NCBI GenBank assembly: GCA_002205965.3
Contig: NADL03000102.1
Span: forward strand, 1 to 64,000
Reading direction: 5' to 3'
DNA length: 64,000 bases
From: Kappaphycus alvarezii
Taxonomy: Eukaryota > Rhodophyta > Florideophyceae > Gigartinales > Solieriaceae
Shown here in pieces: positions 1-64,000 of the stretch (its first letter is position 1; each line of letters begins with the position of its first letter). Under the pieces are notes generated by a model. That model ran no database searches. It saw only the letters and a program-made list of their open reading frames with translations, and had not been told where the DNA came from. A program made the position numbers and the translations under genes.

Positions 1-308
1 ATTTCTCTTGGCGAGAATGAGTATCCTACCAGGGCACTTCGAGTGATGGTAACTGACCCATGGTCGGGTGAGTAATAACGTTGGGGATTTTTTTCTCGTG
101 ACAATAATCCTCTTGGACTTTTGAAGCCAATAACTGGGTTGCGGAGCTAAGAGCGACACCCCCGAGTGAGGCATAGCCTTTCCTTTTCCCTCAATGGGAA
201 CTCCCTCTTCTAGTTTTTCTACTTGGCTGTTATGACCTCTTGTTCACCATGCTCTTGTGAGCTATGTTGAGGTGAAGACATCTCTTGCGCAACTTGGGCC
301 TGGTCCAC

Positions 309-1431
309 CTATCTATTTCCTCCCGACATAGACATGCTCGCCGATGTGCCGGTATCTTGGTGAGCCATGAATTGGCGTATTATTTCATAACTTGTGCTAG
401 GCACATTTGATTTCTCCATGGGGGACAACGATTCGTAGTTCCTAAGAACTGTCACCATATCCTTCAAAGGGTGAACACAGTCTGCTGAGACGTGACCGTG
501 CTTATAAAACTCATAAAAAATAATGTTATACCGACGCTGAACCTGTTGAGGTTGCTGCTGCGTGGGTTTGCTAAACCAAACGGGACGACCATATTTGGTT
601 CTGTTGTCCTGATAAGAAAGTTTTTGTGCATTATTCATTCAATTGCGGCATTCCCAGGCCAATTTTAGTTCGATCGACATCGAAATTTGAACTGTCTCTT
701 GTGAAACACTTAGTTCTTCCGAAAAGGAAGGTTTTTCTGACGTACCTTCTTGCAAGAGATGAACCTCCTCGTACGGTTGGCCTCGATAGTCTATTTTATG
801 GGACTCTAGTGAGTTCGAAGGGGGTTGAATAAGGTTGTTTAAACCTCGTGATGTCCACCTTCTGTGGAGTGTTCCTGTGTGCGACGACGCCCTTCTTGTC
901 GTCGTTGGTTTGACCAACTTTAAAGCATGAAACCCTTGCTTCCTCTAATGTTGCTTGAGCAACCGTTACCTCGGGTTGATCACCCTTTAAAGCACTTGGT
1001 TTTACTTCATGTACCGCTAATCTGCGCTCAATGCGCTTGAACATATCATCATTATGATGCTTTTCCTTCTCCATGCCTTCTAAGGCTTTATTCGTATCCG
1101 TCCGAGTGACGAACACACTATTCGTTAAGGAATCTAACATATCCTTGCATTCAGGAGAGCCCTCAAACTGCACTTCAGTCGCGGAGGCACGAGTCTCAAG
1201 TTTCTCAACCTTTTCAAAGGTCTCTTTCCCTAGTTTCCCGAACGTCTCCTTAAGTAAATTAACTTCAGTGATGATCATTTCTTTGCACTGCGCTAAAATA
1301 GAGCGTTCTTCCGATGACTCTTGCGGGGCATCTTTACCACGAGCTGTAGAAGCTCTTGCAGGGTTCCGTCTTCCACGTGAGGAGTTGTAACCTGTTCGCG
1401 TGACTCGATGAGTCGTAGACATTATCGGCAA
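309..1431 (-). pseudogene. gag-like relic of an LTR retroelement
   Basis: Minus-strand coding relic in several reading blocks. The first part (about 1431 to 800) is a charged, helix-prone protein with a basic Ser/Arg start and a Lys/Glu-rich central segment. The last part (about 638 to 309) has a Gln-rich stretch followed by a segment ending GHVSADC that has the spacing of a retroviral CCHC zinc knuckle, now degenerate. Such a coiled segment plus knuckle is the usual gag layout. It is broken in a few places, and no pol or clear LTR was found next to it. The element family is not certain. It is treated as an old fossil. Confidence 0.45.
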
Positions 1432-1439
1432 AATCGATT

Positions 1440-2339
1440 AGTAAACAATGCGTTGCAATAACCTCTTTTTACAAACGCAAAGGTCAGTAAGACCATAAAA
1501 AATCTTCCAAACTAAGAACACTTCTAGGTCGGGAGACCAGAATTTTGTAGTGCTACAGGCACGAAAGTGGTGTTCTAGAAGCGAACCGGGAAAAGCAATC
1601 CGTATTGAATCGAGGACAAACTGACTATAAGAGTCAAAAAAGTTCTCGAAAAGAGAAAAGGGAAAGACCCGCACAAGCGCAAGGGAAACGGGCAACGCAA
1701 AGAACCAAAGAAAGAACATGCACCACGCGTGAATGTAACGCAGCGCAAAGCGCAACTTTAAAGGCTGTAGACAACGGATACACGTCCTCCGCGCAAAGGG
1801 ACGAGGGATACAATCCTTCCAACGGGACAAAGACAAAAGTAATAGGTATGAAGCTAGCGCAGCGCGACGGGCTCAAATTGCCAATCTGGCGGGCGGGGCA
1901 GAAGGGGATAGTAGCTACTATAGCTGCACGCACGGCGCCCTAACGAGAAGGGAAGGCGGGATGCACGAATAAAAACTAAAGCCGAAACCGAACAACGGTG
2001 AAGAAGACGGTACCTCCGGTACCTTTCCTAATAGTGGTGCGACCTTGCACGAGAATAAATACTAAGTCAAAGTTACTATCTATTAGCTAGAAAGAATGTC
2101 ACTCTGTTAGTTGATTAGCTCAAAAAAATGTCAGGTCCAGGTATTGGACCGCCACCATCCCGATAGGGTCTCGACCATGGGCCTAGAGGGCCACTGTAAA
2201 TACTGTAGTATTGTACCAGTGTGGCAGGTGCCACGTACTATAAAATAGAAATTGACTTTTCAAATCAATAAAAATGCTGTTGCACTACACTCTATCGCCT
2301 TTTTTCGTGCTATACCAATGCTGAAATTTGCATCTCACG
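1440..2339. other. no gene recognised
   Basis: Sequence upstream (on the minus strand) of the gag-like relic. It would be the place for that element's leader and LTR, but no terminal repeat partner is present in the window. The open frames here overlap one another in antisense and resemble nothing known. Confidence 0.4.
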
Positions 2340-2389
2340 TGCCGGGAGGATCAAATAGCTGTTCAAGTATGCGGTCAAGGGGAATAATT

Positions 2390-4690
2390 GCGTCACAGTG
2401 GCGTTAGTTGTCGAGAATCAGAGGTTCGATGAGATCGGTACCTTTCAATATGAAAGGTACATATTATCATTACTGAGTGCATATAGACTTCTCGGATACG
2501 ATATTTTGGAACCAAAACCATCTGTGGTGCGACTGGATGTGTATCTGGAGGGGCATTCCACTGCATACTTTCAAGAAGGCTAAGCAGAGGCAGCAGCATC
2601 ACTAAGTCGTGCTGGATCCAAGTTGATCGAACTCTTTGCTACCAATCCGAAGTAAAATGATACGCGGCTCATCCAGTACGACGACTTCCCCATGTACTTT
2701 ACGTAGAACAAGCTCAGAAAAAGTATAGTCCTCGCAGCTCGTTCCGCTTGCTCAATCCCGGTGCTATTGCCTTTTTGACTCATCTTTTACTTCGTTTCCT
2801 CTGTCATGACATCATTTTGACTTATTTGTTCAGGTTTCCACGTTTTTTGTCGACTCTTCCCAATCATTTCACGAGATGAAAAGCGTAACTATCTTCGAAT
2901 GCTGCTTCTTCATGTTCCTGGTTCTATGTCTTATCAAAACCTTCGAGCTGTGGACTGCGTACATAATGCAAGCTTTTGTGCAGCGTCCAAGTCTTTATAA
3001 CTCTTGGCGGATAATCTGTATTGTAAAAGGGCACTGTGCGATGCGTTTCGGTACTCCATTGTTCCGTGAATGCAGAAATTTGCAACTATCATATCCTTGC
3101 GTACTGCAACCCGAAACCTCTCCTCAACTTCTGGCTGCAGAAAAATCACCTAATCTTCACTGTTCGCAGAAGATTGATGGTATGGTATTGAAGGGAAGTA
3201 ATTTCAATTCTCTTGAGAGTCGGAATGGGAAATTTGTTCTCCTTTTTCACTTTTCCAATCATGGCAGGCAGCTTTACTCAATTCAAAGGACTACATATAC
3301 ACTTTAAACTTCATGAAATAGTCGCAATTTCTGATCCTCTGTGGGGCTTAAGTCGCAAAGGAGACATCTTATCCACACATGCATTCAACATCGTCCTGAA
3401 CCACAAATTACTCAGTATTTCTCGCCGTCGGAAATGATATCGGAATCATTTTCATATTTTGTACTCACTAGAATTCAGAGCTCAAATTATGATAAGTATG
3501 CCACATTACACAACGTTACCACACTTATCTCAACGTTCCCAAAGATTACAAACATGCGTCCCAAGTTCTGCAGGGTGCCAAGTCTGAAATATATTCGACT
3601 AAAATCAGACAACAGAGGTTCTCTTTCTGCATTAGATCAAAAAATACCTTGCTCAACTACGATCGAACATTGCACTCAGCGACTTTGGACTTTCCTCTCC
3701 TCCAGACGACCTTGAACCCCTTTATTGGCTCAAAATCAAGATCAAGCGCGAAAAAAATCAAAAAATAGTTACAAGAACAAGTAAGTACTGTGGTATCCAA
3801 TTTCAATCAAGTTAAGTGCAACTTTTTCAATCAAGTGGTTGGCACAGTCATCCTAGGCCTGCTAATTGACATTCTAGATGGCGGCGCTTCCTCCTCTGCG
3901 GCTCCTTTATATTCGTCGTCACAATTCTTCTTCTTTAATTCCCAGCAGTAACTAGAAAGATATTTTTCTCAAGAGCGCTACAGATTTATCTCAACTACAG
4001 CGGGGAAAATGTCAATGTAGTCGGGGTATTGGCGGTAGCGGTACAGCTCTTTAAAGGTGGGCTTTCTGCACACTCCACATTCCAGATACTCATCTCATGC
4101 ACCGAATAGAGTACTTGTAGATTGATCTCAAATCCAGTATAGCAAACGAAATACGAGAAAATTACCTCATCATCCGGGACGAATGCGCCATGTTTAACCG
4201 ATTTTGCATTGCGAATGTGGACTAGACGCTGCGAGAAATTATGTAAATCAGCCTTTCGTTCGGTGGTAAGTGCGTGCTTATGACTGGAGGCTTTCGAAAG
4301 GTCCTTTTAGTTGTCTTTCATGGCTCCACAGCTCGCGTAGTGAATGCCGGTATCAAATCCTCGCAACTGCTAGCTTCAATCAAGACTCTGCGTCTTACCA
4401 AGATCATGCATCTCACAGCGCTTCGAGAAGATCCCAACTCCGACGAACAAGCACTACAGTTCCCTTTCTATCTATTAAAAGTTGGCGAGGGGCGCGTACC
4501 GGACTCCATTGACACTATAGTGTTATTGCCACCCTTAATTCACGTCGTAAACAATATATGATCCGTTTCCTATCTCTTTTTCGACTTCATTACCGAAAAC
4601 TACGCTAAAAAAGACTGTTTCATGGGACGCACTACACTTGAACGAAAAACGCGTACTTACGAGGAATCAACGCTATTTTCGTGGCAATGA
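2390..4690 (+). pseudogene. Helitron helicase relic, 5' part
   Basis: Helitron proteins join a rolling-circle replication initiator to a PIF1-type DNA helicase. Here the pre-helicase region and the helicase are visible but shifted through all three frames with internal stops. The order of motifs matches the family: the FPEYFTW-like box, the LRMLLLHVPG box, the Walker-B-like IIRDECAMF with the following FRFCIANVD, the GGDFRQVLP-like box, an NMRLTALREDP-like box, then KNAYLRGINAIFVAMMP at about 4637-4690. A Walker A box was not found with confidence in the degraded 3720-4150 stretch. Similarity is by eye to the family's conserved boxes. Confidence 0.8.
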
Positions 4691-4708
4691 TGCCAAGAAA
4701 CACTAGAG

Positions 4709-6164
4709 AATACTGTCTGAACGAAAAAGGTTCTCTTAGCATCTTGAAATCCGTCCTTGACCAATCGTCCTACTTTTTTCTTTCCAAAACAAATTCTAAA
4801 TATATTTTTCCTTTATGAATTCAAATTCACTGTACAACTCCATTTTCTATTTTATGTTTGTATATTTGGTCCTCCTCCTTCAAAGAGATGCCTTTCAATT
4901 TGTGGTCACTTCGCCTCCCAAATTCAGTTCCGATATTTTATCACGCAGATTTTTATGATGCCCCCGAATTCATGCAAATCCAAGGCCGCAGTATCGCCTC
5001 GTATTTTTTTTGACCAAGACCATGACGATTACCAAAGACATGCCCTATTTAAAGTTCTATAGCATTGTCGCTGAAGCACAACTCCTACCACCAACAATTC
5101 GATAAGCTGATTACCCTTTCTGTCGACATTCGCAACCCCGCTCACACCTTTTCCAGAAATATGACGTCAAATCGCCCCTCTGTCCCTATCTCCAAAAACC
5201 GTCCTTCCCGTCCAGCAATGGCCTCCGTCTCGTCGCCTACGGGCCAACCGATGCCGACGACTACCTCTGGCGGCAAACTAAGAAGAAGATCATCGAGTTC
5301 GTTCGCCGCCTCTTTATAGAAGAAGAGGCGAGGGAGGTAAGTGAGGATGAGGCTGAGAAAGTCGAGGAGGATAGCGGGGAGAGTCCTTCGAGAAATGGTT
5401 AGCCCCTGAGCTGGTTTACGAGACTCAGGAGAAGCATGAGGAGAACGGGGATGGGATGGAAGATTAGTCCATGGAGGAAGAGATGAAAGTGAGGGAATTG
5501 GACCACAGCTCCGAGAAAATTGGGCAGGGCGGGAGCTAGGAATGGAGGATCAGGTGGTACCGGTAATGGAAGTGGATAAAGATATCTTTAGTGGTCTAGA
5601 TATTTCAGTTGAGGCCAAAGGAAGCTGCGAACCGCTCGAAGGGATATGTGTGGACTGTATGGGTAGCATGGATATTTTGCAGGAGCTGCTCGGTTCTAGG
5701 GCTTGAGAATGAAGATTGTGAGGAGTAGATGTAGATATTTATTGGAAGTATCTTATTGCTAGTCTCTATCGTCCGCATGATTTGTTTTAGTGTATTTTTT
5801 GTATTCAGTATGCGTTCTTGAGACTTTGAGATTAGCCGAAAAGTCTTTATAAGCTGGGTAAACTGCTTCCTCCTTGAGAGGTCAAGCAAGTTAGCAGACA
5901 ACTCCAAGCCCAGTCCCAAATACTTAGGAAGTTGAGAGTCAACTTCAGACCCAAGAAGAATTTATTTTACGTTAGTCATTGAGCATAGGTGGTAGGCTCT
6001 GCCCATTTTATACTCCCTCATCGCCCTTGACCTGTCGTCCTCATCCACCTCCTTTGGTTCTCATAAATATATCACGGTGCCACTTTTGCCGCTTGCAACA
6101 CCTCCTTCTTGGGGTAATTGGTTCTGAGAATCTCTTGCCCCGCCGATTTATCCCTATCAAATAC
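4709..6164 (+). mobile_element. Solo LTR, copy A, with 5-bp target duplication
   Basis: The LTR runs from 4714 to 6159, begins TGTCTGAACG, ends CCCTATCA, and is flanked by AATAC on both sides (4709-4713 and 6160-6164). It lies inside the Helitron helicase relic, whose coding sequence resumes directly after the second AATAC. It shares long stretches with the LTRs at 40493-41985 and 44427-45795. It has a TATA-like CTATTTAAAG near 5045, a second TATA-like site near 5850, and an internal ORF region for a small acidic protein starting at an ATG near 5161. That ORF is broken in this copy. No internal region accompanies it, so it looks like a solo LTR. Confidence 0.85.
5161..5720 (+). pseudogene. 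LTR-borne acidic-protein ORF, copy A (broken)
   Basis: Begins with the conserved start MTSNRPSVPISKNRPSRP, followed by a basic middle and a Glu-rich C-terminal half that contains VEEDSGES-like and DIFSGLDIS-like segments. The same protein is recognisable in the other two LTR copies, so the reading frame appears to have been kept for a while within the family. No known domain was recognised. This copy is no longer open throughout, with a few breaks. Confidence 0.5.
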
Positions 6165-6420
6165 CGCAGCGGGGACAAAGTAGAGAACGAAAACGAAAAC
6201 CACTTGCGATATCCCATCGAGAATCTCAACACTTTCAATGCGTGGTATGCTATGTTCGATCATTGACTTGTACTCAAGAAAGGATGCTCTGCCATGCTCT
6301 TGCAAAAAATCTGTCAGCAAAGGGGCTGAGATGGACACGTCCTTTGCGTGATGGCGAAGGCAACGAGGTTCACCGTGCAACGTTGCGATGTGGTGTATAG
6401 TGTCAAGTCCAGATTAAGAA
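6160..6420 (+). pseudogene. Helitron helicase relic, 3' part
   Basis: Continuation of the Helitron helicase after the LTR. Segments resemble the late helicase boxes: a YP-IE-LNTFNA stretch near 6208-6235, LVLKKGCSAMLL near 6270-6305 (family consensus LKxGCPVMLLRN) and a weak CVMAKATRFTV near 6340-6375. The short spacing and order match the segment that normally follows the EINAI box seen just before the LTR, so the LTR split one coding region. It decays into unrecognisable sequence after about 6420. Confidence 0.65.
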
Positions 6421-6702
6421 GCAACGATGTAAGGCGTGTTGCTGCAGCATTGATATGGGCTTATGGGCTTACGCAAGGAACGTCAGACTGCTTGTGACTT
6501 ATGTGCAACTTAGCAACGGGACGCAGTCATTCATTTTATCAGAAATTGTACCACCATACTGCACAACACGCAAGCGTTATTTGCGATCCTCTCAGAGTTA
6601 TTACTTTGTGCCGACTTCCTGTGTTGTCCAACGTAATTGTAGTGCGATATAAGCCGACAAATCTGCCTCTAAAATAAATCCCGGGCTCACCAAGACACTA
6701 CT

Positions 6703-7011
6703 TTACAAAATCAACCCAGCTCCCATCAACATCAACCCCGCAAACGTACATCGAAACGGATCGCGATACGTCTTCAACCACATGACAAACCAAGTGCTCT
6801 TCCTGCGACTTGCGGTTGGTTTCCATGCTATCAAACGGCGCACGTTACCGCGTATGCCTTGCAGTCCTGGCGACGATACGCTCCCTGTACCCGGGTTCAG
6901 GAGAACATAATTCCCAGTCCGAGTTTGCTTTGCGCTCACTACTAACAAGTCATGAAGACAATCCTTCAGGGGCAAACTCGGCCTGACTTTCGCGACGAAT
7001 CCTTTGCACAT
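6703..7011 (-). CDS. Small hypothetical ORF
   Basis: An ATG-started frame of 102 codons. The N-terminal half is mixed, and the last third (LIAWKPTASRR, then FVMWLKTYRDPF, then a Gly/Leu/Met-rich hydrophobic end) could form one membrane segment at the C-terminus. No homologous family was recognised, no intron signals were examined with success, and it sits in otherwise gene-poor sequence. It may be a chance frame. Confidence 0.15.
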   Translation of the reverse strand: MCKGFVAKVRPSLPLKDCLHDLLVVSAKQTRTGNYVLLNPGTGSVSSPGLQGIRGNVRRLIAWKPTASRRKSTWFVMWLKTYRDPFRCTFAGLMLMGAGLIL

Positions 7012-7204
7012 GCAGCTCTAAGTTGCATTTTCGCTAACTACGCATCCCGGTAACGTAATCGTGTGTTCCGACGGGCAACACCGTCGAACTAGAAACGTAC
7101 TGTATTATACCCCAAAGTGTTCGGATAAATTACAACAAATTGACCATTTTTGTTGAATCTTCAAGTAGGTTAAACAACCCGAGGGCCAGAGCGCGAAGCG
7201 GGCA

Positions 7205-7248
7205 CGGGGCCACCAAGAGTAAAACACCCAAACCTTTCCCCGGGGCCA
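7205..7248 (+). mobile_element. 28-bp LINE 3'-tail insertion with 8-bp target duplication
   Basis: Positions 7213-7240 carry only the terminal motif of a LINE 3' UTR (CCAAGAGTAAAACACCC, then AAACC and TTTCCC). The same motif ends the LINE tail at 37154-37310 and, in reverse, those at 23026 and 25239. It is flanked by CGGGGCCA at 7205-7212 and 7241-7248. A direct duplication around an extremely 5'-truncated tail is the expected product of target-primed reverse transcription. Confidence 0.7.
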
Positions 7249-7249
7249 T

Positions 7250-9839
7250 TTGTCTGATTTCACTAAACGAACTGTAAAAGACTGAAAGGGCTAGTGTAAA
7301 ATATACCACTTCATTAACGGAGATTATGGCTTTCTTTGAGTCGCATGGCGTTCATTTGAATCACTGTTTTTCTCTCTCCAACCTAGTACGTGCGATGTAT
7401 GCATCACACAAGTGAACCGTAACGCAGCCCACTACGGGCTGACCGCCCCCTGCGCAATTTCTAAAATCTCCGATAAAACAAACGACTTTTCTTTTTGACT
7501 CTGCTCCTGCTCAATTTTCCTCCTTACCGTCCTTTCCAACACCATATGTCAGATGCACGTGCGTCGTGCGAGTAGAGTTGCAGCGTAGCGAATGTTGTTG
7601 TACCCGAGTGCTGCTGGAAAGGAGGGTTGATTTCATGAGAGGGTGAGAAGTTTGAGTGCTTTAGTGTTTGGCCGCACTGGCGGGTGTGCCCCGAACAGAA
7701 TGAAGCACATCTACGCACTAGGTACGTGGAGCAAAGTTTAAGAATCCCATGAAGGTGCATTCAAACCATGTTTCAGGATCGAAAGTACACGTGAATGAGC
7801 ATTGTACGAGTCTGTATGCTCATGGACATGGACAATAGGGCCTGTGTCACCAAGTTACTGAGTACGCAACGGGCACTAGACAAGATGTTAAATCGACAGA
7901 CGCGGGTCCAATCTGTGCAGTAGTGGAGAAAATTTCGCGGGAAACAGTTACACTTGGAAAGCGGGGGAAAAGAGAAGGTTCGTTTACTGTGACACGGAAA
8001 CATGTAACGGTGGAGCTTGAAGCGACGCTGACATTGCAAGTGCCTGCTCGAAAAGACTCTGCTCAAACAAAAGAAAGTGTGTTGTCCGTTGAACGGAACG
8101 GTTGTCTCACAGATATGCTCCTTTTGACAATGGCATGAAACCAATGCTTACGGTGGGGGTCACGTATTGTGTTATAGTGTCGTACAAGCGTGGTACCGTG
8201 CAAACAAGGTGGTATGAACGGTTGTTAGGTTGGTAGCGAGGGTATTTATGGGTAATGACACTAGGCAGAAGGTAATTGGCTGCAAGATATGTTGTTTTAA
8301 GGATTGTTCACGTCAACTTGATGGGAACGTGCGACAATAAAAACTTGTCTGTCGGCAGATCAAGTGTTTTACGAGATTGGAATGAGATTACTATTATGGG
8401 CAATGAATGGCTGGAGCAGGTGGCTGTTGCAGGCAGCTGTCGTAGATATTTGACGAGATAATATTACGCTGTCGTTTTTGTTGTAAAAATATTTCAATAA
8501 AATTAATGTCAAGTAGACATATCGTTAAATCGAATGAGAAAATGCCATTCCATCCAATGAAAAGGGTACACTTGGTATGAAAGCGTTCGTGACAAGTGTG
8601 GCGCTTCATCTCCGGTTAGTCAACGCGTCAATTGGCCATAGGGTAAGAGATTTGAATCTGCCCAACATTGAGATACAAACAGCAGAATAAAGATCAATCT
8701 ACAGCAACTACAGCAGCTACATCCGCTACTGTAACGTTGACCTCCACCTCCACCTCACGTCCAGCGGTGCGGTTAGCCTGGTGTATTACAGTCAAGGATG
8801 CCTCTCTTGTGCTTGCGCTCCACTGCATACCGTAGTGTATGGTCAGCGGGCTAAATTCGGACATTAATGTGCATTTCGTTTTTCAATACAGTACAAGGCT
8901 TTTGTCGGTGGGAAAACGTAGACGAAATACCGTCTACCCCGCCCCATGTGCCATCAGCTAGCTACCTCTTCGATAACCCAGTCATGCCCTGACAGTACCG
9001 TACATGCTCTCGATGACTTGCAGTATCCCCGGTACACACTGCATTTCTGCCCAGCAATTTTGGCAACTGTACAATAGATACTGTAACAAAGTGCCCACTG
9101 TCTTCATGTTGCCTCTGGAATGGGGGCAGCAGATATGTATGGTACAGTACTTACAGTACTGTACGATTGACACAGCCGAGAGGCATATATGGCACAAGAC
9201 AAGTGCGAGTGTGGCATGGCAGAGTCCAAAAGCCAAAAAAAATTACGTAAAAACATGACAGCGGTGCTGTAACTGTCCCTCTCATGTCGCGGAATACTGT
9301 ATTAAAGGCCGGCCCATGAAATGTGACAATAAAAGGATTCTTAGGTTTCCTTGTTCACTGTAAAGGTAAACAACAGTAAGAGAAGCCTGCCGGGAGAAAA
9401 AGGGTGCGGTACTGTACAGTACGGTGAGGTACAGTAGGGTACGTATGTTAACGAATGCCGACCGTAGGTTGCGCTGCACCAATATATCCCAAGTTTTTTT
9501 AAAAACTCGTTGTTGCGCTTGGCCAATTTTAACCTAATCGCCTGACCTCTCCCGTTTATAGAGAATAAAATCTATCTCATTCATTTATATTAATTTTTAA
9601 TTTGGAATGGTTTAAACTGGCGTAGCTGCACCCTTCTATGTATCTAAATTTTTTAATAAAAAACAAGGCAACTGTTGCCCGCCGGGAAATTTTACTTCTC
9701 CCATCTCCTCACTCTCGATGTCTCGAGTATTACTGTACCAACCGCAATAACAACTTTGCCAGATTTCCGTCAGCCCGTTTTATTTCCAATCCTACATCTC
9801 TCCCCCCTCTCTAAACCTCCGCCTTTTCGCTTCAGTCTC
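7250..9839. other. no gene recognised
   Basis: About 2.6 kb of mixed-composition sequence with only short overlapping frames on both strands (the largest are antisense to one another near 7773-8144). Several TACAGTAC/GTACTGTA palindromic words occur at 9145-9165 and 9410-9440, a motif also found elsewhere in the window. No RNA gene or transposon family could be named. Confidence 0.5.
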
Positions 9840-10002
9840 CTCTTCAACTCCTCCCCATCTCCTCTCTCCAGTTCCAACTCCACTTTCACTTTCCCTTCCC
9901 ATCTCCCATTTCCCATTTCCCTTTCCCCTTCCCCTTTCCCCTCCCTCCCCCCTCCCCTTCCTCTTCCTTTCCTTCCTTCTCCACACCACTCCCCTCTCTA
10001 CA
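9780..10002 (+). promoter_or_regulatory. C/T-rich leader upstream of the TPS gene
   Basis: A long, nearly pure pyrimidine tract (CTCTCC, CCTTTCC, CCCTCCC repeats) runs into the start codon of the trehalose-phosphate synthase gene. A similar C/T-rich stretch precedes the ATG at 29786. Pyrimidine-rich initiators or 5' leaders are a plausible core promoter feature in this genome. No TATA box was identified close by. Confidence 0.35.
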
Positions 10003-12981
10003 ATGGTTCGTCCTTCCCCTACTGAAGCCCGCATTACATTCATCGTCCGTTGCCAAACCTCCTACGCCCAACGCATACGCATCGTAGGCGATCACCCCGC
10101 CCTCGGCGGTTGGGATCCCGTTCGAGCCCAGGAGCTTACCACCTCGAGTTCCGATTATCCTACCTGGCGCATCTCCCTCACTTTACCTGCCGGTCGCAAG
10201 CTTTCGTACAAATACGTCTGTGTCACATCCTCCGATGTCCCTCCGACCGTCCTCGCAGGTGATCACTACGTCTCTCAGCACAGCGAATTGGAGGCCATGT
10301 CAGTCGCTGCATGGGAGAAATTTGACGACAATCGCGTCGTAGAGTTTGAAGGCGGCGCCACTGTCGTCGTCGATGATGGCGAATTTGGTGTTTGTGTAAA
10401 TGATCGCCTGGACAGGGTTCAGAGTGTTAGGGGATTGACCTGGGAAAGTGGCGGTAGGGAGGCAAATGATGCCGATAGTAGTGTCGATGGTGCTAGTGCC
10501 CCGGGAGCAGAAAGCGAGGGTTTGATCATCGTCTTGTATCGCTTGCCCATTATTGCGGAGAAGGCAGACACCGGTTGGGTCTTTAGCTGGGACGATGACG
10601 CCTTGTACTTGACCTTTTCTGGTTTGAGGAAGGGCGTGGAGGAGTTGAAGATCAAGCCCGTTTGGGTCGGCATTTTGAACACTGAGCATGTTGTCGAAAA
10701 CAACGAAAGGGATGATATTAGTAAGGAGTTGTGGGACAGGTTTCGTTGTGTTCCCGTGTTTTTGTCTCCCGACATCCTAACCAAGTTTTACCAGGGCTTC
10801 TGCAAGGGTACCTTGTGGCCAACCTTTCATATGCTGGCCCGCACCCATGGTCCTGATGGCAAAACATCTCGCTTTGATCAAGAGTCATGGCATGCTTACC
10901 AGCGCGTCAATCGCCAGTTTAGCAACACTATCGTCGAGCAGTACGATCGTCATTTGATATGGGTCCATGACTACCATCTTATGCTGCTGCCGTACTATCT
11001 CCGCATTAAGCTTGCGGGGGTGAAGATTATTTGCACATCCCATGGCCCAGTTCTGAGATATTCCGCATGCTCCCAGTGCGAAATGAAATCCTCAAGGGTT
11101 TGTTGAGTGCCACCATGCTTGGCTTTCACTTGTTTGACTACGCCCGTCATTTCTTATCGGGCTGCGTGCGCTTGCTCAATCTAGAGCACGAGGCGCGGCG
11201 AGGGAGTCTAGGCATCGACTATGAGGGGCGTCATGTCATGATTCGCGTCAGCCATATTGGCGTTCATCCACAGCGATTCAACGAGCGCGTCGGCATGCCG
11301 CACTTGCGACAGAAAATAGCAGAATTGGAAGCGAATACCCACGAAAGGTAATCATGGGAGGGTTGACGATTTGGACGTGATCAAGGGCATCGCGCTCAAG
11401 TTGATGGCGTTTGAGAATTACTTGTCTACGTCATCTCCGCGAGACCGCACCAATGTAGGGCTCATTCAGGTCGCAATTCCTAAGGCCGCCCGTGTAGAGG
11501 AGTCTGTTCGGAACGAAATTCGTGATCTTGTAGACGACATCAATAGGAGGTTTGGGTACGACGATCATGTCCCTGTCACATATATTGAGGAGGCCATCAC
11601 CTTTGACGAGCGAATGGCCATATATTCCGTGTGCGACGCTCTACTGCTCACGCCGATCCGCGACGGTCTCAACTTGATCCCCTACGAGTACATAGTCTCC
11701 ACTCCGCAGGGCAAGGGGCAGCTCATTCTTTCAGAGTTCACTGGCTGTTCGAAAGCACTGTCGTCGGCTGTGCGGGTCAATCCATGGAATTTAAATGAAA
11801 TGCGCGACGCCATCGATAATGTTGTGCAGAAAAAGGAGTCACAAGCAGCGGAGATTCGCCTCAAACATGAGGCTGATCGTAAGTATGTTACCATGCATAG
11901 CTCATCCACCTGGGCGGAATCTTTCCTCAGCGACCTAACGGAAGCCTCAGAGCCAGCACAAGAAGTAGTTCGCTTGGGGCTTAGCCGTGGTCGCGGCTTC
12001 CGGCGGCTCGAATTCGATGACTTTACAATGCTCAACTCGAGGGGTGTGGTCAAGGCATACCGAGAATCAAAGCGTCAGTTGTTCTTGTTTGACTATGACG
12101 GCACACTAACCCAGATCGAGTCAGAAAGCTCACGTATGGCACATACATGGGCTCGGCCAACAGAGGAGGTCCTAGGAAATTTGGAACTCCTCTCAAAACA
12201 GGACAATTGTACAGTCATTATTCTTTCTGGAAGAGGCACTTCAACAGATGGATTCCACTTGCCGAATATGAAATCGCTTGGAATTGCTGCGGAGCATGGT
12301 CTTTACTACAAGAGACCGGGAGGTGATGAGTTCGAAATGCTTGCGCCAGAGGCAGACTTGACCTGGATCGAAGTAGCAAACCGAATCATGCAGCTTTACA
12401 CAGAAAGGACAGATGGATCGTACATCGAGGAGAAGACAGCAGGGCTAGTGTGGCACTATCTGGCCGCAGATCCAGAATTTGGGGGGTGGCAAGCAAAGGA
12501 GATGCACGACCATTTAGAGAGTATTCTGACACCATTTGATGTGCAAGTAGTAAATGGGCAGGGATGGCTGCAGGTGCGTCTGGGAAATGTGAACAAAGGA
12601 GAAATGGTTCGACACATTTTGGCTGAGATGGACGAAAGTCCAGACTTTATTCTATGTGTTGGGGATGACAGGACAGACGAAGACATGTTCAAAGTGTTAG
12701 CCGAAAAGACGGAAACTTCTAGGGGAATAAGTCTTTTTACGGCCACAGTGGGCGTGAAACCTAGCAATGCTCGTTTCTACTTGAGAAGCTCCGTAGAAGT
12801 GGCACAGTTGATTGAAGGTATCATTGAAATTGCCCTGCCGGGGAGCGCCACTCATGTGAGAAGTTCAACATTGGAAGACATGCGGCCAATGGCATTAAGA
12901 CGACTAGCGGCTGAAAGGTTGTCACACTCTTCGTCCTCGGGCGCGTTGAATAGTGTAGCTCCGTCGTCTCTAAACGAATAA
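10003..12981 (+). CDS. Class II trehalose-6-phosphate synthase/phosphatase with N-terminal CBM20; frame interrupted
   Basis: Encodes about 990 residues. Residues about 8-105 form a CBM20 starch-binding domain (GDHPALGGWDP, then WRISLTLPAG). A GT20 trehalose-phosphate synthase domain follows (FSWDDDALY, VHDYHLMLLP, PSSEIFRMLPVR, LDVIKGIALK, RDGLNLIPYEY, SEFTGCS). Last is a HAD trehalose-phosphatase domain (DYDGTLT, ILSGRG, NVNKGE, GDDRTDEDMF). The catalytic HAD aspartates are present. The DDLDVIKG segment lacks the Arg of the bacterial ERLDYSKG motif, as in plant class II proteins, which are often poor synthases. The reading frame leaves register near 11025, where about seven bases appear missing between VKI and LHIPWP, and returns near 11340-11370. 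The middle part stays highly conserved in the shifted frame. Either a recent pseudogene or sequence error; no intron consensus fits these positions. Confidence 0.9.
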
Positions 12982-13446
12982 CTAGGGCAGCAAGTTCGGT
13001 GACCTGTAAACCAAAAGACCTCTAGGCAGAGGGTCGCTCCTTCTGATCAAGATGACACCGCTAATAGTTACTATTAGCTATTATAGCTAAATTACTTGAC
13101 AACGGAAATTCCAAAATAAGAACAAATCTGTGAGACGTTCGGATATTAAAAGGCGTAAATGTGCTGTATGCAATAGTACTGTACAGAGTATCTCTCGTTA
13201 CAGGCGGGGAATCACGAGGGGAAGAGGTAACATAATAAGAATAATGCTCGAACGGATGAAATTGAGTGGTGCGTCCGACGGTGTGAGGAAACGAGCGGAA
13301 TGCGTGGATGTTAAATGGTTGTACACGTCCCAGAAGTATCTAGTGTTATATGGTTGTAGACGTGCTAGAAATGTCTACAGAGCTGGAAAACTTTATGGCA
13401 TAAGTATCAGCGGTGGTCAAAGCTCCAGCGGAGCCGTCAGTTATAG
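12982..13446. other. no gene recognised
   Basis: Intergenic space between the TPS gene and the convergent minus-strand gene. An open frame covers part of it but starts at a GTG, has no recognisable domain and overlaps the last exon of the minus-strand gene. It is taken as chance. Confidence 0.4.
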
Positions 13447-14845
13447 TCATAAAAAAATTGCCACCGATCCCCTGCCTGCAACAATCATTGACCATGGTTG
13501 TGATATTCCAACTAGACCGTATCTCGATAAGAGCGGCGTTCCTGTCAAAGCGCATTTTTGATGACGTCGTTCTGGAGGTCGTCCCTGTAGGCATTGTGCA
13601 ACGGAACCAAACAATCTCGCCATCCGGCTAGCCACCCTCATGCGGACACCGGCCACCGTAACAGTTGCCACAAGCCTGAACAAGGAAAACACGCAAAGCA
13701 CAAGCCACTCTATTTATCCTAATGCATGTGTCTTTAACGCCCAGTTTGCATCACGTAATCTCAAAGTCACGTGAACATTAAATATCACAAGTGGGGAAGA
13801 AAGGGGAATCTACCTCGCGCATGGGAGCGGCCTACACCTCTTACAACAATATCCAGTGGAAGATGAGGCCCCTATTTTCAGCCTGCCAAGCGACTTGCAT
13901 GCTTTGTGGCAGCAATGGGTACCAAACGGGTCTTTGATGCACTGCCCTTTCTCGACATTCACAAAGTACGACTTACTAGTACAAGATTGACAACATGATC
14001 GTTCCTTCCTATCTACCGCGCCCGAGTAGATGCGAAACCTGCTTCCATCCCCAAATAAGTTGAACAGTCCTCGTGCCGAACGTCGGGCATGTCGTGCACG
14101 TTGGGCACGTCCAAAATAGAAGAAGCGGTCCGTTTTCGAAAGGCGGGCTGTTGTTTCCACCATGGTTTTGTTGTCCAGAGCCATGTCGCGTAGAATGTAG
14201 TTGGCTAAGAGGTTGCCTACAAGTTCAGAATAATCGTACGAGAAGCATACCTCCCATGCCTTGAGTGCGGGAATTGGGAAGATGTTTGCCCGACTTAGAC
14301 AGCGAATCTCTTCGTAGAACTTGGTCGCGAGGTCGATGTCCATTCCAACGGATATTAAGTCCATATACATGTGCAGCATGTCTAGTTCTTGCTCCTGACG
14401 TCGTTTAAACATTCAGCGTCCCGAGACGAAATTAGCAAATGTTAGTCGTATCGTGATAAGGCAACCGCTGCTGTTCAAATATCTCAACGTAAGGACCTCT
14501 GCTCAGTGCAGTGAGGAACATGGTCATAGTCGCGAAACTTACCTCCCATCGAATGCATTCGGGAATAACGTCATTGGCAACCTCAGGTGCTGCATAGTCT
14601 CGACAAAAAGGGGTGAAAGACGAGAGGGAAAACCTGGAGACAGGAGCGGGTAGTAAGCCACCCTTGAGTTTGATCCAACGCAATGTATCTCCAATATTTT
14701 TGATGCTCGCAGCAAAGAGCTCACCGCCACTCTCTCGTACGGTGACCTCCGCGGACGACTGATCTATCGCAAAGAAGGGAACTCCAAAGAAGAAGATAAA
14801 CAATAGCATCGCACCATGCTTGGCAAGCCAACTTTCGACCGCCAT
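13447..14845 (-). CDS. Putative secreted/membrane Cys-rich protein, three exons, unknown function
   Basis: Model: exons 14845-14543, 14394-13814 and 13675-13447, 370 residues. Intron 1 (14542-14395, 148 nt) has a strong donor GAG/GTAAGT, a GCTAAT branch-like site and acceptor GTCAG. It joins in phase and skips the stop that ends the unspliced first frame. Intron 2 (13813-13676, 137 nt) has donor GAG/GTAGAT and a pyrimidine-rich acceptor TTGTTCAG, also in phase, but is less certain; without it the protein would end at 13810. The N-terminus (MAVESWLAKHG, then LLFIFFFGVPFF) is a good signal peptide. The mid-region is helical, and the C-terminal third has clustered cysteines (CCQSC, HCCHKAC, CCKRC). 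The frame also extends upstream to a GTG, but the ATG at 14845 is the better eukaryotic start. No family recognised. Confidence 0.55.
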
Positions 14846-14992
14846 GGAGCTAACTGCCTTCACTACCTGTGTGCTGTTTGCACAGCCACTCCTGGGAAAG
14901 CCGAAAAAGAGAGGCAGCTCTTGCGGAAAAGGTTGGCAAATGTGGAAATACGCAACGGAATCTAATCTCCTTGTTGCTTACGTCCTCGGCGT

Positions 14993-15060
14993 GTAGCATC
15001 TCATAGCCGTCTATCTTCTATGGTAATTAGCATAGAAGATAGACGGCTATGAGATGCTAC
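14993..15060. repeat. Perfect 30-bp inverted repeat with 8-bp loop
   Basis: Left arm 14993-15022 and right arm 15031-15060 are exact reverse complements, separated by GTAATTAG. As RNA this would be an uninterrupted 30-bp hairpin. It lies in the roughly 700-bp gap between the divergently placed Cys-rich gene and the malectin gene region. Nothing around it marks a transposon, and the arms do not recur elsewhere in the window. Confidence 0.9.
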
Positions 15061-15564
15061 TGGGAATCTTTTCCCGGTGTTAATGGCGTTTGAAGGCATT
15101 GCATTATCTTCAAACTCAAAATGATGAAGTTGGAGCGTGATGGGCCGTGCACGGTCGCGATCTTCAAATGTGGTTACTGAGAATCTGCGCCAAAGAGCAA
15201 GAGCAATCGCATCGCTCCGTATTCAACACAGCGATTCCCGCACAAGGCAACGCATTTTCTTTGCCAATCAACAAATTCAATACAACTTGGGCGCCAGCAA
15301 CAGATTTTACGCATTAAGCACAACGACAATAAAATGCGAGACATCTCTCCAAAACCTCTGACGTCACGCCCGCTCACGCACCACGCTAAAACTCCAAAAG
15401 CGACTCGCCGACTGTTCAAATCAATCCCATCAGCACTAGAAAATTCATCTATTCCAGCCTACCCTCCCTAAGAAGCACCTGTCAAAAAGCAAATGCACAT
15501 ACGTCAGCACCAACAAGGAGCGGGCTTAATCCGTTTTCTCCAGTTGCACGACATTCAATGAACT

Positions 15565-16640
15565 CTAAACATTAATCTCCTCCTCTGTCGCAAGTCCCAG
15601 CGCTTCCACAGACACCGGCCTGCGGTCCGCGTTCCTTCTTTCCGGACTAGCCACCAGCTCCGCCAGTGTCTGCACCCTGCCTCCCTCGTGCAACAATCTC
15701 CTTCTTCCACCAAGCGTTCCGCCAGCTGCCGCCCCATAACCCGCTACTTGCTGCTGCGGATACATTCCAGCAGCACTGGCTTCGCGCCCATTCATAGATT
15801 CCATACCCCCAGGCGGCCCGTACGATGCCGCCGTGGGGTCAGGCCCTAGCCTCATATCGTTCGAACCCGAACCGACCCCCCATTGCGGCCGTACCCATGG
15901 GTGAGACTTCCGCCTTGGCGAGGTTATTCCCTCCCATGGGATCTGTCCCGGCACTAGGGTCCTCTGCTCCTGACGCACCGACGGCATTCGGCTCGGGGAG
16001 CGATTGTATTTGGGAGTGACTGAGCAGTGAGCTGCGGGTTTGCGGACAAAGCAGGGTCTACGGGTACACGAGCGATGGCTTTATACTCCTGACCATCTCC
16101 AGTAGGTTGCGGATAGCCTTCGACGATAAAACCAGCCAATGAAGGGTGTTGAGCTCGACGTGTGAGATGAACGACTATGCCATCCTTGGAGGGAACATTG
16201 TCAAAGCGCTTTCCATGGGCGGCGGTACAACCAGCGACTTGAAAGACATCGAAGGAGTCGACCATCTTGATTAGACCGGAGACGGGGGTTCCGATGGAAA
16301 TATCAAAGACGCGTGCGCCAGGGACGCAGGCGGGACGATAGGTTTCGGCGAAAAGAAGGGTGAGGGAATAGATGCCAGTGGGGACAGGGACGCGAAGAGT
16401 AAAGTCGGAGTTGCGGGCAAAGCGTTGAGATTGGAAGACTTCGGGGGAGTCTGTATTTTGAATTGGGAGGCGTACAACGTTTTTGGCAAAGGAGGACATG
16501 TCGAGGGCTTGTTCTTCGCTGAGAAAGTCGTTGACGGGAGGGCCGCCGAGATTGACTTTGAAAGAGATTTTTGGGGGTGTTTGAGCATGGGGGGAGTGAG
16601 GGAGGAGGAGGAGGAGGAAGAGAAGAGGGATGATTTTCAT
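15565..16640 (-). CDS. Secreted malectin-domain protein, with two apparent frameshifts
   Basis: Starts at an ATG with a clear signal peptide (MKIIPLLFLLLLL, then HSPHAQ). Residues about 25-180 form a malectin-like carbohydrate-binding domain: FKVNLGGPPVNDF near the start, YSLTLLFAETY, then ARVFDISI and FDVFQVAGC, and GIVVHLT with FIVEGYPQP at the end. These are the beta-strand signatures of malectins, which bind di-glucose or related glycans. The C-terminal tail is low in complexity, Gly/Ala/Met-rich, ending VEALGLATEEEINV. The frame changes twice in the tail, at a CCCC run near 16000 and a six-G run near 15878. Removing one base at each would keep a plausible low-complexity tail, so base-calling indels are suspected. 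The domain itself is intact. Confidence 0.75.
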
Positions 16641-17150
16641 GTTGAGTACGTTAGACGGAATGAGGGGAGGCGGGGGATGAGAGAGTTTGGATGGAATGTT
16701 GCAAAGGTGAGGTAGGAATGGGGAGAGATTGAAGCTGCGAGTTGATGTGGAAGTTTAAGGTAAAGGTGAAAGATGGGTAGGCATGGGATAGAGGAAGTCA
16801 TGTGAATTAGAAATTAGTTAATTGAGATGATGGCGGAGTTGTGACGGTGGGAGGTGTCTGTTGTGAGAGACACTTTTGAGCTGTTCAGGAGGCAAATGTG
16901 TTGCACGCGACTCTATTCGGGATTCGAATGGGCGAGGCGAAGAGACAGACGAAGACGGCGAATGTAATATATTTGGAGCATCACATTGTATCACCTCTGC
17001 GAATTGTTAAGTTTCTTTGTCATCAGGTGTTGAAGAAGTCAATGATGATTCTACAAGGGATAGGAAAGCAGCGCATGATTTCAAACAGTCTCAAAAACGA
17101 GTAAAATTCCATCCCGCGGATCACGCCAACGGCGATTCCGATGTTTCTCT
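16641..17150. other. no gene recognised
   Basis: Upstream flank of the malectin gene. It is purine-rich on the plus strand near 16580-16700, i.e. pyrimidine-rich in the direction of the malectin gene, like the leader of the TPS gene. Otherwise nothing recognisable. Confidence 0.35.
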
Positions 17151-17154
17151 GATC

Positions 17155-18125
17155 CTAGCTAGCCGAAACAATCCCCACCCATGACCCCCTTGCAATCGCC
17201 CTCGACCTCGCCCTCAACCTCCAACTTGAGAGCCTGATCTCTCGAACGTCCCGACTCGACTCCCCCCACCCCCGGCACCTCCGAGACGAAATCACAGCGT
17301 ACCTCCACACCGACACCCTACATCCGCTACAAAATCTGACACCCGCATCCTCCACTCACTACCGCGCCCGCTTGGCGGCCGCTGCCTCAACCGCCGCATC
17401 CGCTCCATTCTACACCCTACCGCTATCCGGCAACGACCTCTACGTCGAAGCCGAGGTGTGGCGCACAATGGTTGACGTTCGCCTCGGTAACCCCATATTC
17501 CCGACGGCTCTCGTCTCTGCCCAATGTGCTCCACAACATCCGCCCAGCACCTCTCCGTACTCGACGCACCCGGTCACCATGCCTCCGTCTGTAAGGGCGC
17601 AGTAAGGTGTGGTGAGGCGGCACAACTGTTTACGAGACACTCTCTACCGCCACTTCACCACCCCTGCCATTGGCCTGTCTGTCTCACGCGAACGGGGCCC
17701 TGGCGGCCGACCTCCACAAAAGCCCGGCCGAACAACTGAAACTTGACCTCGTCATCGACGACCCCCTCTTCGGTCCCTCCCCGCAAGGAATCGATGTCAC
17801 CATCGTCAGCCCGCACTGTCGCCAACTACCGAGACCTCGCCGATGGGGGAACATCCGCGCTCAAACGAGCCACCCTGAAGAAGCACAACTACTACGGCCC
17901 TCCTTGCCGGTGCGAGGGCATCGAAGTGCGCCCCTTGGCAATCGACGTTTATGGCCAGATCGACATCTCCGGCCTCTAGCTCCTCCAGGACATTGCCAAC
18001 TGCATCGCCGCTAGGCGGAGAAAGCCTGCCTTGCCGGAGTTTGGTGTCAGCACTCGTGCAGCGGTCAACCAGTGCAGATTCTGCGCGGTTGAACCCCAAT
18101 AGGTCCAGCCGGGGCCGTACGGTCC
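17155..18125 (+). mobile_element. 5'-truncated LINE tail (restriction-like endonuclease type)
   Basis: Plus-strand fragments of the C-terminal end of a non-LTR retrotransposon polyprotein. In order: EVWRTMVDVRLGNPIFP (about 17452-17505), a zinc-finger piece with LDAPGHHASVC (about 17550-17590), and the endonuclease core LDLVIDDPLFGPSPQ followed by GIDVTIVSPH (about 17740-17815). Then comes a helical end with LAIDVYGQIDISGL (17938-17979). The minus-strand LINE at 42.8-47 kb has the same order (LDIYIDDVQ, YDVTVISSH, VAVDIYGSADPG), so both belong to one lineage. The copy is frameshifted several times, lacks the reverse transcriptase and ends about 150 bp before the RPA12 start. Confidence 0.7.
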
Positions 18126-18269
18126 CCTCGTAATGCATTTTACAAATAAAGGGTCACCAGTTCCCCCCACCAGCACCAAATTCCGCCAAAACCCACCGCA
18201 TCAACAGCCGAGCGCACAAACCCAAACCCATCGCCACCCCCATCCCGCGCGCCTGTCGGCCAGAAACCC

Positions 18270-18713
18270 ATGGACAAAATCCTGTTCTGCAGTAGCTGCG
18301 GCGCCTTCCGCGAGCCGCGTTCCCCCGACGCCACACACGCCGAATGCCGCCAATGCCACGCCAAAGGTACGTACCACACACCCACACACCCAACATCCCA
18401 CCCCCCAACCCCACCGTCTAACCTAACCACACCACGCCTCGCCGCAGTCACTCTCCACGCCCTCTCCCACCAAGTACAAGGCGTCACTACCACGCTCCCC
18501 ATCCCACGCTCCGCCCTTCTCCTCCGTCTTTACGGACGAAATGCAGACGCTGAGACGCCACAAGAAGCAGTCATTGAGGAAGAATGTCCACGATGCAAGC
18601 ACCCGCGCCTCTCGTTTCATACCGCGCAATTGCGTGGTGTCGATGAAGGGCAGACTATATTTTACACCTGTCTCAACTCGTCCTGCGGTCACAAGTTCAC
18701 CGTCAATTCCTAA
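18270..18713 (+). CDS. RPA12: RNA polymerase I subunit RPA12 (A12.2), one short intron
   Basis: RPA12 is the TFIIS-like subunit of RNA polymerase I, needed for RNA cleavage and termination in the nucleolus. The N-terminal zinc ribbon has CSSCG and CRQCH. The C-terminal TFIIS-type ribbon has CPRC, the acidic DEGQTIFYTC loop (the cleavage Asp-Glu pair) and CGHKF. The second Cys pair of the C-terminal ribbon is spaced CLNSSC rather than the usual CxxC. An 81-nt intron (18367-18447) has donor AAAG/GTACGT, a CTAAC branch-like site and acceptor CGCAG. Its length is a multiple of three and it has no in-frame stop, so an unspliced message would stay open. The spliced protein is 120 residues, the family's usual size. 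Confidence 0.9.
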   Translation: MDKILFCSSCGAFREPRSPDATHAECRQCHAKGTYHTPTHPTSHPPTPPSNLTTPRLAAVTLHALSHQVQGVTTTLPIPRSALLLRLYGRNADAETPQEAVIEEECPRCKHPRLSFHTAQLRGVDEGQTIFYTCLNSSCGHKFTVNS

Positions 18714-19160
18714 CCCCGCCGCCTCTGTCTTCCGTCGCGTCTTCCGTCCGTCTCGGGTAGCGTGCGCACCAGGCATGGTGTAGACAGTCGTGTACAGCGC
18801 GGTCGCCTTGGCGCGTAGGTTAGTTTGACACGGGTCCGCCTTTTCAGCGCAGTTGCACCCGACCTCGGCATGTGTAGTGCGCCGCAAACGACATGTATTC
18901 CAAAAAAAAGTCACCACTGGCGTGAAGACGCATGCACACACATTCCATTTGTCTTGCCTTTGGGTCATCGTCGGGTTGACATGCAGTGCGTCGCGTAGGG
19001 AACGTAGGAGCGGAGATTGTCGAAGAATGTTACGTTGGTTGGGAGGGTCACAACTTGATGAGTGTGACGGGTAGGGTAGAGATTGGCGGAGCGGAGATGC
19101 GTCGTGGTGTGAAAGGTGGCAAGGGCTGGACGGGAGGGGACGCTGGTTTTACTGTGGGTT
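18714..19160. other. no gene recognised
   Basis: Convergent intergenic space between RPA12 (plus) and the FkbM-type gene (minus). Only shadow frames are seen. Confidence 0.4.
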
Positions 19161-20063
19161 CTAGGGGGGCGTTGGAGGGGTCATTTCGGTTATGACTAGG
19201 TTAAACTCGGCGGACCAGCAGACGTTCATTTGACGTTCGATTTTTGCAGAGGGGAATTTGGCGCGGACGTAGGATTCGATGCGGTGGCAGTCGTTGTCGG
19301 TGAGGTAGAGGGGAATGGTTTTGAGATAATCTTGACATTCGACTTTCGCCTGTTGAATGGTGACGTGTGGTGCGTTTTCAAGGAGGTCTTTGAGAATGGC
19401 AAAGTCGGTGCCTTGGGCGTCGATTTTGAGTTTGTTGATTTTGGTGTAGCCGTTTTGTTTGAGAATGTCACTGAGACGACGGACGGGAACTTGGCGTTCT
19501 TCAACGTGCTCTGGCGGGGGATGGGAACAGCGGAGGATGCCGTCGAGTGGAATGTCTTGACCTGGGCAGTTTTGGGCAATTCTCTGATCGCGTAAGGTTT
19601 CGTTGTAAAAGGTGGTGATGAGGTTCATGGTGCTGCAGTCTGAGCCCAACTTGTTGTAATAAAAGGTAGTGGTGCCTGTGTAATCCGAAACGAGAAACGG
19701 GAAGCGGTCAGAGTGTCATTGTGAAACTCGTCATCAAAAGGGTCAAAAGTCAGAATCTTATCGGCCGTACCTTCCATAGCCGAGCCCCCATGTGCCAACG
19801 TCAATGTCGATGACAAGATTTCGGTTAAGATATGCCGCTGTGGAATTAAGGCCATACTCGAGAACAGTTGCCGGGTCAAACGATTCGAGGGGATATTTTG
19901 TAGGGGACAATACGACGAGTGTGAGAAAGGTGCCCGCGAGGCAGCCCGCAAACGCAGCAAACATAGCGGTGAGACAGGTGCGACGGGACTTTAGTTCGCG
20001 CAATGGTGAAAAGGTTTGCAGCGTGGACTTGGAAGGGGCGAAACGTGGTCGACCGGGGTTCAT
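19161..20063 (-). CDS. Membrane-anchored FkbM-type methyltransferase, with apparent frameshifts
   Basis: The best start is the ATG at 20063 (MNPGRPRFAPSK). A basic N-terminus precedes a single membrane segment (LTAMFAAFAGCLAGTF, then LTLVVL), suggesting a type II, Golgi-type anchor. The catalytic part resembles the FkbM family of SAM-dependent O-methyltransferases: VIDIDVGTWG at motif I, ILTFDPF at motif II, then FYYNKLGSDCSTMN, QVPVRRLSDIL, and INKLKIDAQGTDFAIL with the typical DxxGxD box. The frame changes twice, first at a five-G run near 19787 (just after the motif I region) and again near 19705; protein-like sequence continues across both changes. No splice consensus joins the pieces in phase. 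FkbM enzymes commonly modify glycans or small molecules; the substrate is unknown. Confidence 0.65.
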
Positions 20064-20338
20064 GATGAGATTGGGCGAGGAGAGCGGGCGAAATCGGGTC
20101 AAGATAAGGACTGAAGGGACGCGTGACAAGTTGAACGGGGCGCGACAAGAATTGCAAAGTGGTGGCGCGCGGTTTCCGAGTTGCCCTGTGGCCGCTTGCG
20201 AATGCTCAATGACGTTATGCCGTCAGCAAATGGTCAAGTTGTTGCCCAATCGGTCACAATGTAAGCAGCAAGCCTTCACCTTTCAACCGTCTACCGTCTC
20301 GTACTCAAGTATGTACTGTACCATACAGTACAGTACAG

Positions 20339-20381
20339 CGGGAATACGTGTACAGTACTGTATACCGTACACGTATTCCCG
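20339..20381. repeat. 15-bp perfect inverted repeat around a TACAGTACTG core
   Basis: Arms 20339-20353 and 20367-20381 (starting CGGGAATACGTG) are exact reverse complements with a 13-base spacer that itself holds the AGTACTGTA word. Similar GTACAGTAC words are scattered at 9.1-9.4, 20.3, 31.2 and 36.7 kb. Confidence 0.85.
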
Positions 20382-20533
20382 AAACCCTTTGTGTAAGCAC
20401 TGTAAGCATCCCGGTTTCGTCCGACTGCTGTAGACACCATTGAAACTGGTCACCCAGTAGGATAAAAAGTTTAATGCATTCAGTATCTACTGGGGGCTGC
20501 GCACGTCCTAACTACAGTACTACAGTATACATA

Positions 20534-20588
20534 CCTCAGGATATCCCGGGCCACAACCGACCATATCTCTCAAATATTTAATCACCCC
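20534..20588 (-). repeat. Repeat shared with 58861-58917
   Basis: About 55 bp roughly three-quarters identical by eye to 58861-58917. On the minus strand both read a short protein piece of the form IKYLRDMVGCGP or LKWLKDVVGWGP, so the repeat is probably the 5' end of a coding sequence belonging to an unnamed dispersed element. Confidence 0.5.
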
Positions 20589-20599
20589 AAATTCCCCCC

Positions 20600-22850
20600 A
20601 TAGAAACCATTTGCTGTAAAAAAAATCAATATTTGGAAGAATAAATATTCAAGTCAAAAAACAACAGCCCCTCAAGAGGATAAAGGGGAGAATTACAGTA
20701 ATGTACTGTTGTTGATGGGCACGTGCACAAATGGTTAGATTCTACATTAAGCAATGGCCAAATCTGTATACGCCGAGGATGCGTGAAAGGGCGCATGTGT
20801 GACACGTACAAATCGGGAGTCTACGAAGTAGCGGGATGAGCCACAATGCATATGATCAGGAACAGGCAAGCACGTACGAAGGAGCACTATGCGATGAGAG
20901 AGCTACGGAACGGGAATGAACAACGAGCTGCATATAGCGAATATGAAGCAACGAGCAAACATGGAATGGACGCGCACAGAATTACACAGAGAATGATGGA
21001 AACGCGATCGATGGACCCAATGCACGGATGCAGGCGAGTAGAAGGGAGCGAAAATGCTAGAGGCGAAGCGATTACGTGCGTATATATAAAGTGTAGAATA
21101 GCGGCTGACCAGAACGAAGAGAAAAGGCAGCACGCCGGCATCTTGTGCCGAATCTCCTTGCCCTGTGAGCTCCGCGACGACTCTGCTCTCAAGCCCTTGA
21201 ACCCAGTAGCCTTACATTCAACAACCCCTTCTCGCTATTCACTCAGCAACTGTGCAGTAGAAAGTCAGCAACACAAAAAAATCATAATTTGACCCGTTTT
21301 TACACTAAACCTACTGTGCTGTTGTCGAATTCTTCGCCTGCGAGCTCATTGCTACAATGTTTCCGCTCAGGCTGCGGAAAATAGCTCATACGCGTGTGAC
21401 AACGATGCGCCTTCGCCAAAATATTGTTGATAGTGGTTATAAAAGGTAACTCTGATTTGAGTACCGATGAATGTGGATATTCTTTATTCTCCCCAATCCC
21501 CTTTTTTATCTCTCTCCTTTTCTCTTCCTTTCCCTACCTATCAGACACTCGCCTCATATAGCCGCCAACTACGATGGCTCGCAATATCGAAACTTAGTGT
21601 ATGCGCTGAATGCAAACTTCCCATTTGCATTTGAAGTTATCCCCGGAGGTCGGAAACTCATATTAATTCTGGTCTCCATAGGCGGACAGACCGGCACTGA
21701 ACTTTAGCATCGCCGCGTTCGTTGATATGGTCTATGACAATCAATGATCTCTCTCTAATGTACCATTTTCGCCGCCTTAAACAAAAATGGCGGCTCTAAA
21801 CGGTTTTTAGGAGATATCTCAGCGTTACGGTTTGAAATATTCCAAGCCGCTCCAACACATTTTAAAACTTTTAGACCTTTTATTTCTTGAAAAACGTTTT
21901 GATAGAGGGGGCCAGCAAGGACCGATTGAGAAACGGGGCAGATGGCGCTAACTGTGCACAATCTGTGGAGGACTACCAACCCCTGTTAGTTGTCAGAAAC
22001 TGTGTCACGGGCCTGGCACGCTACAACTGAGTTTTGTCGCATGATAGACACAAAACATGCAAGATTGATCGCACAGGCGACACATTACGTTATAAATTAA
22101 AAACTTTTACTGTAAAGACTGCAACGTGTCCTTGTACTATAGGCGTAAATCGCCCTGTGCCCTTCTTAAGCGACAAAAACCACCCACAGGACAGTATAAA
22201 CCATTCAGACCATCCGAAAACCCAATCCCGATCACCAACCAAGCCTCTCACCAAGTTCGGGGTCGGCCGTGCGACACAACCCACAAACCTTTAAAAATCT
22301 CTGCGAATGGAAAGCTTCAGTGGCCAGGACAGAAGTTCTGGTACTGCTGGAACTACTGCTGCGCCCAACAGCGATACCAGGGGGAATACTGCAACCTCCG
22401 ACTACGAAGATGGCGTGCGAAGACTAGTTAGCTTCGCAAATCAGGGTGACAGTATATAGTAGGAATTATTGCTGGTCGGAAGATTGCTAAGATAAGTACG
22501 CCATTTATGTAGCTTTATCAATTATCATGTCTGTCGCCATCCTTATCATGATGGGGACCTGGTGAATTTACGAGATGCAAGATAGAGTTTACACCAATCA
22601 AGTTGAGACAAAGTCCAACTGGTTTCCAATTTGGATACAATAGCGCTACTGCCGACAAGACCATAGATAGACCCTTTAAATTAGTGCTACAATGATTACC
22701 AGGGCACCTTGTAAGTTTTGTATTATTACTATTCTGTACAACATATTGTATTTAGTGATTCGAATGGAGTAAAGGGCGGCACGTTACCGCACCAGGTTGC
22801 TGGATTCAGGCCGTTTGAATCTTTCCCAATCGATAAAATGCTCTGAGGCT
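20600..22850. other. no gene recognised
   Basis: Only short frames. A 50-codon Ser/Thr/Gly-rich frame with an ATG at 22307 ends at 22459. A 148-codon frame at 20846-21292 shows no domain. There is no RNA gene or transposon signature that could be named. Confidence 0.4.
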
Positions 22851-23025
22851 ACAACATCGCGAAAGATCTAATGGAGATATTCAAGGGGAAAAATGAGCAC
22901 TTGAGGCGGATTGGAGGCTATCAAGATGAAGACATCGTGATCTCAGCGGATTCTTGGTGGGCGGTCAATCAGGATTTGGTGTAATTATATGGCGGAACTT
23001 CGTTAAGCGCCTTCGGATCGCACAA

Positions 23026-23365
23026 GGGGGAACGTTTGGGTGTTTTACTCTTGGAAGGTATATCCGATCTATTCCATGGTTTTCCAGACAACCACAATCG
23101 ACTCAAAAAGGGTATACCGGCACCGTAATGGGGAAGGAACTACGCTCCCTAAAATGCTACCTTCAGGCCAGCCATCAAGCAGGCCGCATTGCACATGACG
23201 GCTGCTGCAGCGTGCCTTTGCATCAAAACCCCCCGAACCTCTCCGTACGTCTCCAGTGCCCTCACAGCCACGTTCCTTGCCACGTCATTTAACACTGCAC
23301 ATGCATCCGGGTGCCAACCTCCAAGAGTGGAGATTGGCACAGGCACGAGCCTACCTCTGGTGGAG
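23026..23365 (-). mobile_element. 5'-truncated LINE 3' end
   Basis: On the minus strand from about 23365 to 23149 it encodes the last part of a LINE protein (LVPVPISTLGGWHPDA, then NAACLMAGLKVAF), closely matching the C-terminus of the LINE at 37.4-40.1 kb (STSTLGGWHPDA, NAACLLAG). The 3' UTR from 23148 to 23026 matches the tail at 37190-37310 and ends in the AACACCCAAACGTT-CCCC motif. It is inserted next to or within the CACTA-like transposase relic. Confidence 0.8.
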
Positions 23366-24305
23366 GTCATATATGCAATGGAAAGCCACAGAGTACAAAC
23401 AGTTTTTCATGATCTACTGGTTGGTGCCTTTCGAAGGCCATTTGCCTCAAAGAATTTTGAAAGGGTTATACATGTTTATCCACCTTGTATAATTGTGGTC
23501 GCGACCGAAATTTGCTGTAAGTGAGGTTGATCGAATAGGAGAGCTCGCCGTCAAATTCTTCGAACATTTCGAGGCTGAATACTATCAATATGATAAGTAC
23601 AGAGCCGGTGTGTGCAAGTTGACGGTTCATACTCTCTTTCATCTGAAAGAAACAATCGAGCGCGTCGGTCCGCCTGTGAACTACAGTCAGTTTTGGGTTG
23701 AACGATTCATTGAATTCAACAAATCACGTCTGAATGCGCGAGCAAAGGCTGGGGAATCAATGACCCAAAATGCACTTCTGCTGGAAGGATAAAAGATCTA
23801 CCTTTCCGAGCACTTTGTAACATCCGAGCAGTGTTTGCGAATGTCTGATGAACCACAGACGGTAGAAGGTGAGGATGGCCAATTGCTGCGCAACTCCGTC
23901 ATGCAGGGCCCAGTGAGAAATCGAATACTTTCATCTGATGAATATCGTAGGTTTAATATCCGGCATCTGGTGAAATCGTATATCTCTGAGGCAGATGAAG
24001 CTGTTGGTGATGATGATTTCGTGAGTTTTGGTGAGTTGAAGATATCGTGTGGAGAGGAATGGAAGGAGGTTGACGCGCTTTATTTTGGACGAAAATGGGC
24101 TACTAGAAATGTCAGGGGTACGCATTACAATGCTGCGGAGTATCAATCAGAAGTACATTCATTAGCAGGCTCTGAGAGGGAACAACGTGAGCATCGAGAC
24201 GTTTCCTATGGTCGAGTGCTCATTTTTCTGGAATATCAGTTCAGTTTGAATGAGCAGCCCGTGACTAGAAGCTTAATGCTAACAGAATGGCCAAGCAAGT
24301 GCTAG
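23366..24305 (+). pseudogene. CACTA/EnSpm-like transposase C-terminal part (tnp2/DUF4218 type)
   Basis: Plus-strand frames contain the DUF4218 signature found at the C-terminus of CACTA tnp2 transposases: WKATEYKQFFMIYWLVP with LPQRILKG (about 23385-23465), AVKFFEHFEAEYYQY and TVHTLFHLKETI (about 23546-23655), FWVERFIEFNKSRLNARA (about 23695-23745), then a tail with YGRVLIFLEYQFSLNEQ and MLTEWPSKC ending at 24305. Stops split it into three frames (near 23491, 23792 and 24305). The catalytic DDE part is absent or unrecognisable upstream, where a LINE 3' end is inserted. No terminal CACTA repeats were found. Confidence 0.6.
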
Positions 24306-24676
24306 AAACCGCGACTTTTCAAGTTTTATGCGACAAGCAGCTGGTAAGAATATTCGGTCAACGGACATTGGGAGAGGTCAAACAGAATGAATTGAGTAAC
24401 GAAATTCGTGCAATGGAGGCCACGTTGGATGATATGAAGCGAGCTCTCAAGCACAGTAGCTCGCGAATTGATACAAGGGAAAGCATTCATCTGTGGAACG
24501 CAGCCTCTGTGGGCACTAGCTATGTACCAACAGCTAGATCTCGATTAATTGCCCCTCCCAAAGCACAAAAATTTCTTCACAAATACCATCCGAAACCCCG
24601 TCCAGAAAAACAAAGCGGCGCATTGGTCGGTATCGGAAGTGAAACGCGCCCGCTCCGTTCACGAAAACATCCCTAG
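24287..24676 (+). CDS. Hypothetical ORF downstream of the transposase relic
   Basis: Starts within the last codons of the transposase relic in another frame (MAKQVLETATFQVL). It has a short Lys/Glu-rich helical stretch (VKQNELSNEIRAMEATL) that could be a coiled coil and ends in a basic tail. It may be a leftover of the same transposon. No domain recognised. Confidence 0.2.
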   Translation: MAKQVLETATFQVLCDKQLVRIFGQRTLGEVKQNELSNEIRAMEATLDDMKRALKHSSSRIDTRESIHLWNAASVGTSYVPTARSRLIAPPKAQKFLHKYHPKPRPEKQSGALVGIGSETRPLRSRKHP

Positions 24677-24679
24677 TAT

Positions 24680-25223
24680 CGTTGCAAATGTATTCTATCA
24701 CATTCCCGACACGACGTCTTCGCAACAGCCCGCTAGAGTGTCCACTCTAGCACCTAATTCATAAGGTAGCCTTGAGTAAGCTCGGGGCTCGATTAAGTTA
24801 CAGTAGTAGCATTAGATGTAAAGACCATTTCTCATTCATGTCACCATCATTCAGCTTGGGTCTATAACCACTTGCAGCTTCTGAAAACATTTGTTGCACA
24901 TTCGCACCAGATAAACTCACCTGAACAAGTTACATAAGAAGAATTGGGACATATCCGTCTCATCACACAGCTAACATCCCTGATAAAATCTGCGAAGAAA
25001 TGGCTCTTACCTTATAGGCAACTAAACGGCACATGATGAAACTGTCTCAGTGGGTTTGTCGATAACATTAGGACTCAGCGCCCCTGCTCACATAAAACTG
25101 GTCGGGTCAGTTGCATTTTTCAATGACGCATAGATTCGACGCTGATATATGTGGCGCCTAAAGTTGGCATCCATCAAGTCTTGATAATCCACAGTAAAGA
25201 AATATTGATAGTTAAAATATTTA
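24680..25223. other. no gene recognised
   Basis: Mixed sequence without a convincing frame on either strand. Confidence 0.35.
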
Positions 25224-25275
25224 GGCATACAAATGTGTGGGGAACGTTTGGGTGTTTTACTCTTGGCATACAAAT
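25224..25275 (-). mobile_element. 30-bp LINE 3'-tail insertion with 11-bp target duplication
   Basis: Positions 25235-25264 hold the minus-strand LINE terminal motif (AAGAGTAAAACACCC, then AAACG and TTCCCC). It is flanked by GGCATACAAAT at 25224-25234 and again at 25265-25275. The duplication is exact over 11 bases, so this is a genuine insertion event of only about 30 bp, the second such case in the window. Confidence 0.8.
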
Positions 25276-25421
25276 TGAACAGTTGACATTCATTCGCAAG
25301 TCAAGTACTCCTGGAAACCTGCTAGTTTAAGATTAATAGTGAATCGGTTTAACTCGTTAACACGCAAGAGTTAGATGTTTCCTGATGATGCGCGCTTACA
25401 ATTTCATGCACATACCCCATC

Positions 25422-25533
25422 GGGGAAATTTGGGGTGTTTTTAATGCATGAAAAATATGGTCAGCTGTTCCCTGAGGGATGTCGTGATGGTAAAGGCTTA
25501 CAATGTAAAGGGTTGGCGGGAAGTTGTGACGTC
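25422..25533 (-). mobile_element. LINE 3' UTR copy (lineage of the 37.4-40.1 kb LINE)
   Basis: On the minus strand from 25533 to 25422 it matches the 3' UTR of the 37.4-40.1 kb LINE (positions about 40010-40112), including TTTACATTGTAAGCC, the CATCACGACATCCC segment and the terminal AACACCCCAAATTTCCCC motif. It is heavily 5'-truncated, with no coding part. Confidence 0.8.
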
Positions 25534-25539
25534 GAGCCC

Positions 25540-27128
25540 AACCACAAGCACCATCGATGATTCTGCATCAGGATGCATCAGAATAAAAGCCCTTGTCAAT
25601 ACCAAACCAATCAAACCGACCAGATCTTACGCATATAGCTGTCAAAATTTGTCATTTGTACGTTAAGCTGTGCTAATCCGCTATTGTTCTCTCCGTAATA
25701 TGGATAAAACAAATATACAGACCGTCCGAAGTTAATACGACATTACTTGTTGAAATTATTGCACTGCCACTCTTGACCTCGCTCATATTCTTATTTTGAA
25801 TAACCAAGTGGTTTGTTGTTTAGCTGAGAACAGTGCGGAGAATCCGCTTAGTTTCAAAACCTACATTATGGCAGCTGAGCCTAGTCGCAGTCTAAAATCC
25901 CGTGGTATGCCAGTCTGCACAAGTGACAGATAAACAAACCGCCAGCTAGCTCTCAGCTTGTGTGGTTGGAGCGGTCAATCAAGGTCAATCATTCGTTTCC
26001 AGTCACTCTCAACCAGGATAGAGCAAGTTTGCACTATCCCACGAAGCGCGGCTTCAAGAACGGGACTTACTAATCGCAGTCAAGGACTGACATTAAAAAG
26101 CTGTGATCAAGCCGCCGAGTACAGACAATTCTGCATGCAGTCGTCTACGTCCTTTCGTGCGTAGAAAAAACAGAATAGTCCAGCCGAGTTCTGCAAATGC
26201 CTTGCAAGGTACCAGAGCAAGTTGCTGAAGACGCTGAAGGGTCTCTTGAGAGGGAGGCAGTGAGCAATCAGTGGTATTGCCAAAAAATACGGGCGAGCGA
26301 CCACAAGTGGTGGTAAACGAGTGGTTGAGTCTCCAGTGCACGAGCATTTGATCGGATAATTTAGGTCAATTTCGGGATGTGTCGGGCGGCTGTGCAGCGG
26401 CAAATGAATCCTCAAGTTTGCATCAAAATCAACGCTTGTTTGATTGTTCCTTCGCGTATGCTTCAGAATTGAAATGAAATGACAAGCACAATACGTATGA
26501 AACGCAGTCGCTCACCCAACAAAATGTCTTTTGACTCTGCCAACCTCTCCAACGAACGCTGGGGATCAAAGCCCGTGGCTCAACGCTTGGAAGTTCTCAC
26601 TTCAACTCTCGTTTGCCGTACGCTTCTGGTCTTCTTAGAGTCAAAATGGAACGTTTGGTATCCGCTATGGAGTTGGAATGCTTGTGCGATCAGTTACGCA
26701 ACAGTTCACATTAAACAACCCATCCGAAAGAATATCGCGCTCCCCAGACAGCAGTACGAACTCTGGAGAACGGGCTGAGAACAATGAGGAACGGTACTCC
26801 AAACCGAGATCTCCGCTAAGTCCACCAAAGAGAAGCCTCTCCAATCAAGTCCTAAACCCGGCTACTTGGCTTACCGCGAACAATGGCAGACATGTCTTTG
26901 CCACATCCCGAACCACATATTTCGCATCGACGGGCATTTCTGCGCCAAAGTAAGCACTGCTACCTGGCTTTTATCGCATTCATCTGTCTTGTGCTGGCGA
27001 TGCGGCTCTTTCATTGTATGAATGGAGCAGGACACACACTGATTAAGAACAATTTGATAACGCAGCCACTGACTGCAGAAAACTAGATAAAACCGATTCC
27101 ACGATACGCGACTCTGTGGGATATATTC
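25540..27128. other. no gene recognised
   Basis: Several frames of 60-100 codons on both strands overlap each other. None shows a domain, a signal peptide or convincing splice signals. Confidence 0.35.
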
Positions 27129-27515
27129 ATGAAATCGGAAGGCGTTATTGAGTCTGTGAGCTTGCTCGCCTTTACTTTGATTGGACAGAGCGAAAACAAG
27201 ATGAGAGTTGGAAGCTTCACGAATGAGGAAGGTAACAAGAATTACGAAAGTGCAGCGGAGATATCGGCGTCTGGAGTGGGCGCAGGCGGTGGAGCTGTGG
27301 CCATGGCTTTTCTGTCCCGTGATATTGCTGTGGATGATGATCAATTGATTGCATCAGGGGATAGCAATGGATCTGTTAGGGTATACGAGCTCCGAACTAG
27401 GAAGCGTCAAGGCTCTTTAGGGATTCCGTTTCCGCTGCTCATCTCCGAGGTAGCTACCGTAGAGGAGAAGTTTTGGCGGCGCTCTACTTGCAAAGCCGGG
27501 TCATTGCCCCTTTAA
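27129..27515 (+). pseudogene. WD40-like fragment
   Basis: An ATG-started frame of 128 codons whose middle reads DDDQLIASGDSNGSVRVYEL, the pattern of a WD40 repeat strand (LIASGxxDGxVRVWDL) with Tyr in place of Trp. The rest is Gly/Ala-rich or unstructured. A second WD40-like repeat lies at about 30370-30510, with a Hint-domain relic between them. The fragment is too short for a propeller, so it is likely part of a broken gene or a chance similarity. Confidence 0.3.
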
Positions 27516-27859
27516 GAGTTGGTACACGACTGCTCCGACGTACGAGCGAAATTCCCATCAAACACCGCCGGCCCTGGCGCGGATTGAACCTTAGGTGTAC
27601 CACCGACGGCGCGGTTGTTTAATGCTAGTTTATAATCCTCGCGAACTGGATCACTACCCATTCCTTCCCAAGTTTTGATAGGTATTGAGCATGCCGCAAC
27701 ACAACTGAAGATTTTCCGTGGCAACAACTGGCTCATGCAGCTTGGCCCGGTATGATACGGCAGCTGGTTTCATGAGGGCAGTTTGCTCTTTGAGCAGGTA
27801 ACTATTGAACAATTGACGTTTCCGAAAACGGTGAACTTTGCCGATGTCTGGATCCAACG

Positions 27860-28935
27860 GTCTAGGGTTCGCTTTTGCAGCTTTACGATTCTACGTTGCA
27901 GGCTTTATGGTACCATGAAGAAGTAGAGGGGGATGACGATTTTGAAAGGGAGAGTGAGTTAGAAGATACCGTGGTCGAACGGGTGTAGTCTACGGACGGG
28001 TTATATTGCGAGCATGCCAAGTTGACGCGGGGCGAGTTGAGAAATGTGTCGGTTCGAAATGCTTTTTCGCTGCGAGGTGCAAGAATGAAGAATGTGGTGA
28101 TTGTGAATGTGAGCTCGGTGGATCAGACGTGTAGCACCTTTGATATATCCGAAGCGAGCATTGATTGAGGTAGATTGGAGGGAATTGAGACTATGAAGGG
28201 GACGTTTGAGAAGGACGTTTTCAAGTCGCATATGACGACGCCGGGGTTTCTGATCTCGCAAACCAACTTTACGTTGAATGCAACGGTGTTTGCTTCGGAG
28301 TTCATTAATGAGGAATGTTGTACGATGGCTTGTGTTGCAAAGATCTGTTTGTGTGATGTGCCTGTTTAGCCGATATTCTGTCCGCTGGAGGGGAGTGGGG
28401 TTAATGGTTATGTGTAGGATGGATGCTTTCCCGGGGATGCAAGGGTTGATGTTGTCACGAAGGGAGAGGTGGAGTGAATTTTGATGAGACTGTTGCGGCA
28501 TGGGTATTTGGAGGTGAGTGGGGCGGAATAGTGTGTGTATGCAGTGTGCGGACATAAGGCCGGGGATGAGATTGCAGAGTTTAAGGTAATCACCGCGTAG
28601 AATGGGATTAGATGCAGACGGATTACGATTAGCAAGGAGCATTTACTACCAACTCGGCGCGAACAGATAGCTGCTGGTCTAATTGAAGCAGGATATTTTG
28701 TGCAAGAGAGTAACGGGGGCTATCAGACTGATACAAGAGTCGAAAGTGAAGTTGGACGGGGGTTGTATGCGCTGGTGACTGTGAACGGGAGAATCGTGGT
28801 GGACGGGGTGGTGGCGAGCTGCTATACGAATATCGTGCCGGTGTGGCTGGCGCATGCGGTTGGCGCCGTTTAGAGAGTGTATGGAATGCGGAAAGAGAGG
28901 ATTGTGGCGAGATTCGGGGTGTTGCATGAATGAAG
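27860..28935 (+). pseudogene. Hedgehog-type Hint-domain protein, broken
   Basis: Hint domains catalyse self-splitting through an N-terminal cysteine. Here the Hint start GCFPGDARVDVVTKGEVE lies at about 28419-28475 with the Cys present. The block RRITISKEHLLPTRR (about 28618-28665) corresponds to the Thr/His-containing block of Hedgehog Hint domains. The end block GLYALVTVNG with VVDGVVASCYT and WLAHAV (about 28755-28860) is the classical Hedgehog C-terminal signature. Upstream (about 27880-28370) is an N-terminal region with FSLRGARMKNVVIVNVSSV and NFTLNATVFASEF, of unknown fold. Several in-frame stops and frame changes (for example near 28157, 28367, 28476 and 28590) make it a pseudogene. 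Related Hint proteins are known outside animals, including in algae. Confidence 0.75.
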
Positions 28936-29785
28936 CGCGACGGAAGGGGTTAGAGCGGTTTAGAGACTGATGCGAGTGGAACCGTGGAAGTCGCTGGGGT
29001 GTAAATTGATAAGTTGGATGTAAATCTTTACGCGGAGGTGAAGATGAGCCTGGATCGAGTCACAAGGTGCTTTCGATGAAGCCGATGAGGAGATGAAGCG
29101 TGGGGAGGCGGGTTGTAGGTAAACGATCGCGCGAGGTGATCTCGAGACTGTTCACACTTAGACAATCGTGTATGTGCGGTCAAGGCGGTACTGAAGTGGC
29201 CATCAAGGCTCAAGGCGGTATGTGGGCGGTTAAAGAACCCGCAGGCCGCTTGGAGATTGGTCTGCAAGTCCGACACTACGACTACAAGCTCAGTGTAACG
29301 CTCAACCCTATCGGTATATGGCCGGTGGTGTGGAAAGGCCCCCGTTTTCGCCGTTTAAACGAGTCTGCTTTGCATTAAAGCCTCATTGTACAGTATGAAG
29401 CCATATTCTACTCCCGCGGCAGCCGAATTACTTTCGGAGGCGGTAGTGCCCACCGCGGAAACACCTAAATCACCGACGCACTCCAAAGGGCAAAAAGAGA
29501 ACATCTTCTTCCGCAACACATCCCGGATAGACTTGTCCCAAAGTCTGCCAGTTATTGCCTCACTCACCAACTTGCTGTTCATCTGCGCACGAAACCCTCC
29601 ATCGCACCGCTTCCCGCCAACATCACAAGCAACAAATAGCACACACGCAACCAGCGCACACTGTCTACCCCGCCAATCAAACCCCTATTTTCAAATCCAA
29701 CCTCCCGCTCTCCCCAACATACTACTCCCTCCCCCGTTTTTCTCCCTCTTACCTCCTTCCGTACCTCCTTTCCCACCACCCCACC

Positions 29786-30558
29786 ATGAAGTTCTTCTCC
29801 CGCTCATCCTCCCTCCTTCTCCCTCATCCCCCCTCCCACCAAACTTATGAGTACGTCAACGTCATTTGTTATTCGGCTAGTCCCTCCTTGTCCCGCCTGT
29901 TTCTTTATCACCTCCAAATTTTCCGCACCTTATTCACCAAGCGCGAGCGGTTGAACTCAACTCAAGGGCGTTAGCGTCGCAATTAATGCAACGCCTTTTG
30001 CACCCCTTCTCTAAGTTGGGACGATTGGACGGTTTGCGTACTATCCAAAACGCACCCCTACCGCGCAGCACGAACGCTGGTGTTTCCTTCGACGCCACAG
30101 CTAACGAGGCGAGCGAGTCTGACAGTAATAACAAAGAAGAAATTATTAGTAGCCTGGACACAGTCGGAGATGCAAAAGTAGAACATTAAGTACTGCTTCA
30201 CGCAAACATGATGTAGATGAGGTATCAACTAGCGGGACGATTGGTTGATTCGAAAGGGAAGTCGTTGTCAACGTATGTTGAGTGGGTGATGGTTTGGCAG
30301 CCGCGTCCGTGGCTTTGCCCTTTGGGGCGATATCTGCCTCAACGGGGTGGAGGTGGAGCCGGTGAGGTGTCATGTGATGGACTGGTGAGATGTGTTGCTC
30401 TTCATGAATATCCATTTTTGATCGTGGCAGGTGATGGGTATGATGTGGTCGTCATCGATTTGGAGGCAATGGAACTGACACGAAGACTGAGGGGACACTC
30501 TGACCATGTTGTTATTAGGTGCAACACATACTGCACTGGTAGCATGATCGGCTGCTAA
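29786..30558 (+). pseudogene. Possible WD40-repeat gene, incomplete
   Basis: An ATG at 29786 follows a C/T-rich leader like that of the TPS gene and starts MKFFSRSSSLLL. A second open stretch (29986-30189) is Ser/Asn/Glu-rich. From about 30380 to 30510 the frame reads VRCVALHEYPFLIVAGDGY, then VVVIDLEAMELTRRLRGHSDHV, a good WD40 repeat with the GH dipeptide. The frame then ends. A GTACGT donor-like site sits near 29851, but no clean acceptor in phase was found, so the model is uncertain. It is either an unresolved multi-exon gene or a decayed one. Confidence 0.35.
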
Positions 30559-30750
30559 TCAGTTCAGTGGTATCTGTCCAGGGGAAGACCAAGACAATTA
30601 AAAGATCAAGGTTTGCTTCGCAAGCACTGCAGTTAGCTTACAAGGTTGTGTTTGGCAATGCCATGTTTGCTGGTGCACCTCAGAGTCTGGGGCATCATGA
30701 TGACGATCCAGTGTCTGACATGGTGGTGGTAGATCTTTATTTGTCGTACA

Positions 30751-31163
30751 ATGTCGCACAGAGGCGTGCGGAGGGTATTCATAAATTCACTACGGATGCG
30801 GGCGGCGGGTAGAAACTTGTCGCGCCTGCATTATTTGGAGACTAAATGCAAAACGGGTAACGAAGTCGCGGAGCTCCTGTTGAGGGGAGGAACCGCGACG
30901 GGAAGCAGCGAAGGAAGCAAGGCTGCGGAGAAAAGCCTTACCGTCGTCGCCCAAGGCGCCATAGATATCAATCCCGACGGGGGAGAGGATGATATCGTTT
31001 CGGTTGCAGTAAGTGCCGTAATGACGATGTTTCTCGCGCTCTGTGAGTGTCGCGGCGGCGCCGGCAGTAACCGTACTTGGCGAAATGTGGCGGCGTGCGG
31101 AGGTCAGATATGTGCGAAAAGACCGGAGTACTCCAGACTGGCCTTCGCTGAGGTTATAATGAC
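30751..31163 (+). other. ORF interrupted by the Ty3/Gypsy element (left part)
   Basis: An open frame that reaches the target duplication ATGAC at 31159-31163 and resumes in the same register after the second copy at 36922-36926. It contains KTGNEVAELLL and GSKAAEKSLTVVAQGAIDI. These resemble GETGNEIVKLL and GNKAAEKLFAFVPEGTMDV encoded inside the retroelement just before its 3' LTR. Whether this is a host gene or an older relative of the retroelement cannot be decided here. The start is unclear (several ATGs). Confidence 0.4.
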
Positions 31164-31442
31164 TGTCGCGCGATTTTTGTGTCGCGCGACGGTCAGGGTC
31201 GCTAGTTGATTGGCCCGGTGTGCTCGTACAGTACTACTGTACACTGTACGAGCGGGAAGTGGGCTCGTACAGTGTACAGTAGTAGTGTACACTGTACTTG
31301 CACATTCATGAGTAGAAACCCCGGACCGGCCGCCCCTATAAGATGACGCTAGGGCTGTCGGAGTCCGGGGGAACGGGAGGTAGGTTCCGCTTGGCCGAAA
31401 AAAACACAGAGAGAAGCAGAGTAAACAGAAACAAGCATTTCA
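31164..31442 (+). repeat. 5' LTR of the Ty3/Gypsy element
   Basis: Begins TGTCGCGCG and ends GCATTTCA. It includes a GCGCGATTTTTGTGTCGCGC inverted repeat, a large GTACAGTGTAC-type palindrome and a CCCCTATAAGATGACG TATA-like region. The segment following it begins TGGTACCGCATCC and could be a primer-binding site. The palindromic part is longer than in the 3' LTR. Confidence 0.85.
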
Positions 31443-32170
31443 TGGTACCGCATCCAAGGTTGACTATGGACATGAACGATTCCCTTAGACCCCACGTTTC
31501 CTGCAACGGTTCCCCTTCTTCCGACGTCGCGTGCTTCCTTTTCGCGTACGAGAATGTAGTCATGCGCGGAAAAAACGACGAGGAAAAGGCGCTCCAGATC
31601 CTTTGCCACCTCGAGGGCGCGGCGTTTGAGCGTTACTACGAGGCTTTCGCGAGAGACGGAGCATTGGTGGAGGAGGCGAAGGACTATTCGATCGTTAAGG
31701 CCAAGCTCATCGAGGAGTTTGGGGAGACTCCGAAGCCGGAAGAACTGCAGAAGGCTATAAACGCTAGATTGGACCCAAAGGATGTAATGGGCTCCCTGGC
31801 GCAGTTGGACGCTCTATACAAGAGAGTGGGATTCAACGATACCGCCTCCTTCGGCCTGCTTCGGAAAGCAGTGGCAGAAGATCAAGACATGGCGCAGTTC
31901 GTAATGTTTAGAGCCCCTTCGGACTATAAGGGGCTCAAGAAGGCAATCACGGACTTCGTAAGTGGAAAGAAGACGTTCTACGGAGAAGGAAGTCAAGGAT
32001 CATCGTCGAGTGAAGCGCCGAAGAAGATCCTCCAGAGGCCGGATGCTCGTAGTTCTCAGCATCTGGAAAATAAGGTGGAGAAGTTGGCCGACCAATTTGC
32101 TGAACTATCGTTGCTCGTGAAGAAGCAATTCGACGGAACGACGCCGCCAATGAAGGCGGATGCGGATTAG
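31442..32170 (+). CDS. gag-like ORF of the Ty3/Gypsy element
   Basis: An open frame of about 240 codons from the ATG at the LTR edge (an upstream ATG lies inside the LTR). It resembles retrotransposon gag capsid domains: CHLEGAAFERYYEAF, then LIEEFGETPKPEEL and a helical region with LDALYKRVGF. The C-terminal part is Ser/Lys-rich. No CCHC knuckle was seen. The frame appears open. Confidence 0.65.
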   Translation: MVPHPRLTMDMNDSLRPHVSCNGSPSSDVACFLFAYENVVMRGKNDEEKALQILCHLEGAAFERYYEAFARDGALVEEAKDYSIVKAKLIEEFGETPKPEELQKAINARLDPKDVMGSLAQLDALYKRVGFNDTASFGLLRKAVAEDQDMAQFVMFRAPSDYKGLKKAITDFVSGKKTFYGEGSQGSSSSEAPKKILQRPDARSSQHLENKVEKLADQFAELSLLVKKQFDGTTPPMKADAD

Positions 32171-32355
32171 TTTTGCAGCTATTAAAACCAAAAGGGCCAC
32201 GGAGCGAGCCGTTGTCCGCATAATCCGCATCGAGATACGCGCTGTACAATTTGTGGGAGAAGAGGACATTCGGAAGCAACATGCTGGTCCAAGAACCCCC
32301 GTGGTGATGATCAGCGGGAGGAGTTGCTAGGGCCCGGTCTGAGTCTGGAGAAGAA

Positions 32356-35300
32356 TTGAAAATGAAGAAAAAGAAGGACGAGAACAAGGTCGCCGTTGTT
32401 CAGGAATCTCGCAAAAAGGACGTGGTTGCCGCTGCGAAGAGAAATGCGGACGGGCAGGCCCTCCCGAAACAGCGGAGGGAAAACTTGATGGATCTTGATG
32501 CCATCTTGAACAAGGCCCCTGCTAATCGTCCGCCAATGATGGCTCCTGTCCCAAAGAAGAAGACTAAAAGAGGAAATCGCAAGTCGAAGAAGAAATCCGG
32601 TGAACTTCAGGATCATGTAGGGAAGTATAACGTGATCGCTGAACTGGCTTCCGCTGCCACAGGAATGAACTTCGGGCAACTATTGCGCGGGGATGCCGAG
32701 GAGGCCAGAAAGGTTTTAAGGAGATTTTTATCCAAGAGGTTACCAGTTACACAGGCGTCGATGGTCAACTCTTCAGGAGGTTCACGCAGACTCAAGGTAG
32801 TAGCCGTGAAGTTGTATGGAACGGAGACTCATGCCCTTTTGGACACGGGTGCAGTTCCTAACCTGATCTCTTGGGACCTCTGCAAAAGGCTTGCCCTCAC
32901 CCCGACGGAAACCGATCGTCAGGTGAAAGTAGCAGACGGAACTGTCGCCGAGGTTCTTGGTTGTCTCAAGGGAGTGCCGGTGTCTTATTGGTCAATGGTT
33001 GTGCATCTTGAGTTCCTGGTTGTCAACAATGCCCCGTTTGACGTTATTTTTGGAAGCTCGACTCTGGAAGCCCTCCAGACGCGCATCGATTATGCACTCC
33101 AACAGGTCACTTTGGTTATTGGAAATGAAGAGCTTGTGTTGCCATTCGTCAACGAGCCGTCCAGAATCAGTGGGGCTCAGACGGGTAGTGAGGACTTCAC
33201 GTTCCCCAAAGGCTCAGACGATGAGGCTCTGATACCGAACAAGACTTGGTCTTAGCCATCATTAACAAGGAAACATACGAGCCTGATCTACCTCGCTCGA
33301 CGAAGACTGAAGTTAAGAAGAAGGTAAAAGAGGAGGTGGACCGCTCGGCTCTATTGGCCTCGAAGCTGGACCACCTCGAAGAGAAGAATCAGAAGGAGCT
33401 GGCGAGAGCCCTCAAGGAAACGGATGTCATAGCTTGGGACATTTACGACCTGGAGCCTGCTAATGTGCCGGTGGTACATTCTTTCGAGTTGACGGACGAG
33501 ACGCCGATACATTCGAAGGCCCGCCGAATGCCGCCGAGGCATAACGAGGTCGTAAGGAAAGAAGTGAAGGAATTATTGGAAGCGGGAATCATTACGCCGT
33601 CAAGGTCCGCCTGGTCCTTTCCGGTCGTGATAGCCACGAAGAAAGACGGAAGGCCCCGGTTCTGCGTCGATTACCGTCAGTTGAACAGGGTGATGAAGCC
33701 AGACCGCTGGCCGCTGCCGAAATAGAAGAAATCTTCGATGAACTCTCTGGTGCAGAGTTCTTCACAACATTGGACCTTTACACAGGGTACTGGCAGGTTA
33801 GGATGTCTGAGGCTTGCAAGGAAAAAACGACCTTTTCTCTCGATATGGAACGTACAAGTTCGAGGTAATGCCGTTCGGGCTCATGAATGCTCCAGCGACA
33901 TTTCAAAGGATGATGGATGATGTCCTTCGCGGGTTGCCGTTCGCTATGGTTTATGTGGACGACGTTGTCATCTTCTCGAAGACATTGGAGGAACACATAG
34001 CTCATTGCAAGGAAGTGTTCAGGAGGATAAAAGAATCGAAACTGAAGTTGAAGGTTACCAAGTGCAGCTTTGCTCAATCAGAAGTGAAGTTGCTTGGTCA
34101 CATCGTTAATTCAAGTGGTGTGAAGGTGGATCCCGACAAGATCAAAGATGATTTAGAAGCTCCGGTGCCGAAAACCGTGATCGAACTCAGGAGTTTTCTG
34201 GGATTCGCGGGGTACTACCGACGGTTCATAAGGGGTTTGCCGACAGCTCAGCAGTGTTGCACGCGGCGATCTGTTAAGAAGGCTTTCGAGTGGACTCCGG
34301 AGATGCAAGAGGCCTTCGAATACTTGAAGGGGAAACTGACTACCCCTCCAGTATTGGCGTTTCCGGATTTCAATTCTCCTTTTCTAGTGGAAAAAAGACG
34401 CCTCTTCGGCAGCCCTTGGGGTTGTTCTCTCGCAGAAGAAAGAAGACGGGAAAATACATCCCATTCAGTTTGCTTCTCGAACGATGATGGACCAGGAGCG
34501 CCGCTACTCCACCAGCGAACGGGAAGCACTCGCCGTGGTTTTCGCTCTTAAGAAGTTTCGAGTGTACCTCCTGTCTGACAAGCCCTTCGTTGTCTTTACG
34601 GATCATCAAGCTCTTCAAACGGCGTTCAAGAAGAAAGATATTCACGGGCGGTTGGCAAGGTGGATGGATTTGATGGCGAAATACGACTTCGAGATCAAGT
34701 ATCGTCCGGGACTGGCGAATGGGGCGGCCTATTATCTCTCGAGAAGACCTAACAAGAAGGAAGAAAGAAGAAACGGGGAAAACATAACAGAAGGATTGGT
34801 GGCGACAGTGGATTGGGCAGACCCAAAGTTGTACGGTTTGGAACCGCACTTCCTAGATGTAGCACGGTTCCTAGCCGGAGAAATGGTTCAAGAATCCGAC
34901 CCGAAGAGGAAGGTTGCAGTCAGACGGAGCGCAAAAAGTTTCATGCTCTGGAACGACACCCTTTTTCGTCGTGAGAAGGACGGGCTCCGTGTCGTGCCTC
35001 CGATCGATCAGCGCTCGGAGATACTGGCCACCTTTCATGATGATACTGGCCACTGGGACGTCGAGTTGACAAGAAAGTTCTTGAGGGACCGATTCTGGTG
35101 GCCTGGGGTGTACCGTGATGTCACCGAGTATGTACAAGGTTGTGATGGGTGTCAGCATGCGAGAAGGTTGCCGACGTATCACTCGAGTTTGAGAGCTCCC
35201 GTTACTGGACTCTTCGGGATCTTCTCGATGGACTTTGTTGTACCCTACAAGCCTTCGAAGAATGGGAAAAGACTTATTCTGATTGCTGTGGAACATATGA

Positions 35301-36048
35301 CGGGGTGGCCCATAGCGTGGGCCACGACGGATTCTACGGCCGATACGGTGATGAGGTTCATCGAGGAAGAGATAATATCACCGTTCGGGCCGTCAAAGAG
35401 AATTATCTCGGATAATGCGACTGCGTTTATGGCGGGATCGGTACAAGAGTACATGAAAGAGAGGGGAGTCGAGTGGAAGGCGGTGCTTACTTACGCGCCG
35501 ATGGCAAACGGTCCCGCGGAGCAGATGGTGGGAACTATCAAGCACGCGCTCAAAAGATCTTTCGTCCGCGGGTGGGGTAGACTGGGCAGAAGCCCTCCCC
35601 AAAGTCTTATACAGTTACCGCAGACGCGACCGAAGCGACGCCCTTTCCCCTTTTTCGACTGATGTATGGAATTAATCCGAGAATGCTGGCCAGCGATTCG
35701 GTAGCATTTCTCAGTGACGCCGGCCCCCATCATCGGCTTATAGATACCTTAGCCGATTCGAGAACGCGAGCTGGCGTGGTGTAGAAGACCAACGAACCCC
35801 GCAAGACCAGAGAAAAAGTCAGGAAAATCGAAGTTGGAGAGGAAGTGTTGGTAGCATACGGTGCGGCCTTCAATAAGGGGCGCAACTGGCCTGCCTTCGA
35901 CTCTTGTTTCTATGGACCGTGCAGGGTGACGAAGGCGAACCACCCTCGCTACGAGTTACTTTCCTCCACCGGTCGCGTTACGAGGAAGGCAATTCACGCG
36001 CGCCGGATTGTCCCGTATCAGAAGAGATCGACCCGTTTATTCAATTAA
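32356..36048 (+). pseudogene. pol region of the Ty3/Gypsy element
   Basis: Protease ALLDTGAVPNLIS near 32835-32873. Reverse transcriptase with FCVDYRQLNRVMKPDRW near 33660-33712, GLMNAPATFQRMMDD and YVDDVVIFS near 33880-33980. RNase H with FTDHQALQTAF near 34597. Integrase zinc region with GHWDVELTRKFL and CDGCQHARR near 35050-35165, and core with DFVVPYKPS, DNATAF and NGPAEQMVGT near 35230-35540. A basic stretch after integrase reads VTRKAIHARRIVPYQ. The reading is interrupted in about four or five places, so the copy is broken although all domains remain recognisable. Confidence 0.85.
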
Positions 36049-36213
36049 GGAATAACAAGAACTGCGAGGACATAAGAGAAGAAGAAGCAAGAATCGAGTA
36101 GATTGAAGTGCGACGAAATCGAAGAACGCATGATAGAAGGCTAAGTAACAAAGAAGCACACAAAGAAATCGTAAACATGGCGAAAGAAGTTTTGAATCCT
36201 TAGTAACTAGGGA

Positions 36214-36600
36214 GTGGCGCTGCCTCCTTGGTTTTTTCCAATCTTCCGCTCTCGCTTCCGGACGGACAAGGACTTGCCACCAGGACGCCGCTTCCTGCGC
36301 TCTCCTGCAGTCGCGAGCACCGCCTTCCGGGCCCCTGAAACGGAAATCAATGAAGAATTTCCCCTGACAACAAGCACTCAGAGGCGCCGGGAACGATTGG
36401 AATAGAAACTAATCCGAGAGACATCGGGAGAGGAACTGACAGACTTCCATGCCGTGCAGGCAAAAGGTGAAACGGGAAACGAAATCGTGAAACTCTTGAA
36501 CGGGAGTGTAATTACGGAGTCTAGCAACGCGGGCAACAAAGCGGCGGAAAAACTGTTCGCCTTCGTGCCTGAGGGCACCATGGATGTCGGTGCCGACTGA
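36214..36600 (+). other. 3' tail ORF of the Ty3/Gypsy element, with a domain shared with the flanking ORF
   Basis: Between integrase and the 3' LTR, a stretch encodes GETGNEIVKLL and GNKAAEKLFAFVPEGTMDV. This resembles the ORF into which the element inserted (30751-31163). It is not a standard Ty3/Gypsy domain as far as recognised. It may be an accessory 3' ORF. It is broken at least once relative to the upstream part of the frame. Confidence 0.4.
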
Positions 36601-36683
36601 AATAAACAGGATATCAGGGGAAGCTGAGCTGGAAGTCCGTTGTTATCTTGTGGCGCCCGTGGCCCACAATCAGTAGGGGGGCG

Positions 36684-36921
36684 AGTCGCGCGATTTTTGT
36701 GTCGCGCGACGGTCAGGGTCGCTAGTTGATTGGCCCGGTGTGCTCGTACAGTGTACAGTAGCAGTGTACACTGTACTTGCACATTCATGAGTAGAAACCC
36801 CGGACCGGCCGCCCCTATAAGATGACGCTAAGGCTGTCGGAGTCTGGGGGAAGTAGAGGCAGGTTCCGCTTGGCCGCAAAAAACAAAGAGAGAAGCGGAG
36901 TAAACAAAAACAAGCATTTCA
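36684..36921 (+). repeat. 3' LTR of the Ty3/Gypsy element
   Basis: Matches the 5' LTR throughout except for a shorter palindrome and scattered differences. It is preceded by a purine-rich AGTAGGGGGGCGAG stretch that fits a polypurine tract, and followed by the second ATGAC. Confidence 0.85.
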
Positions 36922-36926
36922 ATGAC

Positions 36927-37153
36927 TGTGCCGCGTACAATTGAAGATACCAAAAATGCTGAGGCGGAGAACATGGATGCCACCCTGGCGGCTGGATATA
37001 GGACTATTGGCGTTGTTTGCCATGGACGTTCATTTGAAGTAACCAGACGTACAAAGGAAGTCGTCACAAGAATAGTAGAAGGGGCCTTAGAAATGGGCGT
37101 TGCATATGAGACTAAGGCAAGGGCTACAGAAGCTCGGGGATTGGCTTTGGGGC
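36927..37153 (+). other. ORF interrupted by the Ty3/Gypsy element (right part)
   Basis: Continues the frame seen left of the element (FEVTRRTKEVVTRIVEG, then YETKARATEARGLAL). A LINE tail interrupts it at about 37154. Similar protein-like sequence (TGNIPDEVTKELAKMAL) is seen again after that tail at about 37325-37390. Ala/Glu-rich and helical; no domain recognised. Confidence 0.35.
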
Positions 37154-37310
37154 CTGCTTGATGGCTGGCCTGAAGGTAGCATTTTAGGGAGCGTAGTTCC
37201 TTCCCCATTACGGTGTCGGTATACCCTTTTTTGAGTCGATTGTGGTTGTCTGGAAAACCATGGGATAGATCGGATGTACCCTCCAAGAGTAAAACACCCA
37301 AACGTTTCCC
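37154..37310 (+). mobile_element. LINE 3' tail, 5'-truncated
   Basis: Contains the last codons ACLMAGLKVAF, the stop, and a 3' UTR that matches the minus-strand tail at 23026-23148 almost base for base. It ends with CCAAGAGTAAAACACCC and AAACGTTTCCCC. It is the longest reference in the window for the 28-30 bp tail insertions at 7.2 and 25.2 kb. Confidence 0.8.
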
Positions 37311-37430
37311 CCCCCTTTGACGCTCCAGATACCGGTAATATCCCAGATGAGGTTACAAAAGAATTGGCGAAAATGGCCTTGTCTGCAGTCTTGGTTAGAA
37401 TGAGAGTTTGTGGATTGCTTGTGAGGAAGC

Positions 37431-39999
37431 ATGTCTGCATGTCCAACCCCAGCGAGTGCAGACATTTGCCAAAGTATTCCTGTTTCCGGCAGTGATGTTT
37501 TCGGACATGACCCTCCCCGGCTCCTGTTCCCTCGAACGCCGCCCGCAATCGATCGCAGAAGCAATGAAAGAGCGAGTAGAACTATGAACCTCCGGCCAAT
37601 ACATGACTTTGTGGGAACAGGCCGTCAGTACGTCTCCCCCACGCGCTGCGGCTACGCCGCTTATCTCCGACCAACAAGCTCCCAACGACGAGGCAGCGCA
37701 CCACACCCCACTAGACAATATATCGCCCTTCCGCGACTTCACGGAGAAGGAGGTGCTCGATGCTTGTTCGTGGGTTTAAACTTCCTCTGCGGGGGTTCTG
37801 GTCTCAAACCTTGCCACCTCGTCGAACTTCTGCGAGCCCCGTCTTCATCTGGCCCGTCCGGATTTTTGGCAGCCTTGTCTAAAATGGTGAACACCCTAGC
37901 AGCCGGCAAGGCCCCAGCCGCTCTTGCACCTTGGATAGCTGGAGCGCCCCTAACCCCTTTGGCCAAGAAAGACCTGACACCCAGGCCAATAGCCGTAGGA
38001 GAAACGCTGCGCAGATTGACTGGTAGTTGCCTGATGACAAGAGCCTCCGCGAGAGCAGCTAAATACCTACAACCGCTGCAGGTTGGCATCGCTACCCGAT
38101 CCGGCACTGATACCGTCGTCCATGGAGTCCGAAGGGTCGTGCAGAAGTTCGGGCACACCTCCGAATACGCATTGCTGACTGTTGACCTCAAAAATGCATT
38201 CAATTTGTGCAGTCGGACAGCTTTCCTGGCAGCAGTCAAACACCAGTTCCCCGACCTGTTCCCGTGGGTGGCATACTGCTATGCACATGAGCCCGCTTTC
38301 TTGTGGTTTGGCAGCCATATAATCCGGAGCGTGCAAGGAACGCAACAAGGGGACAATCTCGGTGGGCTCCTTTTCGATCTTGCGCTGCACCCCGTTATCC
38401 TCAAAATCCAACGGTTATTGAAATCAGGGGATGACGAAGAGCAGCAACTCGGCAACCTGCTGTTTCAACTCTGGTACCATGATGATGGGTACATCATCGC
38501 AAAACACGACCTCCGCAAGGCACTGGACATCTTGTCATCGCCAGAGGCCACAGCTCGGGGTCTGCACCTAGCAGTGCCGAAATGCAGAATCTGGTGGCCA
38601 ACTCCACCACTGGAGTCAGTGCAACGCCTCTATCCAAGAGAACTCACACAGGAGTACAGCGAGGGCACAGTTGTCCTGAACGCTCCGGTTGGCACCAACG
38701 GTTTACCCAGCAGCACTTCACAGGCCATGTGAAGTCCCTGAAGCCGTTCCTCGACACTATCATCGCCTTGGGGAACACGCATATCGCGTTCCAGCTCCTG
38801 CGCAACTGTTTCGGGGTCTGTAAGCTCGGATACCTGTTACGGGTGGTGCCACCAGCTTGCACTGCGGAAGGCGCTGCAATATTCGATGCAATGATGGAGA
38901 ACTGTGTGCGCACACTGGCTGGGGGCGTCCTCGACCCCGACATATTTCGAGAACTGCAGTTGCCCATGAAACCGATCACCGCCAAGAAGCCATCACTGGG
39001 AATTGGACTCACTTCGGCGAAGTCAATTGCAGCTGCAGCCTTCCTCGCCTCCAGCGCAGCGTCCAACAGGCTGTGTGCAGCCCTCCTCCCAGCGGCAATT
39101 ACGGATCTCTCAACGTACCGAGACATCGTCGAGGCGCACCAGATTTGGTCCCTCTCTTGCTCCCAGTCCAGGATTATCCCCTTTAGTGCCCTCTGCTCAA
39201 ACAAAACACCATCACAGAAGACACTATCGGACGCCATCCACGAGCGGGTGCAAGAGGAGATCGATGTGGGCGACAATAGACGGCAGGCCTTCCGTGCCTC
39301 CATGGGGCTCCCCGGCGCGAAAGATTGGGTGTACTGCACCCCATCTCCGGGCCTTAAGACTAGCATTGAACCAAGAGAATTCTCAATATGGTTCCAATAC
39401 TATTGCCAAGTCCCGCTCTTTCCTCCGGAAACACCATGCCCCAAGCGGAACTGCCCCGAAACTCTCGACTGTTTCGGCGACCATCTGTTGCACTGCTTAC
39501 ACGGGGGCGAAAGGACGCGAAGACACGACTGTCAGGTTCGTTTATTGGCAAGCGATCTCATGAAAGCCGCGCGACATCCAGTCATCGAGCCGCGAGAAGG
39601 GGTCCACCGCACAAGACCCGATATCGCGCAATGGGACGAACGGGCAGAACAGACTTCTTCGATGTCACCTTCGTCAACCCCGTAGCGCACTCGAACAGGA
39701 GAGTGAGGGCATTCAACCCACTCACCTCGCTTAACGCGGCAAGAACGGCGAAACACAGAAGATACGAGTCCTTTATCGCGTCTTCCGCCGGAAGTAGGCT
39801 AGTGCCCGTCTCTACCTCTACCCTCGGGGGATGGCACCCGGACGCCCACGCGTTGCTAACCGACGTCGCACGCAACGTCGCTACGAGGGCGAGGGAGACC
39901 TACGCAAAGGTCAAAGAAATCTTAACACAGCGTCATGCCGCAGCAGCAGTAATGTCCAACGCAGCGTGCCTGTTGGCCGGCCTCCCGTCAGTTTTCTAG
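37431..39999 (+). pseudogene. LINE polyprotein: reverse transcriptase, zinc finger, restriction-like endonuclease
   Basis: Reverse transcriptase boxes: PIAVGETLRRL, the catalytic LLTVDLKNAFN, the substrate loop QGTQQGDNLGGLLFDL, and the polymerase WYHDDGYII (the YxDD box, here YHDD). A thumb region follows (HIAFQLLRNCFGVCKLGYLL). Then come the zinc finger CPKRNCPETLDCFGDHLLHC (about 39437-39496), the endonuclease residues TRPDIAQWD and TDFFDVTFVNP, and the helical end GGWHPDAHALLTDVA. The frame shifts once between VVLNAPVG and WHQRFTQQHF, near 38690-38700, and once between RPDIAQWDE and TGRTDFFDV near 39640. Otherwise open, so recently active. The ATG at 37431 is the first in frame; the true start may lie upstream. 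Confidence 0.8.
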
Positions 40000-40112
40000 C
40001 GTTTTGACGTCTTCCTGCCATTTCTTTACATTGTAAGCCTTTACCATCACGACATCCCTCAGGGAGCAGCTGACCATATTTTTCATGCATTAAAAACACC
40101 CCAAATTTCCCC
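37431..40112 (+). mobile_element. Nearly complete LINE with restriction-like endonuclease
   Basis: A plus-strand non-LTR retrotransposon. The coding part runs to a stop at 39997-39999 and a 113-bp 3' UTR ends in AACACCCCAAATTTCCCC. The 3' UTR recurs in reverse at 25422-25533. The order is reverse transcriptase, CCHH/C-type zinc finger, restriction-like (PD-(D/E)XK) endonuclease, as in R2/CRE/NeSL-like LINEs, which contrast with APE-type LINEs. Only two frameshifts are seen (near 38690 and near 39640). The 5' end is not defined. Confidence 0.85.
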
Positions 40113-40223
40113 CTGTCTGCATGTCGTTTGAAGCTACAATAACATTCTTTAAGGACGACAGGTCTGCAATCAATATAAGGTAGCACAAGTTATCGAAGCT
40201 ATCGGCGGATTTGTATTTGATAC

Positions 40224-40492
40224 ATGGTCATAGAGGCCTTTATGGCGCTTGTTGTGCTGGCAGAGCCTGCGAGTGAATCTTTCGAGAGTTCAGGGATGAA
40301 CAAGAATGCTATTGAAGTGATTTCTCGGTTGATGGGGCAAACTGGAGAGAGATATATGTTTGCTCGGTTGCCTTCACTGGAAGCAGCTGGATCTTTTGTT
40401 TCTTCGTGTAAGGAACAATACGTGATTGAGAAGATCGCCACAGAAGCCATTGGCGGCCTTGATGTAGACGATCCTACATGTAACCATGCTAC
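40224..40492 (+). other. Hypothetical ORF cut by an LTR
   Basis: An ATG-started frame reading LVVLAEPASESFESSG, then VISRLMGQTGERYMFARLPSLEA, which looks protein-like (helix-rich, no stops) but belongs to no recognised family. The LTR at 40493 begins directly after GCTAC at its end. It may be part of a host gene or another element. Confidence 0.25.
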
Positions 40493-40918
40493 TGTAATAC
40501 AGAAATGGTCCTCTCTTCATGTATTACAGGAAATAGTCCTCCCTTCGTGTAATCCAGCAACCTACAACGATCCCGCCCCTAACTTCTCCCACCGTCATTT
40601 CCAAATTTACTTCCATTTTATCTAGATATTTTTATACTGTATTTAACCCTCTGAATCGACCCCGAATCAAGTCCCCTTTCCCTTTTAGCTTACCTCCTCC
40701 TCCAAATTCGCCTTTTTTGAGAAGAAGGGCGCAAATGCACTACTGCAAAATCCCTTGCAGATTTATTTTACCTATTCCTAATCTATAGAACCTGCCCTGA
40801 CTATTTAAACCCCTTTATTCTAAGTTCCAAATGCCCCCGATCATTTTACTCATCACCCCTCTCCCCCCACACACCCAAAACACCCTACATAGCCTCCCGT
40901 TCCCCAACGTCTATCAAA

Positions 40919-41544
40919 ATGAACAACCTTCGCCCCTCTGTCCCTATTTCCAAAGACAGCCCTTCTCGTCCCATCAATGGCCTTCGTCTCGCCGCCTACG
41001 GGCCAACCGATGCCGACGACTACATCCGGCGGCAAACAAAGAAGCAAATCATCGAGTTCGTTCGCCGCCTCTTCATAGAGAAGAAGCGAGGGAGGTAAGT
41101 CCGGGAGAAACTGAGAAGGTCGAGGAGGAGAGTGGGGAGTCCTTCGAGGAATGGTTAGCCCCTGAATTAGTATACGAGGCTCAGGAGGAGGAGGAGGAGG
41201 AGGATGGGGAAGATGAGGAGGAGGATGAGGAGGAGGAGGATGAGGAAGATGGGGAGGAGGAAGAGGAGGAAGAGGATGAGGAGGAGGAACGGGAGGAAGA
41301 AGAGGAGGAGGAGGATGAGAGAACAGGGGGCATGGAAAGTGTTGGACTGGTGGGGCCTGGAATGGAGAGTATGGATCAAGTTGTGCCCACGATGGAACCG
41401 GATGGAGATATCTTTAGTAGTCTAGATATCTCCCAGGGGGGAATAGAGAGCTGTGAGCCATTCGCAGATATTTGTGGGGACTGCTTGGACAGCATGGATA
41501 TTTTAGAGGAGTTGTTTGGATCTGATTTAGAGAATGGGAAATAA
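40919..41544 (+). pseudogene. LTR-borne acidic-protein ORF, copy B
   Basis: Starts MNNLRPSVPISKDSPSRP, continues INGLRLAAYGPTDADDYI with a basic helix KKQIIEFVRRLF, then a conserved acidic segment SFEEWLAPELVYE, a long Glu/Asp run (41190-41330, a GAG/GAA microsatellite), and an end GDIFSSLDIS and DCLDSMDILEELFGSDLE. The C-terminal half forms a long open frame, but the copy is not open throughout. The Glu run is longer here than in the other copies. No known domain. Confidence 0.55.
41185..41330. repeat. GAG/GAA microsatellite
   Basis: Imperfect GAG, GAA and GAT triplets that lengthen the Glu/Asp stretch in the LTR-borne ORF of copy B. Confidence 0.85.
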
Positions 41545-41985
41545 GAGGACCAAATTAATTGTTAGTTTCTTAAGTATCTTTTGCTTAGAGTATATTGTCC
41601 ACACAAAGTATTTTTATGCATTTCTTGGTATCTTCTGTAGTTTTGTTCGGACTTTAGGGGTAGCCAAAAGTCTATATAAGCTGAGTAAACTGCTTCCTCA
41701 TGGAGAGGTCAAGCAAGTTGGCAGACAACTTCAAGCCAAGTCCCGAGTAGTAGGAAGTTGAGAGTCAACTTCAGACCCAAGAAAACTTTTTCTTACGCTA
41801 GTCGCAGAGCGTCGGTGGTAGACCCTGCCCCTTTTATACTTGCTTGTAGCTTTCTCCTCTCTCTTATATATACTCCCTTTTGTTCGTTCAACAATACCAC
41901 GGTAGCACTTTTGTCACTCGCAACACCTCCTTCTCAGGGTAATTGGTTCTGAGGATCTCTTCCCCCGCCGATTTACCCCCTATCA

Positions 41986-42160
41986 TTTGGTACTCTTGTG
42001 GAGGGGGTTGCACCCGAGGTATTCGAGTTGAGCAGTAGTAAGGAACACTTCGGGGGGATTTCTTTTCTGTAATCATGGATCTCAACGCTGCTCGTATAAC
42101 GTTCACAGGGACAAAAGTGCTACCGTGGTATTGTTGAACGAACAAAAGGGAGTATATATT
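41986..42160 (+). mobile_element. Leader-like segment joined to an inverted LTR fragment
   Basis: Directly after LTR B there is about 90 bp that could be a retroelement leader, then an ATG at 42075 (MDLNAARITFTG). From 42111 to about 42160 the sequence is the exact reverse complement of part of LTR B (about 41867-41914). It therefore looks like a rearranged remnant of the internal region joined to a second, inverted LTR piece. Confidence 0.5.
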
Positions 42161-42164
42161 AGCG

Positions 42165-42720
42165 CTTTTTGCACGAGTCTCTGACACTTAAACCTACATG
42201 AAACGAGTGTGACGCAAGGAAACAGTCCTCTTTAGCCGAGCTCGCCTCTAGGATTCGAAAGAAGCGATGTTTTGTCGGAAACGTGGGGTTATGAGAGGAT
42301 CTTGAAAGGATACACAGCGGTACCAGAGGAGGGTGGTAGGAAGGACTGGGCAGTTGATGCGAACGTGGACAAGAGCTCGCGATGTGCAACGAATAGTGAT
42401 ACGCGGCGTTAATCGCACTACAATAAAGCTACTCTAATAGAGCTAGTCAAAGAGTAGAGAGGGTTGATGTTGTTGTCAACAACGCGCCGAAACCTGCCGT
42501 GATGTTTATATTGTAGTCGAAGTGTGCAGGCAAATTGCACCGACAATCCAAATTGAATCCAATGAACAAGCGCAGCCAGGCGTATTCTGCGGCAGTCCAA
42601 GAAACGTCCATTCACAGAGCAGGTTCTCCAACAATGCTCCATTTGGCAGCCTTACAGTCCATTTGCAGTCCATGCATAGGGATAACGTTTACAAGGGTAT
42701 CCGCATGCGCAAAAGCTGCT
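42165..42720. other. no gene recognised
   Basis: No convincing frame. A short GAAGAAGAAGAAGAC stretch at about 42730 marks the likely 3' end of the minus-strand LINE that follows. Confidence 0.4.
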
Positions 42721-42793
42721 GGGTATTGAAGAAGAAGAAGAAGACTTTACCAAGCAGGAAAGGGGGGGTAGCGGCCCTCAAAAGGGGAAAAAT

Positions 42794-44426
42794 CTATCCG
42801 AGCCAGAAGCGGTTGAGTTGTCCTCGGTTGATCGCGACAGAAGTTCGTTGTTCTATGAGCGAACTGATAATAATGAACAAGCGATCGCGCTCAAAGGCAG
42901 GGCTACTGCCTTTCCGTAGAGCGATGTACTCAGCAATTCTGGACAGACCTCGTTCGGCACCGGGATCGGCAGAACCGTATATATCGACAGCCACCGTGTG
43001 GAGTTCGATACGTAGTTCGGCGCAGAGGTGGCCATAGCGGAGAGATTTCGCGCGCTCAGATGCAGTAAGGGCAGCGAGGGGCGTGTGAATCCGCTGTTGG
43101 GAGTATGGAGCGGAGTGGGAGCTGATGACAGTGACGTCGTAGCCATGCGGGACGGGAGAGAACTGGACATCATCGATGTAGATGTCGAGGCGGCGGCGGG
43201 AATTGGAGGGTTGGGTCAAGTCTTGCGGGAAGGTCCATTCCCGGACAGGGCGAATTCCAATTGATAAGCGTGATACCTCGGAAATGAGGCGGTCGCGAAC
43301 ACAATTGCGGCGCCGAATGGAGCCGTCGGCGCAGGGACAGACAGAGGCATGGTGTCCGTAGGAATCCAGGGTGGGGAGAGTGCGGAAGTGGGAGGCGGCG
43401 CAAAAGGTGCAGGGTTGTGTGCCAGAGAAGATAGGGACACCAAGACGGAGGCAAACCATGGTTCGCCATACTTCAGGAGGGGCCCGGGTACCGAGATGGC
43501 TCTGCGAGAGGTTGTGAAAGGGACGAGAGGCGTGGGAAGAAGCGACGGAAGCTAGGCGGCGGAGTAGCCGGGAACCTTCGGAAAAGGAGATGTCGACGGA
43601 GGAGAGAAGTCTGGCACGAAGCGCCTTTGTGATCTAAGCAGTAGCGATTCTCTGGAAGTCAGACAGGTCGGGGAAGAAGAGACGCGGAGGCCAGCAACGA
43701 CGGCGCGGGGGGGGGGGACTGTCGGAGAGGCTGTATTTGGCCCGGATAGAGGCGAGAGGCGTTGAGATCAAGGGCGAGACGTCGAAGCAATCACCGAGGA
43801 GGAGGCGAAGAAGTGGGTAGGAGGAGAGAACAGAGCCAGCGTAGCATGCCTCTGCGATGGTTTCGGTTAGGGGCAGCCCGAGCCCTCCCCATACGGAATG
43901 GAAGCTGGGCGGTGAGCCAGGTACTGTCTGGGAGACGACGGTGCATGTCTTCGAACACCCTTTGCATTCCAGAGTCAAAGGTTTGAGCTCCGGAAAGAGT
44001 GAGATGCGGCAGGGTGCAGCGAAGAACATAGATCAGGCGGCAGGAACTGGCGCAGTGTCTCAGTAGTTGGTAGCCCAGTTGAGGGTCATTCAATCCGGAG
44101 ATGCGCGACCAAACCTCGGAAACGTCATGTACGCGGGAGGCAAGAAAAGACTGGCAGCTTTGAGGGGTGCCGATTCGGGATCCGAGGACTGTCACGTAAT
44201 TGTGAGAACGTATCGTGCAGGGTATGGCACACCGAAGGGACGCGGGGAGGGGATCCGGGCCAGGACGCCATAGCGTTGTCTTCGCCATGTTGATAGGGAA
44301 ACCGAGTGGCTTTCCACGGTCTGAGATGAAGCGGAGAACCTCAGAAGCAAGGTTGACAGGGGCGATGACGATACCGTCGTTGGCGAACCAAGCGTTTAGG
44401 CGTATGGCGGGAAAGCGTGATGAGAG
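42794..44426 (-). pseudogene. LINE polyprotein, C-terminal part (RT end, zinc finger, endonuclease)
   Basis: Resumes directly after the LTR with SSRFPAIRLNAWFANDGIVI (FANDG in place of the usual xxDDG polymerase box), then LGFPINMAKTTLW, LGSRIGTP and a thumb helix QLGYQLLRHCASSCRL. A frame change follows near 43870. The zinc finger reads CTFCAASHFRTL with SYGHHASVC. The endonuclease has RRLDIYIDDVQFS and GYDVTVISSH, and the end reads VAVDIYGSADPGAE. The polymerase box with Asn instead of the first Asp would be inactive if real. Confidence 0.75.
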
Positions 44427-45800
44427 TGATAGGGATAAATCGGCGGGGGAAGAGATCCTCAAAACCAATTACCCCAAGAAGGAGGTGTTGCAAGCGACAA
44501 AACTGCTACCGTGGTATAGTTGAACGAACAAAAAGGAGTAGATAGGGAATACAGTTGAAAGGGCTACAAGCAAGTATGAAAGGGGCAAGTTCTACCCCCT
44601 ATGCTCAGTGACTAGCGTAAAATAAATGCTTCTTGGGTCTAAGGTTAACTCTCAACTTCCTACCTATTTGGGACTGGGCTTTAAGTTGTCTGCCAACTTG
44701 CTTGACCTCTCAAGTAGGAAGCACTTTACTCAGATTATACAGACTTTTCGGCTAGTCCCAAAGTCTCGAGAACGCATACTAAATACCATAAAATGGACTA
44801 AAACCAATGATTTGGACGATAGAGACTAGCAATAAGATACTTCCAATAAATGTCTACATCTACTCCTCACAATCTTCATTCTCAAGGCTAGAACCGAGCA
44901 GCTCCTGCAAAATATCCATGCTACCCATACAGTCCACACATATCCCTTCGAGCGGTTCGCAGCTTCGCAGCTTCCTGTGGCCTCTCCTGAAATATCTAGA
45001 CCACTAAAGATATCTTTATCCACTTACATGACCGGTTCCACCTGATCCTCCATTCCTGGCTGCCGCACCGCCCCAAAGTTCTCGGAGCTGCGGTCCAATT
45101 CCTGCACTTTCAACTCCTCCTCCACAGACCGAATTTTCCATCCCATCCCCGATCTCCTCATCCTTCTCCTGAGTCTCGTAAACCAGCTCAGGGGCCAACC
45201 ATTTCTCGAAGGACCCCCCGCTCTCCTCCTCGACTTTCTCAGTCTCATCCTCCCTTACCTCCGTCGCCTCTTCTTCTATAAAGAGGCGAAGAACGAACTC
45301 GATGATTTTCTTCTTAGTTTGCTGCCGGATGTAGTCACCGGCATCGGTTGGCCCGCAGGCGGCGAGACGCAGGCCATTGATGGGACGGGAAAGGCGGTTT
45401 TTGGAGATAGGGACAGAGGGGCGATCTGACGTCATATTTCTGGAAAAGGGGTGAGCGGGGTTGTGGATGTTGACAGAAAAGGTAATCAGCTTATCCAATT
45501 GTTGGTGGTAGGACTGATGCTTCAGCGACAATCTGCATGAATTCGGGGGCATCACAAAAATCTGCGTGATAAAATATCGGAACTGAATTTGAGAGGCGAA
45601 GTGACCACGAATTGAAAGGCATCTCTTTGAAGGAGGAGGACCAAATATTCAAACATAAAATAGAAAATGGAGTTGTACAGTGAATTTGGATTCATAAAGA
45701 AAAAAAAATTTAGAATTTTTTTTGGAAAGAAAAAGGTAGGACGATTGGTCAAGGACGGATTTCAAGATGCGAAGAGGACCTTTTTCGTTTCGACAGAGAG
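44422..45800 (-). mobile_element. Solo LTR, copy C, with 5-bp target duplication
   Basis: Spans 44427-45795 with GAGAG directly before (44422-44426) and after (45796-45800). On the plus strand it begins TGATAGGG and ends TTTCGACA. Read on the minus strand it aligns with copies A and B. It lies inside the LINE reverse transcriptase, and with one GAGAG removed the LINE reading runs straight through, which fixes the boundaries to the base. It lacks about 100 bp present in copy A near the first TATA-like site. Confidence 0.9.
45016..45435 (-). CDS. LTR-borne acidic-protein ORF, copy C (open)
   Basis: An ATG-started open frame of 139 codons: MTSDRPSVPISKNRLSRP, then INGLRLAACGPTDAGDYI, a basic helix KKKIIEFVLRLFIEEE, an acidic segment with KVEEESGGSFEKWLAPELVY, and a Gly-rich end. 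It matches the proteins of copies A and B from the first residue. The downstream DIFSGLDIS-like end found in the others lies beyond its stop. Function unknown. It is not gag, pol or env as far as recognised. Confidence 0.5.
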   Translation of the reverse strand: MTSDRPSVPISKNRLSRPINGLRLAACGPTDAGDYIRQQTKKKIIEFVLRLFIEEEATEVREDETEKVEEESGGSFEKWLAPELVYETQEKDEEIGDGMENSVCGGGVESAGIGPQLRELWGGAAARNGGSGGTGHVSG

Positions 45801-46640
45801 CTGAGTGACCAATGGATGGATGCCAAGGGCGAACAGGATGCTTCCGAGCGGATCTCCCTGGTGGGTGCTTGTGCGACTGTGCAGGATGTGTGAACCGAGC
45901 ATGAGCGTGGAATCACCTCCATACAAGTAGTGCACAAACCGGGCGAGGTCGGGGATATGCTTAGCCGTCTCGAGCAGAATGTTGTGGCGCTCGATGTTGT
46001 TGAACGCGTTTGACGCGTCAATTTGAAGGAGACCGAAGCTGGCGCTGTCGGGGCGGATGGAGAGAACCCGTTTCGCATGAATGATGGCCTCTGTTCTGTG
46101 GCGGACTCCGCCGGCGAGCTGGTGAGGAAGTAAATAAGAGACGACGGTGGTTTTTGTAGAAAAGCGCCGAGCGACGAGGCGACAGATGAAGCGTCGGAGA
46201 ACCGTACCCATGGCGTAGGGGCGGAGACTTTCGCGGCAAGCCTTTGGGATGCCGAGTAGGGTAGCCCCGGCGAAGAGATGACGGAGCTCAGTTGGGATTC
46301 GGCCGTCTACGGCAGAGTTCACAAAGATTTTGAGCTGAGACAGGGCGGAGCGATCTGCGGTATCACCGCCTGGTGCATGGGAGAGGGATTTGAAGACGGA
46401 TGGGAGGAGGCCGCCAGGGCCCGGAGAGCTGTGGTGTGGTAGGAAGGCGAGCTGACGGCGAACCTCGGCCTCCGTAAAGACAAAGACGGGGGGCAGCAAG
46501 TGGCGCGGAGTGGGGGTAACCGGGACACTTGGAGAGGGATGCAGGGAAGCAAGGAGGGATTTGTTACGGAGAGTAGCCGGTGCCGCTGAGGTGGTAGAGC
46601 AGAGTGCAGCGACAGCCTTAGTGAGGGCCCCCTGCGGAAC
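45796..46640 (-). pseudogene. LINE polyprotein, reverse transcriptase N-terminal part
   Basis: Reads VFVFTEAEVRRQLAF, SSPGPGGLLPSVFKSL, then a palm start with LRPYAMGTVLRRFICRL, the catalytic box LLQIDASNAFNNIER, and the substrate loop STHQGDPLGSILFALGIHP. It stops where the LTR is inserted. Upstream the same frame stays open to about 46640 (YPILCVPQGALTKAV), so the coding region began further 5'. No APE-type endonuclease was found upstream, consistent with the C-terminal restriction-like endonuclease. Confidence 0.8.
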
Positions 46641-47299
46641 ACAGAGAATTGGGTAAGTAGGAGATGAACGGGATCGAAAGTTGAAAGATGGAGAGGATGG
46701 AGGGACAAGATTCGGAGTGGTAACTGGCGATCGGCCGGTATGAAGGTTCCACGCGAGGCCTACTGGTCATCGTCCTTAGACTCCGGAATCGGAACGTGTT
46801 CAAGTACGGAGTATCCGGCGCCCGAGTATTGTGGATTCTGGTAGCACAGTGTCGCATCGACAATGTCCAGCTCCGATACCAACTGTAAACGCAGCAGCAA
46901 AGGAAGGTCAATACAGCTGGCCAGGAGCGGTAGGAAGAGCGAGCAGGACGGTAAGAAGTGAATAAGCGAGCAAGACGGTACGAGGGAGTAAAGCGAGGGA
47001 GAAGAGAAGAGTGTGGGAAGCAAGCGCTACTTCGGTGCTAGTTGAAGCGAACGAGGATGTGTAATCCGGGCAAAAGATTTCAACGGAAGAACAAGATGAG
47101 GGACCAGAAGATGAGGATGCGATTACTCTTGTGATGGAACCTGTGAGTCGCAGGTTGGGCAATAAATGGCAATGAATGGATATAATGGCGTGCGATAGCA
47201 TAAATGGCACTTGATGGCAATGAATTGAGGAGGTGAAAGGGTCGGTAATGATAGATACAAAGATCAAAAGCGTTTTTCGGGTGTATCTGGAGACCTGAA

Positions 47300-50200
47300 A
47301 ACACAGAAGTTCATGCCCTAATAAATCGACAATGGGTCATTCTCAGACTCTGAAACTCCTTCAGGAGGTGAAACGCGAGTATTATACCCTTTTTGGGTTC
47401 GTTTCTTAATTGGTTTATAATTCTTGAACAACTGGGCTTCCAAAATCCATGAGTGGTATAACAATCAGAAAATTGTGGCATTAGGGATATAATATTTCGA
47501 ACTTTTTTTGACATTGAAGAAGAATAGGATCTAATAAATGAGATTAAAGTTCATTGAAGGAATAATTTAAATGCAAAGAATGCCTTTAATGGATATTTTC
47601 TACTAAACTATGTACTTTTCAGTAAAAACGTGAATTGATTTCGCGATCCTACTCGAAACTCAACCACAATTGCGATTTGGAACGTGTAAGACGGGTAAAG
47701 CTAGATTAGGGTACAAAATTCATGAGCTTCTGTTTTTCAATCCGCTGAGACAGATTCGAACTATTTACTCATTATATAAGTGTAAACTTTTTGATTTCCT
47801 GGACTTTCAGTTATCACTTTTAATGTTTGAACTTCCGCACAGGTTACAATGATTCGAATACTTTCAAAAGTTATTATTCCCATAATTTAACTACGAAAAC
47901 GTATTTCAAATGTAAAATTGTTATGTGGAACATGTGGAATCATTTTCAGACTCCTTATCATAAATATCTCGTTTTCTTTGAGGGGATACTTCATGAATAT
48001 TTCTTTAAAAGAGGAAACATGTCCAAGTAAGTACTGAATTTTTATTAGTTAACTAGTTTTCAAACAAATAATGAACAGTTTGTTTATTCGAAATGCAGAC
48101 GCATGTACCTAATATTCCTAATATGGACCTCCGATTTGATCATGGGGAAGAAATGTTACTAGTTGAGCATCATTCGTCAAACTCATTTGATTTTAATCCT
48201 GATCAGGCGGGGGTTGAAATTATTCACTTCGACAAGATGAAATTAAATCTGACTGAGGTCGAATTGGTAAAAAAAAATAGGAAGGAGACCTTTTATATAT
48301 ATTTTTGAATTATATGCTCCTAGCGGGGTAGATTTAGATACTTTTCAAAATGAAAATCAATAGAATAAAATACTTATTTTAATTTAAAAAGCATCATTTA
48401 AACGAATGAAGCCTCTGAACTGAAGTTTCTGAAAATTTTCCCGTGTTTTTCAGAAATGGAAGGATACGAAAATGTTGAGATATAAAGTATTAATTTTAGT
48501 AATTTCGTTGATTCTATAAAGCTCCGACTCTTTATGAATCTTTTATCCTACTTCTGATGCCCTTCGCTTCGCTTCTCGTTGTTTTGATCAATCAATCTCT
48601 TCAATTTTTTTTGATCCCCTGAACAGAAACAATGCAACAAGAATTATACTTGTTCCCTCAAACCCGCCATTTGACGGTTGGAAAGCACCAATCTATAGTC
48701 AAGCAGCCAATAATTAATTCTTCGTTATTTTGACGTCGAGGAGATGAAGTAATGGTACCTCATAATTAATACCTCGGGAATAAGAGACAGAAGGTTACTT
48801 TTAGTTACTGTTTTTAGAAGAATTATTTAAAAGCGAAGAACTATCGGAAGAATTAATATGTAAAGGTGTAAGGGACGTATGTTTAGTTTAAATGGTGCAT
48901 AAATCTTTACTAACTATAGCTCTGCAAACAATGTCGATTGAAGAAGCAATAATGCAATAAAATGCAGTTTTAATCTCTCATGTGTCTCCCGCGTTCTTCA
49001 TATATTCAGTTTTCCTTACAACATAAGAAATATTTTTTTTGGTCAACGCTGAATATAATTTACTTCCTTAGTTTGGTGGCTTCAAATGGTACAAAACTTG
49101 GCTTTGAAAAGTTTCCATTTTCATCTCTTCTCAATTGGAACCATGAAAAATATGGTTTCATGATCGTACAAACATTTTTGCAAATCACTGCTAATAACTG
49201 TTAAGGAACGGAAACTCTTATTTAATAAAAAAACCTTTTTCTACTTCGTAAAACATTTTTCAGGAAACCCAATTTTAATAATAGCTAATATAAAATTCAG
49301 GGGTTTGAGACACATTTCCCGGTCTTCCTTACTTGTTTCTCCGCAGTTTCCCTTGAAATGATTTCTAAATATTTGATGATTTTTAAATATTACAACTATA
49401 CGGTTCAAGAGCAGAAACACTTAAAAATACTGGAAATTATTTTTTAAAATATTGATTTCCAAGAGAAATTCATAGTCTTTCCCGCTTCTAAAATTAATCA
49501 ATGTCTTAAAAAATTTTAATAAACTACCTCAGAATTCTTCTGTTACTTCTAGATGCTCAACAATGCGCCCAGAATGCTTCTTGACTTTTGAATGAGCGAA
49601 ATCACGTGTCAATGTCCAATCACGTGTAAATTTTCAAGTAGAGAATAATTACTACCACATGCCATCTTCAAAGACCGAAAAAGGACAGTTAATAACTAGT
49701 TTCTCCTCTATAGCACCTGAAAAGTTCATGAAAATGACTTGGTCTATTATTCCATCAAATAATGGCAATTTGGTGTCATTACTAATTCTTTGAAGAATAT
49801 TTTCTCTCGTTTTCATATCGAGAGAAAATACCGATTAGAAGTCCCAAACTAAATGCGGGTTTAAATTAATAGCATGCGATATTACTAATTGTTTTTCAAG
49901 TTACGGCGAGCTCTAGTATATAAAAGTTTTCCGGAACTTCGTCAAAATTTTAATAAACTGATGTAATAAGTATATTCCTAACTAGAGTAAAATCCAGACT
50001 AAGCTCCTTTCATGTCTTTTTAATGCTTAAAATTGAATCTATTGTGAAAGAGAATAATACTTTCTCAAAAATCATACTGATTCCAATTATTAGCTTAGTT
50101 TCGAGGATTGTGTTACACTATGAATGAATAAGAATATTAAGGCTAAGAAAAAAAGTTTTTACTACCCATAAACTTTTTTTTTCAACTTTCTACCACCAAA

Positions 50201-53200
50201 ATGGTCTGTAACTGATTATGAGTAATTTATGTGGATTTAATACTGAAGCATTCGAATCTATTTTGCCTCAATAACTTAAGAGCAGTCACAAATCGTTGAT
50301 CAATACCGTTTATTTTTATATATCAGCCTCTTTCCTTCCTTTCAAAACCTCTTCATCTCTTGAGTTGAGTCTCTATGCCATTTAAGACTTCCATAGTCCT
50401 AGCCCATATTCCAGAATATTTCGTTTACCCAAATAGTTCATATATTTTAAAGCATCTAATTTTACAGTTCTGGGGCTGTTTTGTTCTCAAATAATGTATT
50501 ACTCTGCCTCTTATAATTTTTTGGAGGGTCGGCTCGAAAACAATATCAATTTACGATTGATCCCGTACGGCGAAATGAATTTCTTTTTTCGCTAAAAAGG
50601 TTCATTTCCTGATTTTAAAGTACTACATTTTAAATTATTATATTTCGCTTTTTACCCAAGTTTTTTAAAAATTAATTTCAACTGTACTTTTCATGCTGTT
50701 CTATATTTAGGCACTCTTTCCTCACATTTTTGAAAGTGCCAGTTTCTGATTTTAATGGTACCAATTGTTTTTTAATTTATTCAGTTTGCCGCAGTTCTTA
50801 AAGTTTTGCATTTTCGGTGATAATCGCCCGATGTAATTTCGGTTATCAATGAAACTAGACCGTCATTTGAAGGTTCCTATTTTACAAAAACAATTGCCAG
50901 GCACTTACAGTTTTGCACAGCCCAATTTTGAACAGCTAATCTCCATCATATCTCAACAGGAGTTTTACTAATTTCTCAAACCCTTCTTAGAGCTCGAAGG
51001 GGTAATTTCTTATGTGTGCAACCTGCTGCAAAAAACTGCTGTTTCATTTATGTATTTAATTTTGAGAGAAAAGAAAGCAAGATCAACTCATAAGCTTTAT
51101 TTATTCTGAGGATTGTTGCAGATTGAAAAACTTCCATAGCCAGACTTTGTAAAAGGCGGATTTTTGTTTGCATTTGCTCTCATCACGCGGTGGGACTAAG
51201 AAAGAGAAATAAGTTCTAGAACTTTTAGGAAACGACAGTTGCCTCAGAAGGCTCTTGGGAAGTTTTGTTCCTTCTCTGTTCTTTTTTCGCAAGCCAGAGG
51301 GATCCATAAAGTTTACGTCGTCGTTGGAGAAATCACTGGACTCCATATTGTTAGATTTTTTAGCCTAAGGATCATTTAACTAGTCGTGAGGGCAGATGCT
51401 TCTACCATGAAGCAGTATAGCGCTGCCGCTCGGCCGTAATTGATCTTATTAGAAATGATTTGCAACTCCAAATGGGTTCCAGCCAATCCATACATCTCAA
51501 TAAAGACACGGCCCCTTTTTCCTCCTTTGAAAAGTGGAACACCAGGGACACTTCACAAAAAAACCTAGATCCGGTTTAACGACCATAACTGGATCGCATG
51601 AAATCGTTATTAGCATGGCTGGTATTCAACTTACCGTTTGAGATAGTTTTATTTTCACTTTTCCGTTCGTAATGATCCGACGGCAAAGTCGCAGATTTTT
51701 AAGTAGGTCCACTTTTTTGAAACTGCAGGCCATTGGGGATATATCCTTTCTATATCCAGGTTGATCATGGAAGCTTACTATATTCTTTTCAATCTCCTAT
51801 TCGGTCACAACGCATCTAGTAATGTAGAGCAAAAATGGGGAATATTTTTGAAGTCACGATGTTCAATACTGAAATAAGTCGTGTCCGACTTTATATGTAA
51901 AGATAACCTTTAAAAGTAAAATTCTACTCAAATTTTATTGCTTTAGTCACATGAATCCCAAAATACAGAGATTTCTTATTTTAAATTTTATTTTCACTTA
52001 TTGCAGATCTTTTAGTATATCATACAACAATAATTTCATATAATAAAAATTGTGGGCCTTTATTTTTATGGGATCAATTTCAAGGAAGCCGTTAAGGGTT
52101 AGTAGGCTAGAATCCTCATTCTACATCAGCGATCAAAGTAGTCTGGTCTTGAGTACTGTGCTTCACCAGTAGAAATAGAGCATCCTAAATAGTTTTTCCT
52201 CTGGAGATGGCGATATTCATACCGTATTCCAACATATAGATAATTACACTACTGAAAGTAGTATTCTAATAAATGAAAGTCACTTAAGGTGTTTATACCC
52301 AAATAACAGGTTTTATTACCAAATAACTAATGAGCTTCATCGATAAGTACCAACCAGAACAAAAGTGTAAGAAAATTGAATTTTCAATCTTCATTTATTT
52401 ATATTATCTAATTTCCGTCCTATTACATGCCATGAAAGGCAGAAATTAAAAAATGATCCATTTTACCCCATGAATTTACAATATCTACCGATATATATAT
52501 CTAACGTTCTTCTCATCTCTATGAATTTCTTGGACACTTCAGTGACTGAAACGCTTTCAGTCTCTCCGATAAATATAGATAAACAAGGAAATTATATCGT
52601 AAATTTACTTTAACTTTCCAACGACCGCTTCAAAGTTTATTTCGTTTTAAATAAACTCGTGAACATATATCAAGAACTAATTATCAGAGTCCATTAATAT
52701 CAGCTTTTCAACTATATAAAAGATCGTATTGTGGTCTCTATGAGCACTTCTAACTATGTGGGCTATTAGTCTTGAAAATAGGGAGATTATAAAGGACAAG
52801 ATAGTAACCGAGTAGGTTCCGTGACTTTCGACGGTGCTCAAATGGACAAAATTTTAATTTTCTCCGCTAAAGTTACGTAGTTTTCAGAAGATCTGTAACT
52901 ATTCCATCCCAGAACTCAACCTTTTCGGATTTTTTCCTATCTTTAAACCACAGTAAAAAGGTACAAACATTATACCCTGGAAGCATTGCAGAGTTACTTG
53001 TTTGAAAATAGAAAGCAAAACAGCTTAAGTTGAAAATAAAATTACAGTAACAGATGTGTCCTGAAGCGTCGTCGTAGCGGCAGCAAAAATGTGACCACTC
53101 AAGACTAAGTGTCTCCAAACCAGAAAACTTTTTTCGCTTACTCCAAACAAAACTTTTCGCAATCGTTGGTAACTCAGGAATCATTTCTTGATCATTGCTT

Positions 53201-55550
53201 TGTATCAAAATAGAGCCGCCAAGTAGCTTCATATGGTAAAACTATTATCTTTCAGTTTTTTATTATTAACTGTGCCAAATTTCAAATATTCGTCATCGAT
53301 TTTCTCACTCCTTAATTTGCCAATCTGATCTATCAATTAAATATTTTTGCAAATGATTAATAATTTGCGTCACTATAAGGTAAAACGCTTGATATATAGT
53401 GTACACCTATTTAATAACATCTAAATTCAAAACTGATATACTGAACTGTGGTAGTAATAGTTATTTCGAGAGGATGGAAAAATTTTGAACGATCGTCTCA
53501 GGAAGTTAATTCTTCAATTTATTCCGTTCCGGGAAACTTTTTTCTAATTTTACAGGTCTCCTTCATTGATTCATATTTGACTAATTTGGACTAAAGATTT
53601 ATTTGCAGTTATAATGAAAATTAGAACAAGGGGAAGAACATCCCTCCATTGCTACATTCGACAGAGAATAACCTCACTATTTGTGCCAATTTCGTGCAAA
53701 ATTTCATATAGAGTCACATATTTGGATAAAAAGGGTAGAAAGTACCATTTTTAAATAAAAGACACAGCCAATATATCCCGAAATCATAATTAAATATACA
53801 GATTTAAATATTTTCACGTTCAGGCCCAAAACAAAAAAGCTTTTAAGGTAGAAGATTTCATAATTTAGTTTTCCATTTTTCACATATACTTTTTCTTGCA
53901 CCTCTCGATCAACCTATTCCCTACATTCACGCGTTGCCTCGTTTTTTTAAAAATTTACCCAGCATAAATTACATCAATGATGAAATTTCACGTATTAATT
54001 CGAAATACAACTGGTTTCAAAAAGAAGAAAGGCTTTTGTCAGCATCAAAACCGACTTCAAGGTCACAGTCTTACGTTAATTTAGTGGCAGTATAAAAAAA
54101 AAGGTAAAATTAAATTTTATACCTACAACAGAATATTATTTGCATGTCTGCATCGAAGAGCTCGTTGCGGAAGTCCTTTATGTGCAACGTGAAGAAATTA
54201 CACCCATTTTTGAAAGAATCGAAAACACATTATCATAAACCACAGCTTATCTTATCCAAACACTTTCTGAGACTTGCATGATCAATCCAAGAAAACATTT
54301 TTTCAATTCATAAACAGAGAAAAATTGGTTTCCAAAAGTTATTGGTATTTGAAAAGAACCTGAGAATATCGAAAACATTTTGGGTAGACGTAGCCCGCTG
54401 TCGAATTTCTGAAAGCGAAGTATAACATCGGCAAAATTGCTAAGAATTAATTAAGAAGAAATGATGCACCAGGTCGTGAACTAATTTAGATCTATTTAGA
54501 GAAAAATTCCGAACAGGCAGGTAAACAAGTCGTAAAAATATTCCGTACGCAATAAAAAGCAAATTTAGTATTACTTTTGTTATAATGAAATTGGAAAAGG
54601 TTTCTTATCATCCGGAGATGTTTTTTTTCAAATAATGGGCATACTTTTGAGCTCGATAGAGATCTCTTAGTATCGAAAAGGAGTTATACATAACCCGATA
54701 AAAATTGGCCAAAATTGAGATTGAAAGCAGTTAATAGAAAAAATAGCTATAGGGTTAAAACAGAATGAGCCATTACAATTTTGATGTCAAAATGATTAAA
54801 TAGTATTGTATGTAAAGCAAAACTGGGAATTTTCATCAAAGTAAATGTAAAATATGTTGTTCTAATTGCACCATAAAAACATCTATATGCTTTTTTATGT
54901 CAGCAACAGTTTGATGAAGCTTTCTTTATCACCATATACTCAAAAATTCAACTTTTGAGAAGTTCTGATTGAAACTCTTTCCCATACTTTAAATATTCAA
55001 TCCGCGAAAAAGTGTAAATAGGTAGAATTTGCGGGTGTGATCAAATTGTTCTCATTCATAAAATATCCTCTTTGTAGTTATTGAACTCAGAACTTCTTTG
55101 CACAAGAAATCTATGCAGTAAAGTTTCAATTTATATCTTCCACTTTCAACAGAAATATTGTACTTCAAAGCCCTATTTTAGGGATTTATTACACCTTCGC
55201 ACTGAAGAGCATGTGTCTTTTGACCTCTAAAGTCAACGCATTGTAGAACATATTCGCGACCGTGGCCGTTTAAATTATAAATATTTTCTACAAAGAATCC
55301 TATTTTCGAATGAGTTCTTGCTCCTCTTATTCTTCAATAGGTCTCTAGACCAAAGACTGGGTGATAGATCAATCATTTGATAAATGATGATCGACTTCGA
55401 CTGATTTTGTATCATTGAATCCAAGAGGAATGATACGGTAATTCAAGGAATTTACTCTACCCTCTTGTCGTATAGCGCGAGCCATTTAGTAATGTGTGGC
55501 CATTCCCGAATATAAAAATCAATAAAATTAAATCAAATAATTAGTCAGAC
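47300..55550. other. A+T-rich block without convincing genes
   Basis: From about 47.3 kb the base composition changes abruptly to strongly A/T-rich (roughly two-thirds or more by eye) with frequent TTTAAA, AATTAA and TTATT words, and it ends near 55.5 kb. The longest frames (47827-48030, 48093-48308, 51101-51346, 52873-53232 minus) are short and match nothing known. No transposon protein, tRNA or rRNA could be recognised. The flanks on both sides are LINEs. Confidence 0.7.
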
Positions 55551-55599
55551 GCTAGCTTTGCTACGGAAAAGAGAGAAACTGGGACCTTATTTGAACATT

Positions 55600-57300
55600 T
55601 ACTGTAGTTGGGCCTGCGAAAAAGTGATCAGCACCAGATAAACAGAAGGAAAGCGGACCATATACCCAACAGCCGCGAGCTCTCCCCTCGCGACTTCACC
55701 ATCTTCACTAGCACAGCTCATAACCAAGAACAACCCCGGATACATATTCAGAGCTTCGCTCTCCCGCCGGCGCTTAAACATCATATCCTCCACTACATTT
55801 GCATTGGGTCAAGCGGAAAAGCGGTGGGTAGTGACGGGGTGCACATCAAGATGATGAAGAAAGAGCACGTCCTCTTCGCCGCTCTGCTCTACACATGGTG
55901 GATGACAATCAGCCGACTTCACTAGTACCCCTACTACTGGCCTACAGGCATCGTGATCCCGGTCCCCAACAACATATATCAAAATTTTGACTCTGGACAT
56001 ATTCATAGGACAAACTCCAGCGAACTATCGCCCACTTTGCCTCTTATATCCCTGTAGGAAAGCCATCGAAGGAGGTCTGGACTCCATCCTTGCCGACCTC
56101 ACAACCCTCCATCCAATTCAGTTCGGCTTCTAAAGATGAAGAGGCCCCCCTCATGCACTCATCGTCACGGAAGCAGCCATTAGGTAAAGGGACAGCTGGC
56201 TCTACATCATGGATACGCTCAAAGCCTATGTCCGGATCAACCGCCAACTGATCCTACAGGACTACAGAAGCCTCCACCTTTCCCATGAACCTTACTCTAC
56301 TTATTTCAACTCGGAGCATCCGTCAGACGCATGAACTGGGCACCAAATAAGTGCAGAGCGATCACTCAGGACCCGACTCACACATTTCAACCACTCAAAA
56401 TACAATCTACGGTAATCCCTCAATCTGACAAGGCCGCTTACTTGGGAGGACAATCACCCCCCTAAGAGTACACCCCGACGCGACTATCAACAGGGCACAT
56501 CGTACTAAACAAGGCACTCGTTCCCTTCTACACATAACGCTTCTCACCTCCGACACGCCCCCCACCCGTGCTGGCCACGAGTTCAAAGCATTCTAACCCA
56601 GCACATACTTATATGGATCTAATCTGCCCGCGACCTGGACTACCTCAACCGCGCCAACCTCTATCCAGCGGCAATTCTTCGCATCCTATCTTAGCTCGAG
56701 AGGTAGTTTAAACACTACCGACTTACCGCGCCAACGAACAGTCTTCCAAATCCCAGACTTCACTAATCTGCTGCAACAAGAAGCTTCGAAGTTCCTGTCC
56801 AAGCTCGAATACCATAAAGGAAAGCAAAGGCAACCAGAATATCACGGCAGCTCTTTCATTACAATACTTCACAACATACAGATGAAACTCGTTACTCCAC
56901 AAAACTCTCACCACCCCAACCCTGGCGCACTCATCCCAACTTACCTCTCCATCTGAAAAATCCGAAATAGCCCCTCATTCCGCCGCCAACGTCGCTTCTC
57001 ATCCCTCCACGCACATGCCACGACACAAAGTAGATCTTTCCCATATTTCATCACCTCCACCATCCTCAAGGGGCACCCGCGTCGCGTCACTCTTCGCTGG
57101 TTCTTGCGCTGGTTCCCATATCACCCAGTACCTACGAGTACGCTCCACACAGCTACTACAGGTACCATTGAACTCCTCCGAAACAACGCCCTCACAGACA
57201 GACAACTCTCAAAATTGTAGGATAAAATCCGCTAGGTCCGACAGCAGCAAAAAAAGTGTGGTGGGGCAATAAAAACCTATAAGGGCGGAATGATCAAATA
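55600..57300 (+). mobile_element. Old LINE relic
   Basis: Plus-strand reverse transcriptase pieces, heavily broken: SSGKAVGSDGVHIKMMK with LLYTWW (about 55815-55900), ISRL-IPL-like and CRKAIEGGLDSILADLTTLHPIQFGF (split by stops, about 56055-56130), then HALIVTEAAIR (about 56154-56185). These follow the order of LINE RT boxes 1-3. The last part (to 57300) has only vague similarity to a LINE C-terminus. It is older than the other LINEs in the window. Confidence 0.6.
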
Positions 57301-57309
57301 ATAATCCGA

Positions 57310-57875
57310 ATAATCGAAAGATACCAGAAAGCACTGGGGTGAAAATGGATTCAATATGCGTATGGTCAACCTATTAGTTGTAAAGGAGAACCAGGGAGGG
57401 CCGGCAGCTTGTAGACCGTCCTATTGGGGGCCAAGGCGTGCTTACCTTTACTGGTTGAAAGTAGTTTCACTATCCTGTATGGGTAAACTCCCACTATCCT
57501 ATCCTAATTACTGTAAAAGGCCCAACAAACTAGCAAGGGATCTGAGCCACTCATCAGGCAGAACATCGAATGAGATGAGATACGTACCATAATTCGGAAA
57601 CGTTAAAGTGATCTTATACAGTACATCGCCTACACCCTTTCCAAAATAGCTTATCACAGTCCAGAAAATCCCTCCTCCCAGGCAGCGCCTCCATTGCAGT
57701 CATCCCGACAGGCTTATATCTAAACCATCAGGACGTCGGGGCCATGTCATAACGACTTCCCCGACCTCTAGGCTACTACTTTACCACAACAGTAATCGGA
57801 CGCCATCACTGTACTATATTCTCACCGCTCGCCCCCACTTTGCCTGTTGCCGCCGCTCTTCAAACTACGTCAAAC
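57310..57875. other. no gene recognised
   Basis: No convincing frame or repeat. Confidence 0.35.
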
Positions 57876-57879
57876 TACG

Positions 57880-58280
57880 TATTAATGCAGATGCTGTTGG
57901 CCATTAGCTCACTCCCTATTCTCTCCGGATTGAAAAGGGGCGTTTGCAAAAAAACGTTTGTTCCCTTGAACTTGGTACCGCCTTGAAGCATCTGTCCAAA
58001 AGTAAAGAGGGACCCATTGCGTTCTACAACTATTTCAGAAAGAGGATTACTAAGCAACAACATGAATTTTGTCATCATTTTTTCGAACGTTGCGCCTTTC
58101 GAGCTGAAAATTTTCGCTAGGATCTCTTACTAGCCTCCTTCATTCCATATTTTTAAAATCATAAATAAAATGTCCCCTCCTCCATAATTCCGCTTTCTAC
58201 CAGGACCTACATTATAGCGCTTTCTGATAATTAGCTTCACACTCCCCCAAGTAGTGTTGAACTCTGGAGCGTCGAAGTTG
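57880..58280 (-). pseudogene. Harbinger-type transposase relic, copy 3
   Basis: Minus-strand pieces match the N-terminal and early DDE region of the other two copies: APEFNTTWGSVKLIIRKRYNV (compare LEFDALWRIIEQTVRSQY at 63.0 kb), DILFMILKIWNEGG (compare DVLFMVLSRLKHG), then LAKIFSSKGATFEKMMTKF. Several stops interrupt it, and it is the oldest of the three copies. Confidence 0.55.
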
Positions 58281-58622
58281 GTCCTGTCTTGTATGACTTG
58301 CCGCTGCCTGCTTCATAAAAGATGTCTGAAACTGGGGAAAAGGATGAAGTCTCTTATTAAGAGGCCAAGTCGCTGTCGCTGCCGTCAAATGCCTGTGTTG
58401 CTTCTTCCCGCTCTAAAGTAGCGTCTGCTAGAATATGCAGGGCATTTTCTGTTTGTTTTTGATATGGAACAAGGGCAAAGGTTTCAGGTATTTTTGTTTG
58501 CTGTGTTTAGTACATTGTAGCTAAGGGGCCTGGACAGTACAGAGAGGAGCAATTTGGTGATACTGTAAGAGGTTGCAATAGAGTTTTTGAGATTGAAGGT
58601 GTTCGCGGTGCTTATTTTTAAA

Positions 58623-58928
58623 CTAAATTCTGAAGATATTGTGCTTTTTGTAAATGACTAAGTCTTTGATAAAAAGGGCGGGCGTGTTAATAATTTTCCT
58701 CCGTGTCCGGTTGATTTGATGATATGGATCACTTTTAGTCACCGATGCCGATCGGGAGGGGTTAGAAGTTGGTGAGGAAAAGGATAAGTAAGGGGCGGGC
58801 ATATCTTGTGGTATTCTCAAATCACATTGCTGGCAAATAGGAGTTTCCATCACCGGTAACCCTCTAAGATATTTCGGGCCCCAACCGACCACATCTTTCA
58901 ACCATTTAAGCACGCAAACATTTCCCAT
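58623..58928 (-). CDS. Hypothetical ORF of a dispersed repeat
   Basis: An ATG-started frame of 101 codons: MGNVCVLKWLKDVVGWGP, then CQQCDLRIPQDMPAP and a Ser/Pro-rich tail. Its first part is repeated at 20534-20588. It is probably the start of a transposon protein, but the family was not identified. Confidence 0.3.
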   Translation of the reverse strand: MGNVCVLKWLKDVVGWGPKYLRGLPVMETPICQQCDLRIPQDMPAPYLSFSSPTSNPSRSASVTKSDPYHQINRTRRKIINTPALFIKDLVIYKKHNIFRI

Positions 58929-59534
58929 CTTTTAGTCACTGTACGAACTCATTGTTTGCTCCACATAATTTTTCTTTTGCTTTTTAATAGAAACATTATG
59001 AGTAAACATTATATTTTTTTTTAATGGGTCATTGGGATATGATCAACAGTGTTTAAAGGGAAACCCTTTTTTCGGGAATATACTGGCTCTTTGGAGTATC
59101 CCTCATATATGACAGAGGTGTCCAATATATCTTCTCTTCAGTTGCTCTGTACTTATGTAATTACTCTGTTTTGCGTATAATGAACGTTTTTTCTGTATTA
59201 TCTCAGTATCATCATACCAATCCCGGTAAATGCCCATTTACTTGACGAATGCAAAAAACAAGAGAGTACTACGCACTATCACTTCAACTGCTGATTTACC
59301 AACAGAACTCAACTATAAGGGTACCCATGGCATTTTTGTGAGATACTAGGACACATGCCGGGTCACAACAGGTCTCCTATTCGGTCATATTACCAGCACC
59401 TTCCTCAAAATCATACAAACCAGACTGAAATCGATGCTAATGCGTCGAGCGCGTTTTGCTCTGTATTCAGCCTGAGAACAGCCACATTTTTCAACTCTAT
59501 CCTGACCAATAAACATTCTCCTTCTCTTCACCTT

Positions 59535-60650
59535 TTAATAGAATGAAAAGTCGGACTGTCGGAGTGGGCGGAACTGTATATGGGCATTATTCATGGCTGA
59601 GGTGAACATGAAAAACTCATCGCATATGTCCTCTCCCCACCTCCACTTATTGTGCATGAGTTGCCAGAGATTACACTGCCAGCCAAAGTAGTTCTCAGCA
59701 ATGATTCTGTCAAATGCAATGAGTTTGTTTTTCTCCTCATTCTTTCTGGACAGCTCCCCATTACGCGTTATTTTCTTTGGAGTTATTCCACGCAAAATTT
59801 CGAGCACACCCTGGTAGCCCTTTTCGAGCAAAAATGGCCACTGATCTGTATACTGAGTGCTATGAGGAAGAACATCCAATATTTCTCTCTCATTTGGTTG
59901 CTTCATCAGGCTCTTCTTATGCCATTGGCGAGCTTTGTACAATATTCCAATGTCAGAAACAGACTCAGGTTGGTGTTTCGTTACGACTAAATCGATTCCG
60001 TTGGGTAGTACAGATACGTCGGTCTTGTAGCCATACAACTTGTGTGGCCGCTGAAATAGCGCTTGGACTCCTGATGGTTCCCAGTCGGCCGTTCGGAATC
60101 CTAAAATGTGACATCCGTTGCGTATCGTGCCAGCTTGTACGTCGCGAAAGTTGTTTTATCCTCGATCAACTTCGATACTGTGTATTTCTTGGATGCATCC
60201 TGAACGAAAATTCGACAAGTTACCGGGACAATGGCTTTCAAACCCCGTATCATAAACCTTTCGAACGTAGAACCCTTGATTGTAAACATTCAAGAGAGAA
60301 AATCCCAATGCCCTTCGTGCTTGCAAATTAAACGTAGCATAAAGCAGTGCTCTGAACGCTGTGATCAGTGCGTTTGCCCCTCCCAGTGTTCCGATCAATG
60401 TGGTAATCCGAAATACGGCTCCAGAGAGCAGCGAACTCTACACGGGTGAAGTTTGTTATGCTTAGTATAGCGGCGTTTCCACCTTGGGATACGAAACTTT
60501 CGATAACGGGGGTATCAGAATTATCTTCGTCGTCGGACTGGGATCCTAGGGGTTCCGAAGAAAAATTGTCATATTCACGCTGCCTCATGGAAGCGGCAGC
60601 GGCAAGTAGTTTGGGGGAATTGGCGGCATAGTTGGGTGAGACTCCCATAA
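59535..60650 (-). pseudogene. Harbinger (PIF/DDE_4) transposase relic, copy 1
   Basis: On the minus strand, from 60590 down: ITNFTRVEFAALWSRISDYHI with GRGKRTD, then KTTFATYKLARYATDVTF (first catalytic Asp region), LYGYKTDVSVLPNG-type (MYGYKTDVSVLPNGID), then LEKGYQGVLEILRGITPKK, FDRIIAENYFGWQCNLW (DRIIVENYFGR box with the catalytic Glu) and FRPLRQSDFSFY at the end. This is the DDE_4 order. The reading shifts frame between pieces and has stops, but the C-terminal 167 codons are open. Terminal inverted repeats were not identified. Confidence 0.75.
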
Positions 60651-61311
60651 TAGCACGCCTGTTGGCAAGTTTGTAGAGTATGACAGCCGGAGATCTCGAT
60701 GGCGACGTTGGGGATCGAGAGATGGTTGTTGAAGGGGATGTGGACGGCGGGGACTGGATGGTGACGGGTCAATTGCGCAGTATGTCTGTCTTCAATGAAT
60801 TCGCGCCAATTCTGTGCACATACAACTTGCGCAGTTGATGACTGAAATTCTGCAATAAAACTATGTATATTTTAATTATTTCTCTTTTTCTCATTTTGGA
60901 GGGTAAATACTTGTATACAGTACATGCGAAAATACTCATTTTTCTCGATATGACGAGAGAAGGTACAAAAAAAAGTAGTGTTAAACACGAAATAGCAGTG
61001 CGCCAACGTAACATCCAAGTATGACATAGTGCGAAAATTTAATAAAAGAAAAATTAGTTTTTGCTAAAATTCTATGGTATTCAAAAAAAGATTTAGTAAT
61101 AGTGCAAAGAGTACAGCCAAATTGTAAAAAATTCGAGTATTTCTGTAAAGACCTTGTCCTTACGCATGAACAGTTTACATCAAATGGTTTTTAAGGTCTC
61201 CACTACAGGAACCGACTATAGGGCTGAGAACTAATCGAATGGGCAACGTCGTTCACGTGCAGCGGCGTGCGCGAGCAGATAGCCATAGCAATAGACGACC
61301 AGACGATGCAA

Positions 61312-62340
61312 CTAAGGCGCTGATACAATCGCCGGCGTGTTACGGTTGCAGTCGTATTTTACTTCCGCGCTATTCACGGGATTAACTCCAAGCAATGCAA
61401 TAGTTTGTGGGCTAGACGCACCGAGAGAACAAACGAAATCGGTTGAAACGTAAAGTTCTGGTGCATTGTTTGGACGGTGCAAGAGGACGGGGCGACAGCT
61501 AGCGTCCCAGGTCCCGTACCTTGTGACGATGCGCCAATACGGCAGCACCGTCAGCGGCCGAGTTGGCCTTGGTGCGGATGGCGGCTTCGAACGAGGAGAG
61601 AACGGTAATATCCTACGCGATAGGCCGTGTCTCTTCGTTGCTCGGATCTGTGGGGGGTTTACAAGGATATCCGCCGGCCGAAGCTCTGTACCAGGGATGA
61701 GGAGAGGCATTTCGTACTGACAGTCGAGTCGGGCGGCACGGAAAAAATGGTATGCGAGCGCGTTGCGGAGGGCATTGTGACGGTCTGTACGGTCAAAACA
61801 GGCAGGGCAGAGGTCGGCCGCGTAATCGCCGAGGGTTTCCATGCTTCGCTTGCAATGCTGACAGGTTTTCGGGAGTGAGTCGATGGAGACCGGCAATCCG
61901 AGGTGACTGGATAGCATTACGGTCCAGTGGGCTTGGGACACCTTGGTATCATTTTTTGGGTGGGCGAAGAGGAATGCAGCGGCGGGGCTGTGTCGGAAGG
62001 CAAGGGCACGGATCCGGCGCCTAATTTCGTCGGCACTGTGTTGATCCAGGCTGGGGAGGCTGCCCAAGCGTCGTCTTGCCAGAAAGTCTTGGTCCAAGCC
62101 TCGTGCTGCACCCTATTTAGTATAGTTTGGTGGGTGTGGCAGCAGGGGCGGTGGGGCCAAGAGGTCCCGGGTCAATGGAGTACGTGCGTCCAGGTATTCT
62201 AAGGCAATACTGCCATAGAGGCGGCCACGCTTGGGGCAGGAGAAAGGCTCGGTCCTCGCGGAATCTGCGTCCCAGTAGGGCGGCAGATCTTGGGGTAGTA
62301 TACTCGGCAGAAAGTTCGCGGGCCGGTGCATAGTCTATGA
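61312..62340 (-). mobile_element. LINE tail with zinc finger and restriction-like endonuclease
   Basis: A minus-strand open frame of 261 codons (62097-61312): RPALAFRHSPAAAF-type region, then CQHCKRSMETLGDYAADLC, a zinc finger with the GDYA...C spacing, then RTDRHNALRNALAYHFFRAA and ELRPADILVNPPQ, the restriction-like endonuclease start. The RHN-LR and RPxDIL motifs are typical of this endonuclease class. Further N-terminal coding lies in another frame at 62331-62113. No reverse transcriptase is attached, so it is 5'-truncated. Confidence 0.7.
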
Positions 62341-62344
62341 CGCT

Positions 62345-62720
62345 GGCAGCCGCAGCAGCATGTAAAAACGGGGAAACCGGCATAGACCAGTACGACTACA
62401 GTAGTACTGTGTGGTAAGCTTTAGTTGACTGTGCAGTGAACTAAAATTATTCAATACAGTACCGCAAACGGCCATTCGGAAAAGTAACCGATCAAGGTTA
62501 GGGTCTAGAGGCATTTGTACGAGCTTGAAAACATTATTTGTGCTTAATTTAGAGAGATGTACATGCTCCCGCCAAAACGCATTTACACTGCGGGAAAAAA
62601 TATCGCCGCTCCTTTCGAAAATTATAAAATTAAGAGATTCGTTACTGTAACCCCCCTTTAAAATTAAAGGAAAAACATAAAGAAAATAAACCGCCAATTA
62701 CAACACCTTTAAAACCAAAA
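62345..62720. other. no gene recognised
   Basis: Space between the LINE tail and the Harbinger copy; A+T-rich toward 62650. It contains a CAGTACGACTACAGTAGTACTG palindromic region near 62387-62411. Confidence 0.35.
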
Positions 62721-62724
62721 CACC

Positions 62725-64000
62725 ATGCCGCCCAAATCTCCCATTGCCACAATTGCAACAAACATAAAAAGAAATTTTGACTATAAAAGAGTTCGGCTAT
62801 ACGGCCTTAGGGAAAAATTCGGGATAGAAACAGCAAAATCGAAGGAGCATTATCCATCTCAAGAGTTTTACGCCTTATGGCAGAAAAAAAGCAGAACAGC
62901 ATGACAGAATGCACCGACTGCTACAGGACTCAGAAGAAACGGTGTCGGGGTCGGAAAAGGAGGAGTGAGATTGTCCTGTTATGGACACCTCTGTTAAATC
63001 AGGAGGATCTTGTGGAGTTATGGAAATGACTAACTTTTCTCTTTTGGAATTTGATGCTCTATGGAGAATTATAGAACAAACCGTCCGTTCTCAGTACGAA
63101 GAAGGCTGAGGTCGAAGATCTGAAGCAGAACCGAAGGATGTCCTCTTCATGGTTCTTTCAAGACTCAAGCATGGAGTTAAAGCTGAATTAAAGACCCCAC
63201 ATTCGAGCGCATGGTGGTTGGATTCGTCTCTAGGATTTGCCCGATTTTGTTCGAGAAAGCAGTGCAGAAGTATGAAAGGGTATTTACAATGTCTCGGTTG
63301 GTTGAAGATGGAACTATGTTCAAGAACTACAAGTTTGCGCTTTGTTCTACTGACATTACTTTCCAAAGCACCAATCGACCGAGTGGAAATCACGACGGCG
63401 CCAAGGAATACTTCAGCAATAAGAAAAAGCTATACGGATTCAAGACTGAGGTTTTTGTCCTTCCCAATGGCTTCGCCATTGGGTGTTCCCCCATCTTCCT
63501 GGCTCAGTCGCGGACATTACAATCTTCAATGAAAATCTTGAATTACATGGCAATTGGACCTCCAAGACGGATAAAGAGCTTCAACAAATTCCAGATGTGG
63601 GACTACTTTCAGGAAAATACCTTAACAACTGGGCTATAGTGTTGTATAAGGGATAACGGGGAGCGTCGAGCGTAGCAAGAGTTTTCATCCAAAAAAGAAG
63701 GCTATCGGTGGTGTTCTATCGTGTGAAGAGATTAGAGTGAATAAGGAGATCAGTTCAGACCGCATCATAGTCGAGAATTATTTTGGGCGTTTATCGTCGC
63801 TGTAGGCTGTGATGGCTAACCGCTGGAGATGTGATGAGAAGTGGTATGACACTTTTTTATGCTTTGTGTAGCTTGACGAATTTGAATGTGAAGTGGCATC
63901 GGCTACATGATGAAGATGGTAAGATGGCTAGATTGTATGGGAAAAAATTGAGGGAAGTGGGCTTGAAGAAAATACAAAAACGCAGACTGGTCCAGCAGCT
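62725..64000 (+). pseudogene. Harbinger (PIF/DDE_4) transposase relic, copy 2, runs off the window
   Basis: An ATG at 62725 opens a 60-codon frame (MPPKSPIATIATNIKRN) that may be the N-terminal part. From about 63025: MTNFSLLEFDALWRIIEQ, then DVLFMVLSRLKHGVK, and in another frame VVGFVSRICPILFEKAV, KNYKFALCSTDITFQSTN (first Asp), SGNHDGAKEYFSNKKKLYGF, then SSDRIIVENYFGRLSSL near 63755-63795. Stops and shifts occur near 63106, 63640 and 63800. The same gene order as copy 1, on the opposite strand. Confidence 0.75.

Follow-up and report, generated by a model that had tools for sequence, protein, structure and literature searches.

Long terminal repeats (LTRs) are usually regarded as regulatory DNA. 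Reading frames that overlap an LTR, such as Ty1 TYA and HIV/SIV nef, merely begin or end in it, whereas the algal ORF described here lies entirely inside. The foamy virus gene for Tas (Bel1) lies for the most part between env and the 3′ LTR. A selected protein-coding gene entirely within an LTR is rare; the case found in the literature is sag of mouse mammary tumour virus (MMTV), whose LTR is described as very long, about 1.3 kb, and whose sag gene is present in every LTR copy because it is encoded there (PMC3026287). Tas is described as activating its own LTR and a second promoter (PMC517496). Plant LTR retrotransposons carry additional ORFs (aORFs) that include env-like sense frames as well as Grande gene23 and other antisense frames, and, according to PMC7264820, gene23 has a promoter of its own that drives its transcription, and encodes a nuclear product.

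Like sag as described in PMC3026287, the algal ORF sits in a very long LTR and would encode an accessory protein. The original prediction drew this comparison, which holds for the layout but not for sequence homology: there is no Pfam match at cut-off, and no relation to Sag was detected by Pfam or among about 5.8 billion proteins. In contrast to MMTV, the algal LTR has a TATA box within U3 directly 5′ of the ORF, the host is a red alga, and the internal regions inspected yielded no recognisable env. The likeness to Tas, as characterised in PMC517496, would be one of proposed function, that of an element-encoded LTR activator. Tas uses an internal promoter, whereas the algal ORF and its putative promoter lie entirely within the LTR, and no homology was found. 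Like the plant aORFs, the algal frame is an additional conserved ORF of an LTR retrotransposon, but the aORFs described in PMC7264820 occupy the internal region whereas the algal ORF occupies the LTR.

Three LTRs and the family to which they belong

The window, a 64,000-nucleotide stretch of Kappaphycus alvarezii DNA, contains three LTRs (A, B and C) with the following features.

4714..6159, + strand: LTR A, a solo LTR of subfamily S1; 5-bp target duplication AATAC at 4709-4713 and 6160-6164
5046..5053, + strand: P1 of LTR A, TATTTAAA, putative core promoter of the LTR ORF, 115 nt 5′ of the ATG
5161..5728, + strand: LTR ORF copy A, frameshifted; MTSNRPSVPISKNRPSRP ... DIFSGLDIS ... SMDILQELLGS, motifs in different frames
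5846..5853, + strand: P2 of LTR A, TTTATAAG, TATA box 3′ of the ORF, putative genomic-RNA promoter
40493..41985, + strand: LTR B, 5′ LTR of the young subfamily S3, running into internal sequence
40802..40809, + strand: P1 of LTR B, TATTTAAA, 117 nt 5′ of the ATG
40919..41544, + strand: LTR ORF copy B; the frame changes after ...RRLFIE and stays open from there, via the acidic tract, to the stop
41673..41680, + strand: P2 of LTR B, TATATAAG, conserved TATA box
41986..42110, + strand: internal-region remnant beside LTR B; PBS-like TTTGGTACTCTTGTGGAGGGG and gag start, then interrupted
44427..45795, − strand: LTR C, a solo LTR with target duplication GAGAG, sitting between non-LTR retroelement frames
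44860..45435, − strand: LTR ORF copy C, ATG at 45435; 139 codons open, then frameshifted

The predicted boundaries, TG...CA ends and target duplications of A and C proved exact, and similarity spans most of the length of all three LTRs, as had been proposed. LTR B, being a 5′ LTR that continues into internal sequence (PBS and gag start, 125 nt), has no target duplication; the internal remnant matches locus L057 at 96.8% over 125 nt. The protein motifs named in the original prediction are indeed encoded in A, B and C, but the frame is broken in every one (after MTSNRPSVPISKNRPSRP in A, after ...RRLFIE in B, after 139 codons in C), such that none of the three holds an unbroken ORF. The DIFS-LDIS end, thought to be limited to two copies, is present in 3/3. 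The TATA-like site reported 5′ of the ATG in two copies is TATTTAAA, at 5046 in A and 40802 in B; in C the P1 region is deleted and there is no exact P2 box.

A, B and C belong to a Ty3/gypsy-type LTR retrotransposon family of a red alga, whose features include a PBS, a polypurine tract (PPT), gag-protease-RT-RNase H-integrase, 5-bp target duplications and paired LTRs. The PBS (TTTGGTACTCTTGTGGAGGGG) follows the 5′ LTR and the PPT (AGAAAGGGGGCG) precedes the 3′ LTR, both adjoining the LTRs, and gag begins about 90-100 nt beyond the LTR. In the pol of the diverged relative L031, Pfam identifies Asp_protease_2, RVT_1, RT_RNaseH and Integrase_H2C2 in that order, with no match for the integrase core in the frame tested. 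Exact target duplications flank 9/30 loci, counted by eye, and also L042 and L043 (2/10 in a second set). The suggested search for full-length elements with two such LTRs recovered C59 (target duplication GTGCC) and C833 (none), as well as five further same-strand ORF pairs at the right spacing (7504-7586 bp). Between paired LTRs, mismatches number 2 over 1491 aligned columns and 3 over 1500, not counting 6 and 13 gap columns. A small element other than an LTR is ruled out by the flanking PBS and PPT, the internal gag-pol and the paired copies.

Both LTRs of C59 carry an intact LTR ORF, as do the 5′ LTR of C508 and one LTR of the C833 pair. Ten young internal regions were compared, namely the 8 present among 19 sites fetched plus those of C59 and C833. 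Six share a protease frameshift that three do not have, and one differs. An alignment of two internals reveals many private single-base indels in each, which are probably long-read errors. Six LTR subfamilies could be distinguished, with recombination detected between them. Between S1/S2 and S3, about half of the compared sites in the 5′ part of U3 differ, and the N-terminus of the protein is nearly unchanged.

Conservation of the LTR ORF and its TATA boxes

The sense-strand ORF encodes a protein of roughly 188-215 aa. With its own ATG there, the ORF lies wholly inside the LTR, and not between pol and the 3′ LTR. The protein starts with a constant N-terminus that includes a basic helix, continues into an acidic tract whose length varies, and closes with a conserved acidic-hydrophobic C-terminus bearing a leucine-rich motif (SMDILEELFGSDL). 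Structure prediction places a helix at residues 31-71 (mean pLDDT 93 for residues 41-50) in an N-terminal model of low overall confidence (mean pLDDT 63.4). Pfam gave no domain match at cut-off (best E 0.033, in the acidic stretch), PDB sequences gave no homologue (best E 0.16, a designed protein), and neither yielded a known DNA-binding domain. No homologue was found among the roughly 5.8 billion proteins searched, nor any relative among viral contigs, in a search that may not have covered the genome from which the window comes.

P1 conforms to TATWTAAA and lies 85-117 nt 5′ of the ATG in most copies. The predicted TATA-like site is conserved, being found in 23/30, 9/9 and 8/9 copies and exactly in 3/4 diverged relatives. 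A second block, TATAAG, lies 3′ of the ORF in 9/9 aligned LTRs; P2 has the form TTTATAAG in LTR A and TATATAAG in most other copies. This conserved downstream box would place the ORF in U3, taking the box as the guide to the U3/R border. P1 and P2 may be the start sites, and the protein may be produced.

The ORF is a real one and more than chance, and the case for it is stronger than originally proposed. Between subfamilies its frame has the lowest dN/dS of six, intact copies are numerous, and when a single intact ORF was base-shuffled 20000 times, 1 of the shuffled sequences was stop-free. Among the matches listed that reach the protein end (residue 193), 73/109 are stop-free, with 150 of 10617 candidates scored. 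Substitution patterns show that the frame has evolved under purifying selection, as the proposed dN/dS comparison across genome copies bears out. With the acidic tract masked, values are 0.44 for S1-S2 (95% interval 0.30-0.62), 0.47 for S2-S3 (0.28-0.80) and 0.38 for S1-S3 (0.25-0.56), compared with 0.57-1.41 for the other five frames. Four diverged relatives (L031, L033, L034 and L035), with amino acid identity of 48-64% and dS from 0.65 to saturated, give dN/dS of 0.10-0.40 in 10/12 pairs where it is computable. For the C-terminal 42 codons of S1 versus S2, S2b and S3, dN/dS is 0.06-0.12 at dS over 2. In the reverse frame rev2, between-subfamily values are lowered too, to 0.57-0.73, and 1 falls outside two of the three intervals; this is expected because rev2 shares third positions with the ORF frame. 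With rev0 and rev1 near or above 1, an antisense ORF was rejected. L012, L030, L048, L049 and L035x were dropped from the subfamily dN/dS, indel, P1 and U3 comparisons as duplicates, as second LTRs or for excessive divergence; the intact-copy and C-terminal dN/dS left out L012, L048, L049, L055, L094 and L095. L093 and L098 yielded no ORF by the extraction rule used.

Within subfamilies, dN/dS fails to single out the ORF frame. Within S1 it is 0.73, with two control frames at 0.74 and 0.69, and within S3 it is 0.43 versus 0.41 in the reverse frame sharing third positions; some comparisons of intact copies, which were picked for open frames, give 0.5-0.93. ORF indels in the older S1 copies are mostly (51/55) not multiples of three. 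In S3, 14/19 ORF indels have lengths divisible by three. Of these 14, however, 13 fall within the repetitive acidic tract, and whole-codon slippage is expected there; for this reason they were dropped as support for a gene. Outside the tract, 1/5 is a multiple of three. The odds of a real gene are unaffected, since dN/dS and intact copies carry the claim.

Possible roles of the U3-encoded protein

We lean toward a reading in which the ORF encodes an accessory protein, expressed from its own promoter, within the U3 of this Ty3/gypsy-type family. The small gene would consist, in order, of P1, the ORF for the roughly 188-215 aa protein and P2. P2 would start the genomic RNA, with gag following about 90-100 nt past the LTR, and the ORF would also be copied at the 3′ end of this RNA. 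From P1, protein could be made in any LTR, including solo LTRs. The sequence comparisons establish the ORF under purifying selection, its position before P2, the two conserved TATA boxes and the young LTR pairs with intact ORFs. That the protein is a nuclear regulator activating its own family's LTR is a guess, held with less than even confidence. In such a protein, binding to nucleic acid or a host factor might fall to the constant N-terminus and basic helix, and recruitment of transcription machinery to the acidic tract and acidic-hydrophobic C-terminus, comparable to foamy virus Tas/Bel1.

Long acidic tracts are common to many other proteins. A published formula for acidic activation domains (PMC10550315) is matched in the C-terminal part of 20/29 intact proteins, which were picked for open frames and include many near-identical copies, and anywhere in only 1/136 ORFs of the window; among S1 C-termini it is matched in 0/3 (L012, L048, L094 and L095 were left out of the count). 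The divergence of the 5′ part of U3 between S1/S2 and S3, alongside a near-constant N-terminus, is awkward for a protein that would bind U3.

A post-transcriptional role is rather unlikely, yet of the alternatives it survives best. The protein would be a Rev/Rem-like RNA-export or packaging helper, or a partner of Gag or integration, with the basic helix binding RNA and the leucine-rich C-terminus (SMDILEELFGSDL) serving as an export or docking motif. Conservation of that motif, the predicted helix and the place that the ORF would occupy in the genomic RNA, at its 3′ end as with other retroviral accessory genes, are consistent with this role. Against it, there is no homology to known families, and the C-terminus is equally acidic and hydrophobic, also fitting activation domains.

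We regard it as decidedly unlikely that the protein is an anti-silencing factor that, acting in trans from solo LTRs, shields the family against repression by the host. VANC of the Arabidopsis VANDAL elements is such an accessory protein, in a DNA transposon. Many stop-free ORFs persist genome-wide, and the LTR ORF is intact in C59, C508 and C833 despite the protease frameshift common to 6/10 young internals, a shared lesion suggesting that these copies may have moved in trans. However, the copies are young, and their ORFs may simply not have decayed yet; the lesion itself could be partly assembly error.

Capture of a host gene fragment is improbable. The failure to find a homologue elsewhere leaves room for a host source, but the ORF occurs in six LTR subfamilies, several with saturated synonymous sites, and no non-LTR copy was seen among the 150 scored of 10617 candidates, with surroundings inspected for a minority of the listed matches. 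A neutral passenger or chance open frame has a negligible probability: the free decay of S1, its within-subfamily dN/dS no lower than in control frames, the S3 indels outside the acidic tract and the three broken window copies would fit it, but a chance frame is ruled out by between-subfamily dN/dS well below 1 and lowest of the six frames, by values of 0.06-0.4 at high dS including the diverged relatives, and by the number of stop-free copies.

Extending the U3 accessory-protein reading, the LTR might be a self-sufficient two-promoter cassette. On this tentative and somewhat unlikely proposal, the protein would activate or protect the family in trans, and the solo LTRs together would make up a regulatory network spanning the genome and able to mobilise copies with dead gag-pol.

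LTR-LTR recombination normally removes the genes of an element; on this proposal it would leave the U3 gene behind in every solo LTR. Solo LTRs can carry genes, and annotation pipelines that mask LTRs will miss them. A retrotransposon of a red alga, very far from vertebrates, shows the sag layout together with what looks like a dedicated promoter. The family keeps its LTR ORF through deep divergence while reshuffling U3, N-terminal and C-terminal modules, and it makes it possible to test cleanly whether elements other than retroviruses encode proteins that regulate their own LTRs.

LTRs A, B and C and their family

Three related LTRs had been predicted in the window, two of them with TG...CA ends and exact 5-bp target duplications. 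Their positions are confirmed, and the ends and duplications are those of LTRs A and C.

Features in the window
4714–6159, forward strand: LTR A; TG start, CA end, exact 5-bp duplication AATAC
9751–12981: host gene for a red algal-type trehalose-6-phosphate synthase/phosphatase that combines CBM20, GT20 and trehalose-phosphatase parts
31165–31442 and 36685–36921: direct repeats (~240–280 bp) of a different Ty3/gypsy-like element, flanking gag-protease-RT-integrase (frames 31316–35662)
40493–41985, forward strand: LTR B; without target duplication
44427–45795, minus strand: LTR C; TG start, CA end, exact 5-bp duplication GAGAG

LTR B is the 5′ LTR of a truncated element, because TTTGGTACTCTTGTGGAGGGG and 125 nt of internal region that include the start of gag adjoin it directly on the 3′ side. 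This internal sequence is 96.8% identical to that of a full-length relative. A short inverted piece of the 3′ part of the LTR (42107–42162; 96% to LTR positions 1371–1426) abuts the broken internal region. LTR C sits between reading frames of one non-LTR retroelement. All three LTR ORFs in the window are broken (0 of 3 uninterrupted).

Two of the neighboring features merit comment. In the different Ty3/gypsy-like element, the gag frame seems to have its first methionine (~31343) within the 5′ repeat, and thus coding may start inside that element's LTR too. The closest named relatives of the trehalose-phosphate synthase are red algal (Erythrolobus, Rhodella, Rhodosorus, Rhodochaete, Compsopogon and Cyanidiococcus).

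Searches of the assembly (336,021,096 bases in 884 contigs) recover copies at 81–91% identity to LTR A (40 scored of 6686 first-look candidates) and mostly at 94–95% identity to LTR B (40 scored of 4035 candidates). Exact 5-bp flanking duplications, counted by eye, are present at 9 of 30 loci, and the PBS type of B also adjoins four other copies (L012, L013, L017 and L022). Internal regions have the Ty3/gypsy order of gag, aspartic protease, RT, RNase H and integrase zinc domain. Full-length elements with two such LTRs exist. In one, C59, GTGCC flanks both sides, a PPT precedes the 3′ LTR, and the LTR pair differs by 2 mismatches over 1491 aligned columns plus 6 gap columns. The other, C833, has 3 mismatches over 1500 columns plus 13 gap columns and no matching duplication. 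At least five more same-strand ORF pairs, identified from the spacing of listed ORF matches alone, lie 7504–7586 bp apart, the spacing expected for two-LTR elements.

Several element-level observations accompany these data. After the integrase, the C59 element (L057:4551-6048) carries two similar consecutive stretches (YFMISICLCFRALHGPHLSYEDSFLMMRVFFSYRHPF and YINICLCFRTLNGPLLPQEDFRLLIRVLFSFQNG) that lack a Pfam match and look like a domain in two copies. One protease frameshift is common to 6 of 10 young S3 internal regions (L060-L078, L057, L058), absent in three and different in one; this hints at mobilization in trans, a reading complicated by single-base indel errors in the assembly. Two copies, L041 (C471) and L044 (C527), share an identical 15-nt 5′ flank, with one continuing into internal sequence and the other resembling a solo LTR, and are possibly two haplotypes or a duplication.

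Conservation of the LTR ORF

Intact ORFs encode 188 aa in subfamily S1, 188–193 aa in S2, 193–209 aa in S3 and 204–215 aa in S2b. When one intact protein was used as a genome query (150 scored of 10617 candidates; 150 of 191 matches listed), 109 of the best 150 matches reached residue 193, with 73 of these 109 stop-free, as were 37 of the 41 listed matches that fell short; since the listed matches are those that score best, these figures overstate the proportion of intact copies. Among unselected LTRs, 4 of 30 copies (S1), 3 of 9 (S2) and 6 of 9 (S3) retain the full frame, one of the four from S1 stopping early at 173 aa. Diverged relatives with 48–64% aa identity reside inside LTRs at four further loci (L031, L033, L034 and L035). 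The acidic tract (L095, L086-L091) is a repetitive D/E-coding stretch whose length differs among copies; in L095, a portion of the tract switches to a different reading frame (KRMRLKRRMR), after which the D/E-coding frame resumes.

The predicted frame stood up to a comparison of dN/dS between subfamilies. Over 163 codons, with the acidic tract left out, between-subfamily values of 0.44, 0.47 and 0.38 (upper bounds 0.62, 0.80 and 0.56, respectively) are the lowest of six frames; the five control frames give 0.57–1.41, the lowest of which (0.57–0.73) is the reverse frame sharing third positions. Fixed differences between S1 and S3 number 25/159, 27/158 and 43/153 at codon positions 1, 2 and 3. 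Against the diverged relatives dN/dS is 0.10–0.40, with dS saturated in 2 of 12 pairs. For the C-terminal 42 codons, S1 compared with other groups yields 0.06–0.12 at dS >2, and closer comparisons yield 0.17 to 0.93. Within subfamilies the ORF frame is not distinct (S1 0.73, controls 0.69–1.17; S3 0.43, one control 0.41), as would follow if copies decay once inserted. Indels in S3 are multiples of three in 14 of 19 cases in the ORF versus 0 of 14 in the flanks. We discount these as support because 13 of the 14 fall in the repetitive acidic tract; elsewhere in the ORF, 1 of 5 is in-frame.

Putative promoter boxes and LTR modules

The TATA-like site predicted just upstream of the ATG is conserved. 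This putative box, P1 (TATWTAAA), lies 112–117 nt before the ATG in 23/30, 9/9 and 8/9 copies of the S1, S2 and S3 sets, counts that are non-independent because the copies are related. It recurs in three of the four diverged relatives (85, 115 and 116 nt before the ATG), the fourth having TATTTGAA at 117 nt. By chance, such a box is expected in that band in 0.46–0.66% of sequences.

3′ of the ORF, the DNA around TATATAAG forms one of the LTR's best conserved blocks. All 9 of 9 aligned LTRs, from six subfamilies, contain TATAAG, and 19/30, 8/9 and 9/9 copies (S1, S2 and S3) have exact TATATAAG or TTTATAAG; these counts, too, come from related copies. With gag beginning ~90–100 nt behind the LTR, this block is likely the genomic promoter, which would place the ORF within U3. 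From sequence, we infer that P1 and P2, the putative TATA box after the ORF, act as start sites.

Upstream of the ORF, S1 and S2 nearly agree (6 of 476 fixed sites differ) and S3 differs at about half. The first 80 codons are in near agreement among all three. From the acidic tract onward S2 is in agreement with S3, with S1 differing at roughly a quarter to half of fixed sites, and the part 3′ of P2 is alike in all three. Judging from these patterns, recombination appears to have swapped U3 modules and protein halves. At its 5′ end (L047:1-130), the S3 LTR carries about four tandem repeats of TAATACAGGAAATGGTCCTCCC type, possibly enhancer-like; S1 and S2 have another 5′ module.

Parallels and proposed role of the protein

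The LTRs of MMTV are ~1.3 kb long because they encode Sag, which is expressed from spliced RNAs, according to PMC3026287. In contrast to the ORF of this family, additional ORFs of plant elements are described as internal in PMC7264820. Among the listed titles and abstract openings of literature outside subscription, MMTV is the sole evident parallel for ORFs inside LTRs, and such a survey may miss a retrotransposon case. The term “LTR ORF” has another meaning in PMC4016481 and PMC12037069.

The protein matches no Pfam family at cut-off and no PDB relative. Searches of viral contigs and of ~5.8 billion proteins gave no homologue; the protein database includes red algal sequences, although LTR-borne ORFs rarely enter gene predictions. 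For the N-terminus encoded in the window, a two-sequence AlphaFold model predicts a single helix at residues 31–71 (mean pLDDT 93 at residues 41–50, 63.4 overall). A published formula for acidic activation domains (PMC10550315) matches the C-terminus of 20 of 29 intact proteins, including 0 of 3 from S1, and matches elsewhere in 27 of 29. Among 136 window ORFs of at least 100 codons, one passes the formula and four pass its two-term form.

A gene under selection resides inside this LTR, with two conserved TATA boxes and intact copies in young paired LTRs. P1 would drive expression of the ORF in every LTR, and our own guess is that the protein might regulate its own LTR. The product could instead help RNA export or packaging, or could counteract silencing.
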